This document shows, one piece after another, positions 1-47,774 of a DNA stretch of 47,774 nucleotides (the first letter of the stretch is position 1; each line of letters begins with the position of its first letter). The notes beneath the pieces were generated by a model. The model ran no database searches. It worked only from the letters and a program-made list of their open reading frames with translations, and was not told the DNA's origin. The position numbers were made by a program, and so were the translations under genes. Source of the DNA: Chloroflexota bacterium (GTDB lineage: Bacteria; Chloroflexota; UBA6077); the NCBI GenBank assembly GCA_021806765.1, contig JAJZQR010000005.1:1-47774 (forward strand). Reading direction: 5' to 3'.

Positions 1-480
1 CGATCTCAGATAGCCCAGACGACCCTGCGGGCCGTCCTCGGCCAGTCGGACCTGGACGAACTGCTCGCCCAGCGGGACAAGATCAACCATCACCTGCAGC
101 AGATCATCGACGAGCAAACCGAGCCCTGGGGGGTGAAGGTGAGCAACGTGGAGATCAAGGACGTGGAGCTGCCCCAGGAGATGCAGCGGGCCATGGCCAA
201 GCAGGCAGAGGCAGAACGAGAGAAGAGGGCGAAGATCATCCACGCCCAGGGTGAGTTCGACGCCTCCGCCCGTCTGGCCGACGCCGCGGATCAGCTCAAC
301 CGGACTCCCGCGGCCCTGCAGCTGCGCTACATGCAGACCCTGACGGAGATCGCGGTGGAGAAGAACTCCACCATCGTGTTCCCGCTCCCCCTCGACATCC
401 TGGAAGGGCTGATACCGGGCCTCTTCAAGCGGAACGGCCACGCCCCCTCGGCGGAGATCCCGGGTCAAGAGGGCTCGTGA
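1..480 (+). CDS. Slipin/stomatin-like SPFH (band 7) protein, C-terminal part
   Basis: The frame is open from base 1, so the 5' part lies outside the window. The visible 159 residues begin inside the SPFH domain ([20 protein letters not shown]) and include the family hallmark ending in [20 protein letters not shown]. An Ala/Glu-rich helix follows, then a [10 protein letters not shown] segment typical of slipin tails. Slipins are membrane-anchored scaffold proteins that oligomerise in lipid microdomains, often encoded beside an NfeD-type protein; none is visible here. The downstream genes lie on the opposite strand and converge on this one. Three further SPFH proteins are encoded at 36560-40325. 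Family assignment is firm; cellular role is inferred from the family only. Confidence 0.9.
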
Positions 481-606
481 TGGCGTGATCCGGGTTAGGC
501 GTCTCAGCCTGGGTTCTTCTGGATGGCCGTGCCGCCGGAATGAGGCCTGGCCGCCCTTCGGCACTGGGTTCGGGGACTCAGATGGGTCCCCGCCTACCCC
601 ATGGCC

Positions 607-1272
607 CTATCCTGCCCTTGAGTCACCTTTCCGAATCTGCCGTTCCACGGCCCCAAGCCTGGCCCTGGACCGCTGGACTTCCAGCTCCTGGGCCTGCAGC
701 TTCAACTGCTGCTGCAGGTCGTCCATCCGCCGGATGTCCTGGCGTAGAGCCTGCACGCTCAGGCGCAGCCGTTCCTCCTCCTCCAGGATCGACTCGCGAT
801 GCTCCAGCAGCGACCTGGCCCGTGCCTCGTCGTCCAGGACCACCCGACGGGCTTCCTCCTCGTCCTGACCAGCCCGGGCTTTCAGGTCGGCCAGCTGCGC
901 TTCGATCCGGCCGGCTGTGGCTTCCGAGTCCGTTTTGGCTCGTTCCAACGCCCTTTCCTGGCGCCGCAGTTCGGCCAGGGCCGCGCTCGCTTCCCTGGCC
1001 TCGGGCGACTCCATGGCCAGGATCTCCCGCGCCTGCAGCCGGGCCTCTTCCAGGTCGGTCCTCGTCAACTGCCCTCGCTCGGCGAGCCTCCGCAGCTCCA
1101 GAAAGGTCTCCCGGTCCAGTTCGCCCCGCGCATACAGCCGCCTCACCTCTTCTCGCAACCCCTCGCCCTCAGAACGAGGTGGGAGACCCTCGCCCCTCCT
1201 GCGTCGGTTCTCCTCCAGCGACTCTTCGGCCAGCCGCAGCAGCATGCGCAGTCCGTGATGGCCCATCATCAT
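607..1272 (-). CDS. Coiled-coil protein with SHOCT-like segment, partner of the PspA-like gene
   Basis: The 221-residue product is almost entirely charged helix. It starts MMMGHHGLRMLLRLAEE, has a SHOCT-like stretch near residues 40-67 (LREEVRRLYARGELDRETFLEL), then a long Glu/Arg/Gln coiled coil to the C-terminus. No signal peptide or membrane segment is visible. The start lies 9 bases after the stop of the pspA-like gene, and the AAGGAG at that stop can serve as its ribosome site, so the two are probably co-transcribed and coupled. SHOCT segments usually mediate oligomerisation. A structural partner of the PspA-like filament protein is a reasonable inference, but no specific function can be named. 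Confidence 0.7.
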   Translation of the reverse strand: MMMGHHGLRMLLRLAEESLEENRRRRGEGLPPRSEGEGLREEVRRLYARGELDRETFLELRRLAERGQLTRTDLEEARLQAREILAMESPEAREASAALAELRRQERALERAKTDSEATAGRIEAQLADLKARAGQDEEEARRVVLDDEARARSLLEHRESILEEEERLRLSVQALRQDIRRMDDLQQQLKLQAQELEVQRSRARLGAVERQIRKGDSRAG

Positions 1273-1281
1273 CGCCCGGCT

Positions 1282-1994
1282 TCACTCCTTCCTTGGTTCG
1301 CCGCTTCCTCGCTCCGCCAACGCCTCTCGCCGGATCCGCTCCAGTGCCTGCTCCACGCGGTGGGATCGCTCCAGGCGGCGGATCTCGCGTTCCAAAGGAT
1401 CGCCGGAGCCTGAGTAGAGGGAACCCACCTCTTCCAGCGCGTCAGCACGGGCTGTCCTGGTCGTCACCTGCTCCTCCATGCGCTCCTGGGCCCGAGCGAT
1501 GGCGGCCACCTCCGAGGACGCGGAGTCCATCACCTGGCGCAGCCGAAGGCGGGCCTCGGCAGCAGCCATCCTGGCCCCAATCTCCGCCTGTTGCGCGCGC
1601 AGGCCTTCCAGCTTCTGGCGGAGCCCGTCGCGGGCGGATTCCAGAGCGGCCTGCTGCCCTACTAGCTCTGTGAGACCCTTGGCCAGCTCGCCTCGCCGCT
1701 GCTCGCCCGCCCACCGCAGAGCCAGCGCTTGCCGGGCAAGATCCTCTCTCCCCAGCGCCAGCGCCCGCTCCGCCTGCTCGGCGTGGCGCGCCACCACCTC
1801 GCCGGCCTCGGCCTCCTGGGCTTCCAGGGTTCGCCTGGTGGCCGCCACGCCCGCACGCTCTCGTCGGCCCTGGCCAACTCACCATCCAGGGACGCCAGGC
1901 TTCTTGACAGAGCGGCGCGAGGGTCTTCCTCCGCGGCGTCGCGCTCGCGCTGGGAACTTGGGCCCCCAAACCACCTGCGCAGGAAAGATGACAT
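1282..1994 (-). pseudogene. PspA/IM30-family membrane-stress protein, interrupted by one frameshift
   Basis: The N-terminal frame starts at 1994 (MSSFLRRWFGG, then DPRAALSRSLASLDGELARADESVRA). The rest of the protein continues in another frame from about 1850 (VAATRRTLEAQEAEAGEVV, then DLARQALALR, which is a PspA hallmark). Adding one G in the GCGTGGCG stretch near 1850 restores a single protein of about 237 residues, the normal PspA length, with continuous coiled coil. PspA/Vipp1 proteins are ESCRT-III-like and polymerise on damaged membranes. The rest of the frame is well preserved, so this is either a very recent mutation or a sequencing/assembly error. The coiled-coil gene at 607-1272 follows immediately. 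Confidence 0.75.
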
Positions 1995-2134
1995 CGATCA
2001 GCAGATCCCCTGTTCAGCTACGAACGATGACTCACTTGGCTAATCCCCCGTGGGCAGCCAGCCCCCCCGTTGCCCGATGGTGTTTCCCCATGACCATCCC
2101 TGGGAAGAGCAGGCTAATCGAGCTTCCAGAGGAG

Positions 2135-2839
2135 CTACGAACCCGGGCCTGCGACGACCTCGATCACTCGCTGCATCCGGACCTTCACCTCTCGGGCGAT
2201 GTCGTCCAACTGCGGGTTGCCGACTATGCCCAGCACCGGCTCTGGGTCCATGGCCTCCACCACGGATCCACCGTCGGCATCGTACACTGCTACGTTGCAT
2301 GGTAGCAGCAGTCCCAGGTCCAGTTCCGTCTGCAGCGCCCGGTGAGCCAGGGCCGGGTTGCAGGCTCCCAATATGACGTAGGGACGGAACTCGGCCCCCA
2401 GCTTCTCCTTCATCGTCTTCCTCACGTCGATCTCGCACAACACCCCGAAGCCCTCGCTCTTTAGGGCCGCCTTGGTCTTCTCCACCGCCTCCGCGTAAGG
2501 CAGGTTGACCTGTACGCCGAAGCCGTAAGCCTTCTGCACCGCCACGGTCAAACCCTCCTTCCTCCTCACCCTTGGGGACATTCTATCCATCGGGCCGATG
2601 GGGACGGATCGGACGATCCCTCCTGACCGCGCCTCCTTCAGTTCCTGCAAATCCCTGCGCATCTGTTCGTACTGTTCCTTCGTTATCTCCCCTCGAGCAT
2701 ACCTCTCGCGGAGGATGTCCAGATCGCGACGACCGCTCGTCCCCTCCCCGAAGCCCGACTCTGCCCCCTGTTCTCGGCTCTTTCGCCGGACCACAAGCCA
2801 GGTGCCCCCAAAGAGAAGCAGCAGCCAGGAAGACATCAT
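2135..2839 (-). CDS. Membrane-anchored SHOCT plus DUF302 domain protein
   Basis: The start is placed at the ATG at 2839 because GGAGA lies 8 bases upstream and the product then opens with a membrane helix (SSWLLLLFGGTWLVV). The roughly 234-residue protein continues with a SHOCT motif (DILRERYARGEITKEQYEQM). Its C-terminal half is a DUF302 domain: FGVQVNLPYAEAVEKTKAAL, then FGVLCEIDVRKTMKEKLG, then VILGACNPALAHRALQ and LLLPCNVAVYD. The GACNP cysteine and the LLPCNV cysteine are the conserved DUF302 positions. SHOCT-DUF302 fusions are common in metal- and sulfur-rich gene neighbourhoods, but their biochemistry is undefined. It is divergent from the response regulator at 3189. Domain calls are confident; function is unknown. 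Confidence 0.85.
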   Translation of the reverse strand: MMSSWLLLLFGGTWLVVRRKSREQGAESGFGEGTSGRRDLDILRERYARGEITKEQYEQMRRDLQELKEARSGGIVRSVPIGPMDRMSPRVRRKEGLTVAVQKAYGFGVQVNLPYAEAVEKTKAALKSEGFGVLCEIDVRKTMKEKLGAEFRPYVILGACNPALAHRALQTELDLGLLLPCNVAVYDADGGSVVEAMDPEPVLGIVGNPQLDDIAREVKVRMQRVIEVVAGPGS

Positions 2840-3062
2840 CGGGTAGTTCTCCGATCTCCCACGCCAAGGTGTTGTCGTCCCAGCGGGCAGGGGATTCAAC
2901 CTTTCGACGTGAACACCGTAGCGCGGCCGGCCATCTACCACTATCCTCTTTGCGCGGTTTCGTCCTCCCCTCGTCTCACCGCAGATTTGGGACCACAGGG
3001 GCAGGACGACATTTCCCGCTACCTGGTTCGCTGCTACGCCCCCCCCCGGTGCGCACTCAACT

Positions 3063-3116
3063 CTCAGCCCATCCCAATGCCCCTTTCACAGCGCGTTAAC
3101 CTCCGTCCCATACCAT
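3063..3116 (+). promoter_or_regulatory. 11-bp direct-repeat activator array and -10 box for the NarL-type regulator
   Basis: Four tandem 11-bp units: CTCAGCCCATC at 3063, CCAATGCCCCT at 3074, TTCACAGCGCG at 3085 and TTAACCTCCGT at 3096. The last starts 15 nt before a TACCAT -10 (3111-3116). No -35 hexamer is present. The arrangement matches the arrays listed at 9324, 11484, 16691, 17976, 20390 and elsewhere. It occupies the 349-base gap between the divergent genes at 2839 and 3189; nothing else is recognisable in that gap. Confidence 0.65.
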
Positions 3117-3188
3117 TGACCCCGGCGAGTGCAGCTAAGAGCGATCGACGGGGGCGTGAGCAGCGTTTCGCCGCGGGGGGAGTGAATC

Positions 3189-3851
3189 GTGGAGCGTAAG
3201 ATTCGCCTGCTTCTGGCAGATGATCACGGCGTGTTGAGGGCGGGATTGAGAACCCTCCTGAACGCGGAGCCGGACATGGAGGTGGTGGGCGAGGCCAGTG
3301 ATGGGAGGGAGGCGATCCAGAAGGCCGCCGAGCTACACCCTGATGTGGTTCTGATGGACATTAGCATGCCCATGATGAACGGTCTAGAGGCCACTCGCCA
3401 TATCAAACGAAGCGAAGCCGCGGCAAAGGTGCTGCTCCTTACCATGCACGACAACGAGGAATACCTCGTCCGAGCGCTGGAGGCGGGAGTATCAGGCTAC
3501 CTGCCGAAGAGCGCTGCGGACACCGATCTGGTCAGTGCCATTCGGGCGGTGGACCGAGGAGATGCTTTCCTGTATCCGACCGCCGCCAAGAAACTGATCC
3601 GTGAGTATCTGGACTTGGTGGGTGGAGGCGAGGAGGTTGAACAACTCGACCGCCTCACGGACAGGGAACAGGAGGTGCTGAAGCTGGTGGCGGAAGGATA
3701 CACCAACCAGGAGATGGCCTACATGCTGGTGGTCAGCGTCAAGACTGTGGAGACCCATCGCGCCCACATCACGGAGAAGCTGGGCTTCCGGAGCCGCGCC
3801 GAATTGGTGCGCTACGCTCTGAGCAAGGGGATGCTGGAGGCCGAGGTCTAG
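3189..3851 (+). CDS. NarL/FixJ-family response regulator
   Basis: 220 residues starting at GTG. Residues 5-120 are a receiver domain with acidic pocket DDH at 11-13, phospho-acceptor Asp57 in VVLMDISMP and Lys in YLPKS. Residues 150-215 are a LuxR-type helix-turn-helix (LTDREQEVLKLVAEGYTNQEMAYML, then VKTVETHRAHITEKLGFRSRAEL). No histidine kinase is adjacent, so it is an orphan in this window. Its promoter carries the 11-bp repeat array, which suggests another (OmpR-type) regulator controls it. A convergent terminator hairpin separates it from the DoxX gene. The family is certain; the signal is unknown. Confidence 0.93.
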   Translation: MERKIRLLLADDHGVLRAGLRTLLNAEPDMEVVGEASDGREAIQKAAELHPDVVLMDISMPMMNGLEATRHIKRSEAAAKVLLLTMHDNEEYLVRALEAGVSGYLPKSAADTDLVSAIRAVDRGDAFLYPTAAKKLIREYLDLVGGGEEVEQLDRLTDREQEVLKLVAEGYTNQEMAYMLVVSVKTVETHRAHITEKLGFRSRAELVRYALSKGMLEAEV

Positions 3852-3860
3852 GAGGGCAAG

Positions 3861-3889
3861 AGGGGAACCAGCGGCCAACTGGTCCCCCT
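3861..3889. terminator. Convergent hairpin terminator
   Basis: AGGGGAACCAG at 3861-3871 pairs with CTGGTCCCCCT at 3879-3889 with one bulged A and a 7-nt loop. It lies between the regulator stop at 3851 and the convergent DoxX gene end at 3910, so it could serve both strands. There is no long U tract. Confidence 0.5.
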
Positions 3890-3909
3890 GATCCCCTTCG
3901 ATCTGTTCG

Positions 3910-4512
3910 TTAGGCTCGATGCGCCGTCGCCGCCGTCTCCATCGCGGGACCGTCGCCTCTCAGGACCACACCCGGCCGCCATGGAGTCCCCAGCATGGGG
4001 AGCAGTACGCGGTCGAGTCCGACGTAGCCGGCCGTCTTCCAGGCGAGGATGAGGGCGACGGCCAGGGCAAACATCACCGGGTTGGTGCTGGCGGTGCCGG
4101 CCATCATGAAGTTCCAGTTCATGAAGCCTCCGAAGAAGGCTGCCACGCCCACGAAGGCGCCCAGGATCAAGGCAGTGCCGATGGCCAGCTCGCCGAAGGC
4201 CACCAGCTTGGCGAACCAGACGTAGTGTCCACCGCTTAGCAGAGCCGTGAGGAAATCCCTGTACCAGTCGAAGGTAATGGGGGCCTTGCCGGTGGCAGGT
4301 ATGACCACCGCGTTGGTCCAGTAACCCTTTAGCGCTGTCCCACCGTCCATCCAGGCGGGGTTGGTCACCTTGCCGAGACCGGAACTGATCCATGAGTATC
4401 CTACGTACAGCCGGACCAGCAGCCAGATCCACGAGAACCTGGCGTCGCCGAAGAGGAGCGTCGCGACCGGCGGGTCCTCCACGATTGCACGCCGCTTGGT
4501 AATGGCCAACAT
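3910..4512 (-). CDS. DoxX/DoxD-family membrane protein (TQO small-subunit-like)
   Basis: The start is set at the ATG at 4512, preceded by a strong AAAGGAG at good spacing, giving 200 residues. The longer open frame upstream lacks comparable support. Four or more membrane helices are visible (WIWLLVRLYVGYSWISSGLGK; FAKLVAFGELAIGTALILGAF; AAFFGGFMNWNFMMAG; MFALAVALILAWKTAGYVGLD). The GYSWISSGLGKV and GELAIGTALILG motifs are typical of DoxX and of the DoxD small subunit of thiosulfate:quinone oxidoreductase. Small DoxX proteins often serve in redox or thiol homeostasis rather than thiosulfate oxidation. It is divergent from the mer operon. A palindrome array at 4616-4667 lies upstream and may be its operator. 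Confidence 0.85.
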   Translation of the reverse strand: MLAITKRRAIVEDPPVATLLFGDARFSWIWLLVRLYVGYSWISSGLGKVTNPAWMDGGTALKGYWTNAVVIPATGKAPITFDWYRDFLTALLSGGHYVWFAKLVAFGELAIGTALILGAFVGVAAFFGGFMNWNFMMAGTASTNPVMFALAVALILAWKTAGYVGLDRVLLPMLGTPWRPGVVLRGDGPAMETAATAHRA

Positions 4513-4615
4513 TTCCAGACTCCTTTCCAGTGCTACGCCGTATTTCTTGCCCAAGCTCGGAAGCATCCGGGTCTCCCATCGATAGCTAGTGTATCTGACT
4601 AACAATGAACCATGT

Positions 4616-4667
4616 ATCAGGGTCTCCCCTGATTTCCCCTGGCGGCAGGTAGGGGAAAAACCCTGAT
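4616..4667. promoter_or_regulatory. Nested palindromes upstream of the DoxX gene
   Basis: ATCAGGG (4616-4622) and CCCTGAT (4627-4633) form a perfect 7-bp palindrome with a 4-nt spacer. A third copy, CCCTGAT, sits at 4661-4667. Between them TTTCCCCT (4633-4640) is mirrored by AGGGGAAA (4651-4658). The segment lies in the 329-base divergent gap, about 100 bp upstream of the DoxX start, and looks like a dimeric repressor site or alternative hairpins. The cognate protein is not identifiable. Confidence 0.45.
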
Positions 4668-4774
4668 CTTCTCGGCTCGCTCGTCACGCTTGTCTCTTCC
4701 GCTGTGGATAACACGCGCGGGTTGCTGTCCCCACTGCTGAAGGGGCCGCCGGTCACGCGGGTTGCTCAGGTCCC

Positions 4775-4829
4775 TTGACTAGTGGGATAGGACTGCCTAG
4801 AATGCATCAACTCATCCTGATGAATTGAT
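4775..4829 (+). promoter_or_regulatory. mer operon promoter with ArsR-type operator over the transcription start
   Basis: TTGACT (4775-4780), a 17-bp spacer and TAGAAT (4798-4803) form a near-consensus housekeeping promoter. Directly after the -10 lies an inverted repeat, ATCAACTCATC (4806-4816) and GATGAATTGAT (4819-4829), matching at 10 of 11 positions with a 2-bp centre. This 11-2-11 geometry is typical of ArsR/SmtB repressors. It covers the predicted start site, so bound repressor would block transcription of the downstream arsR-merA-merT-merP genes. Confidence 0.85.
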
Positions 4830-4841
4830 AGGTACTTTGCT

Positions 4842-5189
4842 ATGACGACAGGTGAGCCGGCTTGTGCGTCGGCCGGCGCTACACAGGCAGGACTCGATGC
4901 CAGGTTCTTCCGGGGACTCGCAGACCCAACCAGGGTGCGCATCCTGGAGTACCTGGTGGGTGGGGAGAAGTGCGTGCGGGAGGTCGTGGAGGAGCTGGGC
5001 ATCCCGCAGAGCAGCGTCTCCACCCACCTGGGTTGTCTGCGGTGGTGCGGCTACGTCTCATCCCGAAAAGAGGGTCGCAACGTGTACTACCAGGTGACCG
5101 ACAACAGGGTGCTGGAGATCCTCAGGCTCGCTCGGGCCATGATAGCCGATAACGCCCAGGCCATCCTGTCCTGCCAGGTCCTGAAGTAG
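4842..5189 (+). CDS. ArsR/SmtB-family metal sensor of the CmtR type, controlling the mer operon
   Basis: 115 residues. The winged helix-turn-helix spans about 20-85 (LADPTRVRILEYL; GIPQSSVSTHLGCLRWCGYV; then the wing SRKEGRNVYYQV). Cys65 and Cys69 in the recognition region plus Cys111 near the C-terminus match the placement of the three metal thiolates of Mycobacterium CmtR (Cys57, Cys61, Cys102). Cys44 is additional. It is the first gene of a run leading into merA, merT and merP, and a clear operator lies over its own start. The inferred role is a thiolate-ligated Hg(II) or soft-metal sensor that represses the operon until metal binds. Control of mer by an ArsR protein rather than MerR is known in some Gram-positive lineages. 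Confidence 0.9.
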   Translation: MTTGEPACASAGATQAGLDARFFRGLADPTRVRILEYLVGGEKCVREVVEELGIPQSSVSTHLGCLRWCGYVSSRKEGRNVYYQVTDNRVLEILRLARAMIADNAQAILSCQVLK

Positions 5190-5215
5190 GGCGACTAAAG
5201 AGAGGAGCGATCCAG

Positions 5216-6865
5216 ATGAGTGCAACCGAGCGGCTGCGCATAGACGTTCAGGGGATGACATGCCGTCACTGCGAGATCGCCGTGTCCAACGCCCTGCGAG
5301 AGGCGGGAGCGAAGGTCCTGAGAGTGGATTACCAAGCTGGTGAGGCGCTGGTCGAGGTTCCGGCGCGGACCGACTCAGAGTCTCTCGCCCAGGCGATAAG
5401 GGGGGCGGGATACCGGCCAGGAGTGGTGGAGGTGCTCCCTGAGCAGCCAGCAAGACAGGGACAAGCCTCGGACGCCGATTACGATCTGGCGATCATCGGC
5501 TCTGGCAGCGCCGCCTTCGCTGCCGCGATCAAGGCCCGTGAGGCGGGAGCCTCGGTCGTCATGATCGAGCGTGGAATCGTGGGAGGAACCTGCGTAAACA
5601 TCGGCTGCGTGCCCAGCAAGACCCAACTAAGAGCGGCTGACCTTTTCTACCAGGCGGGCCACCAGCCCTTCGGTGGTGCGTGGACGGCTGCCCAAGGGGT
5701 GGACCTCTCCCGGCTGGTGGATCAGAAGGACGAACTCGTTGCTCGGCTGCGGAAGGAGAAGTACGAGGAGCTGATCGGCGAGTACGGTTGGGGGTTGCTG
5801 CGCGGCGAGGCCGCCTTCCTGGACGAAGGGCATCTGGAGGTAGCTAGCAGGACCATAAGCGCCCGGAGCTTCCTCATTGCCACCGGCGCCTCCCCCGCCG
5901 TCCCACCCATCCCGGGCCTAGCGGAGGCGGGCTACCTCACCAGCACGACCGCCCTGGAACTGAGTGAGCTACCCAGGAGCATCGCCGTCATCGGCTCCGG
6001 CTACGTTGCCCTGGAGTTGGGCCAGCTCTTCCACCACCTGGGGAGCCGCGTCACCCTCATGCAGCGAAGTCCCCGCATCCTCAAGGAGTACGAGCCGGAG
6101 GTCTCTGACGCCGTTTACGAGGCGATGACCGGCCAGGGGATCAGCTTCGTCACCGGGGCTGCCTACCAGTGCGTCGAGCGCACGGGCGGGAGCTACCGCG
6201 TCACGCTGGAGGTGGGCGGCCAGCAGCGGGTGGTCGAGGCGGAGCAGCTCCTCGTGGCTGTGGGACGGCAGCCCAACACGGGGGCGCTGCATCTGGAGCG
6301 GGCGGGAGTCGAGGTTGGCGAGCGAGGCGAGGTGCTGGTGGACGAGCATCTGAGGGTCAGCAACCCGAGGGTTTTCGCCGCAGGCGACGTCACCCTCGGT
6401 CCCCAGTTCGTCTACGTGGCCGCCTACGAGGGGGCGCTCGCCGCCGAGAACGCCCTCGTGGGCTCGAGAGAGGTCGATCTGTCCACCGTGCCCGGGGTGA
6501 TCTTCACCACCCCCTCCGTGGCGACGGTGGGGCTGACCGAGGCTAAGGCCAGGGCCGCAAGTCTCGACGTCAAGACCTCGGTCCTACCGGCCAGCGCCGT
6601 TCCCCGCGCCCTCGCAAACAGGGCCACGGAGGGCGTGTTCAAGCTGGTGGCGGACGCCAAGACCGACCGGATACTGGGGGCACACGTGGTGGCCGAGAAC
6701 GCGGGGGAGGTGATCTACGCGGCGACCCTGGCGGTGAAGTTCCGCCTCACCGTGTCCGACCTCACCTCGACCTTCGCCCCGTACCTTACCATGGCCGAGG
6801 GGCTGAAGCTGGCCGCCCAGACCTTCGGGCGGGATGTGTCCAAGCTCTCCTGCTGCGCGGCCTAG
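5216..6865 (+). CDS. merA: Mercuric reductase with N-terminal HMA domain
   Basis: 549 residues. Residues 6-70 are a heavy-metal-associated domain with GMTCRHC (Cys16, Cys19). A class I flavin disulfide oxidoreductase follows: FAD site IIGSGSAA near 93-100, redox pair Cys126/Cys131 in GGTCVNIGCVPSK, NADPH Rossmann motif VIGSGYVALE, and the second FAD motif VFAAGDVT. The C-terminus ends SCCAA, so the vicinal Cys546-Cys547 pair that hands Hg(II) to the active site of the partner subunit is present. The enzyme reduces Hg(II) to volatile Hg(0) with NADPH in the cytoplasm. It is the second gene of the ArsR-controlled operon, 26 bases after arsR and 12 before merT. All diagnostic residues are intact. 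Confidence 0.97.
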   Translation: MSATERLRIDVQGMTCRHCEIAVSNALREAGAKVLRVDYQAGEALVEVPARTDSESLAQAIRGAGYRPGVVEVLPEQPARQGQASDADYDLAIIGSGSAAFAAAIKAREAGASVVMIERGIVGGTCVNIGCVPSKTQLRAADLFYQAGHQPFGGAWTAAQGVDLSRLVDQKDELVARLRKEKYEELIGEYGWGLLRGEAAFLDEGHLEVASRTISARSFLIATGASPAVPPIPGLAEAGYLTSTTALELSELPRSIAVIGSGYVALELGQLFHHLGSRVTLMQRSPRILKEYEPEVSDAVYEAMTGQGISFVTGAAYQCVERTGGSYRVTLEVGGQQRVVEAEQLLVAVGRQPNTGALHLERAGVEVGERGEVLVDEHLRVSNPRVFAAGDVTLGPQFVYVAAYEGALAAENALVGSREVDLSTVPGVIFTTPSVATVGLTEAKARAASLDVKTSVLPASAVPRALANRATEGVFKLVADAKTDRILGAHVVAENAGEVIYAATLAVKFRLTVSDLTSTFAPYLTMAEGLKLAAQTFGRDVSKLSCCAA

Positions 6866-6877
6866 TGGAGGACGAAC

Positions 6878-7291
6878 GTGACTACCACCGAATCGACTAC
6901 CACTGACGCGACCAGGCCCATCGCCGGATCACCGGGCGGCACAGGAGGGTTCTCCCTCGGCACCGGACTCGGAGGTGCCCTCCTTGGCAGCGTCTGCTGC
7001 CTGGTGCCGGCCCTCGCCCTGGCAGTGGGCTTCGGCGGCGCCGCAGGCCTGGTCCAGTTGGGCAAGTATCAGCCCTTCCTGCTGGCGGCAAGCCTCCTGC
7101 TCGTCGGAGGTCTCAACTGGTACTCGGTCCGGCGGCGAGAACGGTGCTGCACGACCCCCGAGCAGAGAAGGTTTCTCTACCTCTGGCCCCTGCTGTCGGT
7201 GGGCCTCTTCCTTGTCCTCTACCTGGCTATCAATAACCTCCTGGTCCCCTGGCTCTACGATGTAGCCTCGCGGTCCATGGCGCCGATGTAG
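6878..7291 (+). CDS. merT: MerT-like mercuric ion transport membrane protein
   Basis: 137 residues with three predicted membrane helices. The first contains the vicinal Cys40-Cys41 pair (LLGSVCCLVPALALAVGFGG), as in MerT, followed by the conserved Tyr-Gln-Pro region (KYQPFLLAASLLLVGG). The cytoplasmic loop has a second pair, Cys90-Cys91 (RERCCTTPEQ), in the position of the MerT loop cysteines. The third helix is LWPLLSVGLFLVLYLAINNLLV. MerT takes Hg(II) from MerP and passes it inward to MerA. The gene lies between merA and the merP-like gene with short spacing, so it is part of the operon. The N-terminal 25 residues are Thr/Gly-rich and not conserved. Confidence 0.88.
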   Translation: MTTTESTTTDATRPIAGSPGGTGGFSLGTGLGGALLGSVCCLVPALALAVGFGGAAGLVQLGKYQPFLLAASLLLVGGLNWYSVRRRERCCTTPEQRRFLYLWPLLSVGLFLVLYLAINNLLVPWLYDVASRSMAPM

Positions 7292-7334
7292 GACGTGGCC
7301 TCGGCAACCCTAAAGACAGGAGAGCTCTGGATAG

Positions 7335-7697
7335 ATGCGAGCAAGTGTGAAGAGGATGTGCCTTCTGATCGCCCTGACCCTGGCCGTCGTCCTCACGGTC
7401 GCAGGCTGCGCTGCGAGTCCGGCTTCCGGCTCGGCTGCCCAGTCAGCCACTGAGAGCTCGACAGGGCAAGCCGGTGACTTGAGCAGCGTGACCTTCTACG
7501 TGCCCACGGTGACTTGAAGCTCCTGCGTCCCGCGTGTCACCGCCAGCGCCAAGCGGGTGATGGGCGTGGACCAGGTCCAGGTGGACCTAAGCAGCCACAA
7601 GGTGACCGTTACCTACGATCCGGCTAAGACCGACCCCGAGGCGATCAAGCGGGCGCTGGAGGCCGGGGGTGACACAGTCCTGCTTTCTGGGGGGTGA
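7335..7697 (+). CDS. merP: MerP-like HMA lipoprotein with in-frame TGA at the first metal-ligand position: candidate selenoprotein
   Basis: The frame begins with a lipoprotein signal (LTLAVVLTVAGC at about 15-26) and runs to TGA at 7515-7517. Read through, it continues uninterrupted to TGA at 7695 with clear HMA/MerP sequence: VTFYVPTVT, then codon 61 (TGA), then SSCVPRVTASAKRVMG, VDQVQVDLSSHKVTVTYDP and TDPEAIKRALEAGG. In MerP the motif is GMTCxxC, so TGA replaces exactly the first Cys, giving a U-x-x-C pair. A hairpin at 7536-7561 has the position expected of a bacterial SECIS. The product would be an exported Hg(II)-binding lipoprotein feeding MerT. AGGAGA precedes the ATG. The alternative is a nonsense mutation that leaves a 60-residue fragment. 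No selA, selB, selC or selD gene is in the window. Confidence 0.7.
7536..7561 (+). promoter_or_regulatory. Putative SECIS hairpin in merP
   Basis: GTCACCGC (7536-7543) pairs with GCGGGTGAT (7553-7561): four loop-proximal pairs, one bulged G on the 3' side, then four more pairs including one G-U. The 9-nt loop CAGCGCCAA starts 27 nt after the TGA, within the known bacterial range of about 16-37 nt, and carries a G near its 5' side. It is consistent with a SelB-binding element, but the bacterial consensus is loose. Confidence 0.5.
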
Positions 7698-7848
7698 ACT
7701 CCAGCGCCCTCAGCTTAATCCCTCAAGAGCTACTGGGCGAGAAGAAAGCCGGAGATCAATGGATCCTGGGCTCTGCACGCTCCGGCGTCCCCTTCTCCCT
7801 ATCTTCGGTACCGATCTTGCCACCTCGCCGTCGTGCCCTGTCACGAGT

Positions 7849-8597
7849 ATTGAAGGGCGGACTCTAGTGGTGCATCTTGGAAGCCACGCCCTCAAGCGTG
7901 TTCGCCAGTTGGAGGAGGCAAAGCAGAGCTCCCTGGAGGAGCGCGGTATCGCCGTCTTTCGGGATAGGGCCGCTCTCGTGGCTCCTCATGAGATCGCTCT
8001 GGATAGCCGCGTAGTCCAGGCGGGCAAGGTGATGCTGGCCGCCGGGCGGGCGCCGAACACGGAGGGGATGGGACTGGACAGGGTGGGGATACAGGTCCAG
8101 AAGCAGGGCATCGCCACCAATGAGTACCTCCAGACGACCAACCCAGACGTGTACTCCGGCGGTGATGCCGACGGGGGCTTCTTCCTGACCCCGGTGGCCT
8201 CCTACGAGGGGCGGCTGGCTGCCAGGAACGCCCTGGAGGGCAACACGTGGAGAGGGCCGACTACCGGCTGGTCACCAGCACTGTCTTCACGCGCTCGCCG
8301 GCCTCGTCGGTGGGGCTCACTGAGGCGCAGGCCCGGACGAAAGGGGTAAACGTGGAGGTTAGCCGGCTGTCCTTCGATGCCATCGGACGAGCGGTGGTCG
8401 AGGGCGAGACGGAGGGATTCGTGAAGATCGTGGAGGACGCCGTCAGCGGGGAGATCCTGGTAGCCCATATCCTGGGAGCCCGCTCAGAGGAGCTGATCCA
8501 CGAGTTCGCCATCGCCATGGAGGGCGGGTTCCTCCGGCAGCGGCTGGCTCGCCGGAGAGTGGCGTTGTGCCGGCCAGCCGCCGGGAAGCGGGGTTAG
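7849..8597 (+). pseudogene. Remnant of a MerA/dihydrolipoamide-dehydrogenase-like flavin oxidoreductase
   Basis: The first part (KRVRQLEEAKQSSLEERGIA, then FRDRAALVAPHEI) resembles the region between the redox cysteines and the first VLATGxxP motif. It then jumps at VMLAAGRAPNTEG straight into the second half, with the FAD motif changed to VYSGGDAD. The active-site CxxxxC, the first FAD motif and the whole NAD(P)H domain are missing. A second frame from about 8247 (RADYRLVTSTVFTRSPASSVGL, then LVAHILGARSEELIHEFAIAMEGG) supplies the interface domain, so there is also a frameshift near 8240. The tail is degenerate. It sits directly behind the mer operon and is best read as a decayed second reductase. 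Confidence 0.8.
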
Positions 8598-9130
8598 GCT
8601 TGGGCTATTCGCAGGTTGTTCTGGACATCCGTGACGCCGGAGACCTCGTCCGCTAGATCCTCGGCCCGTCGCTTGGAATCCCGGGAGTCCACCGTCCCGC
8701 TCAGGGTGACGACTCCGTTCTGGACTGCGACCTGTACGTTGGATGCATCCAGCCAAGAGTCTTCGGTGAGCGCTTCCTCCACCTCCGAACGGATCTGCTC
8801 ATCGCTCCGTTTGGCTGGCCCCTTTCCTTGATGGGGGCCCTCCTCTTCCTCTCCGGCCATTCCCATGGGGCGGCCGCACATGGGACACATCCCCATGCCC
8901 CCCATCATGCCCATGCCGCCCATGCGACCCGGCATTCGGTGCATCGGCCCCATCATCCCCATTCGGGCCATCATCCCCATGGGACCCATCCCACCACGCA
9001 TGCCGCCCACGCCCCGCTGCATCCCGCCGTGGTGCATCCCTCCTCGGCCCGTGCCTGTCTGACCCTTCTGCTCGGGGCCGGCCTGCTCCCGGCCAGCACC
9101 CTCGCCACCCGCGTTCTCGTGCTCCTGCAT
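8594..9130 (-). CDS. BON-domain protein with Met/Gly/His-rich N-terminal half
   Basis: The start is at 9130, where GGAGG lies 5 bases upstream; the longer frame from 9163 has no ribosome site. The product is about 178 residues. Residues 30-85 are a low-complexity Met/Gly/Arg stretch (GGMHHGGMQRG, MGMMARMGMMGPMHRMPG) ending in CPMCGRPMGM. The C-terminal 75 residues form a BON domain (RSEVEEALTEDSWLDASNVQ, then VQNGVVTLSGTVDSRDSKRRAEDLA). BON domains bind phospholipid or surfaces. The Met-rich half with CxxC suggests soft-metal (Cu/Ag/Hg) binding. No signal peptide is present. It ends 4 bases inside the reductase remnant. The function inference is tentative. Confidence 0.8.
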   Translation of the reverse strand: MQEHENAGGEGAGREQAGPEQKGQTGTGRGGMHHGGMQRGVGGMRGGMGPMGMMARMGMMGPMHRMPGRMGGMGMMGGMGMCPMCGRPMGMAGEEEEGPHQGKGPAKRSDEQIRSEVEEALTEDSWLDASNVQVAVQNGVVTLSGTVDSRDSKRRAEDLADEVSGVTDVQNNLRIAQA

Positions 9131-9323
9131 CGTGACCTCCGTTGTAGTGGCTGGGATCTTCATGGGAAGGGCGCCATTCGAGGCCGAGACGTCACCCTCG
9201 AAACCCTTCCCACCCGTTTCTCCGTCTCGTGCTCGCAGTCAAGCGCCACAGAAGGGAGTTGGGATTCAGCCCCCTTCTACCCATCGTTGGCCCTTCGGCA
9301 GATTTGGGGCCACGCGGCAAAAG

Positions 9324-9377
9324 CTCACAGCAATCTCACCGCGTCTTCACCAGGAGTTCACATTCTGCCGATACCCT
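9324..9377 (+). promoter_or_regulatory. 11-bp direct-repeat array and -10 box for the secreted Gly/Met-rich protein
   Basis: Four tandem units: CTCACAGCAAT at 9324, CTCACCGCGTC at 9335, TTCACCAGGAG at 9346 and TTCACATTCTG at 9357. The -10 TACCCT follows at 9372-9377, exactly 15 nt after the start of the last unit. These units are of the TCAC subtype, shared only with the paralogue's promoter at 16514-16567. The rest of the 317-base gap from 9131 to 9447 shows no other recognisable element. Confidence 0.75.
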
Positions 9378-9447
9378 TAGGGCCATCGAGACGTGGGAGC
9401 CAGACGGCTCCCAGGACACGCCAAGAAGAGAGGATAGGAAACGAGAG

Positions 9448-9981
9448 ATGAAACGACTCGTGGTAGCTCTGGCAGCGGTGGGCGTGCTGGTGGTCGGTTC
9501 CGTGGGGGCAGCCTTCGCCCAAACCCCGACACCTCCGGCGAACGGATACGGGTGGGGGCACATGGGCTGGGGCTACGGGAACTACGACCCGGCCAGCAAC
9601 CCTACCATCAAGCGGTTGGCAGACAAGATCGGCATCGCCGCCGCCGACCTGGCGCAGCAGTTGAAGGACGGCAAGAGCATCGTGGACGTGGCCGCCGGCA
9701 AGGCATCAGAGCAGGACCTGGTGAACGTCCTGCTGCAGCCTCAGATCGACATGCTCGGCGTTCAGGTGAAGTACGGATACCTGACCCAGGACCAGGCCAA
9801 CAGCCTGCAGCAGTACATGACGAACCGGGCAAAGTACCAACTGGAGCAGAAGGGCTTCTTCGGCGGCTACGGGTACGGGCGCGGGATGATGGGCGGTTTC
9901 GGCGGGATGATGGGCGGCGGCTTTGGCTACGGCGGTATGATGGGTGGTTTCGGCCCCGGCTTCCAGGGCAACGCCAACTAA
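9448..9981 (+). CDS. Secreted helical protein with Gly/Met-rich tail (paralogue of 15923-16447)
   Basis: 177 residues from the ATG at 9448. A Sec signal peptide (KRLVVALAAVGVLVVGSVGAAFA) is cleaved before QTPTPP. A helical domain follows: DPASNPTIKRLADKIGIAAADLAQQLKDGKSIVDVAAGKASEQ, split here at NPTIKRLADKIG, AADLAQQLKDGKS and DLVNVLLQPQIDML. Then comes KYGYLTQDQANSLQQYM, a short EF-like or DUF2680-like repeat pattern. The C-terminal 40 residues are Gly/Met/Phe/Tyr repeats (GGYGYGRGMMGGFGGMMGGG). The paralogue at 15923-16447 has the same order of parts, and both share a distinctive promoter. A surface or cell-wall protein able to bind soft metals through Met is plausible; no known function is recognised. 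Confidence 0.85.
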   Translation: MKRLVVALAAVGVLVVGSVGAAFAQTPTPPANGYGWGHMGWGYGNYDPASNPTIKRLADKIGIAAADLAQQLKDGKSIVDVAAGKASEQDLVNVLLQPQIDMLGVQVKYGYLTQDQANSLQQYMTNRAKYQLEQKGFFGGYGYGRGMMGGFGGMMGGGFGYGGMMGGFGPGFQGNAN

Positions 9982-10318
9982 CCCTTAACTCCTTCCCGTC
10001 AGCAGCGGCGAGGTGGGCTCTCTGTCCACCCCGCCGTTTGGTCTTTCTCCTTCGTTCGAACAGCTCTTTCCATATTCACCGCCCTGGCCGTGGCCGCGAT
10101 GAGTGTGCACTCCTGGCTGGAAGCGATTACCCCACTGCGTCGGGCCATCGACGTGGCCACTATCGTCCTGGTGGCTGGCCTCGGTGTCTGGACCGCAGAG
10201 CAGTCGGGTTCATCGTCGTGGAGGCGGTGACAGAATGATGATCACCGGCGAGCACCGTTGAACGGCGGGGAATCCCGGAAGAAGGTTTAGGCGTAGAGCC
10301 ATGCCACAGTGAACTGGA
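9982..10318 (+). other. Non-coding gap with a possible membrane-protein remnant
   Basis: From about 10060 a frame without its own start reads TALSIFTALAVAAMSVHSW, then LEAITPLRRAIDVATIVLVAGLGVWTA and a stop near 10210. Two hydrophobic helices are suggested, as in the tail of a small membrane transporter or thiol-redox membrane protein. There is no start codon with a ribosome site, so this is at most a gene remnant. No terminator is clear. Confidence 0.3.
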
Positions 10319-11134
10319 CTACCTGAGGGCTGCTCGAACGACCAACCGGCTGAGATACTGCCTCGATTTTCGGTCAAACACCCCGCCGCAGGTGATCAGC
10401 GTGATCTCGTTAGCATCCGATTGGGCGAAGACCTCAGCCACAGGAGCTGCCTCGGCGTCGTACCATCGCTGCCACAGCACCACAAACTCGTACACCCTTT
10501 CGTCGACGGCGACGACCTGCACGACATCCCCTGCCTTCAGGTCGTCGAGCCTCCAGAAGACCGCCGTCTTGCCGCCCCAGTCCACGTGACCGGCAATGAC
10601 GGCGTTCCCGGGCTCGCCGGGCCTCGGCCCGAGGCTATACCACGCCACCTCGTTGGGATCCTTCGGGATATCCATGGCGCCGTCTGCTGTGAGGCCGACG
10701 TACTCGAATCCGGCCTCGACGCCGATGGATGGGATCCTGATACGCCTCGGCAGCTCCACCGCTACTCGCGGAGCTTTCGCGGCCAGCCTCCCTCGCCCCA
10801 GACTCGACCTGTCTGGAACCGGGACGATGGGCCCAACGGTGGACGTGGGCGCGGCGAGCGATCGAGCAATAGCATCATTCGCTTTCAACCCCGAGTGGCC
10901 CTCCAAGGCTCCCGCCGCAGCCGTTGCACCGGGCTCAGGCGCAGCCCTGGGAGTAGCAGGTACAGCGGTGGCGGTAGCGGTCGAAGTGGGCTTGGCCGAC
11001 AGGGACGCCTGCGACCTCACCCCAGGGGTAAGCACCCATCGCGCCAGGAGCTCGCTTGCAAGAGGAGGCGGATTGGCCGCGACGGCTAGGAGCGCCAGAA
11101 CTATCGCTAGCACCAGGAATCCCATCTGTCGCAC
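10319..11134 (-). CDS. Class F-type sortase
   Basis: The start is taken as GTG at 11134, 7 bases after GGGGAG, giving 271 residues; a longer frame starts at 11158. An N-terminal membrane anchor (MGFLVLAIVLALLAVAA) is followed by a Thr/Ala/Pro-rich linker. The sortase domain begins at LPRRIRIPSIGVEAGFEYVG. Catalytic residues are visible: His183 in VIAGHVDWGG, Cys249 in TLITCGGVFD and an Arg in SRQYLSRLVV. The WYSLGPRPGEPGNAVIAGH signature is typical of the class F sortases of Actinobacteria and Chloroflexi. Sortases transpeptidate surface proteins to the cell wall. I see no LPxTG-type substrate in this window. It is transcribed away from the HK remnant and lipoprotein region. Confidence 0.88.
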   Translation of the reverse strand: MRQMGFLVLAIVLALLAVAANPPPLASELLARWVLTPGVRSQASLSAKPTSTATATAVPATPRAAPEPGATAAAGALEGHSGLKANDAIARSLAAPTSTVGPIVPVPDRSSLGRGRLAAKAPRVAVELPRRIRIPSIGVEAGFEYVGLTADGAMDIPKDPNEVAWYSLGPRPGEPGNAVIAGHVDWGGKTAVFWRLDDLKAGDVVQVVAVDERVYEFVVLWQRWYDAEAAPVAEVFAQSDANEITLITCGGVFDRKSRQYLSRLVVRAALR

Positions 11135-11403
11135 CTGGATTCTCCCCTTGCCCACCACGCAGCGGCGGGCTGGCTCTTGCAGACCGCCTTCGCAAAGCGG
11201 TCACACGGGAGGAGCTGGTCTACCGCCTCCCTCTGCCCCATTCTACGCTGCTGCAGCAGCGCCACCATCCACTTTCTCATCTGCGCTTCAGCCCGGCCTA
11301 AGGCTGGACTCAGGAATCCCCGCGAAGGAAGTAGCAACCTTCGCGGCCCACGGCGCTCGGCAAGCCCTTCTTTCGCGGCGTGGTCTCGGGCTACCCGATC
11401 CTG

Positions 11404-11515
11404 GTGCAGGGCTGCCGTTGGCACAGTGAAGTGGAAGACAGCTCCCCTGCCCAGTTCGCCTTCAGCAGTCCTCACAAGAAACTCTAAGCTGGCTTCCAGA
11501 CCCGGTTCAGGCTGC
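11404..11515 (-). pseudogene. Fragment of a histidine-kinase C-terminus
   Basis: On the minus strand EFLVRTAEGELGRGAVFHF followed by TVPTA matches the end of the HATPase domain (normally LVEAHGGxIxVxSxxGxGSTFxFTLP). The preceding bases still resemble a GTGLGLA glycine box but are frameshifted. No other kinase sequence remains, so this is a short relic. Base composition downstream to 11135 gives no further recognisable gene. Confidence 0.45.
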
Positions 11516-11537
11516 CTTAAGCTTCGTCCTCTATTCT
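11484..11537 (+). promoter_or_regulatory. 11-bp direct-repeat array and -10 box for the lipoprotein/HMA transporter operon
   Basis: Units CTAAGCTGGCT at 11484, TCCAGACCCGG at 11495, TTCAGGCTGCC at 11506 and TTAAGCTTCGT at 11517. The -10 TATTCT (11532-11537) starts 15 nt after the last unit. The transcript leader would be about 145 nt before the GTG at 11687. The array lies inside the 552-base gap that also holds the kinase relic. Confidence 0.75.
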
Positions 11538-11686
11538 GTCAGATGTCGGGCAGCCACATGTCAGTTCCCGTCGAGGGCTGATCGTCGGTGGCTGATGGCT
11601 GCCCGTTTCCCGCAGAACGCTGGCCAGGGCCCGGTCCCGCACACCCAAACGGTTGTTCCCCGGCCGGGGTAAAAGGAGAAATCCAC

Positions 11687-12442
11687 GTGCGATCTTCTCA
11701 CTATGAAAAGCGACAGGCTTTGGTCCCGGCCCTGGCGCTGGTGGCAGCCCTGGCCCTGGTCGGATGCAGCTCGCTGGGAGCCGGAGAGACGCCTTCACCC
11801 TCCTCGAACGCACTGTCAACGGCATTCAAGGCGCCGACCTCCGCTGCTCTCGCGGCGACTTCGGTGGCACCATTGCCCAGCGCGACCGCCACTGCTGCCA
11901 AACCATCCGAGCCGGCGGCGGTGGCTCTGGAAACCAAGCCGTTCCCTCCAACTGCCGTTGCTCCGCAAGCCAGTGCGCAGTCGCCAACGGCCGCAGCCAC
12001 CAGGCCGCCCGCTCAGGCGGACGCCGCCACGCCGCAGACTCCGCCCAAGGGCACCGAGAGCGGTGCCGCCCTTGCCATCTCCGGCGGCCCGGTTCGCCGC
12101 AACGAGGGTGGTAGCGTGTCCATCGACGTCACCTGGCAGAACCCCGGACAGGCAGCCAGCCCTCTTACCTTCTCGGTAACCATGGACACCCATTCTGTGA
12201 ACCTGGACGGAGTCGACCTGGGCAAGCAGGCGGTGCTCAGGAACGACCGCGGCCAGGAGGTGAAGCCGCAGCAGTGGGAGGCACCCTCCGGGGGCCATCA
12301 TCGTTCGGGGTCCCTTTCGTTCTCAGCGGTGGACGGTTCAGGTGGCCTCATAGTGGAGCCTGGGGTGAAGGCCATCGAACTCGTGATCCGGGACGTGGCC
12401 GGAGTGAAGGAGAGAGTGCTGCGATGGGAACTGCCGGGATGA
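11687..12442 (+). CDS. Lipoprotein with Ala/Thr/Pro-rich linker and C-terminal domain of unknown function
   Basis: GTG at 11687 is preferred because AAAGGAGA lies just upstream and the product then begins with a lipoprotein signal (LVPALALVAALALVGCSS; lipobox Cys near residue 27). About 251 residues. A long low-complexity linker (residues 35-140) leads to a beta-rich domain: ISGGPVRRNEGGSVSIDVTW, then SPLTFSVTMDTHSVNLDGVD, then a His-containing loop (APSGGHHRSGSLSF). The THSVNLD and GGHHRSG segments suggest possible metal ligands. The stop codon overlaps the HMA/MerT-like gene, so the two are translationally linked. The inferred role is an extracytoplasmic partner or metal chaperone of that transporter. 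The fold is not one I can name. Confidence 0.82.
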   Translation: MRSSHYEKRQALVPALALVAALALVGCSSLGAGETPSPSSNALSTAFKAPTSAALAATSVAPLPSATATAAKPSEPAAVALETKPFPPTAVAPQASAQSPTAAATRPPAQADAATPQTPPKGTESGAALAISGGPVRRNEGGSVSIDVTWQNPGQAASPLTFSVTMDTHSVNLDGVDLGKQAVLRNDRGQEVKPQQWEAPSGGHHRSGSLSFSAVDGSGGLIVEPGVKAIELVIRDVAGVKERVLRWELPG

Positions 12443-13221
12443 CAAGCAAAGCATCGGAGACAGGCCGAGAGGAGAAGCCTTTCACGCCTGGGGGGTTGGT
12501 TGAGTTGGCGATGCCGGTTCGGGGCATGACCTGTTCCAACTGCTCCCACCACGTGCGCGGAGCCTTGGAGAGCGTGCCCGGCGTCATGGCTGCCCGGGTG
12601 GAGCTGGCCGCAGGTCTGGCGAAGGTCACCTTCGACCCGGCTCGGGCCACGGTTGCGATGCTTCAAGATACCGTCGAGGCGGCCGGGTACGTTCCGGGGG
12701 AACCTATCGGCATCACAGACACTCCTCTCGCGGAGGACGGGGCCCAAGACAGATCAACTGTGGTCGCGAAGGGTGGATTGACGCGGCCCGTCATCTTCGG
12801 GTTCCTGGCCTCGTCGCTGCTCGTGGCCTTCTACGCCGGCCTCGTTACGGCGGCTCAGGGCTTCGAACACGCCGCCGAACTACTCCTAGAGGATTGGTAC
12901 TTCGTGCTGCCTATCGTCGTGGGCTTCGGCGTTCAAGTGGGCCTCTTCGTTCACCTCCGGAGGAGTTCCCACCAACAGAGCACCCGATCTGCCAAGACTC
13001 TCACTGGTGTCGGCACAGGTACCTCCAGCGTCTCCATGGTGGCTTGCTGCGCTCACCACCTAACCGACATCCTTCCGCTGATCGGCATCTCTGGAGCGGC
13101 GCTCTTCTTGAACGATTACCGCCAGCCCCTGATGTTGCTGGGGATCGCGACCAACCTGGTGGGGATCATTCTGATGGTGCGGATGATCCGCCGGCTGCAC
13201 CGGATGCGGTGCGCAGCGTGA
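12424..13221 (+). CDS. HMA domain fused to MerT-like membrane domain with CCAHH motif; metal transporter candidate
   Basis: 265 residues if started at 12424; the ATG at 12439, in ATGA overlap with the lipoprotein stop, is an alternative. Residues 28-95 are an HMA domain with GMTCSNC (Cys37, Cys40). Four membrane helices follow (VIFGFLASSLLVAFYAGLVT; YFVLPIVVGFGVQVGLFVHL; the CCAHH helix; LMLLGIATNLVGIILMVRMI). The helix SMVACCAHHLTDILPLIGIS carries Cys208-Cys209-x-His211-His212. Its pattern CC...LP..G.SGA....YR parallels the MerT first helix. The product looks like a single-chain chaperone-plus-channel for a soft metal (Cu or Hg). It is co-transcribed with the lipoprotein from the 11484 promoter. 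Metal specificity cannot be read from sequence. Confidence 0.8.
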   Translation: MGTAGMTSKASETGREEKPFTPGGLVELAMPVRGMTCSNCSHHVRGALESVPGVMAARVELAAGLAKVTFDPARATVAMLQDTVEAAGYVPGEPIGITDTPLAEDGAQDRSTVVAKGGLTRPVIFGFLASSLLVAFYAGLVTAAQGFEHAAELLLEDWYFVLPIVVGFGVQVGLFVHLRRSSHQQSTRSAKTLTGVGTGTSSVSMVACCAHHLTDILPLIGISGAALFLNDYRQPLMLLGIATNLVGIILMVRMIRRLHRMRCAA

Positions 13222-13245
13222 CGATGAGATCGCTGCTTGATGCGG

Positions 13246-13272
13246 GCCGAGCTTTGGACTCCAAAGCTCGGC
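13246..13272. terminator. Perfect 12-bp hairpin between convergent genes
   Basis: GCCGAGCTTTGG (13246-13257) and CCAAAGCTCGGC (13261-13272) are perfect inverted repeats with a 3-nt loop. The hairpin lies 25 bases after the HMA transporter stop and about 190 bases beyond the end of the convergent nuclease-like gene. It has no U tract but is otherwise a strong terminator hairpin. Confidence 0.65.
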
Positions 13273-13460
13273 AACACCCGAACCTCCGGCAGTAGGGGCG
13301 CGCCTGGACGCTTCGCTCGGCCGCGTCCAATCCTCAGAGCTCCCCAGTCGGCACCTGGGCCGGCAGTTGATCGGAACCGGGTGCCGCCCTTTCATCGTCA
13401 AGCAGGCCTTCCCGACCCTGAGGAGTCAAGGTGTTGTGGCGGACATACGAGATGGCATGC

Positions 13461-14717
13461 TCAGGCCCTTCTGGCCAACTTCAACATCACTCGGTAGTCA
13501 TCACCCAGCTTGCAGATAGACGCGCAGTGCTCGCAGAGATCTGAGAAGACGAAGTAGCGGAATTGGAGATCGCCCAGCCTCTTGAAGGACGGTCGCAAGA
13601 GCTGGGTCTGGACCTCCTTCTCTCGTTTGTCGGGTGCCACCAGAAAAAGGTGCGGACGCTCGTCCGCGAAGGACTCCGCGAGGTCCGCCAGCCGCAGCAT
13701 GCCGGAGTAGATGGAAGTGCTCTTCTCGATCTCAAAGCCACAGACTACCCGGGGAGCATCGGACTCGAGCCAAAGAACATCGATCAGACCAACCGTGTCG
13801 CCGACGCTACTGGGGAGACCAAGCTCCGGGAGCGCCTGAAGAGTCAAAGACGAAAGGCTCTGTCCCTCGTAACTCCTGGACCGATCATTGGCAGCGACGG
13901 ACACCCGATAACCGAGGGACTTGCCGATCTTGGCCAGGAGATACTGGATCTTCAGGTGCTCGCTTTCCTCCGCGTGATCCGCTGCCACCTCCTCATGCCG
14001 CTTCCTCGCCATCCTCTCGATCTGCTCCCGATCCCCGGACAGGGAGCTTGTGCAGCCCGGGGCCACGATCTTCCCCGCGCCCACGTCGAACAGGAGGCCG
14101 GAGATGGCTCCCAGGTCTCGGGACAGGAGGACAAGCAGTTCAGCATTGGCTGCCCGGATGACCTCGCGCATGGCCAGGTAGTCCGGCCAGGAGCCCAGCT
14201 TCTTCGCGTCTCCGAAGAGGGCATTGAACCCTCTGACTATCGCAGTGTTGAAGGGTGGAAACAGCTCGGGGTGCAGGAAATATAGGAAGTTCGAAGCGGC
14301 AGGTCCCAGTCCCTTGATGCGGCGGGCGTCCAGGTCCAGGATCTCCCTGACCAGGCGATCCTCCCGCTGCTCGGACAGGCACCTCTCGAGGAAATGAGCA
14401 AAGGCCCGCTTGTTGCCCTCGTTCTCGTAGATATCGGGGATCCGCATCTTGGGCTTCCAGTAGAAGGGGTGGGCAGCCCCCTCGAAGACCTGCTTCTGCT
14501 CGGTGATACTGGTGAGTACGGTCTCCAGGGGAGAGCCCTTGAAGTCGTTCCCGAAGGTGCTGTCGTAGACGGCCTTGACCACCTGCTGGACTCCCCGGCG
14601 GATGGACCGAAAGGCTTTCAGGCGGGCCTGGCTCTCGATGAACCAGGTGTTGTACACCGACTCGGGATCGCTCTTGTAGCGGAGGACGACGTCCTTGAGT
14701 TCACCAACGGATTTCAC
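13461..14717 (-). CDS. Stand-alone HhH plus nuclease-like protein, possible defence endonuclease
   Basis: 418 residues from GTG at 14717; a further 15 in-frame residues upstream look non-coding. The N-terminal half is helical and has a helix-hairpin-helix-like segment (ARRIKGLGPAASNFLYFL, then PELFPPFNTAIVRGFNALFG) resembling DNA glycosylase DNA-contact regions. The C-terminal half has a restriction-enzyme-like core: GLIDVLWLE, then CGFEIEKSTSIYSGMLRLADL, then HLFLVAPDKREKEVQTQL. The E-[IV]-E-[KH]-S-T pattern recurs in PD-(D/E)XK-type endonucleases, though a canonical E-x-K is not exact. No methyltransferase is adjacent. It could be a type II-like or type IV-like nuclease. The nuclease call is inference; the gene itself is well supported. 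Confidence 0.7.
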   Translation of the reverse strand: MKSVGELKDVVLRYKSDPESVYNTWFIESQARLKAFRSIRRGVQQVVKAVYDSTFGNDFKGSPLETVLTSITEQKQVFEGAAHPFYWKPKMRIPDIYENEGNKRAFAHFLERCLSEQREDRLVREILDLDARRIKGLGPAASNFLYFLHPELFPPFNTAIVRGFNALFGDAKKLGSWPDYLAMREVIRAANAELLVLLSRDLGAISGLLFDVGAGKIVAPGCTSSLSGDREQIERMARKRHEEVAADHAEESEHLKIQYLLAKIGKSLGYRVSVAANDRSRSYEGQSLSSLTLQALPELGLPSSVGDTVGLIDVLWLESDAPRVVCGFEIEKSTSIYSGMLRLADLAESFADERPHLFLVAPDKREKEVQTQLLRPSFKRLGDLQFRYFVFSDLCEHCASICKLGDDYRVMLKLARRA

Positions 14718-15063
14718 TCCCCACCCCCACCAGATCTGCTGCGATCCTGTGCAGTCTAGCACGGCGCGGGAGCCTTAGCTATAAGAGGCAGATGGCTGGG
14801 ACTCCAGCCACTGTGAGTGGCACAGCCAGTGACTCGATCGATCTCGCGACCTTGATCGCCCGCACGCGCGTCAACTGCCCTGCATCCCTCAGCCGATTGC
14901 GTGGCCGCGAGCTGCCCGAGATCGGCGCAGACCCGTCGAGCTTCGGGTCCATGCCGGCCTCGAGGTGAGGTGCCGGACGGCAAGCTGCCTCAACGGACTG
15001 CTCCGAGTGCGCGGGCGGAGGCAGGTTGTTGCCTCCGAATTCGCCTGGCCAAAGTGGTAGCGT
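14718..15063. other. Gap without recognised gene
   Basis: 346 bases between the nuclease-like gene start and the methyltransferase remnant. It contains a small perfect hairpin (GCCACT-GTG-AGTGGC near 14808) and the terminator-like hairpin at 15016-15037. A TATAGC on the minus strand near 14780 could be a -10 for the nuclease-like gene. No coding sequence is supported. Confidence 0.4.
15016..15037 (-). terminator. Hairpin downstream of the methyltransferase remnant
   Basis: CGGAGGCA (15016-15023) and TGCCTCCG (15030-15037) pair perfectly around a 6-nt loop, 27 bases beyond the methyltransferase stop on the minus strand. Confidence 0.5.
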
Positions 15064-15360
15064 TCATTGTGAACGAACCTCCATCCCTGGAGCGCGGGCA
15101 TCAATGCTCTTTACGATATCCATCGGGCCCAGGTTCCTCACCTGAAGCTCGTCCAGTCCGGCCCGACGGACGTTCTCAACCGTCTCGCGGTTGATGTTGG
15201 CGCCCATCATCCGCACAACCATCGGGTTCATCAGGCGCATTACTGGACGCAGGATCGCCCTAGTCGACAGCACGTGCTCCAGCAGCAGGAGTTGGCCGCC
15301 CGGCACCAGCACCCGACGAAGCTCCCTCAGGCCAGCACTGGGTAGGATGGACTCAGCATC
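15064..15360 (-). pseudogene. C-terminal fragment of a class I SAM methyltransferase
   Basis: The recognisable part begins at GLRELRRVLVPGGQLLLLEH (end of the Rossmann core) and continues VMRLMNPMVVRMMGANINRE, then TVENVRRAGLDELQVRNLG and DIVKSIDAR. This is the C-terminal third of UbiE-like phospholipid or quinone methyltransferases. The SAM-binding glycine motif and the first half of the domain are absent; upstream residues in this frame are low-quality and overlap the next gene. It is therefore a 5'-truncated relic. A complete methyltransferase of another subfamily is at 33054-33884. Confidence 0.75.
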
Positions 15361-15494
15361 ATGAAGAGCGATGGCAAACAAGTTTGTGCCCGAACCAAGG
15401 GCTTTAAACCACTGCTGGTAGTGTGCGGACAGGGAAGTCTCAATCGTGGTTACCCAGGGCGCAGGGTCCGATGGAGGGCCTTGGCGACCGGATC

Positions 15495-15782
15495 TCAGAG
15501 TCGAGGCACCAGGGCGGGGAACCCCAGTAGCACGGCTACGGCTGCGGCGACCAGGAGCAACAGACCCCACCCCCACGGAGTGCCCATCGCTCCGGCTATG
15601 CCACCCATTATGCTTCCCGCTGCTCTCATCGCGCCGCTCAAGCCGCCCATCATGCTTCCTATGCCGCCCATCACGCCGCACGTCATGCTCCCGCCAGCCA
15701 CCAACAGGTCGAGCACCAGGAAGACGGCAATGAGCGCGATCCCCACGAACAGCAGGCTGCCGAGGTCTAAACCGAAGGGCAT
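15495..15782 (-). CDS. Small Gly/Met-rich membrane protein
   Basis: 95 residues from the ATG at 15782, preceded by GGGGAGAG at good spacing. Two membrane helices (LLFVGIALIAVFLVLDLLVAG; WGLLLLVAAAVAVLLGFPALV) flank a Gly/Met-rich middle (CGVMGGIGSMMGGLSGAM, then SIMGGIAGAMG). The middle resembles the tail repeats of the secreted protein encoded just upstream. The order is secreted protein (16447-15923), this gene, then methyltransferase remnant, all on the minus strand, so it may share the promoter at 16514-16567. No family name can be given. It could be a small membrane anchor or metal-binding partner. Confidence 0.7.
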   Translation of the reverse strand: MPFGLDLGSLLFVGIALIAVFLVLDLLVAGGSMTCGVMGGIGSMMGGLSGAMRAAGSIMGGIAGAMGTPWGWGLLLLVAAAVAVLLGFPALVPRL

Positions 15783-15922
15783 CGGGTTCTCTCCCCTTTC
15801 AGCCCGCGGGCGCCGCGCGGGCACGCCCGGTGTTCACTTGCTCGTTCATGCACCTCAGACATACGTCCGCGAGGCGGAACCTTTCAGCTCGCCTCACGAC
15901 GGTATTGGTGCAGTTACGAAGC

Positions 15923-16447
15923 CTAGTTGCTGGAGCGAGGCGTGGTGGGCCCAAAGCCGTGGCCCATCATCCCGCCGAAGCCGTAGCCGCCCATCATGTG
16001 ACCGTAGCCGAAGCCGCCGAAGAAGCCCTTCTGCTCGAGTTGGTACTTGATGCGGTCGGCCGCGAGCTTCTGGATGCTATTGGCCTGGTCCTGGGTGAGG
16101 TAGCTGTACTTGATCTTGATCGCCAGCGTGTCCGTCTGGGGAGCCAGCAACAGATCCACCAGCGCCTGCTCGTCCACATTCTTCCCCTTGGCCACCTCGA
16201 CCACGCTCTTGCCAGACTGCAACTCCTTCACCAGGTCCGACGCGCCGATGCCGATCTTGTCTGCCAGGCGCTTGATGGTCGGATTGCTCGTCGGGTCGTA
16301 GTTCCCGTATGTCCCAGCGCCGCTCCGGCCCATGGGCCCCCATCCGGGCTGGCTCCTGGGGGGAGTGGGAGTTTGTGCAGAGGCCGCCCCAACCGGACCG
16401 ACAGCCAGTACCGCCACCGCTGCCAGGGAGAGCATCATCCGCTTCAC
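15923..16447 (-). CDS. Secreted helical protein with Gly/Met-rich tail (paralogue of 9448-9981)
   Basis: The start is GTG at 16447 with GGAGG 7 bases upstream, giving 174 residues; this aligns with the MKR start of its paralogue. A signal peptide (MLSLAAVAVLAVGPVGAASA) precedes QTPTPP. The central domain is close to that of the 9448 protein: NYDPTSNPTIKRLADKIG, then DLVKELQSGKSVVEVAKG, then KYSYLTQDQANSIQKL and KYQLEQKGFFGGFGYG. The tail is shorter and ends GFGPTTPRSSN. Both paralogues are driven by TCAC-subtype arrays, which implies co-expression. Function is unknown; a structural or metal-binding surface role is inferred from the Met/Gly tail and the neighbourhood. Confidence 0.85.
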   Translation of the reverse strand: MKRMMLSLAAVAVLAVGPVGAASAQTPTPPRSQPGWGPMGRSGAGTYGNYDPTSNPTIKRLADKIGIGASDLVKELQSGKSVVEVAKGKNVDEQALVDLLLAPQTDTLAIKIKYSYLTQDQANSIQKLAADRIKYQLEQKGFFGGFGYGHMMGGYGFGGMMGHGFGPTTPRSSN

Positions 16448-16513
16448 TTCGTGCCTCCGCATTCGGAATTCGTGATCTGTGGGGAGCGACCGGCCCCTAT
16501 CTCGCTGGACGTA

Positions 16514-16567
16514 ATGGTGGCGCCGGGTTGTGAATAGCCTGTGAAGAGCTCGTGAGGAAGCTGTGTG
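16514..16567 (-). promoter_or_regulatory. 11-bp direct-repeat array and -10 box for the 16447 secreted protein
   Basis: Read on the minus strand: CACACAGCTTC (from 16567), CTCACGAGCTC (from 16556), TTCACAGGCTA (from 16545) and TTCACAACCCG (from 16534). The -10 is CACCAT at 16519-16514, 15 nt after the start of the last unit. The first unit is weak. The array is the TCAC subtype shared with 9324-9377. Confidence 0.7.
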
Positions 16568-16690
16568 ATTTGGCCAGTTATGACTCAAGCTATGGCCTAG
16601 CCGCTGCGGCGAAACTTCGCTTCCGGCAGCGGGATGGAGGGTCAGATGCGGGCCGTGAGACTTGCTGATGATGTGTTTGTCGGTCCCATA

Positions 16691-16744
16691 CTAAGCCCTG
16701 TCTCAGGGTGCATTCAGCGCTTGTTAAGCCTGGTTAAATATACT
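16691..16744 (+). promoter_or_regulatory. 11-bp direct-repeat array and -10 box for the Rieske gene
   Basis: Units CTAAGCCCTGT at 16691, CTCAGGGTGCA at 16702, TTCAGCGCTTG at 16713 and TTAAGCCTGGT at 16724. TATACT (16739-16744) begins exactly 15 nt after the last unit and is a near-perfect -10. This is the clearest member of the set. It lies in the 388-base gap from 16448 to 16835 together with the minus-strand array at 16514-16567. Confidence 0.85.
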
Positions 16745-16835
16745 CCTTGTTAAGAGATCGTACCTGCTTCCCACAGCCGTACCATGTGGGAGCCAGCCCG
16801 ATGAGACTGCAATTCGTGGAGGGAAAGGTAGGCCA

Positions 16836-17357
16836 ATGCAACTAGGAGCCAGTAAAGACAAGGTTGGGCGAAGGTCTTTCCTGGGTTACATCATTGCCGC
16901 CATTGGTGCCTTTGTGACGACGGTGCTTGGCAGCTCGACGGCGATCTTCGCGGCCTCGCCGCTGCTGACTGGGAGGCGCGACGTGCAGGTACCCCTGGGC
17001 GCGGCGACCGGGTTCCAGGTGGGCGTGCCCAAGTTGGTACAGTTCTCGCTGCCCCGCAAGGACGGGTGGATAGTCGAGGACGCCGCCAAGTCGGTCTGGG
17101 TGGTCCGAACCGGGGAGGACAAGTTCATCACCTACAGCCCCCGGTGCACCCACCTGGGATGCATCGTCTCCTGGGTACCCGAGCAGCAGGCGTTCAAGAG
17201 CCCCTGCCACGGGGGCGTCTTCTCGATGGAGGGGCAGGTGATAGCGGGCCCACCCCCACGGCCGCTGGACAGATTGGATAACCGAATAGAGGGTGGCAAG
17301 TTGGTCGTCGACTACAAGGAGTTCCGACTGGGGATCCCGAAGAAAGTCGAGGCCTGA
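16836..17357 (+). CDS. Rieske 2Fe-2S protein (QcrA-like)
   Basis: 173 residues. A twin-arginine-like N-terminus (GRRSFLGYIIAAIGAFVTTV) provides a membrane anchor. The Rieske domain carries both cluster-binding boxes: CTHLGC near residues 108-113 and CHGGVFS near 127-133, followed by the GPPPRPLDRL proline loop. Proteins of this shape are the iron-sulfur subunit of cytochrome bc or b6f complexes in Gram-positives and Chloroflexi. No cytochrome b or c subunit is adjacent, so it is either a stand-alone electron carrier or separated from its complex. It has its own strong array promoter at 16691-16744. Confidence 0.93.
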   Translation: MQLGASKDKVGRRSFLGYIIAAIGAFVTTVLGSSTAIFAASPLLTGRRDVQVPLGAATGFQVGVPKLVQFSLPRKDGWIVEDAAKSVWVVRTGEDKFITYSPRCTHLGCIVSWVPEQQAFKSPCHGGVFSMEGQVIAGPPPRPLDRLDNRIEGGKLVVDYKEFRLGIPKKVEA

Positions 17358-17474
17358 GTAACTCTTCCCCCTCTCCTTCTCATGCAAGGCTCAACCGCTT
17401 TTGAGTCCCATCTGAACTCCTATGATTGGCAAAGGCTACAACGCGATTGAAACCTTCGACCGGAGGGCACAAGC

Positions 17475-17654
17475 AGGGCCAAGGATCCAGTTTGTAGGCT
17501 GGACGTCGCCCCTAAGTGGGCGGCGGCCAAAGCGGAGTATGAGGGCCAGACCTACTACTTCTGCGCGCCGGGCTGCAAGGCTACCTTCGAGAAGAGTCCG
17601 GAGAAGTATGCGGGCGCACGGCTCGATGTCGCGCACCGCGGGATGCGTCGCTGA
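17475..17654 (+). pseudogene. YHS-domain protein lacking a start codon
   Basis: The frame reads (R)AKDPVCRLDVAPKWAAAKA, then EYEGQTYYFCAPGCKATFEK and SPEKYAG, a complete YHS domain with its three cysteines (DPVC and CAPGC). Stand-alone YHS proteins begin MAKDPVCGMxV. Here the expected ATG is AGG at 17475, although GGAGG lies 8 bases upstream, and the Gly after DPVC is Arg. An upstream in-frame stop at 17448 leaves no alternative start. One base change (or one sequencing error) therefore separates it from a normal small metal-binding protein. YHS domains accompany copper and mercury handling genes. Confidence 0.7.
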
Positions 17655-17975
17655 GACGGGCGAGTGCTTGCGGGCTTCCCACCGTGGGGGCATGTCCGCC
17701 TACCGGCACCCATTGCATTGACACTCTCTCCCCCTCCACGCCCGACCAGCGAGGGTTGGCTTCTGCCGGTCGGGCATCGAGCCTTGCGAGACTGGCCTGC
17801 CGGCCTGATCCATCCAGACCTTCTCGAGGAAGGGCATCCTTCCCACCCACGGCTGGTTCACGACCCTCGCTCGCTACGATAACCCTCAGGTCGAGGTACT
17901 TCGGCTACGCCGGGCAGCCTCCCCGCGGGGGTCCCAGGTCGGCCGATAATGGGCACCATGTAGGCCACCCCGTTT
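17655..17975. other. Gap without a recognised gene
   Basis: Between the YHS relic and the regulator's promoter array. One plus-strand frame (about 17815-17940) reads IQTFSRKGILPTHGWFTTLA, then RYDNPQVEVLRLRR and a stop. It is protein-like, but I do not recognise it and it has no start with a ribosome site. It may be another gene remnant in a decaying stretch. Confidence 0.3.
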
Positions 17976-18029
17976 CTCACGATCCCCTCAGCCTGGATTC
18001 AGGGAAAACTCAGGAACCGACCAGACAAT
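17976..18029 (+). promoter_or_regulatory. 11-bp direct-repeat array and -10 box for the OmpR-type regulator
   Basis: Units CTCACGATCCC at 17976, CTCAGCCTGGA at 17987, TTCAGGGAAAA at 17998 and CTCAGGAACCG at 18009. The -10 GACAAT (18024-18029) starts 15 nt after the last unit. Because the downstream gene is itself an OmpR/PhoB-type regulator, autoregulation is the simplest reading. Confidence 0.8.
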
Positions 18030-18159
18030 CGAAGCCAGCCAGCGATTGCCTCCCCCCGGATAGAGCCGCGTGCAGAACCACGGTCGCACCGAGTGGTGCC
18101 CCGTGCGGCGCAAGAGGCGGGAGGTGCCGGGGACGAACAGAAGGCAGGGGGCGAAACCG

Positions 18160-18858
18160 ATGAAGAGGCGAATCCTGGTCATTGACGATGATCCGAGCGT
18201 TACCAGCCTGCTGAAGCGAGGCCTTTGTTACGAGGGCTACAGGGTGGCCACGGCGGCCTCGGGCAGGGAGGGGCTCAATCAGGCCAGGGACCTGCCACCC
18301 GACCTGGTGATACTGGACGTCATGATGCCGGGGATCAACGGCTTCGAGGTGTGTCGTCTGTTGCGGGCAGCAGACGCCACCCTCCCCATCCTCATGCTGA
18401 CGGCCAGGGACGGAACGGGCGACCAGATCCTCGGACTGGAGACCGGTGCCGACGACTACGTGGTGAAGCCGTTCACCTTTGAGGTGCTGCTGGCGAGGAT
18501 CAGAGCTCTCCTGAGGCGGACCGAACTACCCGAACCCGAGGTCGTCCGCTTTGCGGATCTTGCCCTGGATACAGGCACCCACACGGCCCGAAGAGACCAG
18601 AGGGAGATAGATCTCACGACCACCGAGTACGAGCTGTTATCGGAGTTCCTTCGCCATCCGCGGCAGGTGCTGACGAAGGAGCAGTTGGTGGACAAGGTCT
18701 GGGGCTACGACTTCGAGGGTAACTTCAACATCCTGGAAGTGTACGTCCGCTACCTGCGGAGCAAGCTGGAGGCTGGGGGCGAGCCTCGCCTGATCCACAC
18801 CGTTCGAGGCGCCGGATATCTGCTCCGGGAGCCACGGGAACAAGAAGGAGTGGACTGA
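18160..18858 (+). CDS. OmpR/PhoB-family response regulator; candidate master of the 11-bp repeat regulon
   Basis: 232 residues from the ATG at 18160 (AGGGGG 8 bases upstream). The receiver has DDD at 10-12, phospho-acceptor Asp53 in VILDVMMPG and the VKPF lysine. The C-terminal winged helix (about 130-225) has LTTTEYELLSEFLRHPRQVL, recognition helix [15 protein letters not shown] and the [10 protein letters not shown] wing. OmpR/PhoB proteins bind tandem 11-bp direct repeats, and four such repeats sit in this gene's own promoter. The partner kinase gene follows 3 bases later but is truncated. A second pair at 44985-42843 encodes a very similar regulator. Which of the two reads the repeats is not decided by sequence alone. 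Confidence 0.92.
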   Translation: MKRRILVIDDDPSVTSLLKRGLCYEGYRVATAASGREGLNQARDLPPDLVILDVMMPGINGFEVCRLLRAADATLPILMLTARDGTGDQILGLETGADDYVVKPFTFEVLLARIRALLRRTELPEPEVVRFADLALDTGTHTARRDQREIDLTTTEYELLSEFLRHPRQVLTKEQLVDKVWGYDFEGNFNILEVYVRYLRSKLEAGGEPRLIHTVRGAGYLLREPREQEGVD

Positions 18859-18861
18859 CTC

Positions 18862-19395
18862 ATGTCCGGCTCGCTTCGGCTGCGGCTAGCCGTGTGGTAC
18901 GCGGTGCTACTGGGCTTCATTCTCGCCGTTGCATCCCTTTTCTCGTACAGCTTCCATAGCACCTTCCACTATGAAGACGTGGACCGATCACTCGCTGCCA
19001 CTGCGGGTCACGTGTTGGGTGAGCTGCGAGCCAGGGGCGACCCGCCCGGAACCGAGCAGGGTATCGAGCTTCCCCCGGTGGATGAGTACGGATCGCCGGA
19101 CGTGTACGTGCGCCTGTTCGACGCCGAGGGACGCATCCTCGCCTTCTCGGGCAACGCCGGCCGGCAGGCCGAAGTCGATCCACGCTCGGTGGAAACGCAG
19201 CGTCAGGTCAGGGGAATGGATAGCCCGTTAGGCTGGTTGCCGGCTTCCTGTATCTCGCCTTGGCCCCAGCCGCAGGCTACGTGCGCGTTACTACCGGCTG
19301 TTGCCTGGAGGGCAGCTCTGCGTCGCCAACGGTTAGCCCCGGGTTCGGCGGCGCTAGCCTGGAGGGCTGTTCACCCTTGCCGATGGCTGGCGTAG
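18862..19395 (+). pseudogene. Truncated sensor histidine kinase
   Basis: It starts 3 bases after the regulator stop. Residues 1-115 look like a normal sensor N-terminus: membrane helix LRLAVWYAVLLGFILAVASL, then an extracytoplasmic part (FHYEDVDRSLAATAGHVLGE, YGSPDVYVRLFDAEGRILAF). After about residue 122 (near 19230) the sequence becomes non-homologous. The second membrane helix, HAMP, His-box and HATPase domains are all missing, and a minus-strand gene (19277-19627) occupies the place. The deletion leaves the 18160 regulator without its cognate kinase. The 18862-19230 part is the authentic remnant. Confidence 0.8.
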
Positions 19396-19627
19396 CACCT
19401 GACTCCGACTGGTTTTCGTGGCAGGACGCTTGACCCTGGGCGCCGTGGTGCCCCATCCCGCGCATCATAAAGATGTGCATGAGCGGGCAGAGCAGCACCA
19501 GGGCGACCGTTCCCAGGCTGCTGAGCGGAATGCCGAGGACCGATACCATAAAGATGGCCGCCAGGGGAACCAGACAGCAGAGCGCCATGATCAACATGTG
19601 CTTGCTGCTAGCGGATTGCTCCTTCAC
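19277..19627 (-). CDS. Small DUF2933-like membrane protein
   Basis: 116 residues from GTG at 19627, with GGGAGG 6 bases upstream. Two hydrophobic helices (HMLIMALCCLVPLAAIFMVS; SSLGTVALVLLCPLMHIFMM) followed by RGMGHHG match the DUF2933 pattern, in which a Cys-Pro-Leu-Met-His segment precedes a His-rich end. Here the tail is longer (ASCHENQSESGATP) and its last 40 residues may be junk overlapping the truncated kinase. Such proteins are usually found near copper/silver resistance genes and lipoprotein transferases; lgt lies about 850 bases away. It has its own array promoter. The role is unknown, possibly soft-metal binding at the membrane. Confidence 0.75.
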   Translation of the reverse strand: MKEQSASSKHMLIMALCCLVPLAAIFMVSVLGIPLSSLGTVALVLLCPLMHIFMMRGMGHHGAQGQASCHENQSESGATPAIGKGEQPSRLAPPNPGLTVGDAELPSRQQPVVTRT

Positions 19628-19679
19628 CTTTCACCTCCCGTTCATTGCTTTGCTGATCCTTCAGCATCGGACCAACAAT

Positions 19680-19733
19680 AGTGTGACATACGGCCCTTAA
19701 CTGCTGCTGAGAAGGGGCTTAGCGTTTCATTGG
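19680..19733 (-). promoter_or_regulatory. 11-bp direct-repeat array and -10 box for the DUF2933-like gene
   Basis: Minus-strand units: CCAATGAAACG (from 19733, weak), CTAAGCCCCTT (from 19722), CTCAGCAGCAG (from 19711) and TTAAGGGCCGT (from 19700). CACACT (19685-19680) is the -10, 15 nt after the start of the last unit. Confidence 0.7.
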
Positions 19734-19768
19734 ACTTAGCGGGCGACATAGCCGGAGTTGCACCAAGT

Positions 19769-20305
19769 TCAGGGAAGGTCCGCCTGGGCGGCGATGGGAC
19801 TTCGGGCCTGCGCGACCTCGACCAGCCCAGAAGCGGTATGGACAGGAGAGATCCCCTTGCAGCGCCATCCAGGTCGGCGGCGTAAAGTCGTCCCGAGGAC
19901 CTGGAGAAGCGGGTGAGAACGGCCGCCGTTGTCGCCCCCACCATGACGAAGGAGAGTAGCAAGGATGGTGTAGGCGGGGAGACCCCCTGCCGGACCAGCC
20001 AGAACGAGGAGCACAGTTGCTGTCGAGGCCGCCAACCCCGATAGGGTGCCCCATCGAGCGATGCGTCCGGACGAGAGACTCTTCCGCTGACATTGGTGCC
20101 AGGCCAGGAGGCCGCCGACGGCCAGTCCCAGCATAGCCAGGCCGATCACCAGGAAGGTGTAGTGGTAGAAAAGCACCAGCGAGAAAACCCTGGTGAGGCT
20201 GATCTCTACTACCATCGCCCCAAGGGAAACTAGCAGCATAGCCAGGAGAACGGGGCTCCTCGGTGCTTCCCTATTCAAGCCGGCAAGACCGACACTCGCA
20301 TCCAT
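19769..20305 (-). pseudogene. N-terminal fragment of a spermidine-synthase-like membrane protein
   Basis: The product starts with membrane helices typical of the large multi-spanning spermine/spermidine-synthase-like family: SPVLLAMLLVSLGAMVVEIS, LTRVFSLVLFYHYTFLVIGL, AMLGLAVGGLLAW. After LPAYTILATL (near 19960) the match continues in another frame (LLSFVMVGATTAAVLTRFSR, then LYAADLDGAARGSLLSIPLL), so a one-base loss interrupts it. The remaining two-thirds, including the catalytic Rossmann domain, are absent. An intact array promoter remains upstream at 20313-20366, implying the decay is recent. It belongs to the 17.4-20.3 kb stretch of damaged genes. Confidence 0.75.
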
Positions 20306-20312
20306 GGCAGCA

Positions 20313-20366
20313 AGGTTAGTTGTTTCACCTTAAACTCCTCTGAGGACCATCTGAAAAGGCGATGAG
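20313..20366 (-). promoter_or_regulatory. 11-bp direct-repeat array and -10 box facing the membrane-protein relic
   Basis: Minus-strand units: CTCATCGCCTT (from 20366), TTCAGATGGTC (from 20355), CTCAGAGGAGT (from 20344) and TTAAGGTGAAA (from 20333). TAACCT (20318-20313) lies 15 nt after the start of the last unit. It is back-to-back with the lgt array 23 bp away. Confidence 0.8.
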
Positions 20367-20389
20367 AATGAAAAGCCAGGAGCGCGACT

Positions 20390-20443
20390 CTCAGGGAGCT
20401 TTCAGGAGCGTCTCAGGGGCGACTAAGGCTGATCTGCCATCAT
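20390..20443 (+). promoter_or_regulatory. 11-bp direct-repeat array and -10 box for lgt
   Basis: Units CTCAGGGAGCT at 20390, TTCAGGAGCGT at 20401, CTCAGGGGCGA at 20412 and CTAAGGCTGAT at 20423. The -10 candidate CATCAT (20438-20443) is 15 nt after the last unit. The repeats are regular, but the -10 is weaker than in the other members. Confidence 0.75.
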
Positions 20444-20476
20444 TCACCCACGGTATTTCGTTCTTGGGAGGCAAGC

Positions 20477-21343
20477 GTGGGACCGATAGTCATAGACATT
20501 GATCCGGTGATATTTCATCTGGGCTCCTTCGCCCTGCGGTGGTATGGCCTCTTCATCGGCCTTGCCATCTTCGCCGCCTTCCTCGTCGCCCTGCGAGAGG
20601 CTCGACGGAGGGGCGTGGCGGAGGACGACCTGTACAACCTGGGGATGTGGGGAGTACTGGGGGGGTTCGTGGGGGCGAGGCTTTTCCACGTCATCGACCG
20701 GTGGCCAGATTACATCACGCGCCCGGCTGCAGCCTTCGCTATTCAGGACGGCGGACTGGCCATCTACGGCGCCATCATCGGAGGCTTCGCTGCCGGAGCG
20801 ATCTACGCCCGGCGCCGGGGTCTCTCCATCCCGCAGATGGCGGACCTCGCGGCGCCCGGGCTGATCCTCGCCCAGGCCATAGGGAGGATCGGCTGTATTA
20901 CCACCGGAGACTCGCTGGGAGGTCCCACCACCTTGCCCTGGGGGGTGGTTTACCTCAACCCCGGGGCGATGGCCCCCAGCCTGGGGGTGGCCTACCACCC
21001 CACGATGGTCTACGAGATGATCGGCGACCTGCTGATCTTCGCTCTGCTGTGGCGCCTGCGGACCCGGCTCAAGACGGAGGGAACCCTGTTCCTGGTGTAC
21101 CTGTCCCTCTACTCCGCCCTGAAGTTCGGGGTGACCTTCTTCCGGCGAGAAGTGCTGTTCCTGGGCGGCTTACAGGAGGCTCAGGTGCTGTCGCTGGCAG
21201 GCGGGCTTACGGCGGTCGCCTTGCTGATCTGGCTTGCCAGGCGTGGGCCAGCGACGGCAGGAGGCCCTTCCCTGGCAGTTCCCTCCGTGGAGACGGCCTC
21301 GGCGAGCCGCACCAAGAGCAGGAGCCCACGGCGGGCCAGATAG
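20477..21343 (+). CDS. lgt: Prolipoprotein diacylglyceryl transferase
   Basis: 288 residues with seven or so membrane helices. Motifs of Lgt are clear: LRWYGLFIGLAIFAAFLVAL near the N-terminus, DGGLAIYGAIIGGF, the signature GRIGCITTGDSLGG, and YHPTMVYEMIGDL. Lgt moves diacylglycerol from phosphatidylglycerol onto the lipobox Cys of prelipoproteins at the membrane. Here the signature is GRIGC rather than the usual GRxGN, and the Asn/Glu that follow are Thr/Asp, so this is a divergent form. It is either a lineage variant or a second, specialised copy. Substrates in the window could include the 11687 lipoprotein and MerP. A 29-residue membrane protein follows 43 bases later. It is driven by the 20390 array. 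Confidence 0.92.
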   Translation: MGPIVIDIDPVIFHLGSFALRWYGLFIGLAIFAAFLVALREARRRGVAEDDLYNLGMWGVLGGFVGARLFHVIDRWPDYITRPAAAFAIQDGGLAIYGAIIGGFAAGAIYARRRGLSIPQMADLAAPGLILAQAIGRIGCITTGDSLGGPTTLPWGVVYLNPGAMAPSLGVAYHPTMVYEMIGDLLIFALLWRLRTRLKTEGTLFLVYLSLYSALKFGVTFFRREVLFLGGLQEAQVLSLAGGLTAVALLIWLARRGPATAGGPSLAVPSVETASASRTKSRSPRRAR

Positions 21344-21386
21344 GTCCGCCGCTCGCGGCGCACTACTTTCTCAGGGAGGTTAGGTC

Positions 21387-21476
21387 ATGCTCGACCGTCT
21401 GCCGCGCAAAGTCTACTGGCTTATGGTGGGGGTATTGTTCGTGATCATGGCGTGGGCGATGCACGGCCAGGCCTGA
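21387..21476 (+). CDS. 29-residue single-span membrane microprotein
   Basis: ATG at 21387 preceded by GGAGG at 7-base spacing, ending at TGA 21474-21476. The product begins MLDRLPRKVYW, has one hydrophobic span (LMVGVLFVIMAWAM) and ends HGQA. Basic residues on the N-terminal side suggest an N-in orientation. It lies 43 bases after lgt and is probably co-transcribed. The optimal ribosome site and clean membrane topology argue it is translated. No family is recognised. Confidence 0.6.
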   Translation: MLDRLPRKVYWLMVGVLFVIMAWAMHGQA

Positions 21477-21555
21477 AGCGGATGGCAGACCGCGACACTT
21501 CGGACAACCGCCTCGTTGCCATCCCGGCGAGCACCAACAAGAAGCTACGCCTTTT

Positions 21556-21598
21556 CTCAGTCGGCTCTAAGTCGCCCTTAATCCGGGTGAGGTAACAT
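21556..21598 (+). promoter_or_regulatory. 11-bp direct-repeat array and -10 box for the LysM-NlpC gene
   Basis: Units CTCAGTCGGCT at 21556, CTAAGTCGCCC at 21567 and TTAATCCGGGT at 21578, with a weak extra unit CTACGCCTTTT at 21545. The -10 TAACAT (21593-21598) starts 15 nt after the last unit. Confidence 0.8.
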
Positions 21599-21830
21599 CG
21601 TCTCCGGTTTTGGGCCCTACGCCGACGCGGGGCTAGATTCCCGGTCCATTCTGCAGGCTTCGCGGACGCCAGGCGGCGAGCCTCGCACCCGCGAAGCCTC
21701 TGTCCGGCCCCCGACCGTCGGGCAGCTTCCCTGTCCCTCGCGTTTCACCTAACGATATCCAGCCTACCTGCATCGAACATGTGAACGTCCGGATTGTGCC
21801 CTGTGGCACGTTCTCACGTTCTGTTGAGAG
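21599..21830 (+). other. Long structured 5' leader of the LysM-NlpC gene
   Basis: The array promoter predicts a leader of about 225 nt. It contains a perfect 10-bp stem, GGCTTCGCGG (21656-21665) with CCGCGAAGCC (21689-21698), enclosing a GC-rich apical part, followed by further small GC stems to about 21750. Cell-wall hydrolase leaders are known sites for c-di-AMP riboswitches, but I could not match that consensus here. It could be a structured leader of another class or merely GC-rich DNA. Confidence 0.4.
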
Positions 21831-23405
21831 GTGACGAGAATCATCACCAGAAGTGGACGCGCGCGCGGTCGCGCTCTAGGAGGAGTTAAGCCGCATCCCG
21901 GCGATAGCTTAAGACGAATTCTTGGACCCAATCCTCGCACGCTACTGCACCTGGCCGTGTTAGCCCTGGTAGCTTCTTCGGTGTTCCTGGGTAGCGGCCG
22001 TGGTTTCCCTTTCCTGTCAGTTGGCACCCAGCCAATCGTCGCGGGTCCTTCAGCCCGGACCCAGCCAGCTCAGATCATCGCCCCGATGGAGCTAGTCTCG
22101 AGGGCAATGCCTGCGTCCCCGTCGAGGGTCTCAGCTCTGCCCAACGGGGTCGAACCTTCTAAGGTAGCGGAACCCGAAGGTCAGCTCCCGCTGCGTGAAG
22201 GGCCTGTGGCCTCTGCTCTTTCATTGTCGATGCAGTCCCAGTCGGCCCTTCTGTCCGCCGGACAGGAGGACGGCGTGCTAGCCACGAGGTCGATGACCTC
22301 TTCCCGGGGTGGCAGCCGTCGCTCAGATCCCGTGCCTGCGCCCTCAGTCAGCCCGACGGCCGTCGCCAACCCGAATCCCCAGTCCAAGAAGGAGCCCCTC
22401 AAGCCACAGACCTACAAGGTGAACGCTGGGGATACGCTGTCGGGAATAGCCGCCGCCTTCGGCGTCACTCCCGAAACCGTTCTATGGGCCAACGATCTGG
22501 GCAACGGCGAGTTGCTCCAGATCGGCGATACGCTAACCATCCCGCCTGTCTCCGGTGTCCTGCATACGGTGAAGAAAGGGGACACCCTGTCGGGGATCGC
22601 CGGCGCGTATGGTGCCGACGCGGCCAAGATCGCTGAGGCGAATGCTCTCAGCGACACCAACGCCCTCGCGGAAGGGCAACTGCTGATAGTTCCCGGCGGC
22701 ATGAAGCGAACCACGGAGCCGATTACCGGTCTGCCCACGGCGCCGAGCCAGCAGGAACTGGCCAAGGCCCCAAAGTATGTAGTGAAGGACGGCGATACCC
22801 TTCTCTCCATAGCGGACTCCTTCGGGGTTAGGGCCTCGGTGATCCAGGTGGCCAACAATCTGCTGAACCCCGACATGTTGAAGATAGGATTAGAGCTATC
22901 GATCCCGGGTGGAACTGCCCAGACATCGGCTGCCACCCAGGCTCCCAAACCGGCGGCTGCGTCGGCCCCAGCCAAGCCCGCGCCGGCACCTGCTCCCGCT
23001 CCAGAGCCCGCACAGCCGGTCTCGGGTAACGCCGGTGCCCGGATCGCCGCCATAGCGCAGCAGTACCTGGGTTACCGGTACCTCTGGGGCGGTCACTCGC
23101 CCAGCAGCGGCTTCGACTGCAGCGGCTTCACCTGGTACGTGTACAAGGAGGCAGGCATCAACATCCCCATGCACGACTTGGCGGGCCAACTCAACGCGGG
23201 GCCGAGGATCAGTCGAGAGAACTTGCTGCCCGGTGACCTGGTGTTCTTCCAAAACACCTACAAGCCCGGGCTCTCGCACAGCGGTCTGTACATCGGGGGC
23301 GGGCGGTTCATCAACGCCGAGACGGAGGCCGTGGGGGTGCAGATCCGCTCCCTCTCGGATCCTTACTGGGCGCCGCGTTACGTCGGGGCTTCCAGGCCCT
23401 GGTAG
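21831..23405 (+). CDS. Exported peptidoglycan hydrolase: three LysM repeats plus NlpC/P60 domain
   Basis: 524 residues starting at GTG. A basic N-terminus and membrane helix (LLHLAVLALVASSVFLGSG) precede a 130-residue disordered part. Three LysM repeats follow at about 193-239 (YKVNAGDTLSGIAAAFGV), 246-291 (HTVKKGDTLSGIAGAYGA) and 314-357 (YVVKDGDTLLSIADSFGV). After an Ala/Pro linker comes the NlpC/P60 peptidase (about 405-522) with catalytic Cys in GFDCSGFTWY, the His in LSHSGLYIG, and the LLPGDLVFF motif. It should cleave stem peptides at the cell wall, anchored by LysM. Expression comes from an array promoter through a long leader, and a strong terminator follows. Confidence 0.93.
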   Translation: MTRIITRSGRARGRALGGVKPHPGDSLRRILGPNPRTLLHLAVLALVASSVFLGSGRGFPFLSVGTQPIVAGPSARTQPAQIIAPMELVSRAMPASPSRVSALPNGVEPSKVAEPEGQLPLREGPVASALSLSMQSQSALLSAGQEDGVLATRSMTSSRGGSRRSDPVPAPSVSPTAVANPNPQSKKEPLKPQTYKVNAGDTLSGIAAAFGVTPETVLWANDLGNGELLQIGDTLTIPPVSGVLHTVKKGDTLSGIAGAYGADAAKIAEANALSDTNALAEGQLLIVPGGMKRTTEPITGLPTAPSQQELAKAPKYVVKDGDTLLSIADSFGVRASVIQVANNLLNPDMLKIGLELSIPGGTAQTSAATQAPKPAAASAPAKPAPAPAPAPEPAQPVSGNAGARIAAIAQQYLGYRYLWGGHSPSSGFDCSGFTWYVYKEAGINIPMHDLAGQLNAGPRISRENLLPGDLVFFQNTYKPGLSHSGLYIGGGRFINAETEAVGVQIRSLSDPYWAPRYVGASRPW

Positions 23406-23437
23406 AGGACGCTCCACGCATCTTACGGAAGTGGCAC

Positions 23438-23483
23438 CGAATCACGGGGGCCCTGCCATTTGGAGCAGGACCCCCGTGATTCG
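23438..23483 (+). terminator. Strong hairpin terminator after the LysM-NlpC gene
   Basis: CGAATCACGGGGG (23438-23450) pairs with CCCCCGTGATTCG (23471-23483), extended inward by CCTGC with GCAGG, so about 18 bp of stem around a short loop. No U run; it ends 10 bases before the VanW promoter array. Confidence 0.75.
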
Positions 23484-23492
23484 TCCTGTCTC

Positions 23493-23546
23493 CTAAACCT
23501 AGCTTAAGTTCCTCCTAAGCTGCCTTTAATAGGTCGGGCGTATGGT
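23493..23546 (+). promoter_or_regulatory. 11-bp direct-repeat array and -10 box for the VanW-family gene
   Basis: Units CTAAACCTAGC at 23493, TTAAGTTCCTC at 23504, CTAAGCTGCCT at 23515 and TTAATAGGTCG at 23526. The -10 TATGGT (23541-23546) lies 15 nt after the last unit. Confidence 0.82.
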
Positions 23547-23631
23547 GGTGTAGGCTTCCTCACAGGAGCCAACATCTCCGCCCGAGAGCGGCCATCGCGG
23601 GTCGGGTGCGAGGAAAGGAAAGGGTCAGCCA

Positions 23632-25467
23632 GTGGATAGAATCACTGAGATGCGGAGGGCGGCCGATCCTCCGCCCAGGCATCAAACGCCGGCCCTGGCC
23701 GGATGGGCCAGGCCTCTTGTCGCCGGCCTGTGTGCGATAGCCGCCTTCGGCCTCCTTGGGGTGGGGGCAGCGGCCGGCCTCCAGGAAGTCCACGCCGACA
23801 CGATATACCCGGGAGTGCGGGTGGGGGACGTGTCGGTGGGAGAGATGACCAGAGAAAAGGCGCGGGCCGATCTGGCTCCGCGCTTCGCGGAGCGGGTAAG
23901 CCGCCCGCTGCTGGTCCGTGGGGCGGGTACGGAGCAAGGGGTGAAGCTCGCTGATCTGGGCGCCACCCTCGATACCACGGCAACTGTGGATGCCGCTTAT
24001 GCGGTGGGTCGCACGGGTGGTTGGATCGACCGACTCACAGCACATGTTAGCGCGCTCACTCGCGGCTATTCCGTTGAGGCTCCCGTCCTCCGGATCGACT
24101 ACCCCAAGCTGGAGGGGTACCTGAAGCAACGGGCGCAGGAGATCGACACACAGGTTCGGGATGCCGATTTGGTGGTCGGACCGGACCTGAGCGTCCAGGT
24201 AACCCCCTCGGTCGTGGGAAGGCGGCTCGACCTCACCGCAGCCGAGGCTGTGGTGGAGCGCGCCATGAGGGAGGGAGCTGCATCCCTGGATCTGCCGGTG
24301 ATTCAGACCCAGCCGAAGCGGGTGGAGAAGGACCTCGAGAAGGACCGGGTCCTGCTGAGCCAGATGTACTCAGGTCCCGTGGTGTTGAAGTTCGAGGGAC
24401 GCCGCTGGACGCTCAGTGCGAAGCAGATCGCCGGCCTCGTAACGGTGGAGCAGAAGGTCGGCCTGGTGGCGCCGGTGGTCTCGTTGCAGGAGGAGCCCCT
24501 CCGGCAGATGGTGGACCAGATCGCCTCGGAGGTTGACCAGCCGGAAGCCAGCGCTCGTTTGGACTGGAATGGGGGCAGCTTGAAGGTGATCCGTCCCGGC
24601 CAGGACGGCCGCCAGGTGGACAGGGACAAGGCGCTGGCAGCATTGAAGGACGCCATCTCCAGCGACGGGCGGGTAGTGCCATTGCCCGTAGCTGTACAGA
24701 AGTCCGTCGGCGGCTCCCTGGATACAGGCAAGCTGGGCATAAAAGAGCTGATCGAGTCCAGCCGAACACCTCTGGCTGGGGTCCCCGAAAAGATATACAA
24801 CATCAAGCTGGCAGCCTCTCGACTCAACGGCGTGGTGGTGCCTCCCGGCGAGGTCTTCTCTTTCAATAAGGAGCTGGGCCCCACCACCCTGAAGTCGGGC
24901 TATCAGATCGGCTTCGGCATCGTATCCGGTAGCAACGGGGAGGCCCAGACGGTGCCCTCGGTGGCAGGTGGTATCTGCCAGGTCTCCACCACCCTGCTCC
25001 AGTCCGTCTTCTGGGCCGGCTACCAGATCGAGGAGCGCTACCCTCACCTCTACTGGATCGCCACCTACGGCTTGCCCCCCCGAGGTATGCTCGGCCTGGA
25101 TGCTACCGTGTACGACCCCAACCTGGACTTCAAGTTCCGGAACAACACGGAGAACTACCTGCTGATTCAGACGAAGACCGACGGGGGTTTCCTGGAGTTC
25201 GATCTGTACGGTACGAAGCCTAACTGGAAGGTAGAGGTAGAGGGGCCGATAGTCACCAACGTGACAAAGCCGGACCCGGCGGTGGTGCGTCAGGAGGAGC
25301 CATCGATGCCCGCGGGGACGGAACTCTGGGTGGAACGGGCGACAGACGGGATGGATGTGACCATCATCCGAAGGGTCACCCAGGGCAGCGACGTACGCAC
25401 CCTCCGAATTGTGAGCCCATATCAGCCCTCACGGAACGTCCTGATGGTGGGGACCAAGAAGCCGTAG
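23632..25467 (+). CDS. VanW-family exported protein with peptidoglycan-binding repeats
   Basis: 611 residues starting at GTG. An N-terminal membrane anchor (PLVAGLCAIAAFGLLGVGAA) is followed by YPGVRVGDVSVGEMTREKAR, the start of the YoaR-like/PG_binding_4 repeats (about 55-340). The VanW domain runs about 395-525 with FSFNKELGPTTLKSGYQIG, then PSVAGGICQVSTTLLQSVFW and YPHLYWIATYG. A G5-like tail (RRVTQGSDVRTLRIVSPYQP) ends in SRNVLMVGTKKP. These proteins are surface-exposed and linked to cell-wall modification; their activity is not established. The promoter is the 23493 array. A C-terminal relic of a second copy is at 35528-35740. Confidence 0.9.
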   Translation: MDRITEMRRAADPPPRHQTPALAGWARPLVAGLCAIAAFGLLGVGAAAGLQEVHADTIYPGVRVGDVSVGEMTREKARADLAPRFAERVSRPLLVRGAGTEQGVKLADLGATLDTTATVDAAYAVGRTGGWIDRLTAHVSALTRGYSVEAPVLRIDYPKLEGYLKQRAQEIDTQVRDADLVVGPDLSVQVTPSVVGRRLDLTAAEAVVERAMREGAASLDLPVIQTQPKRVEKDLEKDRVLLSQMYSGPVVLKFEGRRWTLSAKQIAGLVTVEQKVGLVAPVVSLQEEPLRQMVDQIASEVDQPEASARLDWNGGSLKVIRPGQDGRQVDRDKALAALKDAISSDGRVVPLPVAVQKSVGGSLDTGKLGIKELIESSRTPLAGVPEKIYNIKLAASRLNGVVVPPGEVFSFNKELGPTTLKSGYQIGFGIVSGSNGEAQTVPSVAGGICQVSTTLLQSVFWAGYQIEERYPHLYWIATYGLPPRGMLGLDATVYDPNLDFKFRNNTENYLLIQTKTDGGFLEFDLYGTKPNWKVEVEGPIVTNVTKPDPAVVRQEEPSMPAGTELWVERATDGMDVTIIRRVTQGSDVRTLRIVSPYQPSRNVLMVGTKKP

Positions 25468-25661
25468 CCCGATGCGGCCGCGTCCACTGGAGCAGCATCG
25501 CCGGGTGCTCAGTTCCAATAGAGTGCCAGTCCTACCCTCTTCAAACGAAGGGGCCAGCTTCTCAACATACTCTCAGCCGCAACTCATGGATTGTTAACCT
25601 CGAGCCGGTAGTATTGGATCGAACCCACTCAAGAAGAGAAGACGCTAAGGTTCCTCCCTGC

Positions 25662-25705
25662 AATACGGGCCACGTAAGGAATGCCCAACCTTCGTGGCCC
25701 GTATT
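25662..25705. terminator. Hairpin terminator, first of two in the convergent gap
   Basis: AATACGGGCCACG (25662-25674) and CGTGGCCCGTATT (25693-25705) are perfect inverted repeats; AAGG and CCTT inside extend the pairing. It lies about 195 bases after the VanW stop in a 400-base gap between convergent genes. The two hairpins are the only structure seen in that gap. Confidence 0.7.
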
Positions 25706-25786
25706 CTTGTGCCTGCCTCGGTGAGGAGTTCCGCTCGAGGCGCAACCGGCCTTCAGGGACTGACCGGTGTACCGTGATGCTGAACG

Positions 25787-25829
25787 AAGACACCAGCCCC
25801 GGCGGGACTACTGCCGGGGCTGGTGTCTT
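25787..25829. terminator. Perfect 17-bp hairpin terminator, second in the convergent gap
   Basis: AAGACACCAGCCCCGGC (25787-25803) pairs perfectly with GCCGGGGCTGGTGTCTT (25813-25829) around a 9-nt loop, with A/T at both ends. It lies 38 bases beyond the stop of the minus-strand multihaem gene and likely terminates it. Confidence 0.8.
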
Positions 25830-25867
25830 TCACGGCCTAGCCGTGGTGCGCTCTGTTTCGCGGACTG

Positions 25868-27757
25868 CTACTTGATCAGGGTCGCGTTGGGCACGTCCTG
25901 CCCTGTCAGATCCTTGTAGGAGAGTTGCAGCAGGGCCACGGAACGCTTGAAGTTGTGGATGGCGTTGGCCTTGCCGTCGTCGCCCTCCAGACCTCGGACG
26001 AAGCGATAGTTGTAGATAGCGTTCTTCTGCTTCTCGTTGGCCTTGGCCAGGTCGGCCGCATCGAAGTAGGGGTTGCCCTTGATCGGCTTGACCCCCGAGT
26101 CGGCGATAGCCTGCTGAAGGGTTCTCACCAGACCGGCTACCTCCTCCTGCACCCCCTCGATCTTGCCGTTGCCGTCGTAGTCGGCCTTGGCCTCGAAGTC
26201 GAACTTCGTGGCTCCGGCATGGCAGGTCTGACAGGCGCTGGTGTTCTCGACCTTGCCGTCGGGGCTGGTCATGCCGAAGTTGTGCTCCCCGACCTCCCAC
26301 CGATTGGGATCATTGTCGCTCAATCCGTTCGGTGCCATGTGACAGGTTACGCAGGGCCCTGGAACCGCCCCACCGTAAAGCATCTTCTTGCCCTCTGTGT
26401 CCGTCGGGTCCTTCACCGGAGCTACCCCAACGATCAGGCTGTGGGGCGAATTGGCGACTTCCTGGCCGTAGGTCACGCCGCCCGAGTTGCTCAGCATCTC
26501 AGCCGCGGGGCTATAGTGCGGGTAAGAGCCCTTCTGAGCGTCCGCCGGGACGGTGCGGCCGTTGTGGCAGCTGGCACAGGTCGCGGAGAGACCGAAGTCC
26601 TTGGTCACGCCCGCTGCCTCCAGGGACTTGCCCACCACGCGAAGCTGGAACTTGTTGCCATCGGAGTGCGGGTCGTGGCAGGTGGAGCAGCCAGGCGTCT
26701 GAGCTGTGTTATCCCACGAGGCCATCTCCGTGGGGTTGGCCACAAAGGAGACGAAGCCCGCGCCCGAGTGACAGCGGACACACGCCTGGCGGCTCGGACC
26801 TGTGGGATAGGTCCATGCCTGGGCAGTCGCGTCCCCGTGCTTGGAGTTGGCGACCGCTGTGCCCTTCAGGGACTTGCCGGCGTTGTGACACTGGTTGCAG
26901 ACGCCGTTGTCGGCGCTCACCGCCGGCTTGATGCTGCTGTTGGCCACGTGGTCCTTGGCGGGGCCGTGGCAGCTCTCGCACTGGATCTTGGAGACGTTCT
27001 GCAGCGCCTCAGGCATGGCGCCCCAGTTGTCGTTGCCCGCCTGGACGTCGGCCGGGGCAGGGAACTTCCAGTCGAGGGCGGCCTGAACGTCAGCGAAGCC
27101 GCCGTTCTTCACACCGGGGTCGTAGCCGGTGGTGTGGCACCGCAGGCACGCTTCGCCGTAGTGGCTGGTGGCCGGGTCGGTGCCGCCGTTGATCTCCCTG
27201 GTCACTTTGGTGGCGTGGCCGGTCTCAGACCACCCCTGGGTCTTCTCGGAGTGGCACTGGAAGCAATTGCCGACACCGGTGCCGATGTACTCACCAGCGT
27301 GGATCTGAACGGAGGCCACGGGGCTCGACCCGGCGTCGTTGCTGAGCACCAGGTCGACCTTGTAGACGCCGGAGACGTCTGGAGTGAACTTGACCGTGGG
27401 CTCGTTGTTGGACGTGAGGACACTCTTGGAGCCGCCGGGCTTGGTCAGGGTCCAGGCGTACTTGGATACCGAAGCCTTGGGATCCGAGGCCGAACCCTGC
27501 AACGTGACTGGAACCCCGATGGAGACGTTGTTCAACCCGGTCGTCCCCATCTGGACCTTGGTCTTTCCGTCGGCCAGGGTCGCTTCGATGACGTTGGGGT
27601 CGGTGGCGCTGGCGGCCACTGGCACGATCTTGATGGCGGCGGCGAGCTTCCCTGCCTGGGGCTGCGCCTCTGCGGCCATCAGCGTCCCCGCCGAAACCGC
27701 CAGGGCCAGCACAACCAGGCCAGCCAGGGCCACCAGGCCCTTTGGCTTCACTGCCAT
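25868..27757 (-). CDS. Exported nine-haem c-type cytochrome with N-terminal PKD-like domain
   Basis: 629 residues from the ATG at 27757, which has AAGGAGG 8 bases upstream. A signal peptide (LVALAGLVVLALAVSAGTLMA) leads to an Ig/PKD-like domain (about 60-150; YAWTLTKPGGSKSVLTSNNE, then KFTPDVSGVYKVDLVLSN). Nine CxxCH haem motifs follow in order: CFQCH, CLRCH, CESCH, CNQCH, CVRCH, CSTCH, CASCH, CVTCH and CQTCH. The C-terminal part is helical (AIYNYRFVRGLEGDDGKANA). Its layout recalls octahaem and extracellular electron-transfer cytochromes such as those acting on nitrogen or sulfur compounds, but no catalytic Lys-haem motif (CxxCK) is seen. It is probably an extracytoplasmic electron carrier. 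It has no cytochrome neighbours. Confidence 0.92.
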   Translation of the reverse strand: MAVKPKGLVALAGLVVLALAVSAGTLMAAEAQPQAGKLAAAIKIVPVAASATDPNVIEATLADGKTKVQMGTTGLNNVSIGVPVTLQGSASDPKASVSKYAWTLTKPGGSKSVLTSNNEPTVKFTPDVSGVYKVDLVLSNDAGSSPVASVQIHAGEYIGTGVGNCFQCHSEKTQGWSETGHATKVTREINGGTDPATSHYGEACLRCHTTGYDPGVKNGGFADVQAALDWKFPAPADVQAGNDNWGAMPEALQNVSKIQCESCHGPAKDHVANSSIKPAVSADNGVCNQCHNAGKSLKGTAVANSKHGDATAQAWTYPTGPSRQACVRCHSGAGFVSFVANPTEMASWDNTAQTPGCSTCHDPHSDGNKFQLRVVGKSLEAAGVTKDFGLSATCASCHNGRTVPADAQKGSYPHYSPAAEMLSNSGGVTYGQEVANSPHSLIVGVAPVKDPTDTEGKKMLYGGAVPGPCVTCHMAPNGLSDNDPNRWEVGEHNFGMTSPDGKVENTSACQTCHAGATKFDFEAKADYDGNGKIEGVQEEVAGLVRTLQQAIADSGVKPIKGNPYFDAADLAKANEKQKNAIYNYRFVRGLEGDDGKANAIHNFKRSVALLQLSYKDLTGQDVPNATLIK

Positions 27758-27900
27758 GAACGGAACCTCCTTCCTAGTTTCCTCGGTCGGGCCACTTTGC
27801 CCTCTCAGATGAGCTGCCGATGAGCCTTGAACCATCACCTCCCTTCAAAGCCATCGTGGAGGATGGACGTACTTCTCCTACTAACAAGAGGTTGGGACCA

Positions 27901-27966
27901 ATGCTATTGCCCCTATTGGCACCGGTCAATCGGTTTTTGCTTTGAATGTGCTGAGAGTCTGCTGAG
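27901..27966 (-). promoter_or_regulatory. Promoter of the multihaem gene with two upstream 11-bp repeats
   Basis: On the minus strand CTCAGCAGACT (from 27966) and CTCAGCACATT (from 27955) form two 11-bp repeats like those elsewhere. Here a normal promoter follows: TTGACC (27929-27924), 17 bp, TAGCAT (27906-27901). The repeats lie upstream of a real -35, so the spacing rule differs from the other arrays. It is a possible, weaker regulon member. The rest of the 339-base divergent gap is featureless. Confidence 0.5.
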
Positions 27967-28096
27967 AGCACGGGATCCCTGCGGTATGGGAAATGCTGGC
28001 GGCCGATGGAACTCACCGGGGCGGACTCCCGGCCGCGACTGAGAATTCGGGCTTCCAGGGCTGACTCGACTGTACCATCAGGGAGAGGAGCTAGAC

Positions 28097-29275
28097 GTGG
28101 CAAGGAATAGAAAGGTTCGCGTGGGGGTCAACGGTTATGGGGTCATAGGCAAGCGGGTGGCCGACGCCGTGGCCCTCCAGGAGGACATGGAGCTGGTGGG
28201 CGTCTGCGACGTCACCTACGACTACCGTATGCGGGTAGCGGCGGAAAGGGGCTATTCCATCTACGCATCAGTGCCCGAGAGGCGAGGCGAGATGGAGCAG
28301 GCGCACATCCCGGTGGCGGGAACGCTGGAAGATCTGCTCAAGCAGGTGGACATCGTCGTGGACTGCACGCCGAAGGGGATCGGCGCGAGGAACAAGCCGA
28401 TCTACGAGCGGGCTGGGGTGAAGGCCATCTTCCAGGGCGGGGAGAAGCACGAGCTCGCCGGCTACTCCTTCACCGCCCAGGTCAACTACGCTGGCGCTCT
28501 GAACCGACAGTTCGCCAGGGTCGTCTCCTGCAACACCACTGCCCTGTGCCGGATGCTGCACGCCCTGCACGAGCGGGGTTGGATAAAGAAGGCGCGGGCG
28601 GTGCTACTCAGGCGTGGAACGGACCCGTGGGAGAGTCACAAGAACGGAATGATCAACACGGCGATCCCCGAGACCAAGGTGCCCAGCCACCAGGGTCCGG
28701 ACGCGCAGACCGTCATCGAGGGGCTGAACATCACCACCATGGCCGGGGCCGGACCATACAACCTGAGCCACCTGCACTTCGCCATGGTGGAGACGACCCG
28801 CCCGGTGAGCCTGGACGAGCTGAGGCATGCCCTCTGGGAGGAGCCCCGCATCGCCTTCGTCCGGGGGACCGATGGGCTGGTGGCGCTGAACTCGGTGATC
28901 GAGCTGATGCGCGACCTCGGCCGCACCCGCAACGACATGTGGGAGGTGGCCATCTGGGAGGATGCCCTGGCGACCGACGGCGAGGAGCTGTATCTCACCT
29001 TCCAGGTGCACAACGAGGCCATCGTCATCCCCGAGAATGTCGACGCCATTCGAGCCTTGACCGGAATCGAGAGGGATGGGCTCAGGTCCATCGAGAAGAC
29101 GAACCGCACCCTGGGGATCGTCAAGAGCTTCCTGCCGCGAACGGTGCCCGAGGAGGCCGTGCACGCGGCCATGGGGGAGGCGCTGAGCGCCTCCGAGGCC
29201 GAGTTCATGGAGGAGGGCTTCAAGGGGGCGGAGGAGCCGGCCGAGCCCATCCCGACCGTGGCCCAGAGGAGGTAA
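28097..29275 (+). CDS. Type II (archaeal-type) glyceraldehyde-3-phosphate dehydrogenase
   Basis: 392 residues. The N-terminal Rossmann motif is VRVGVNGYGVIGKRVADAVA, then the DIVVDCTPKGIG segment. The catalytic Cys145 lies in VVSCNTTALCR, the signature of type II GAPDH, and the His region HLHFAMVETTRP follows. It is the archaeal form, unrelated in sequence detail to bacterial GapA. It converts glyceraldehyde 3-phosphate to 1,3-bisphosphoglycerate using NAD(P). The last 45 residues (ALSASEAEFMEEGFKGAEEP) are an acidic extension. The form is widespread in archaea and found in some Chloroflexota, which helps place the organism. It is followed by a heptad-repeat hairpin, then a P1B ATPase. Confidence 0.93.
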   Translation: MARNRKVRVGVNGYGVIGKRVADAVALQEDMELVGVCDVTYDYRMRVAAERGYSIYASVPERRGEMEQAHIPVAGTLEDLLKQVDIVVDCTPKGIGARNKPIYERAGVKAIFQGGEKHELAGYSFTAQVNYAGALNRQFARVVSCNTTALCRMLHALHERGWIKKARAVLLRRGTDPWESHKNGMINTAIPETKVPSHQGPDAQTVIEGLNITTMAGAGPYNLSHLHFAMVETTRPVSLDELRHALWEEPRIAFVRGTDGLVALNSVIELMRDLGRTRNDMWEVAIWEDALATDGEELYLTFQVHNEAIVIPENVDAIRALTGIERDGLRSIEKTNRTLGIVKSFLPRTVPEEAVHAAMGEALSASEAEFMEEGFKGAEEPAEPIPTVAQRR

Positions 29276-29306
29276 GACCGAATCGGATGCCCTCAGTCCT
29301 GAAGAA

Positions 29307-29391
29307 GTTCTGGGTTCTGGGTTCTGCGTTCTGAGTTCTCGATGAGCGTCAAAGCCCAGAACCCAGAACTCAGAACTCAGAACTGAGAACC
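29307..29391. repeat. Inverted heptad repeats forming a long hairpin
   Basis: Five tandem 7-bp units of the type GTTCTGG/GTTCTGA (29307-29340) face, after about 15 bases, five units of the type CCAGAAC/TCAGAAC (29355-29391). The arms are complementary with only unit-to-unit variation, so the segment folds as one imperfect hairpin of over 30 bp. It lies between gap and the ATPase gene and could act as terminator, mRNA stabiliser or dispersed STRR-like repeat. Confidence 0.8.
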
Positions 29392-29423
29392 AACACAGCA
29401 CCCAGCATACAGGACTCAGGACT

Positions 29424-31811
29424 ATGAAACGTGAGATCGTCGAAGTCGACTGGCTGTTGATGCCGGAGGATGCCCGGGCGGTGGAGAAGCGGCTGCGCAA
29501 ACACCCCGGCATTCGGCAGGCCGAAGTAAGCCCGGTGAGCGGGCTGGCGGTGGTGGAGTACGACGAGCAGCGGGTCACCATCGAGGAGATCCAGCGAGTG
29601 GTGGCGGAATGCGGCTTCCACTGCCGGGGGGCCGTTGGACCCCGCCACCTGTTCCGCGAGATCGAGGGCCCACAGCGCGAGCACCGATCTGATCCCCCTC
29701 ACCCGATAGCAGGAGGATCGGCGCTGCCCGAGGAGGAAGGGCACGCTGCCCACGTCCATCCCAGGGGAGAGGGTGCTGCCGAGGCCGGTCCCTCACCGGA
29801 GCCGCCTCCCGGTCACGGGGGTCACGAGCAACACGGGGGGATGAGCGGGGACCTCGAGGCCATGGCCCGGGACATGCTGCGCCGGACCCTGGTCTCCATA
29901 CCGCTGACCATCCTGATCTTCCTCTACGCCCCCCTGTTCCAGCAGTTCACAGGCTTCGCCCTTCCGACCCCCTTCGGCGTGTCGCCCAACGTGGTCATGT
30001 TCATCCTGGCCACGCCGGTGGTGCTGTGGGGCGGATGGATGTTCTACGTGGACGCCTTCTACGCCCTGCGGAACCAGGTCCTGAACCTGTCGGTGCTTGT
30101 CAGCCTCTCGGTGCTGTCGGCCTACTTCTTCAGCGTGGCCGCCACCTTCTTCTTCCAGGCCGAGACCTTCTACGAGGCCGCCACGGTGCTGATGGTGTTC
30201 ATCCTGGGAGGACACTGGCTGGACCTGCGGGCGCGCAGCGGCGCATCCAACGCCATCCGAGCCCTGCTGGAGCTGGCCCCGCCGATGGCCAGGGTCGTTC
30301 GGGACGGCCAGACGGTGGAGGTCTCGACAGCCGAGGTGCAGGTGGGGGACCTGGTGCTGATCCGGCCCGGCGACAAGGTCCCAGTGGACGGAGAGGTGAC
30401 CGAGGGGGAGTCCGCAGTGAACGAGGCGATGGTCACGGGCGAGAGCCTGCCGGTGGAGAAGCGTCCGGGGAACGAGGTGATCGGCGGGACCATCAACCAA
30501 ACCGGCTCCTTCCAGTTTCGGGCCACCAAGGTGGGGGCGGACACCGCCCTGGCCCAGATCGTCCAGCTGGTTGCCGCCGCCCAGGCTTCCAGGCCTCCTG
30601 CCCAGGTGCTGGCCGACCGGGCCTCCCAGTGGCTAACCATCGCGGCCATAGTCATTGCTCCCCTGACCTTCGCCGCCTGGTACCTGGTGGGCGAGCCAGC
30701 GATCTTCGGCTTCACCCTGATGATCACCGTCCTGGTGATCGCCTGCCCCGATGCCCTGGGCCTCGCTACCCCCATGGCGGTGCAGGTGGCCACATCCATG
30801 GCCGCCCAGCGCGGCATCCTCTTCAAGAGCGCCACCGCCCTGGAGGACGCCTCGCGGCTGAAGGCAGTGATCATGGATAAGACGGGCACACTCACCAAGG
30901 GAGAGCCCGAGGTGGTGGAGATGGTGGCAGCCGAGGGGGTGAGCGAGCAGGAGTTGCTGGCGATGGCGGCGGCCGTGGAGCGGGGCTCGGAGCACCCGAT
31001 CGCGAAGGCGATCCTGAAGCGGGCAGAGGGGCTGGCGGTGCTTGAGGTGGGCGGCTTCGAGGCGATACCCGGCCATGGGGCCCGGGCAGAGGTGAATGGA
31101 CGACTGGTCCTGGTGGGGAACCCCCGGCTGATGGAGACCCGGCGGGTGGCCATGGACGGGATGCAGCAGCAGGCGGAGAGGCTGGCCTCCGAGGGGAGAA
31201 CCGTCGTCTACGTGGCCTGGGACGGCAGGATGGCAGGGCTGGTTGCAGTGGCCGATGCGCCGCGACCAACTTCCAGGGATGCTGTCCGGCGTCTCAGGGA
31301 GAGGGGCGTCGAGGTTGTCATGCTCACCGGCGACAACTGGGCGACGGCGAAGCGCATCGCCTGGGAACTCGGCATCGAGAAGATCTTTGCCGAGGTGCTG
31401 CCTACCCAGAAGGTCGACAAGGTGAAGGAGGTGCAGCGGGAGGGGAAGCTGGTGGCGATGGTAGGGGACGGGGTCAACGACGCGCCGGCCCTGGCCCAGG
31501 CCAACGTGGGGATCGCCATAGGGGCCGGCACAGACGTGGCGCTGGAGGCGGCGGACGTGGTGCTGATGCGCAGCGACCCCCTGGACGTGGCCAGGACCAT
31601 CGCCATTAGCGGCGCCACCCGGCGCAAGATGGTCCAGAACCTGTGGTACGCGGCAGGTTACAACATCATCGCCTTCCCCATCGCGGGCGGGGCCTTCTAC
31701 CCGCTCATCGGGCTGCTGCTGCGTCCGGAGATCGCCGCCTTCACCATGGCCGGCAGCTCCGTCCTGGTGACGATCAACGCGCTGCTGCTCCAGCGGACGC
31801 CGGTGGACTGA
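29424..31811 (+). CDS. P1B-type heavy-metal ATPase with CPD transmembrane motif and His-rich linker
   Basis: 795 residues. Residues 1-65 are an HMA-like fold lacking CxxC ([20 protein letters not shown]). A linker at 85-145 is rich in His ([23 protein letters not shown]). Membrane helices, the TGESLPVEK actuator motif, the phosphorylation site Asp485 in [10 protein letters not shown], the SEHPIAKAI nucleotide-binding motif and [12 protein letters not shown] are all present. The metal-site helix reads [13 protein letters not shown] (Cys441-Pro-Asp443) instead of CPC, CPH, SPC or TPC. The His-rich N-terminus resembles CopB-type pumps, so Cu export is a fair guess, but the CPD motif leaves specificity open. 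There is no adjacent regulator. Confidence 0.93.
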
Positions 31812-32040
31812 AATCACCAACGATGGCGTCGAGGAGCGGGGTGGCAGCGGCCTGACGGTGGTGACCGACGTCGCTCCTTAGCGCCGGCAGCGGACAACCT
31901 GTGCGGGGTTGTGGCCTTGGATGGTCAGATGGGGGCTTCCGTGTTGGCGGTCCGCTTCCGATACGGCCTGATGTCACATCCCGCTGAACGCCTGCCGGGT
32001 TGTTCGCGGACCGCCTTCACGAATGTGCCCAATCAACCCC

Positions 32041-32763
32041 CTACGGGTTGATGATGATCGGTGTTCCGATGTCCGCGAAGTCCCAGAAGAACTTCGCGTC
32101 GTCCAACATCAGTCCGACGCAGCCATGGCTACCAGGATAAGTGCCGAACGCCTCGGGCGGCGACCAGTAGTTGTAGTGGATCGCCGCGCCATCCTCGGTG
32201 AAGTACTGGGTGTAGAGCACGTTCTGCAAGTAGTATCCATGGGGCGAGTCCAGCGGGATCCCGACGGTGCGGGAATCCATGGTCTCATTGGCTACTCGCC
32301 TCAGGATTCTGAAGCTGCCGATGGGCGTGGGGAAGGTAGGTGTGCCTACCGTGATCAGAGCCGTGTAAACCGTTCTCCCGTTCTCGATCGCCCTGGCCAC
32401 CTGCGCGCTCCGGTCCACCTCTATCCACCGCCCTGTCATCCCCCCGGTGCTGACGTCGCCAGCCGATCTGGCCGGCCTCGTGAGGCCGCTGTAAACGTAA
32501 GCCCCGCGTTTGGTGCGAAACCAGGTGACGTTGCCCGGGAAAACCTCGTCGCCGGCCACCTGACCGAACACCGGTACCACGTCCCCCCGGACCAGTACGT
32601 CGAAGATGGGAGCCGAGATGTTCGGTGCGGTACGGGCGTTCAGTTCATCTGAAACCACCACGACGCTGAACTCCTGGGCCGAGGCCGTTCCGCCCGGTAG
32701 CAGGAGGACGCTGGCCACGACGATCAGCACAGCTATCAGGGCTGCGTGAATCCGAGCTCTCAT
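32041..32763 (-). CDS. Exported L,D-transpeptidase with N-terminal SH3-like domain
   Basis: 240 residues from the ATG at 32763 (GGAGG 9 bases upstream); the frame extends further upstream but that part is not signal-like. A signal peptide (ALIAVLIVVASVLLLPGGTASA) precedes an SH3-like segment (DELNARTAPNISAPIFDVLV). The YkuD domain ends with the catalytic motif: HYNYWSPPEAFGTYPGSHGC, then VGLMLDDAKFFWDF (the SHGCVGL Cys is the nucleophile). It makes 3-3 peptidoglycan crosslinks or attaches proteins to the wall. Its leader DNA has a perfect 8-bp hairpin with a TTCG loop at 32845-32864. It fits the envelope theme of the window. Downstream it converges with the P1B ATPase. Confidence 0.92.
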   Translation of the reverse strand: MRARIHAALIAVLIVVASVLLLPGGTASAQEFSVVVVSDELNARTAPNISAPIFDVLVRGDVVPVFGQVAGDEVFPGNVTWFRTKRGAYVYSGLTRPARSAGDVSTGGMTGRWIEVDRSAQVARAIENGRTVYTALITVGTPTFPTPIGSFRILRRVANETMDSRTVGIPLDSPHGYYLQNVLYTQYFTEDGAAIHYNYWSPPEAFGTYPGSHGCVGLMLDDAKFFWDFADIGTPIIINP

Positions 32764-33053
32764 AGCAGGATCCCTCCATACTGTGAAGTCGGCGACGCGG
32801 GCCCTCGGTCGAACAGCTCTGTACGTGAAGGGCCTCGCCGCTCTCCTCCGGCTTCGGCCGGAGGCAGAGGTTGGGGCAGGGGGCATACCCCGACGACGGG
32901 TGTTGGCCGCTTCGACCTGAGATTCTAAGCCAACTCCCATGGGGCGCTCAGCGCCGATTCAGTTTGGCCCAGTGCACCCGTCTCTGAACTGCGGCGCGAC
33001 AAGGTCCCGGTGGACGGAGTGGTGACCCGGAGGGAGTCCGCTTCCGCAGCTGA

Positions 33054-33884
33054 TCACCCGCGCCTCAGCACCATCACCACCACAGAGCCGCCGGCGAACC
33101 TCTCGAGTCGGAGCCGCCCTGGAAAGGCCAGGTAGGTTTCCTCTGGCACGGGTCGGGCGCTCATGGCATCCAACACCGGCCTTACCAGGCGAGCCTGCCA
33201 ACTGTCCGATTCCGCCAGGAAGAGGAGCACGGCGTGGCCCCCGGAGACGAGCCTCTCCAACGCCTTGTCCAGCACCAGGCGAGGGTCGGGCAGGTGGGAG
33301 AACACCCAGGTCGAGATCACAAGGTCGAAAGTCCCCTCCGGCAGGGGATCGGCCGGGAGGTCCAGATGCTGGAAGGACGCGTTCTCGGTATGGCGAAAGC
33401 GGGCCTTGGCCGCCGCCAGCATCTCCTCTGACTGATCCACTCCAAGGTAGGAGCCGAAGGGAAGCTCCATCTCCAACAGCATTCCCAGGTTCACGCCGGT
33501 ACCGCAACCCAGGTCCAGCACGCGACCCTCTCGAGGCAGGTGCTCCCTAAGGGCCCTGTTCACCTCCTGGTCCGCGTCGGCATAGAGCCAGCGTCGCCAC
33601 AGGGGGCTGGCGGCGTCGTAGATGGGGGCGACGCTGCGGTACAGCTCCGGGACGGGAATGGGGACCCGACCGAGGAGCGCCAGGCCGCAGGCGGCCTCAG
33701 CGAGGCCTGCCGAGCGGAGCACAGGGGATGGAAGCGCTGCAAACCGGGCTGCGGATCGCCGGCAGATGCCGGGGCCGGGCACGAGCTGCCACAGCCCTGC
33801 GTAAAGCCGGCCGCCGATAAGGAGCCCTAGCCCATCGGCTATGGCCGAGGCCGCGATCCAACGAAGAAGCGTCCTGCCGTTCAT
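33054..33884 (-). CDS. SAM-dependent methyltransferase with N-terminal hydrophobic region
   Basis: 276 residues from the ATG at 33884 with GGAGG 8 bases upstream. Residues 10-60 are hydrophobic (LLRWIAASAIADGLGLLIGG) and suggest membrane association. The class I methyltransferase domain starts near residue 80 (LYRSVAPIYDAASPLWRRWL) and has motif I VLDLGCGTGVNLG, the acidic loop YLGVDQSEEM, and motif IV FDLVISTWVFSHLPDP. It resembles UbiE-type and phospholipid N-methyltransferases. The substrate is not readable from the sequence. It is divergent from the arsR/CDF pair at 34203. Confidence 0.87.
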   Translation of the reverse strand: MNGRTLLRWIAASAIADGLGLLIGGRLYAGLWQLVPGPGICRRSAARFAALPSPVLRSAGLAEAACGLALLGRVPIPVPELYRSVAPIYDAASPLWRRWLYADADQEVNRALREHLPREGRVLDLGCGTGVNLGMLLEMELPFGSYLGVDQSEEMLAAAKARFRHTENASFQHLDLPADPLPEGTFDLVISTWVFSHLPDPRLVLDKALERLVSGGHAVLLFLAESDSWQARLVRPVLDAMSARPVPEETYLAFPGRLRLERFAGGSVVVMVLRRG

Positions 33885-34202
33885 CCTTTTGCCTCCAACA
33901 GAACCAGCTCTATCGTACCCGTGCCGCACCGCAATGGATATGCCGAGAGTTGACCTGCTGGCACACCAGTTGCCCCTCCACTTCCTGGGCGCCGCCGTCG
34001 CTGGTGCGTGGATCGTGTTCACCGCCCTCCGAGGCTGGCATCATTAGTGGCGCCGTCCTGGTGACGGACTCGCCGGAGTGAGGCCCGCACTCCCAAACCC
34101 GGCCTGAGGAGCGGTGCTGCCGAGATGCTGGCTTCATCCCTTCCCGATGGCGTATCATTACGATTAGGCGGTCACTTTTTGGTTGGGCACAGGAGTTGAG
34201 AG

Positions 34203-34631
34203 ATGATCTCACGGCAGGGGGGATTAGAGGCTGAAGCGGGGCGTTGCCGAGACCACGGCGCCGACCCGGCGCGGGTGGCCCGGGGGCGGGAACTCCTACT
34301 GGACGACGAGGACTTCTTCCTCCTGGCGGAGACCTTCCGCACCCTGGCCGACGCCACCCGGGCCAAGATCGTCTACAGCCTCCTGCACCAGGAGCTGTGC
34401 ACCTGCGATCTGGCCGCCCTCACCGGTGTCTCGGAGGCTGCCGCCTCCCAGCACCTGAAGATGCTGCGCCAGCTCCGGGTGGTCAAGACCCGCCGGGAGG
34501 GCAAGCTCGTCTACTACGCCCTGGACGACGGCCACGTCCGAACCCTGCTCACCGTGGCCCTATCCCACTTCGAGCACGGCCCCGCTCCGGAACAGTCCGG
34601 CCAGTCGTTGGCAGGCGAGGAAGGGCGGTGA
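34203..34631 (+). CDS. ArsR/SmtB-family metal sensor (CadC/CzrA-like)
   Basis: 142 residues. The winged helix-turn-helix spans about 42-105 (FRTLADATRAKIVYSLLHQE; VSEAAASQHLKMLRQLRVVK; wing TRREGKLVYYAL). ELCTCDL (Cys66, Cys68) matches the alpha-3 Cd/Pb site of CadC. Asp109, His111, His122 and His125 in DDGHVRTLLTVALSHFEH match the alpha-5 Zn/Co site of SmtB and CzrA. It lies 28 bases upstream of a cation diffusion facilitator gene, so it should derepress that exporter with Zn, Cd, Pb or Co. The first 35 residues are an unusual Arg/Gly extension. Unlike the mer operon, no clear long palindrome is seen upstream. Confidence 0.92.
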   Translation: MISRQGGLEAEAGRCRDHGADPARVARGRELLLDDEDFFLLAETFRTLADATRAKIVYSLLHQELCTCDLAALTGVSEAAASQHLKMLRQLRVVKTRREGKLVYYALDDGHVRTLLTVALSHFEHGPAPEQSGQSLAGEEGR

Positions 34632-34659
34632 ACTGCGCCGCCGTGGCCCGGAGGATTCT

Positions 34660-35537
34660 TTGACCGAGCTGCCGTCGACCGGCCACCGCCGTCGCCTCGC
34701 CCTCGTCCTGGGGCTCACGTCGGTCTACTTGGTCGTGGAGGTGGTCGGCGCCCTCCTCACCGGAAGCCTGGCGCTCCTGGCCGACGCCGGTCACATGCTG
34801 ACCGACCTGAGGGGCTCGGCCTATCCCTCTTCGCCATCTGGTTCGCCCAGCGCCCAGCCACACCGGAGAAGACCTACGGCTACTACCGCACGGAGATCTT
34901 GGCGGCCCTGGCCAACGCCGCGGTGCTCTTCCTGATCGCCGGCTACATCTTCTACGAGGCGTACAGGCGGTTTCAGGCGTCGCCCTCAGTGGAGGCCGGG
35001 CCGATGCTCGCCGTGGCCGGGGCGGGCCTGGTGGTGAACTTGGTGGGGATCTGGCTGCTCCACCGGGGCGCCGGGGAAAGCCTGAACGTCCAGGGTGCCT
35101 TCCTGGAGGTGGTGAGCGACGCCCTGAGCTCCCTTGGGGTGATGGTAGCGGGGGCCGTCGTGCTCGTCACCGGCTTCTACCTGATCGACCCCATCTTCAG
35201 CGTCCTCATCGGTCTCTTCATCCTACCTCGCACCTGGCGGCTCCTCGGACAAGCCCTGAACGTCCTGCTGGAGGGCACGCCGTCCCACATCAACCTGGCG
35301 GAGGTGCGCCAGGGGATGCTGGCTGTGCCTGGGGTGCTCGATGTCCACGACCTGCACGTCTGGACCATCACCTCGGGCTTCGAGGCCATGAGCGCCCACG
35401 TTCGGATAGATAGGATTGCCGACCGCCGTCGGCTGCTGGAGGAGCTGCAGAGGCTGGCGCGGGACCGCTTCAGCATCGAGCACGTTACCCTCCAGTTCGA
35501 GGAGGAGAATCTGGAGGAGACCCGCATTCACGAGTGA
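34660..35537 (+). pseudogene. Cation diffusion facilitator (CzcD-like), interrupted by one frameshift
   Basis: Frame 1 gives RRLALVLGLTSVYLVVEVVG, then LLADAGHMLTDL with the HxxxD metal site. The rest continues in another frame from about 34815 (GLGLSLFAIWFAQRPATPEK, then TYGYYRTEILAALANAAVLF). The protein then runs normally to its end with the second site VVSDALSSLG (normally HxxxD; here Ser replaces His) and the cytoplasmic domain VLDVHDLHVWTITSGF. One added base near 34815 restores an intact ~292-residue transporter. As in pspA, everything else is conserved, so a sequencing error is possible. It exports Zn/Cd/Co under the ArsR protein just upstream. Confidence 0.85.
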
Positions 35538-35740
35538 TCGTGGGATGAAACGAAGCGCCGGCAGAGTGCCGCGGCGATGCGCGGGTTCGCCCCAAGGGGT
35601 ATGGAAGTTGTGGGTCGGGGAGCGCCCGTGGCGGAGGGAGCGCCCATCGACTGGGCTGTCGGCTGGCTTGCCGTCGACTGGACTACCGGCTCCTGCTTCT
35701 TCGTTCCCACCATCAGGACGTTCCTGGACGGACGGTGGTC
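35528..35740 (-). pseudogene. C-terminal relic of a second VanW-family protein
   Basis: On the minus strand the frame reads EDHRPSRNVLMVGTKKQEPV, almost identical to the end of the intact VanW protein (YQPSRNVLMVGTKKP), then continues VQSTASQPTAQSMGAPSATG to a stop at 35528. The G5/VanW body is missing. It lies just beyond the DUF881 stop and overlaps the CDF end by 10 bases. It marks the ghost of a paralogous gene or a recombination scar. Confidence 0.6.
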
Positions 35741-35800
35741 CTCAGCCCGACCTCCACGGCGCGCCGCCCCAGTTTCGGTCGCGAGAGCCCGCGTGTCCCC

Positions 35801-36514
35801 TTACCCGGGATCACCCTGGCTGGCATATCGACCGGGGAGCCGGCCCGAGAAAGCGGGCAGCCGCAGCTCTCTGGCCCGCGAAACCTTGAACTGCAGGCCG
35901 TACTTCCTGACGCTCTCCTTGAGGCGCTGCAACCGTGGGGACGAACCTAGCATCTCTTCCATGGCCGGTGGGCCGATAGCCACGATGCTGTATGGTGAGG
36001 ACATCATGGTGTCGTTGACGAGAAGGCTTCGGCTCACGCTATAGAAGGAAGTGCTGTTCACCACCCGCTCGTCTCCAACCGCTATCGCCTCGGCTCCTGA
36101 TTGCCAGAGAACGGCCACGACGTCGCGAACGTCGTAGTCCTGAATTACGTACTGGCTGGCGTCATCCCCTGCCGGGATGCTCTTGAGGCTGCTATCGTCC
36201 AAGATCACCTGAACGCCTGGCCCCACTACCGGAACCAGGCCGGCCAGCAACCGCTGAGCCTCCAACTCGCTGTTCAGACTCCCCAGGGCGGACTTGCGCT
36301 CCGAGGCATCCTTTTGAAGTCCGGCAAGCTCCGTCCGCCGCTCCGAGAGGGCCTGCTTGAGTGTCCTCTGCTCCGCCTCTAGCCGATTGATGGTCTCCTT
36401 GCCAAGCTCGCGCGGAGAATCGGGTGCCGCGGGAACCCCCGTGGACGGCGCCTGCAACCCCATGGACATGAGTAGCCCGAGGATGAAGCCTGCCACAGTC
36501 AGCCATCGAGGCAT
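35801..36514 (-). CDS. DUF881-family exported protein
   Basis: 237 residues from the ATG at 36514. A membrane anchor (WLTVAGFILGLLMSMGLQ) is followed by a coiled coil (INRLEAEQRTLKQALSERRT, then SALGSLNSELEAQRLLAGLV). The DUF881 domain has GPGVQVILDDSS, YVIQDYDVRDVVAVLWQSGA and EAIAVGDERVVNSTSFYSVS. These proteins are common next to division or envelope genes of Gram-positives, where they are inferred to work at the cell wall. It is the last complete gene of the minus-strand HflKC operon. Biochemical function is unknown. Confidence 0.87.
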   Translation of the reverse strand: MPRWLTVAGFILGLLMSMGLQAPSTGVPAAPDSPRELGKETINRLEAEQRTLKQALSERRTELAGLQKDASERKSALGSLNSELEAQRLLAGLVPVVGPGVQVILDDSSLKSIPAGDDASQYVIQDYDVRDVVAVLWQSGAEAIAVGDERVVNSTSFYSVSRSLLVNDTMMSSPYSIVAIGPPAMEEMLGSSPRLQRLKESVRKYGLQFKVSRARELRLPAFSGRLPGRYASQGDPG

Positions 36515-36559
36515 GATCAGCCGGTCAGGTGGCACAGGCTGCAGAAGGGAGTACGGCGA

Positions 36560-37711
36560 TCACGGCCGTGCTCCCGAGGCCGGCGAACTCGTGGGCAATT
36601 GGTCGAGGATCCGAACAGTCACCCCTCCTCCATTCCTTCCGGGCTCCACGATGTACTTCTTGGCCCTGGACAGGATCTTCTCCATTGCCTCGGTGTACAG
36701 CCGGTACCTGGTGACCTCCGGCCCGTAGATCCTCGCGTCCTTCTGATACTGGCCCAGCGTGTCGGCAAAGCGCTGGGCCTCGCCGCGAGCCCGGTTGACG
36801 ACGTCCGTCCCGTAGCCCTCGGCCTCCCGCAGCTGCTTCTGCGCCTCGCCCCGGGCCTGGGGGATGATGCTGTTGGTGTAGCCCTGGGCATCGTTGATGA
36901 GCTTGTTCTTCTCCTCGGCAGCGCTGGCCACATCGCGGAAGGCCAGGGCCACGTCACCCGGCGGGACGATCTCCTGGAGGTCGACGCTCACCAGCTCGAG
37001 ACCGCTTCTGTAACCGTCCAGCGCCTGCTGGGCTCGCTCCCTGGCCCGCCGCTGCAGCTCGGTCCGGCCGCTCGTCAGCAGCGCGTCCACCTGCATGCTC
37101 CCGGCGAGCTCCGTGAAGGCGGACTTCACGACGGTTCGCAACAGTGGGTCCTCGTTGTAGTCGACGCGGAACAGGTAGTCGGCCGGCTCCTTGACGCGGT
37201 ACTGAACGATGGCTTTCGCGGTCAGCAGGTTCTCGTCACCGGTCAGGAGCTGGATCTCCTCGGGGGGATGGACCTCCGCCGGGTGGCCGGGCAGCGTCAT
37301 GCCTATGCCCTCGCGCCGGACCTGGGCCACGTTGACCGTACGTGCGGCCTCGAAAGGCCACGGAAGGTGCCATCGCAGGCCCGGGGTGACTCTCGCCTGG
37401 ACCACCTTGCCGAAGCGAGTCACCACCGCCGCCTCACCCGGGCTGACCAGGTACGTGCCAGAGAGAAGGTAGAAGGCGAGGGCCAAGCCGGCCAGAACCT
37501 TCCCGAGATGGCGGTAGCGCCGGAGGTGGCCGAAAGCGCCGCCGAGGTCCTGGCGGACCGCCCTGGCCGTCGGGCCCGAGCCCGCGACTGCCGCGCCCGT
37601 GAGCGACCGCAGTCGGTTCACAGCCCCTCCCGCCCGGTCGATTTGACCTCCGGGGCTCGCGGGCTCTGGGTCCTGCGCCGGGCTGCTGCTCTGGTCCACG
37701 GATTTCGACAT
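36560..37711 (-). CDS. hflK: HflK-type SPFH protease modulator
   Basis: 383 residues from the ATG at 37711, where AGGAGG lies 6 bases upstream; the ribosome site overlaps the hflC end. A Pro/Gly-rich N-terminus leads to a membrane helix (LAGLALAFYLLSGTYLVSPG). The SPFH domain follows (EAAVVTRFGKVVQARVTPGL, RWHLPWPFE; then LTGDENLLTAKAIVQYRVKE). The C-terminal coiled coil is typical (DVASAAEEKNKLINDAQGYT, then IPQARGEAQKQLREAEGYGT). HflK and HflC assemble a cage around the FtsH protease. No ftsH is in the window. Gene order hflC then hflK is reversed from the usual one. Confidence 0.93.
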   Translation of the reverse strand: MSKSVDQSSSPAQDPEPASPGGQIDRAGGAVNRLRSLTGAAVAGSGPTARAVRQDLGGAFGHLRRYRHLGKVLAGLALAFYLLSGTYLVSPGEAAVVTRFGKVVQARVTPGLRWHLPWPFEAARTVNVAQVRREGIGMTLPGHPAEVHPPEEIQLLTGDENLLTAKAIVQYRVKEPADYLFRVDYNEDPLLRTVVKSAFTELAGSMQVDALLTSGRTELQRRARERAQQALDGYRSGLELVSVDLQEIVPPGDVALAFRDVASAAEEKNKLINDAQGYTNSIIPQARGEAQKQLREAEGYGTDVVNRARGEAQRFADTLGQYQKDARIYGPEVTRYRLYTEAMEKILSRAKKYIVEPGRNGGGVTVRILDQLPTSSPASGARP

Positions 37712-37721
37712 CGTCCGCCTC

Positions 37722-38675
37722 CTATCGCCCACCCGGCGCTGGCTGCCCCGTCGTGCCCGAGGGAGGCGCGGTGGGTTGCGGGGATGCCGCCCTGGGAGCC
37801 GTCTGGGCGCTGTTCAGGTAGCGCAGCAGCTCGGAGTCAGAGGGCAAGACGATGGTCGTCTTGTCGTCTACGAACTTCCCGTAGGACTCCAGGGTCCGGA
37901 TGAACTGGTAGAACTCCGGGTCCTGGCCGAAGGCCTCCGCGTAGATCCGCATGGCTTCGGCATCCCCCTGGCCGCGCAACTGCTCGGCCTTGGCGTAGGC
38001 CTCGGAGAGGAGCACCTTCTGCTGGCGCTCGGCCTCGGCGCGGATCTTGGCCGCCTCCTCGCTGCCCTCCGAGCGATAGCGGCGGGCGATCTGCTCTCTC
38101 TCGGCCTTCATCCTGGCAAATACCGCCTGGCGGTTCGCGTCCGGGAAGTTCAGCAGTTTGAGCTGCACATCCACCAGTTGGATGCCGTAGCCCTCGGCTC
38201 GTCGGGAGCTGCCCTGGGTCACCTGCTGGATCAGCCCGGGCAGCTTGAACTGCTCGGTCTGGGTCGTCACCAGCGAGGCCAGCTCCTGCTGGCCCAGCGC
38301 CACCCCCAGCTCGGACTTCACTATGTCCGCGAGTCGCGTCTCGGCGCCGCTCCTGTCGCCAACGCTTACCAGGAACTGGACCGGGTCCGCCAACCGCCAG
38401 CTTACGTAGCTCTCCACCCGGATGGCCTTCTTGTCGGCGGTCAAATACTCGGCCTGGTCGGGGCTGTAGATCTGGAGGCGCTTGTTGAATCGCTGAACAG
38501 ACTGGATGGGATCGGGCAGCTTGGCATAGAGTCCGGACTCCGTGATGGCGGCGACCGGCTGGCCAAACTGGGTCAGCACCGCGGCCTCGGTCTCGTCTAC
38601 GGTGAAGAAGACGAGATTGGCCGCCACGAAGACAACCGCGAACAGGACGACGACTAGCAGGCCCTTCACTCTCAT
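37722..38675 (-). CDS. hflC: HflC-type SPFH protease modulator
   Basis: 317 residues. The membrane helix (LLVVVLFAVVFVAANLVFFT) precedes VDETEAAVLTQFGQPVAAIT and the PDPIQSVQRFNKRLQIY motif of HflC. Further HflC features are YLTADKKAIRVESYVSWRLA, QLVDVQLKLLNFPDANRQAV and the SEGSEEAAKIRAEAERQQ coiled coil, then YAEAFGQDPEFYQFIRTLES. It pairs with HflK in the FtsH-modulating complex in the membrane. It lies between the CDF-HflK fusion and hflK, 24 and 10 bases apart, in one operon. No anomalies. Confidence 0.95.
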   Translation of the reverse strand: MRVKGLLVVVLFAVVFVAANLVFFTVDETEAAVLTQFGQPVAAITESGLYAKLPDPIQSVQRFNKRLQIYSPDQAEYLTADKKAIRVESYVSWRLADPVQFLVSVGDRSGAETRLADIVKSELGVALGQQELASLVTTQTEQFKLPGLIQQVTQGSSRRAEGYGIQLVDVQLKLLNFPDANRQAVFARMKAEREQIARRYRSEGSEEAAKIRAEAERQQKVLLSEAYAKAEQLRGQGDAEAMRIYAEAFGQDPEFYQFIRTLESYGKFVDDKTTIVLPSDSELLRYLNSAQTAPRAASPQPTAPPSGTTGQPAPGGR

Positions 38676-38699
38676 GGGACGTACTTCCCTCCGTGTCTA

Positions 38700-40325
38700 T
38701 CAAGGTTTCGGCGAGGCCGGCGCCGGTATCGGCTGGGGCCGGGCCGGCGCCGGCTGGGCCGGCATCGGCGCGGCCGGGCCTGCTGCCGGCGGGGCGATCG
38801 AGGTGCCGCCCCCGGGCAGAAGCGGCGCGCTGGCACCGCGACTGAGCCAGAGGTCCAGGCTGCCCTTGCCGACCTCCGGGCTGAGCAGAAACTTCTGGAC
38901 GTTGGGCAGCACGCGCTCCACGGCCTCCAGGTAGAGGCGCACCCGGGTGACTGCCGGCGCGTTCTTGTACTCGGCCAGCCGGCTGGCAAATCGACCGGCC
39001 TCGCCCGTGGCGTTGGCAGTCTTCTCGGCCTTGTAGCCTTCAGCCTGGCGAAGGAGCTTCTCGGCCTCACCCCGGGCCTTGGGCAGGATCTCGTTCTGGT
39101 AGGCCAGCGCCTCGTTGATGTAGGTCGCGCGGTCCTCCCGGGCCGAGGCGACGTCCAGAAAGGCCGAGACCACCTCCTGGGGCGGACTCGCCTCGGTGAG
39201 CTGCACCGCCACCACCTCCAGCCCGGATCTGCTCGTGTCCAGCCGGCTCTGGAGCTGCTGCCGGGTTTCCTGCTCGATGCGGGCCTTGTCCGTGGTGAGC
39301 AGATCATCCACCGGCCTCAGGCCGACCGTGAGGCGTAGCGAGGCCTCCGCGGCGCTGCGCACGAGGGCTGGAGGCTGGCCGACGTTGAACACGGAATCGG
39401 CGGCGTCCCGAACCTGGTAGTGGACGGTGGCCGCGACGTTGACCAGGTTCTGGTCGCCGGCCAGCATGAGCGAGCGGGGCACCTCTGCCCGCTGCACGCC
39501 GACCGGCACGCGGGTGACCTCGTCCACCGGCCAGGGGATCCGATAATGCAGCCCGGGGGACACCTGGGCGGGGACGAACTTGCCGAAGCGCCGGAGGATT
39601 CCGACCTCTCCCGCCTGGACGACGTAGATGCCCGAAAGAAGGTACATGACCGCGAGGGCGAGCGCCAGGTAGGGCAATGCGGGCCGAAGGAGGCGGCTCG
39701 GCTGCGCCAGCACACCGTGCTCGAGGTGACCTCCGTTCGAGAGGCCGGCCAGAGCGTCGCGAGCGATCTCGTATCCGGCGAAGGCGATGAAGAGCACGAC
39801 CACCACGGCGGCGACCTTGTCCAGGCTGCGGAAGCCGATGGCGTAGCCGAAGAGTCCGGCGACCACCACGATGGAGCTGTACATGTCCATCAGGGAGTGA
39901 TAGCCGTCGGCCACCAGCGCCGGGGAGCCGGTCGCCCGCCCGACGTAGGTCTTGTAGCGCGCCATGAAGTAGCTGAAGGCGATGGTGAGCAGCGCCGCCA
40001 ATGCCACCCAGAAGACGTTCCGAAGCTCGGGCTCATCGCCCGCCAGCGCCTCCCGAAAGACGTCGAAACCTATGTAGAATATGAAGCCTGCCACCAGCAG
40101 GCTGACCAGATGCTCTACGCGGCTAACCCCCTTGGCGGAGCGGTCCCTCCCTGCCAGGAGCAGACCGATCAGCACCAGGGTCGAGACGATGACGTCGGAA
40201 AAGGAGTGCCAGGCCGACGCCCGCAAAGAGAGGCTGCCGGAAGCGTTCGACAGCAGGAACTTGAGCCCGATCAGGGCAAGGTTGACGACGATCGTGATGA
40301 GGATAGTGGACGCCTTGCGGCCCAT
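38700..40325 (-). CDS. Cation diffusion facilitator-HflK fusion protein
   Basis: 541 residues in one intact frame. Residues 1-195 are a CDF transmembrane domain: six helices, first metal site His40-x3-Asp44 (SAWHSFSDVIVSTL), second His143-x3-Asp147 (ADGYHSLMDMYSSI). The CDF cytoplasmic domain is absent. Instead residues 215-500 are an HflK-like SPFH domain (SGIYVVQAGEVGILRRFGKF, YRIPWPVDEVTRVPVGVQRA) with the coiled coil (LDVASAREDRATYINEALAY) and a Pro/Ala tail. A metal transporter thus carries a protease-modulating scaffold in place of its zinc-sensing domain. Separate hflC and hflK genes follow. Function is inferred: metal transport coupled to an HflKC/FtsH-like assembly. Confidence 0.92.
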   Translation of the reverse strand: MGRKASTILITIVVNLALIGLKFLLSNASGSLSLRASAWHSFSDVIVSTLVLIGLLLAGRDRSAKGVSRVEHLVSLLVAGFIFYIGFDVFREALAGDEPELRNVFWVALAALLTIAFSYFMARYKTYVGRATGSPALVADGYHSLMDMYSSIVVVAGLFGYAIGFRSLDKVAAVVVVLFIAFAGYEIARDALAGLSNGGHLEHGVLAQPSRLLRPALPYLALALAVMYLLSGIYVVQAGEVGILRRFGKFVPAQVSPGLHYRIPWPVDEVTRVPVGVQRAEVPRSLMLAGDQNLVNVAATVHYQVRDAADSVFNVGQPPALVRSAAEASLRLTVGLRPVDDLLTTDKARIEQETRQQLQSRLDTSRSGLEVVAVQLTEASPPQEVVSAFLDVASAREDRATYINEALAYQNEILPKARGEAEKLLRQAEGYKAEKTANATGEAGRFASRLAEYKNAPAVTRVRLYLEAVERVLPNVQKFLLSPEVGKGSLDLWLSRGASAPLLPGGGTSIAPPAAGPAAPMPAQPAPARPQPIPAPASPKP

Positions 40326-40342
40326 GTCCCCTCCTTTCTTCC

Positions 40343-42460
40343 CTAACGGTTACCAGATGATCGGTTGCCGGGTGCCTGCCCGCCTAGTTCGGCGAGGAGA
40401 CCCTGGATGCGCCCGTCGTACATGCGAAGCTGCATCCGCTCCAGGAGCTGGCGCTCCATGTTCGCCGTGAGCTCGGCGTGCTTGCGGGCCTTGAGGTCCT
40501 GGGCTACCACCTCCTTCGCCTCCTCGAAGGGGCGCTGGCGGCTCTCCTGCCTCTCGCGGACCTGGAAGAGGTAGTAGCTATCGCCGAGGGGCAGGATGGG
40601 CGAGATCTCTCCCACCTTGAGCCCGAGGAGCTCCTCGTGCAGTGGATGCTCGAAGAGCTCGGCCATCGGGTCTCCGCTCTCCCCCAGCCACCGATCCAGC
40701 TCTCCGCCCTTGGCCGCCGTGTCCGGGTCCTCCGAGTACCCTTTGGCGACCTCGGCGAAATCGGCCGGTTGCCCACCCGAGCCGAAGAGACCGCCAGGCT
40801 TGAGCTTGGCCTCGGCTTCCTGGATCTTGGCCCGGGCCTTCTCGTCCGTGTCCCCGGAGGCCCCGCGCCCAACCCGGATGTAGCGCACCTTGACGCGGGC
40901 AGGATCGGCGTAGCGCGCCTTGTCGCGGTCGTACTCGGCCCGCACCTCCGCGTCGGAGGCCGTCAGCTTGGCGTCCACCTCCTCCTCGTGGAGGAACTGG
41001 GCCATCAGCTCCGTGCGAGCGTGATCGATCTCTTTGCTGCGCTTCACGTCCACCGCCTGCTCCGAGGCATCCTCCACGACCAGGAGCCGCTCGATAAGGT
41101 TGTCCAGGATCCTTCGCTTGCCCTCCGCGCCCGAGTATTGTCCCCGAACCTCCGCGGGCAGCTCGTTCAGCTCGCCGAGAAACTCCCCCAGGGTGGTCCG
41201 GCGCGAGTGAATGGTGAAGAGGGTGCGGTCCTTCCGATCGGAGTACACCTGCTGCTCGCGCTCCGTCCGCAGCGTGCCGGCGATCTCGCCACGGACTTCC
41301 TCGTACGGCCGAAGCCTCTCCGGCCAGCGCTCGATCAGCTTCTCGACGTAGTAGCTGTCGCCCTCCTTGAATGCCGGCGAAAGCTCCCCCGGCTGAAGCT
41401 GGAACACGGCCGCGTCGAACTCGGGGCTCCGGCCGCCGCGCGCCACCGGGTCCGCCAGCTCGCCACCCTGGGCCTTGCGCGGCCCGTCGCCGAACTCCCC
41501 GGCGAGCAGGGCGAAGTCCTCGCCGGCTGCGGCCCGCGCCCGCGCCGACTCGGCCCTGGCCCTGGCCTTCTCGTCGCCGCCGGCCAGGGCCACGCTCACC
41601 TGGATCTCGGCGACCCTCGCCTGTTCGGGCACGCGGAACCTCTCTCGGTTGTTCTGGTAGTAGGCCACCAGCTCCTGCTCTGCCGGCTCGGGCACCTCGA
41701 GCAGGCCGTAGTCGACCTGCAGGCTCGCCCGCTCCTTGAGATCCTTCAGGTAGCCCTCGACGAAGGGCTGCTCCTTCTCCTCGACGACGGCCTGGCGGAC
41801 CTGTTCCCTCACCTCCACCAGGGGCCGGTCTCCGAACTGCCTGCGGTTCTGGTCGTAGTAGGCCTGGATCTCGGCCTCGCCGACCTGTACGCGGCCCTCG
41901 TGCAACTGGTCGGAGACGTCGGCGATCTTGATCTCCTCGGTGGCATGCTTCATCGCCTCGGTGAAAGCCTGCTTCTGGTCGACCTGTCTCTCCGAGGCCC
42001 ACCGGCGGGTCACGGCATCGACCACCGCGTGGCCCACCAGCGCTCGGATGCCGCCGACGCTGCGATAGTGAGGCTGCTCCTCCTTCGGGATGGCGACGAA
42101 CTCCTGCCGGATCTGCTCCCCTGTCACCACCCCTCCCCGGTAGGTGGCTACCACGGTTGGGTCGGCCGGCTCCCGGGCATCCCAGGGCGCCCAACGCGCG
42201 AGAAACAGCCCAACGACCAGGACTAGCGCGGCGCCTCCCGCCCAGAGCCTTCGGCCTCGCGGCGCCGAGGGAGCCCTCGTCGGTTCGGCCTCGGCATTGG
42301 CACCTGCCGCCCGCCCGTCGCCTGGCTGATCCGCCGGGATCTCAGTCGGCTCCGCTGAACCCGCCGGCGCTTCCGCCGGCGGGGCCACCGTGGAAGGGAT
42401 GGTACCCCCCAGGGCATCGCGGAGGTCGTGAAGCACCTGTCTCACGGTGCTAATGAGCAT
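40343..42460 (-). CDS. SurA/PrsA-like membrane-anchored peptidyl-prolyl isomerase with two parvulin-type domains
   Basis: 705 residues from the ATG at 42460 (AAGGA 8 bases upstream; the ATG 9 bases earlier lacks spacing). A disordered Pro/Ala N-terminus precedes a membrane helix near 80-95 (LWAGGAALVLVVGLFLARWA). The first PpiC domain (about 285-390) has ARVAEIQVSVALAG, AAGEDFALLAGEFGDGPRKA and QLQPGELSPAFKEGDSYYVE. The second (about 545-660) has ARVKVRYIRVGRGASGDTDE, FAEVAKGYSEDPDTAAKGGE and LKVGEISPILPLGDSYYLFQ. Each is preceded by SurA-like helical chaperone segments. It should fold exported proteins. It is 17 bases upstream of the CDF-HflK fusion, so envelope protein folding and proteolysis control are encoded together. 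Confidence 0.9.
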   Translation of the reverse strand: MLISTVRQVLHDLRDALGGTIPSTVAPPAEAPAGSAEPTEIPADQPGDGRAAGANAEAEPTRAPSAPRGRRLWAGGAALVLVVGLFLARWAPWDAREPADPTVVATYRGGVVTGEQIRQEFVAIPKEEQPHYRSVGGIRALVGHAVVDAVTRRWASERQVDQKQAFTEAMKHATEEIKIADVSDQLHEGRVQVGEAEIQAYYDQNRRQFGDRPLVEVREQVRQAVVEEKEQPFVEGYLKDLKERASLQVDYGLLEVPEPAEQELVAYYQNNRERFRVPEQARVAEIQVSVALAGGDEKARARAESARARAAAGEDFALLAGEFGDGPRKAQGGELADPVARGGRSPEFDAAVFQLQPGELSPAFKEGDSYYVEKLIERWPERLRPYEEVRGEIAGTLRTEREQQVYSDRKDRTLFTIHSRRTTLGEFLGELNELPAEVRGQYSGAEGKRRILDNLIERLLVVEDASEQAVDVKRSKEIDHARTELMAQFLHEEEVDAKLTASDAEVRAEYDRDKARYADPARVKVRYIRVGRGASGDTDEKARAKIQEAEAKLKPGGLFGSGGQPADFAEVAKGYSEDPDTAAKGGELDRWLGESGDPMAELFEHPLHEELLGLKVGEISPILPLGDSYYLFQVRERQESRQRPFEEAKEVVAQDLKARKHAELTANMERQLLERMQLRMYDGRIQGLLAELGGQAPGNRSSGNR

Positions 42461-42520
42461 AAGCGTCATCCTTCGAACTGGCGATGAGGACGGACAGTGC
42501 GATCATCGTGAGCGCGACTC

Positions 42521-42772
42521 TCAGCCGCATGGATCACCTCGCTCGACTACTGCCGTGGGCGTCGACCAGGATCCGCTCGAGGATCTTTCAGACCACGAGG
42601 ATCGATAGCGCTCGCAGCCGAGCCGGTAGCGCTTGCCGCTGGACAGCGAGAACTCGGCCGCGAGACGGCTGTGTTCGAGGAACCGGCGAAGTCGATCCAG
42701 CGTGCCGGCATCCCGGCAGTTGCCGCGACATCGACAGCTTCCGCAGACCGCCTGAACCCTGGTCCGTGGCAT
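42521..42772 (-). CDS. Small Cys-rich protein
   Basis: 83 residues from the ATG at 42772 with GGGGAGG 5 bases upstream and an array promoter 30-85 bases before the start. The N-terminus MPRTRVQAVCGSCRCRGNCR has four cysteines in CxxCxCxxxC spacing, then RDAGTLDRLRRFLEHSRLAA and a basic, Ser-rich tail. The first 45 residues look protein-like; the last 30 may be less constrained. A small metal- or redox-binding protein is possible. No family is recognised. Confidence 0.5.
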   Translation of the reverse strand: MPRTRVQAVCGSCRCRGNCRDAGTLDRLRRFLEHSRLAAEFSLSSGKRYRLGCERYRSSWSERSSSGSWSTPTAVVERGDPCG

Positions 42773-42803
42773 AGCACCCTCCCCGTGTAGCGAATTCGGT
42801 CTG

Positions 42804-42857
42804 AGTGTGCCGCACCAAGTTTAGAGCCGGTTTAGAGGAAGATTAGGCGGGGGTAAG
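42804..42857 (-). promoter_or_regulatory. 11-bp direct-repeat array and -10 box for the small Cys-rich gene
   Basis: Minus-strand units: CTTACCCCCGC (from 42857), CTAATCTTCCT (from 42846), CTAAACCGGCT (from 42835) and CTAAACTTGGT (from 42824). The -10 CACACT (42809-42804) begins 15 nt after the last unit. The array overlaps the last codons of the histidine kinase gene. Confidence 0.7.
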
Positions 42858-44297
42858 AGTCTGCCGGCCCCGGCCGGGGGGACAAGGCGGCATCGCGTTC
42901 GCGGCACCAGAGCAAGCCGGGAGCAGCACGGTGAAGGTCGAGCCAATCCCGACCTCGCTTTCGACCTCGATCCTGCCGCCATGGGCCTCGGCAATCCACT
43001 GACAGATGGAGAGCCCGAGCCCGGTGCCACCCGCGCGGCGGGATCGGGGGTGGTCGCCGCGGTAAAAACGCTCGAAGATCCGTGAAAGCTGATCGGCTGG
43101 GATGCCGACTCCCGTGTCAGCCACCCGCAGCAGCGCCCACCCGTGGCGTTGAGTCAGATCCAGGGTCACCTGGCCACCTTCCGGCGTGTAGCGCAGGGCG
43201 TTGTCCACCAGATTGAGCAAGAGCTGCTTCAACCGATCGGGGTCGCCGTCAACTTCCACCTGCTCCAGATCGCCGAGGGTGAGCCGCACGCCGTGGGCAA
43301 GTCGCTTCTCTTGATGGTAGACCTCGAGGAGAAGGGTATCGAGCGCCAGCCCACGGCGCTCCAGGCGATAACCGGCGTCGGCCCTGGCCAGGGTGAGCAG
43401 GTCTGCCACGAGCCGCCCCATCCGGCGCGTCTCCCTGGCGATGGCGCCGAGTACGTCCGCGCGCTCCTCTGGATCCGCGGCAGCGCCACGGAGAAGCGCC
43501 TCCACGTTGGTGTTGATCGCCGTTAGGGGCGTTCGGAGTTCGTGGGACGCGTCCGCCAGGAAGCGGCGCTGCGCCGCCAGCGTCTCGTCCAGCCTGCCGA
43601 GCAGGTCGTTGAACGTAGCGGCAAGCCGCTGCAGCTCATCCCTTTGCCGGGGCTCGGGAAGACGCCGCGAGAGATCGGCCGACCGGCCGATCTGGTGGGC
43701 CGTCTGAGTAAGGCGGTCAACTGGCTCCATCGCCCTGCTCGCCAGAAACCAGCCCGTCACGGCCGCCAGGAGGGCGGCGCCGAAGACCGTGGCCGCCAGG
43801 ACCAGGCGGAGCTGGGCGAGGCTCGTCTCCAGCGGCCGGAGGGAGGCGGCCACCTGGACCACGCCAACGATCTGGTCGTCCATCAGAAGGGGTGTGCTGT
43901 AGAGATCCATGCGTTCGCCCGGCAGGCTGATGGTGGTGTGGGCTTCCTGGCCGTTCAGGGCCGATCGCATGTTCTCCGGCAGTGTTGGCAAAGGTTGCGG
44001 CAGGTTGCTCGAAGATGCCAGGACCCGCCCGTCCATGCCGAGCAACTGAACGTACACGGCCCCGTCGGCTGAGGGTATCGTGGATGGCAACTCGAGACGG
44101 TGCACCCGGGGGTTAGCCGTGGCCAGCGACACCGAGTGTGCCGTCCGAGAGGCGTCCAGCGCTTTGAGGTGGACAGCGTAGTCCATCTCGGTGGTCAGTT
44201 GTCGGGCGATGACCAGGTAGACGGCAACCGCGAAGGCGGCCAGCACCAGGGCCAGTAGCGCAGCATGCCACAGCGTGAGCTTCAGCCGAATGGACAA
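42843..44297 (-). CDS. Sensor histidine kinase (EnvZ/CssS-like architecture)
   Basis: 484 residues. Helix 1 (LTLWHAALLALVLAAFAVAV), an extracytoplasmic sensor of about 130 residues (YVQLLGMDGRVLASSSNLPQ), helix 2 (LVLAATVFGAALLAAVTGWF), HAMP (ASRAMEPVDRLTQTAHQIGR), His-box (FLADASHELRTPLTAI) and HATPase with N-box LLLNLVDNALRYTP and G-boxes DTGVGIPADQ and GGTGLGLSIC. It is complete. The start lies 1 base after the regulator stop, so the two genes are coupled. It may be the kinase for both this regulator and the 18160 regulator whose own kinase is lost. The sensor input is unknown. Confidence 0.95.
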   Translation of the reverse strand: MSIRLKLTLWHAALLALVLAAFAVAVYLVIARQLTTEMDYAVHLKALDASRTAHSVSLATANPRVHRLELPSTIPSADGAVYVQLLGMDGRVLASSSNLPQPLPTLPENMRSALNGQEAHTTISLPGERMDLYSTPLLMDDQIVGVVQVAASLRPLETSLAQLRLVLAATVFGAALLAAVTGWFLASRAMEPVDRLTQTAHQIGRSADLSRRLPEPRQRDELQRLAATFNDLLGRLDETLAAQRRFLADASHELRTPLTAINTNVEALLRGAAADPEERADVLGAIARETRRMGRLVADLLTLARADAGYRLERRGLALDTLLLEVYHQEKRLAHGVRLTLGDLEQVEVDGDPDRLKQLLLNLVDNALRYTPEGGQVTLDLTQRHGWALLRVADTGVGIPADQLSRIFERFYRGDHPRSRRAGGTGLGLSICQWIAEAHGGRIEVESEVGIGSTFTVLLPACSGAANAMPPCPPGRGRQTLTPA

Positions 44298-44298
44298 G

Positions 44299-44985
44299 CT
44301 AATCCTCTTCTCTAAGGACGTAGCCCGCGCCTCGCACCGTATGGATCAGGCGCGATCCGCCGGAGGCCTCGAGCTTCTCCCGCAGGTAGCGGACGTAGAC
44401 CTCGATCACCTTCGATTCGCCCTCGAAATCGTAGCCCCAGACCCGCTCGTAGATCAGATCGCGGGTGAGCACCTGCCGAGGGTGCGAGAGGAACAGCCGT
44501 AGCAGCCCGTACTCGGTGGTCGTCAGGGCGATGCGGCGACCCGAGCGCCAGGCATCGCGCGTCATCGTATCGAGCCGGAGGTCCGCGAAGCGAAGCTCGT
44601 GCTGTCCGGCCGACTCGCGCCGGCGCAGGCAGACCCGGATGCGAGCCAGCAACTCCTCGAAGGCAAAGGGCTTGACCAGGTAGTCATCGGCGCCCGTCTC
44701 CAGCCCAGCTACTCGGTCCGGCACGGCGTCCCTGGCCGTGAGCATCAGGATGGGGAGATGCCGATCCGCCGCCCGCAACCGCCGGCATACCTCCAGACCG
44801 TCGAGACCGGGCATCAGGACGTCCAGCACCACCAGGTCGGGCTGCCGGTCGCGCATCAACTGCAAAGCCTCATTCCCATCGCTGGCCAGGCTGACCCTGT
44901 AGCCCTCCAGCGATAGGGCTCGCTTCAGAGATGCCTGGATCTCCGCGTCGTCGTCGACCAGCAGGATGCGATTGTCCATCGGCAT
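44299..44985 (-). CDS. OmpR/PhoB-family response regulator
   Basis: 228 residues from the ATG at 44985 (GAGG 8 bases upstream). Receiver with DDD at 11-13, phospho-acceptor Asp55 in [10 protein letters not shown] and VKPF. The winged helix has [20 protein letters not shown] and recognition helix [14 protein letters not shown], close to the 18160 regulator ([14 protein letters not shown]), so both could read similar repeats. It is followed by its kinase and preceded 10 bases upstream by a zinc-ribbon gene. The 42804 array lies directly behind the kinase, so the pair may control the small Cys-rich gene and the SurA/HflKC run. Confidence 0.94.
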
Positions 44986-44995
44986 CTGGGCGTCC

Positions 44996-45340
44996 TCATC
45001 CCACCTTGGCGCCGCAGGCCGGGCAGAACTTGGCATCCGGAGGCGCCGCTGCGCCGCAGCCGGAGCAGGTCGCGGATTCGGGCCGGGCCAGCTTGGTGCC
45101 GCATTGAACGCAGAAGGCCGCGCTCGACTCGTTGGGCGTTCCGCAGCGCGAGCAATAAACGGCGTCGGCTGGAGGCGGCCTGCGCTCGATCTCTGGAGCG
45201 CGTCCACGCCGGTCGTCCCAGTCCTCCTCACGCTCACCTCCGCCATAGCCTCCACCGTGGTGCCCGCCACCGCCTTGGCCCCCACCGTGATGCCCGCCAC
45301 CAAACAGGCCCCCGAGACCGCGATTGCCGTGATGTCCCAT
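44996..45340 (-). CDS. Gly/His-rich double zinc-ribbon protein
   Basis: 114 residues from the ATG at 45340. The N-terminus is Gly/His-rich ([20 protein letters not shown]). Two four-Cys zinc ribbons follow: [19 protein letters not shown] and [19 protein letters not shown]. Such ribbons bind structural Zn. The Gly/His stretch may bind more metal. It lies between a similar ribbon gene and the regulator, in the ATPase-led run, which suggests a link with zinc homeostasis. No exact family function. Confidence 0.82.
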
Positions 45341-45402
45341 TACAGTTGTACTCCTCTTGTTGTCGAATGCACTCGCCCGACGCTTCTGGTCCGATGGCGC
45401 CC

Positions 45403-45693
45403 TCACCTCACGGGAGTGCCGCAGGCCGGGCAGAACTTCGCCCTCGCCTCCAGCTCACGGCCGCAGGCCGAGCAGACCTTCGCCACGTTCGTCGGTGCCA
45501 ACCGCTCACCGCACTGGCCGCAGAAGGCGGCGTCGGGCGTGGCTCGGGCGCCGCACTTGGCGCAGTACCTCTGGCCGGAGTCGCGGTCCGGCTCCCTTCG
45601 GTCGTCGCGAGGGCCATCGTAGCCACCATGGCCTCGCCGTCTTCGGCCGATGCCTTCGAACAGGTCCTCGAAAATGTCTTCTATTCCACCCAT
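45403..45693 (-). CDS. Double zinc-ribbon protein
   Basis: 96 residues from the ATG at 45693. An acidic/hydrophobic helix (GGIEDIFEDLFEGIG) is followed by an Arg/Gly linker, then two zinc ribbons: CAKCGARATPDAAFCGQCG and [19 protein letters not shown]. It is paralogous to the next gene downstream in its C-terminal half. It begins 28 bases after the P1B ATPase stop and is probably co-transcribed. The FEDLFEG helix may be a protein-binding motif. Function is unknown. Confidence 0.82.
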   Translation of the reverse strand: MGGIEDIFEDLFEGIGRRRRGHGGYDGPRDDRREPDRDSGQRYCAKCGARATPDAAFCGQCGERLAPTNVAKVCSACGRELEARAKFCPACGTPVR

Positions 45694-45721
45694 GATTGAG
45701 TCTTCCCTCTCTAGATCGGTT

Positions 45722-47774
45722 CTAGATCGATTCCTTGTGTCCGCGGTGCTGGTGGCCTCCCTCGTGGTCGTGGCCATGGTGGCCCTCGCAACACCGATCC
45801 GGGACGGGCGTAGGAGCCGAAGATCCGTGATCGCCCCGCTTGCTCGCGGGGCCGGCCGGGCCCCCGTAGCCCAGCAGCCGCATGCCGTTCAGCGTCACCA
45901 GCAACGAGGCGCCGGTGTCCGCCAGGATGGCAAGCCAGAGGGTCACCAGCCCCGGGAAGGTTAGGGCAAGGAAGATGGCCTTGGTCAGGAGAGAGAAGGC
46001 GATGTTCTGCCTGATGGTCGACAGCGCCCGACGCGAGAGGGCTATCGTGTAGGCCACCTTCCCCAGGTCGTCGGCCATCAGCGCGACGTCCGCCGTCTCC
46101 AGGGCGGCGTCGGTGCCCGCGGCCCCCATGGCGATCCCCACCGTCGAGGCCGCCAGGGCCGGGGCGTCGTTCACTCCGTCGCCCACCATGGCCACCTTTC
46201 CGTACTTCGCCCGGAGTTCCCTCACGGCACCCACCTTGTCCTCGGGTAGCAGGCCCGCCCTGTACTCGTCGGCTCCCACCACCTTCGCCACGGCCCGAGC
46301 CGTCACCTCGTGGTCGCCGGTGAGAAGCACGACCCGCCGGATCCCGGCCTTCTTGAGGGCGGCCACGGCCGCCTTGGCCCCGGGCCTCAGCCGGTCCGCC
46401 GCCGCGATCACGCCCACTAACCCCCGTTCGGTTCCCAGCAGGAGAACGGTCTTGCCCTCTTCGCGCAGCTCCCGCAACCGGCCCTCCACGGCCGTGAGCT
46501 CCAGCCCCAGCTCCTCGAAGAGGCGAGGGCTGCCCACGTAGTACAGGTCCCCGTCGATCCTGGCCCGCACCCCCTTGCCCGCGACCGCCTCGAAGTCGGC
46601 CACCTGGTGGGTGTGCTCCGCCGAACGGCCCGGCCTGGCGTTGCCGGCGTCCTCCTCTGCCCTCCGCAGCACCGCCGAAGCCAGGGGATGCTCGGAGCGA
46701 GCCTCCACCGCTGCCGCCAGGTGGAGCACCGCCTCGGCGGAGAGGGTGCCACTCTCGGTGGGAAGCGGAATGACGTCGGTGACCTCGGGCCTGCCCACCG
46801 TGAGGGTGCCGGTCTTGTCGAAGGCCACCACCCGGAGGCTCCCCGCCTCCTCCAGGTATGCGCCACCCTTGAGGAGCACACCGAGGCGGGCGGCCCGGGC
46901 GATCCCCGAGACGATGGAGACCGGCGTGGAGATCACCAGGGCACAGGGACAGGCGATGACCAGCAGCACCAGCGCCCGGTAGAACCAGGGATCGAAGGGC
47001 TGGCCGAGGAGGAGCCAGGGCACGACGGCGATGCCGGCGGAGAGGGCGATGACCGCTGGTGTGTAGTATCGGGCGAAGCGATCCACGAACCGCTGGGAGG
47101 GCGCCCGCTGCGCCTGGGCCTCCTCCACCAGGTGGATTATCTTGGCGATGGTGTTCTCCGCGTAGGGCTTCGTCACCCGGATCTCCAGGTACCCCCGCTC
47201 GTTGATGGTGCCGGCGAAGACCTCGTCGCCCTCGGCTTTCTCGACCGGGACCGACTCCCCCGTGATGGGGGCCTGGTTGACGCTGGAGGAGCCCGAGATC
47301 ACCTCTCCGTCCAGCGGTATCTTCTCCCCGGGTCTCGCCAACACGACCTCGCCGACCCGGACATCCTCCACCGGCAGACTCACCTCCCCATCGCCGCGCC
47401 TCACCCTCGCCTGGTTGGGGGCCAGCTCCATCAGGGCCCGGATAGCACCCCGGGCCCTGTCCATGGTGTAGCCCTCCAGGGCGTTGCCCAGGGCGAAGAG
47501 GAAGACGACGGTGGCCCCCTCGGCCCACTCGCCGATGGCCGCCGCTCCCAGCGCCGCGATAGTCATTAGCACGTTCATGTCCAGGGTGCGGCTGCGGACC
47601 AGCCCGTAGAGGCCGCTGCGGGCGATGTGATAGCCGCCCAGCAGCATGGCCAGGGCGTAGAGAAGTTGGGGGTAGAGCGAGGGTTGCCCCAGCAGCCCGA
47701 GGGCAGAGCCCGCGAGGAGCGCCAGCCCCGAGCCCGCCGTCATGAGGGCCCGGCGGTTGCGCACCCAGAAGGGG
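45722..47774 (-). CDS. Zn/Cd/Pb-type P1B ATPase (ZntA/CadA-like), N-terminus outside the window
   Basis: The frame is open to the window edge, so the N-terminal metal-binding part is not visible. The visible 680 or so residues carry the actuator motif TGESVPVEK, metal helix VIACPCALVISTP (CPC), phosphorylation site DKTGTLTVGR, SEHPLASAVL and [15 protein letters not shown]. Helix 8 has LAILADTGASLLVTLNGMRL, in which the Asp typical of P1B-2 Zn/Cd pumps is present. The C-terminus ends in a Cys/His tail (DRCCEGHHGHDHEGGHQHRG), a likely metal sensor or acceptor. It exports Zn, Cd or Pb. It leads the minus-strand run containing zinc ribbons, two-component system and HflKC genes. Confidence 0.94.
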   Translation of the reverse strand, partial: PFWVRNRRALMTAGSGLALLAGSALGLLGQPSLYPQLLYALAMLLGGYHIARSGLYGLVRSRTLDMNVLMTIAALGAAAIGEWAEGATVVFLFALGNALEGYTMDRARGAIRALMELAPNQARVRRGDGEVSLPVEDVRVGEVVLARPGEKIPLDGEVISGSSSVNQAPITGESVPVEKAEGDEVFAGTINERGYLEIRVTKPYAENTIAKIIHLVEEAQAQRAPSQRFVDRFARYYTPAVIALSAGIAVVPWLLLGQPFDPWFYRALVLLVIACPCALVISTPVSIVSGIARAARLGVLLKGGAYLEEAGSLRVVAFDKTGTLTVGRPEVTDVIPLPTESGTLSAEAVLHLAAAVEARSEHPLASAVLRRAEEDAGNARPGRSAEHTHQVADFEAVAGKGVRARIDGDLYYVGSPRLFEELGLELTAVEGRLRELREEGKTVLLLGTERGLVGVIAAADRLRPGAKAAVAALKKAGIRRVVLLTGDHEVTARAVAKVVGADEYRAGLLPEDKVGAVRELRAKYGKVAMVGDGVNDAPALAASTVGIAMGAAGTDAALETADVALMADDLGKVAYTIALSRRALSTIRQNIAFSLLTKAIFLALTFPGLVTLWLAILADTGASLLVTLNGMRLLGYGGPAGPASKRGDHGSSAPTPVPDRCCEGHHGHDHEGGHQHRGHKESI

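Follow-up and report, generated by a model that had tools for sequence, protein, structure and literature searches.

Rows of three or four 11-bp units with the core [CT]T[CA]A[GC] were found at twelve promoters in the window (the whole 47,774-nt stretch of Chloroflexota DNA analyzed here). The arrays are clustered locally, share one period, one spacing to the -10 box and the orientation of the next gene, and recur in relatives beside homologous regulators and a recurring set of target types. As this strict promoter pattern is shared and has been retained beside the same kind of regulator, the metal and cell-surface gene cluster most likely represents one jointly switched set of a known class, judging from sequence. 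The arrays are probably operators of an OmpR/PhoB-family response regulator that would bind head to tail and act by class II activation, with 'RR1' as the likeliest reader (Table 1).

All twelve sites of the original prediction were read out from the sequence, exist, and were aligned over 54 nt without gaps. Its description of three or four contiguous units at every promoter overstated the uniformity: at least three consecutive exact units were present at 7/12 sites, the longest run was two at 4/12, and no unit was exact at 42857-. Across the alignment, unit 1 always began with C, units 2-4 all had A as their fourth base, and units 3 and 4 shared T as their second. At all 12 sites the -10 hexamer carried A as its second base and T as its sixth, at a constant 15 nt from the first base of the last unit, as had been claimed, and it was weak (3 to 5 of 6 positions matching TATAAT). 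When the -10 was searched for freely at the 8 window arrays of exact units, offset 15 gave the highest mean (3.25 of 6) and was the single best in 4/8. A -35 box was absent, the best TTGACA match averaging 2.4/6 at the sites vs. 2.6/6 in random window pieces, consistent with arrays standing in its place. Head-to-tail repeats at 11 bp and a fixed distance between last repeat and -10 (offset 15 having the highest mean in both window and relatives) are the layout of PhoB/PhoP/CiaR-type operators.

The expression YTMAS-N6-YTMAS-N6-YTMAS gave 12 overlapping matches in the window at period 11, making up 8 arrays, and none at any of the other periods scanned (5 to 24); the mean over 100 first-order Markov sequences was 0.01 matches (maximum 1). 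One of the 8 arrays, 11287+, was absent from the original list. A position-matrix scan of the window returned 14 period-11 sites of at least 20 bits and none at periods 9, 10, 12 and 13, 50 second-order Markov sequences scored no higher than 18.3, and leave-one-out scores of the twelve sites ranged from 17.7 (42857-) to 39.8. The two further sites above 20 bits, 25561+ and 32925+ (22.4 bits), do not stand in front of a co-oriented gene.

Table 1. Arrays (unit rows through the -10 box, scores in bits) and regulatory genes in the window.
Feature	Position	Strand	Score and remarks
Array before LuxR-type response regulator 3189-3851	3063..3116	+	34.1
Array (CTCAC/TTCAC type) before secreted protein 9448-9981	9324..9377	+	33.2; L165 orthologue also with array
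Array before lipoprotein-like 11687-12442 and HMA protein 12274-13221	11484..11537	+	36.1; relatives in L009, L170, L173 with arrays
Array (CTCAC/TTCAC type) before secreted protein 15923-16447	16514..16567	-	29.2
Array before Rieske protein 16836-17357	16691..16744	+	40.9
Array before RR1 18160-18858	17976..18029	+	32.5; possible autoregulation
Array before DUF2933 protein 19277-19627	19680..19733	-	34.0; L166 orthologue with array
Array before 19769-20278 (no Pfam family)	20313..20366	-	37.8
Array before Lgt 20477-21343	20390..20443	+	35.8
Array before LysM-NlpC/P60 21831-23405	21545..21598	+	34.4
Array before VanW protein 23632-25467	23493..23546	+	32.9
Thirteenth array, not in original list, no co-oriented gene behind	25561..25614	+	28.1
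Weakest array, before rotamase 40343-42469 (340 bp; small ORF 42521-42772 between)	42804..42857	-	28.5; leave-one-out 17.7; no exact unit
RR1, OmpR/PhoB-family response regulator, favored reader	18160..18858	+	
Sensor-kinase N-terminus adjoining RR1, no recognizable kinase domain	18862..19395	+	
HK2, histidine kinase (HAMP, HisKA, HATPase_c)	42843..44297	-	
RR2, OmpR/PhoB-family response regulator, possible second reader	44299..44985	-	64% identical to RR1

Of the arrays, 11/12 are wholly intergenic in a window that is 78.5% coding by a gene list whose start codons are partly the analyst's choice, and the 42857- array overlaps the end of HK2 by 28%. The next gene is co-oriented for 12/12 arrays, at 39-340 bp from the -10. 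No array was found at the window genes for CopA, MerA, the ZntA-type ATPase or HK2-RR2. Window scans with Rfam (gathering threshold) and for tRNA were empty.

Both RR1 and RR2 scored above the cut-offs of PF00072 (receiver) and PF00486 (Trans_reg_C winged helix), the domain pair of the OmpR/PhoB family. Scores were below the cut-offs of narrower models: TIGR01387 heavy-metal response regulator (CopR/CzcR/SilR; cut-off 279.2; RR1 215.8, RR2 230.1 bits), PhoB TIGR02154 (296.2; 219.5 and 223.2 bits), MtrA NF040689 (300; 226.6 and 216 bits) and, for HK2, TIGR01386 heavy-metal sensor kinase (292.55; 255.7 bits). The closest PDB match of RR1 was PhoP of M. tuberculosis, and RR1 retains 4/6 of the base-contacting residues named for PhoP in the available part of PMC4832192.

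Loci of relatives were found solely through RR1, and the matrix was built from the window sites alone. In 80 loci with RR1 homologues, 62 matches were obtained at period 11 (neighboring registers unmerged; merged counts at 20 bits were 38 + 18 + 4) vs. 0, 1, 0 and 0 at periods 9, 10, 12 and 13. A further 30 loci at 18 bits gave 16 matches, and 20 stretches of relatives gave 31, with 0 at other periods in both cases; these two counts are not independent, as several of the 20 stretches re-cover places among the 30 loci. For arrays found in relatives by units alone (n = 45), the -10 signal peaked at offset 15, the single best offset in 25/45. Arrays were present at 23/26 loci with an EVY..SLR recognition helix (absent from 3/26), 10/28 with another [EDQ]V[YF] helix and 3/26 of the rest, in classes defined after inspection of the table and among mutually related loci. 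Orthologues of window targets keep their arrays in relatives, and the target types recurring beside arrays are P-type metal ATPases, cupredoxins, HMA and DUF2933 proteins, HtrA and the regulator itself. The recurrence in relatives found through RR1 supports the predicted OmpR-family reader with its PhoB/PhoP-like 11-bp period, and the envelope and metal character of the targets holds there too. The site is not universal: a 20-bit site was missing in 17/30 loci of the phylum, and the closest relative (G101) had no array of at least 15 bits in front of its RR1 orthologue. A sequence-only profile model of the twelve sites was rejected as a finder for being too insensitive, with matches at E <= 0.1 in 2/12 relative genomes (with up to 150 candidates scored in each).

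In the mechanism that we infer for binding, activation, reader and signal, one DNA-binding domain would occupy each 11-bp unit, so that a head-to-tail row of three or four phosphorylated monomers forms with one monomer for each helical turn. The final two would sit where a -35 box would otherwise stand, and the final one would contact RNA polymerase at the weak -10, in register 15 nt downstream (class II activation). RR1, with an array before its own gene, would be the likeliest reader, with RR2 reading alongside it or in its place. Copper or another metal, or else envelope stress, is the probable signal, and HK2 is perhaps its sensor, as the kinase adjoining RR1 lacks a catalytic part.

The two paralogues might instead split the code, one reading CTCAC/TTCAC arrays (9324, 16567- and partly 3063) and the other CTAAG/CTCAG/TTAAG arrays; we regard this as possible but doubtful. 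RR2 has Lys at one base-contacting position where RR1 and PhoP have Asn, and the TTCAC type is common to both secreted-protein promoters and the G101 orthologue. Against a division, the recognition helices are otherwise near-identical, and subtypes are mixed inside single arrays (e.g., 17976).

It is unlikely that the arrays, as real operators, are read by a third OmpR-family regulator encoded elsewhere in the host genome, outside the window. Such a reader would suit the RR1-relative loci without an array and the other-helix loci with one, but arrays cluster beside RR1 relatives, with 0 period-11 matches elsewhere in four relative genomes (682 kb). Moreover, 17/26 EVY..SLR loci carry an array no more than 300 bp from the start of the regulator gene, co-oriented with it in 15 cases and facing away in two (L035, L044). 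Upstream counts were initially unfiltered by strand, and a separate upstream count of 2 was recounted as holding 1 co-oriented array.

Repression, with bound monomers blocking the promoter, would agree with the overlap of arrays and core promoter region. It is rendered improbable by the strict spacing to a weak -10 with no -35, which is an activator requirement, and by CiaR, which has the same layout and activates (PMC3091779, available part). Chance, composition or an unrelated repeat is ruled out by the period, Markov and other-region controls, even though the units are short and degenerate and a run of three exact ones is missing from 5/12 sites.

The preferred reading, activation by RR1 and perhaps RR2, was compared with described systems through the available parts of the papers cited. 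The CiaR site (Streptococcus, CiaRH) is NTTAAG-N5-TTTAAG, and the CiaR csRNA finder places the -10 at a distance of 10 nt downstream of the last TTTAAG, which puts it 15 nt from where TTAAG begins (PMC3091779). CiaR promoters thus resemble the arrays in 11-bp period, TTAAG core and spacing to the -10, and the CiaR recognition helix, VVEVYVSKVRKKL, resembles that of RR1 in a by-eye comparison with the published string only. They differ in having two repeats rather than three or four and in their targets, and CTCAG/CTCAC units are frequent here. The anthracis relative BAS0540 shifts such CiaR-like sites in vitro (PMC4938410). PhoP of M. tuberculosis recognizes TCACAGC-N4 direct repeats, also at 11 bp, and binds three and four motifs more tightly than two (PMC4832192); in the 12-site alignment, however, TCAC occurs in a minority of units, the full TCACAGC in few, and most read CTCAG, CTAAG or TTAAG. 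MprA of Corynebacterium glutamicum (TKTTAAGAAM, with TTCAG at htrA) is alike in words and envelope targets, positive autoregulation having been proposed, but its site is a loose single motif as described, with no unit rows or fixed spacing given in the part of PMC12113857 available. CutR of Streptomyces was rejected as a precedent, its site being TAWATAAA in the available text (PMC12802291). No description of such arrays was found in the literature on TTCAG repeats and response regulators; most subscription papers lay outside the search, so novelty is unproven.

The comparison suggests that the separately described words of CiaR (TTTAAG), MprA (TTAAG/TTCAG) and PhoP (TCACAGC) belong to one recognition class. 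A broader proposal is offered tentatively and may well prove wrong: an 11-bp row of at least three [CT]T[CA]A[GC] units, its end lying 15 nt upstream of a -10, would be one operator language kept across Chloroflexota and Firmicutes (and MAGs labelled Gemmatimonadota) by [E/D]VY-helix regulators, so that the sequence by itself would reveal the regulons of uncultured bacteria. Within the Chloroflexota lineage, this language would govern a local copper/envelope-stress regulon including an array-driven small RNA, like the CiaR regulon; the candidate stretch for such a transcript in the window is 25615-25842. The pattern allows promoters and start positions to be predicted in one metal/envelope regulon of an uncultured lineage, and names candidate regulators. 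Several Firmicutes arrays stand before YkcB-like genes, and ykcBC belongs to the YrkP regulon of Bacillus subtilis in the available parts of PMC5836110 and PMC10128005, a likeness drawn by target only.

The twelve promoters of the original prediction were all located and formed an ungapped alignment of 54 nt, giving an array unit of [CT]T[CA]A[GC] followed by six unconstrained bases (6.4, 6.8, 6.8 and 8.2 bits for units one to four), with TTAAG preferred in the last unit. Their description as rows of three or four units was upheld for position but overstated for exactness: at least three consecutive exact units were found at 7 of the 12 sites, four reached no more than two in succession, and 42857- lacked any exact unit. 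Three exact units in a row gave 12 overlapping matches in the window at period 11 (8 arrays, of which 7 had been predicted) vs. 0.01 in first-order Markov sequences, and none at other periods from 5 to 24. Positions 2 and 6 of the -10 hexamer were A and T, respectively, in 12/12 sites (TATAAT identity 3 to 5 of 6). No -35 box was found at the sites, where the best TTGACA match (mean 2.4 of 6) was no better than in random pieces (2.6). The next gene was co-directional at 12/12 sites, and 11/12 arrays were entirely intergenic in a window 78.5% coding by our own gene list.

Relatives were sampled with RR1, an OmpR/PhoB-family response regulator (18160-18858, +), as query; 80 loci were fetched from named genomes (best 80 of 591). 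Among the matches listed, the closest named relatives of RR1 came from MAGs of Chloroflexota, from Thermaerobacter and from a MAG carrying the label Gemmatimonas, which makes a Chloroflexota origin of the window likely. With a matrix built from the 12 window sites only, these loci gave 62 matches at ≥20 bits at period 11 (60 merged) vs. 0, 1, 0 and 0 at periods 9, 10, 12 and 13, so that sites of this grammar recur beside homologous regulators. For arrays picked by units alone, with the -10 position left out of selection (n = 45), the -10 match peaked at offset 15 (mean 3.80 matches vs. 2.44 at the next offset), the single best offset in 25. A regulator match (E ≤ 1e-80) was present in 105/301 genomes drawn from the phylum of G001; 13 of the 30 loci returned carried a site ≥20 bits, and when the threshold was 18 bits period 11 yielded 16 sites in the same loci, the other four periods none. 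In twenty longer stretches, period 11 yielded 31 sites and the other periods none (20 bits; places partly those of other counts). Because period-11 sites away from regulators numbered 0 in 360 kb of three genomes and 322 kb of the closest relative, G101 (one period-10 site in the latter), and density was 29 per 100 kb in the window vs. 6.6 on the G101 regulator contig, the arrays are local clusters in the sampled genomes. The window is unusually dense, as originally remarked.

Arrays were associated with the regulator helix: 23/26 loci with EVY..SLR carried them, 10/28 with other [EDQ]V[YF] and 3/26 of the rest. An array lay ≤300 bp upstream of the regulator in 17 (15 co-oriented), 2 (1) and 0, respectively. 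The Fisher value of 3e-5 is optimistic because the helix classes were defined with the table already in view and compare related loci. No array was found upstream of the G101 RR1 orthologue, which counts against autoregulation. Eremiobacterota loci had TTAAG-type arrays with the same spacing, though their helix differs (VHIRWLR).

Both window regulators belong to the OmpR family; neither reached the curated cut-offs of PhoB, MtrA or heavy-metal regulator models. The nearest PDB relative of RR1 is PhoP of M. tuberculosis; in the alignment of the two, RR1 keeps 4/6 residues reported to contact bases (excerpt of PMC4832192), Val213 being replaced by Ile and Ser216 by Val. The second regulator, RR2 (44299-44985, -), is 64% identical to RR1 and carries Lys at the Asn212 position. 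The arrays are predicted to work like PhoB/PhoP/CiaR activation, because CiaR promoters have the same period, in line with the proposed OmpR-family reader, and the same 15-nt spacing (excerpt of PMC3091779), PhoP has a higher affinity for DNA with three or four motifs than for DNA with two (excerpt of PMC4832192), and MprA of C. glutamicum reads TTAAG/TTCAG at envelope genes (excerpt of PMC12113857). Rows of three or four units and high density are unusual here, as, judging from sequence, would be one grammar from Chloroflexota to Firmicutes.

Forty proteins (four from the window, others from relatives) were scanned for families; 11 had no match. In relatives, arrays front the regulator gene itself, P-type metal ATPases (five scanned, four with HMA domains), cupredoxin-like proteins (four), HtrA proteases (two scanned), HMA, DUF2933, FtrD-like, PDZ, DUF5676, YkcB-like glycosyltransferase, HlyD, ApbE and PepSY_TM proteins, and weak DUF2680 matches below cut-off. 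Window-target orthologues with arrays were the secreted protein and DUF2933 in G101 and, at L009, L170 and L173 (loci of relatives), the genes for the lipoprotein and the HMA protein. The common theme is copper or other metals plus envelope, which agrees with the targets proposed originally. CopA relatives had arrays in L004, L009 and L176, and a same-kind ATPase in L173; the window CopA had none. Firmicutes arrays lay ahead of HtrA genes (L016, L044 by Pfam; L023, L026 alike in appearance) and YkcB-like genes (L045 by Pfam, and others).

Features of the window and of Eremiobacterota loci
Feature	Position	Strand	Remark
13th array and downstream stretch	25561-25842	+	no co-oriented gene behind; strong hairpins between convergent genes
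Sensor-kinase N-terminus, 177 aa	18862-19395	+	without kinase domain; adjoins RR1
Mercuric reductase MerA	5216-6865		array-free
Multihaem cytochrome, 656 aa	25868-27838		array-free
CopA-type ATPase	29424-31811		array-free
ZntA-type ATPase	45722-47764		array-free
L063 arrays	-10 at 11909 and 14510		Eremiobacterota
L079 array	-10 at 12143		Eremiobacterota

The 12-site matrix scan gave two additional window sites >20 bits, 25561+ and 32925+. Hairpins behind 25561+ were strong (fold z -7.25; equally stable shuffles 0/200), and this array may drive a candidate small RNA, by analogy with the csRNAs of CiaR; the hairpins may also simply be terminators between convergent genes. The genes of RR2 and its adjoining histidine kinase HK2 (42843-44297, -) had no array in the window. 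Sequencing error might explain the short RR1-side kinase; in G101 (L165), a frame adjoining the orthologue of RR1 can be aligned to residues 2-465 of HK2, therefore longer copies of this kinase exist. HK2 may serve both RR1 and RR2. CTCAC/TTCAC-type arrays (9324-9377, 16514-16567; L165 near 14011) front two similar secreted proteins and their G101 orthologue, and perhaps constitute a sub-code.
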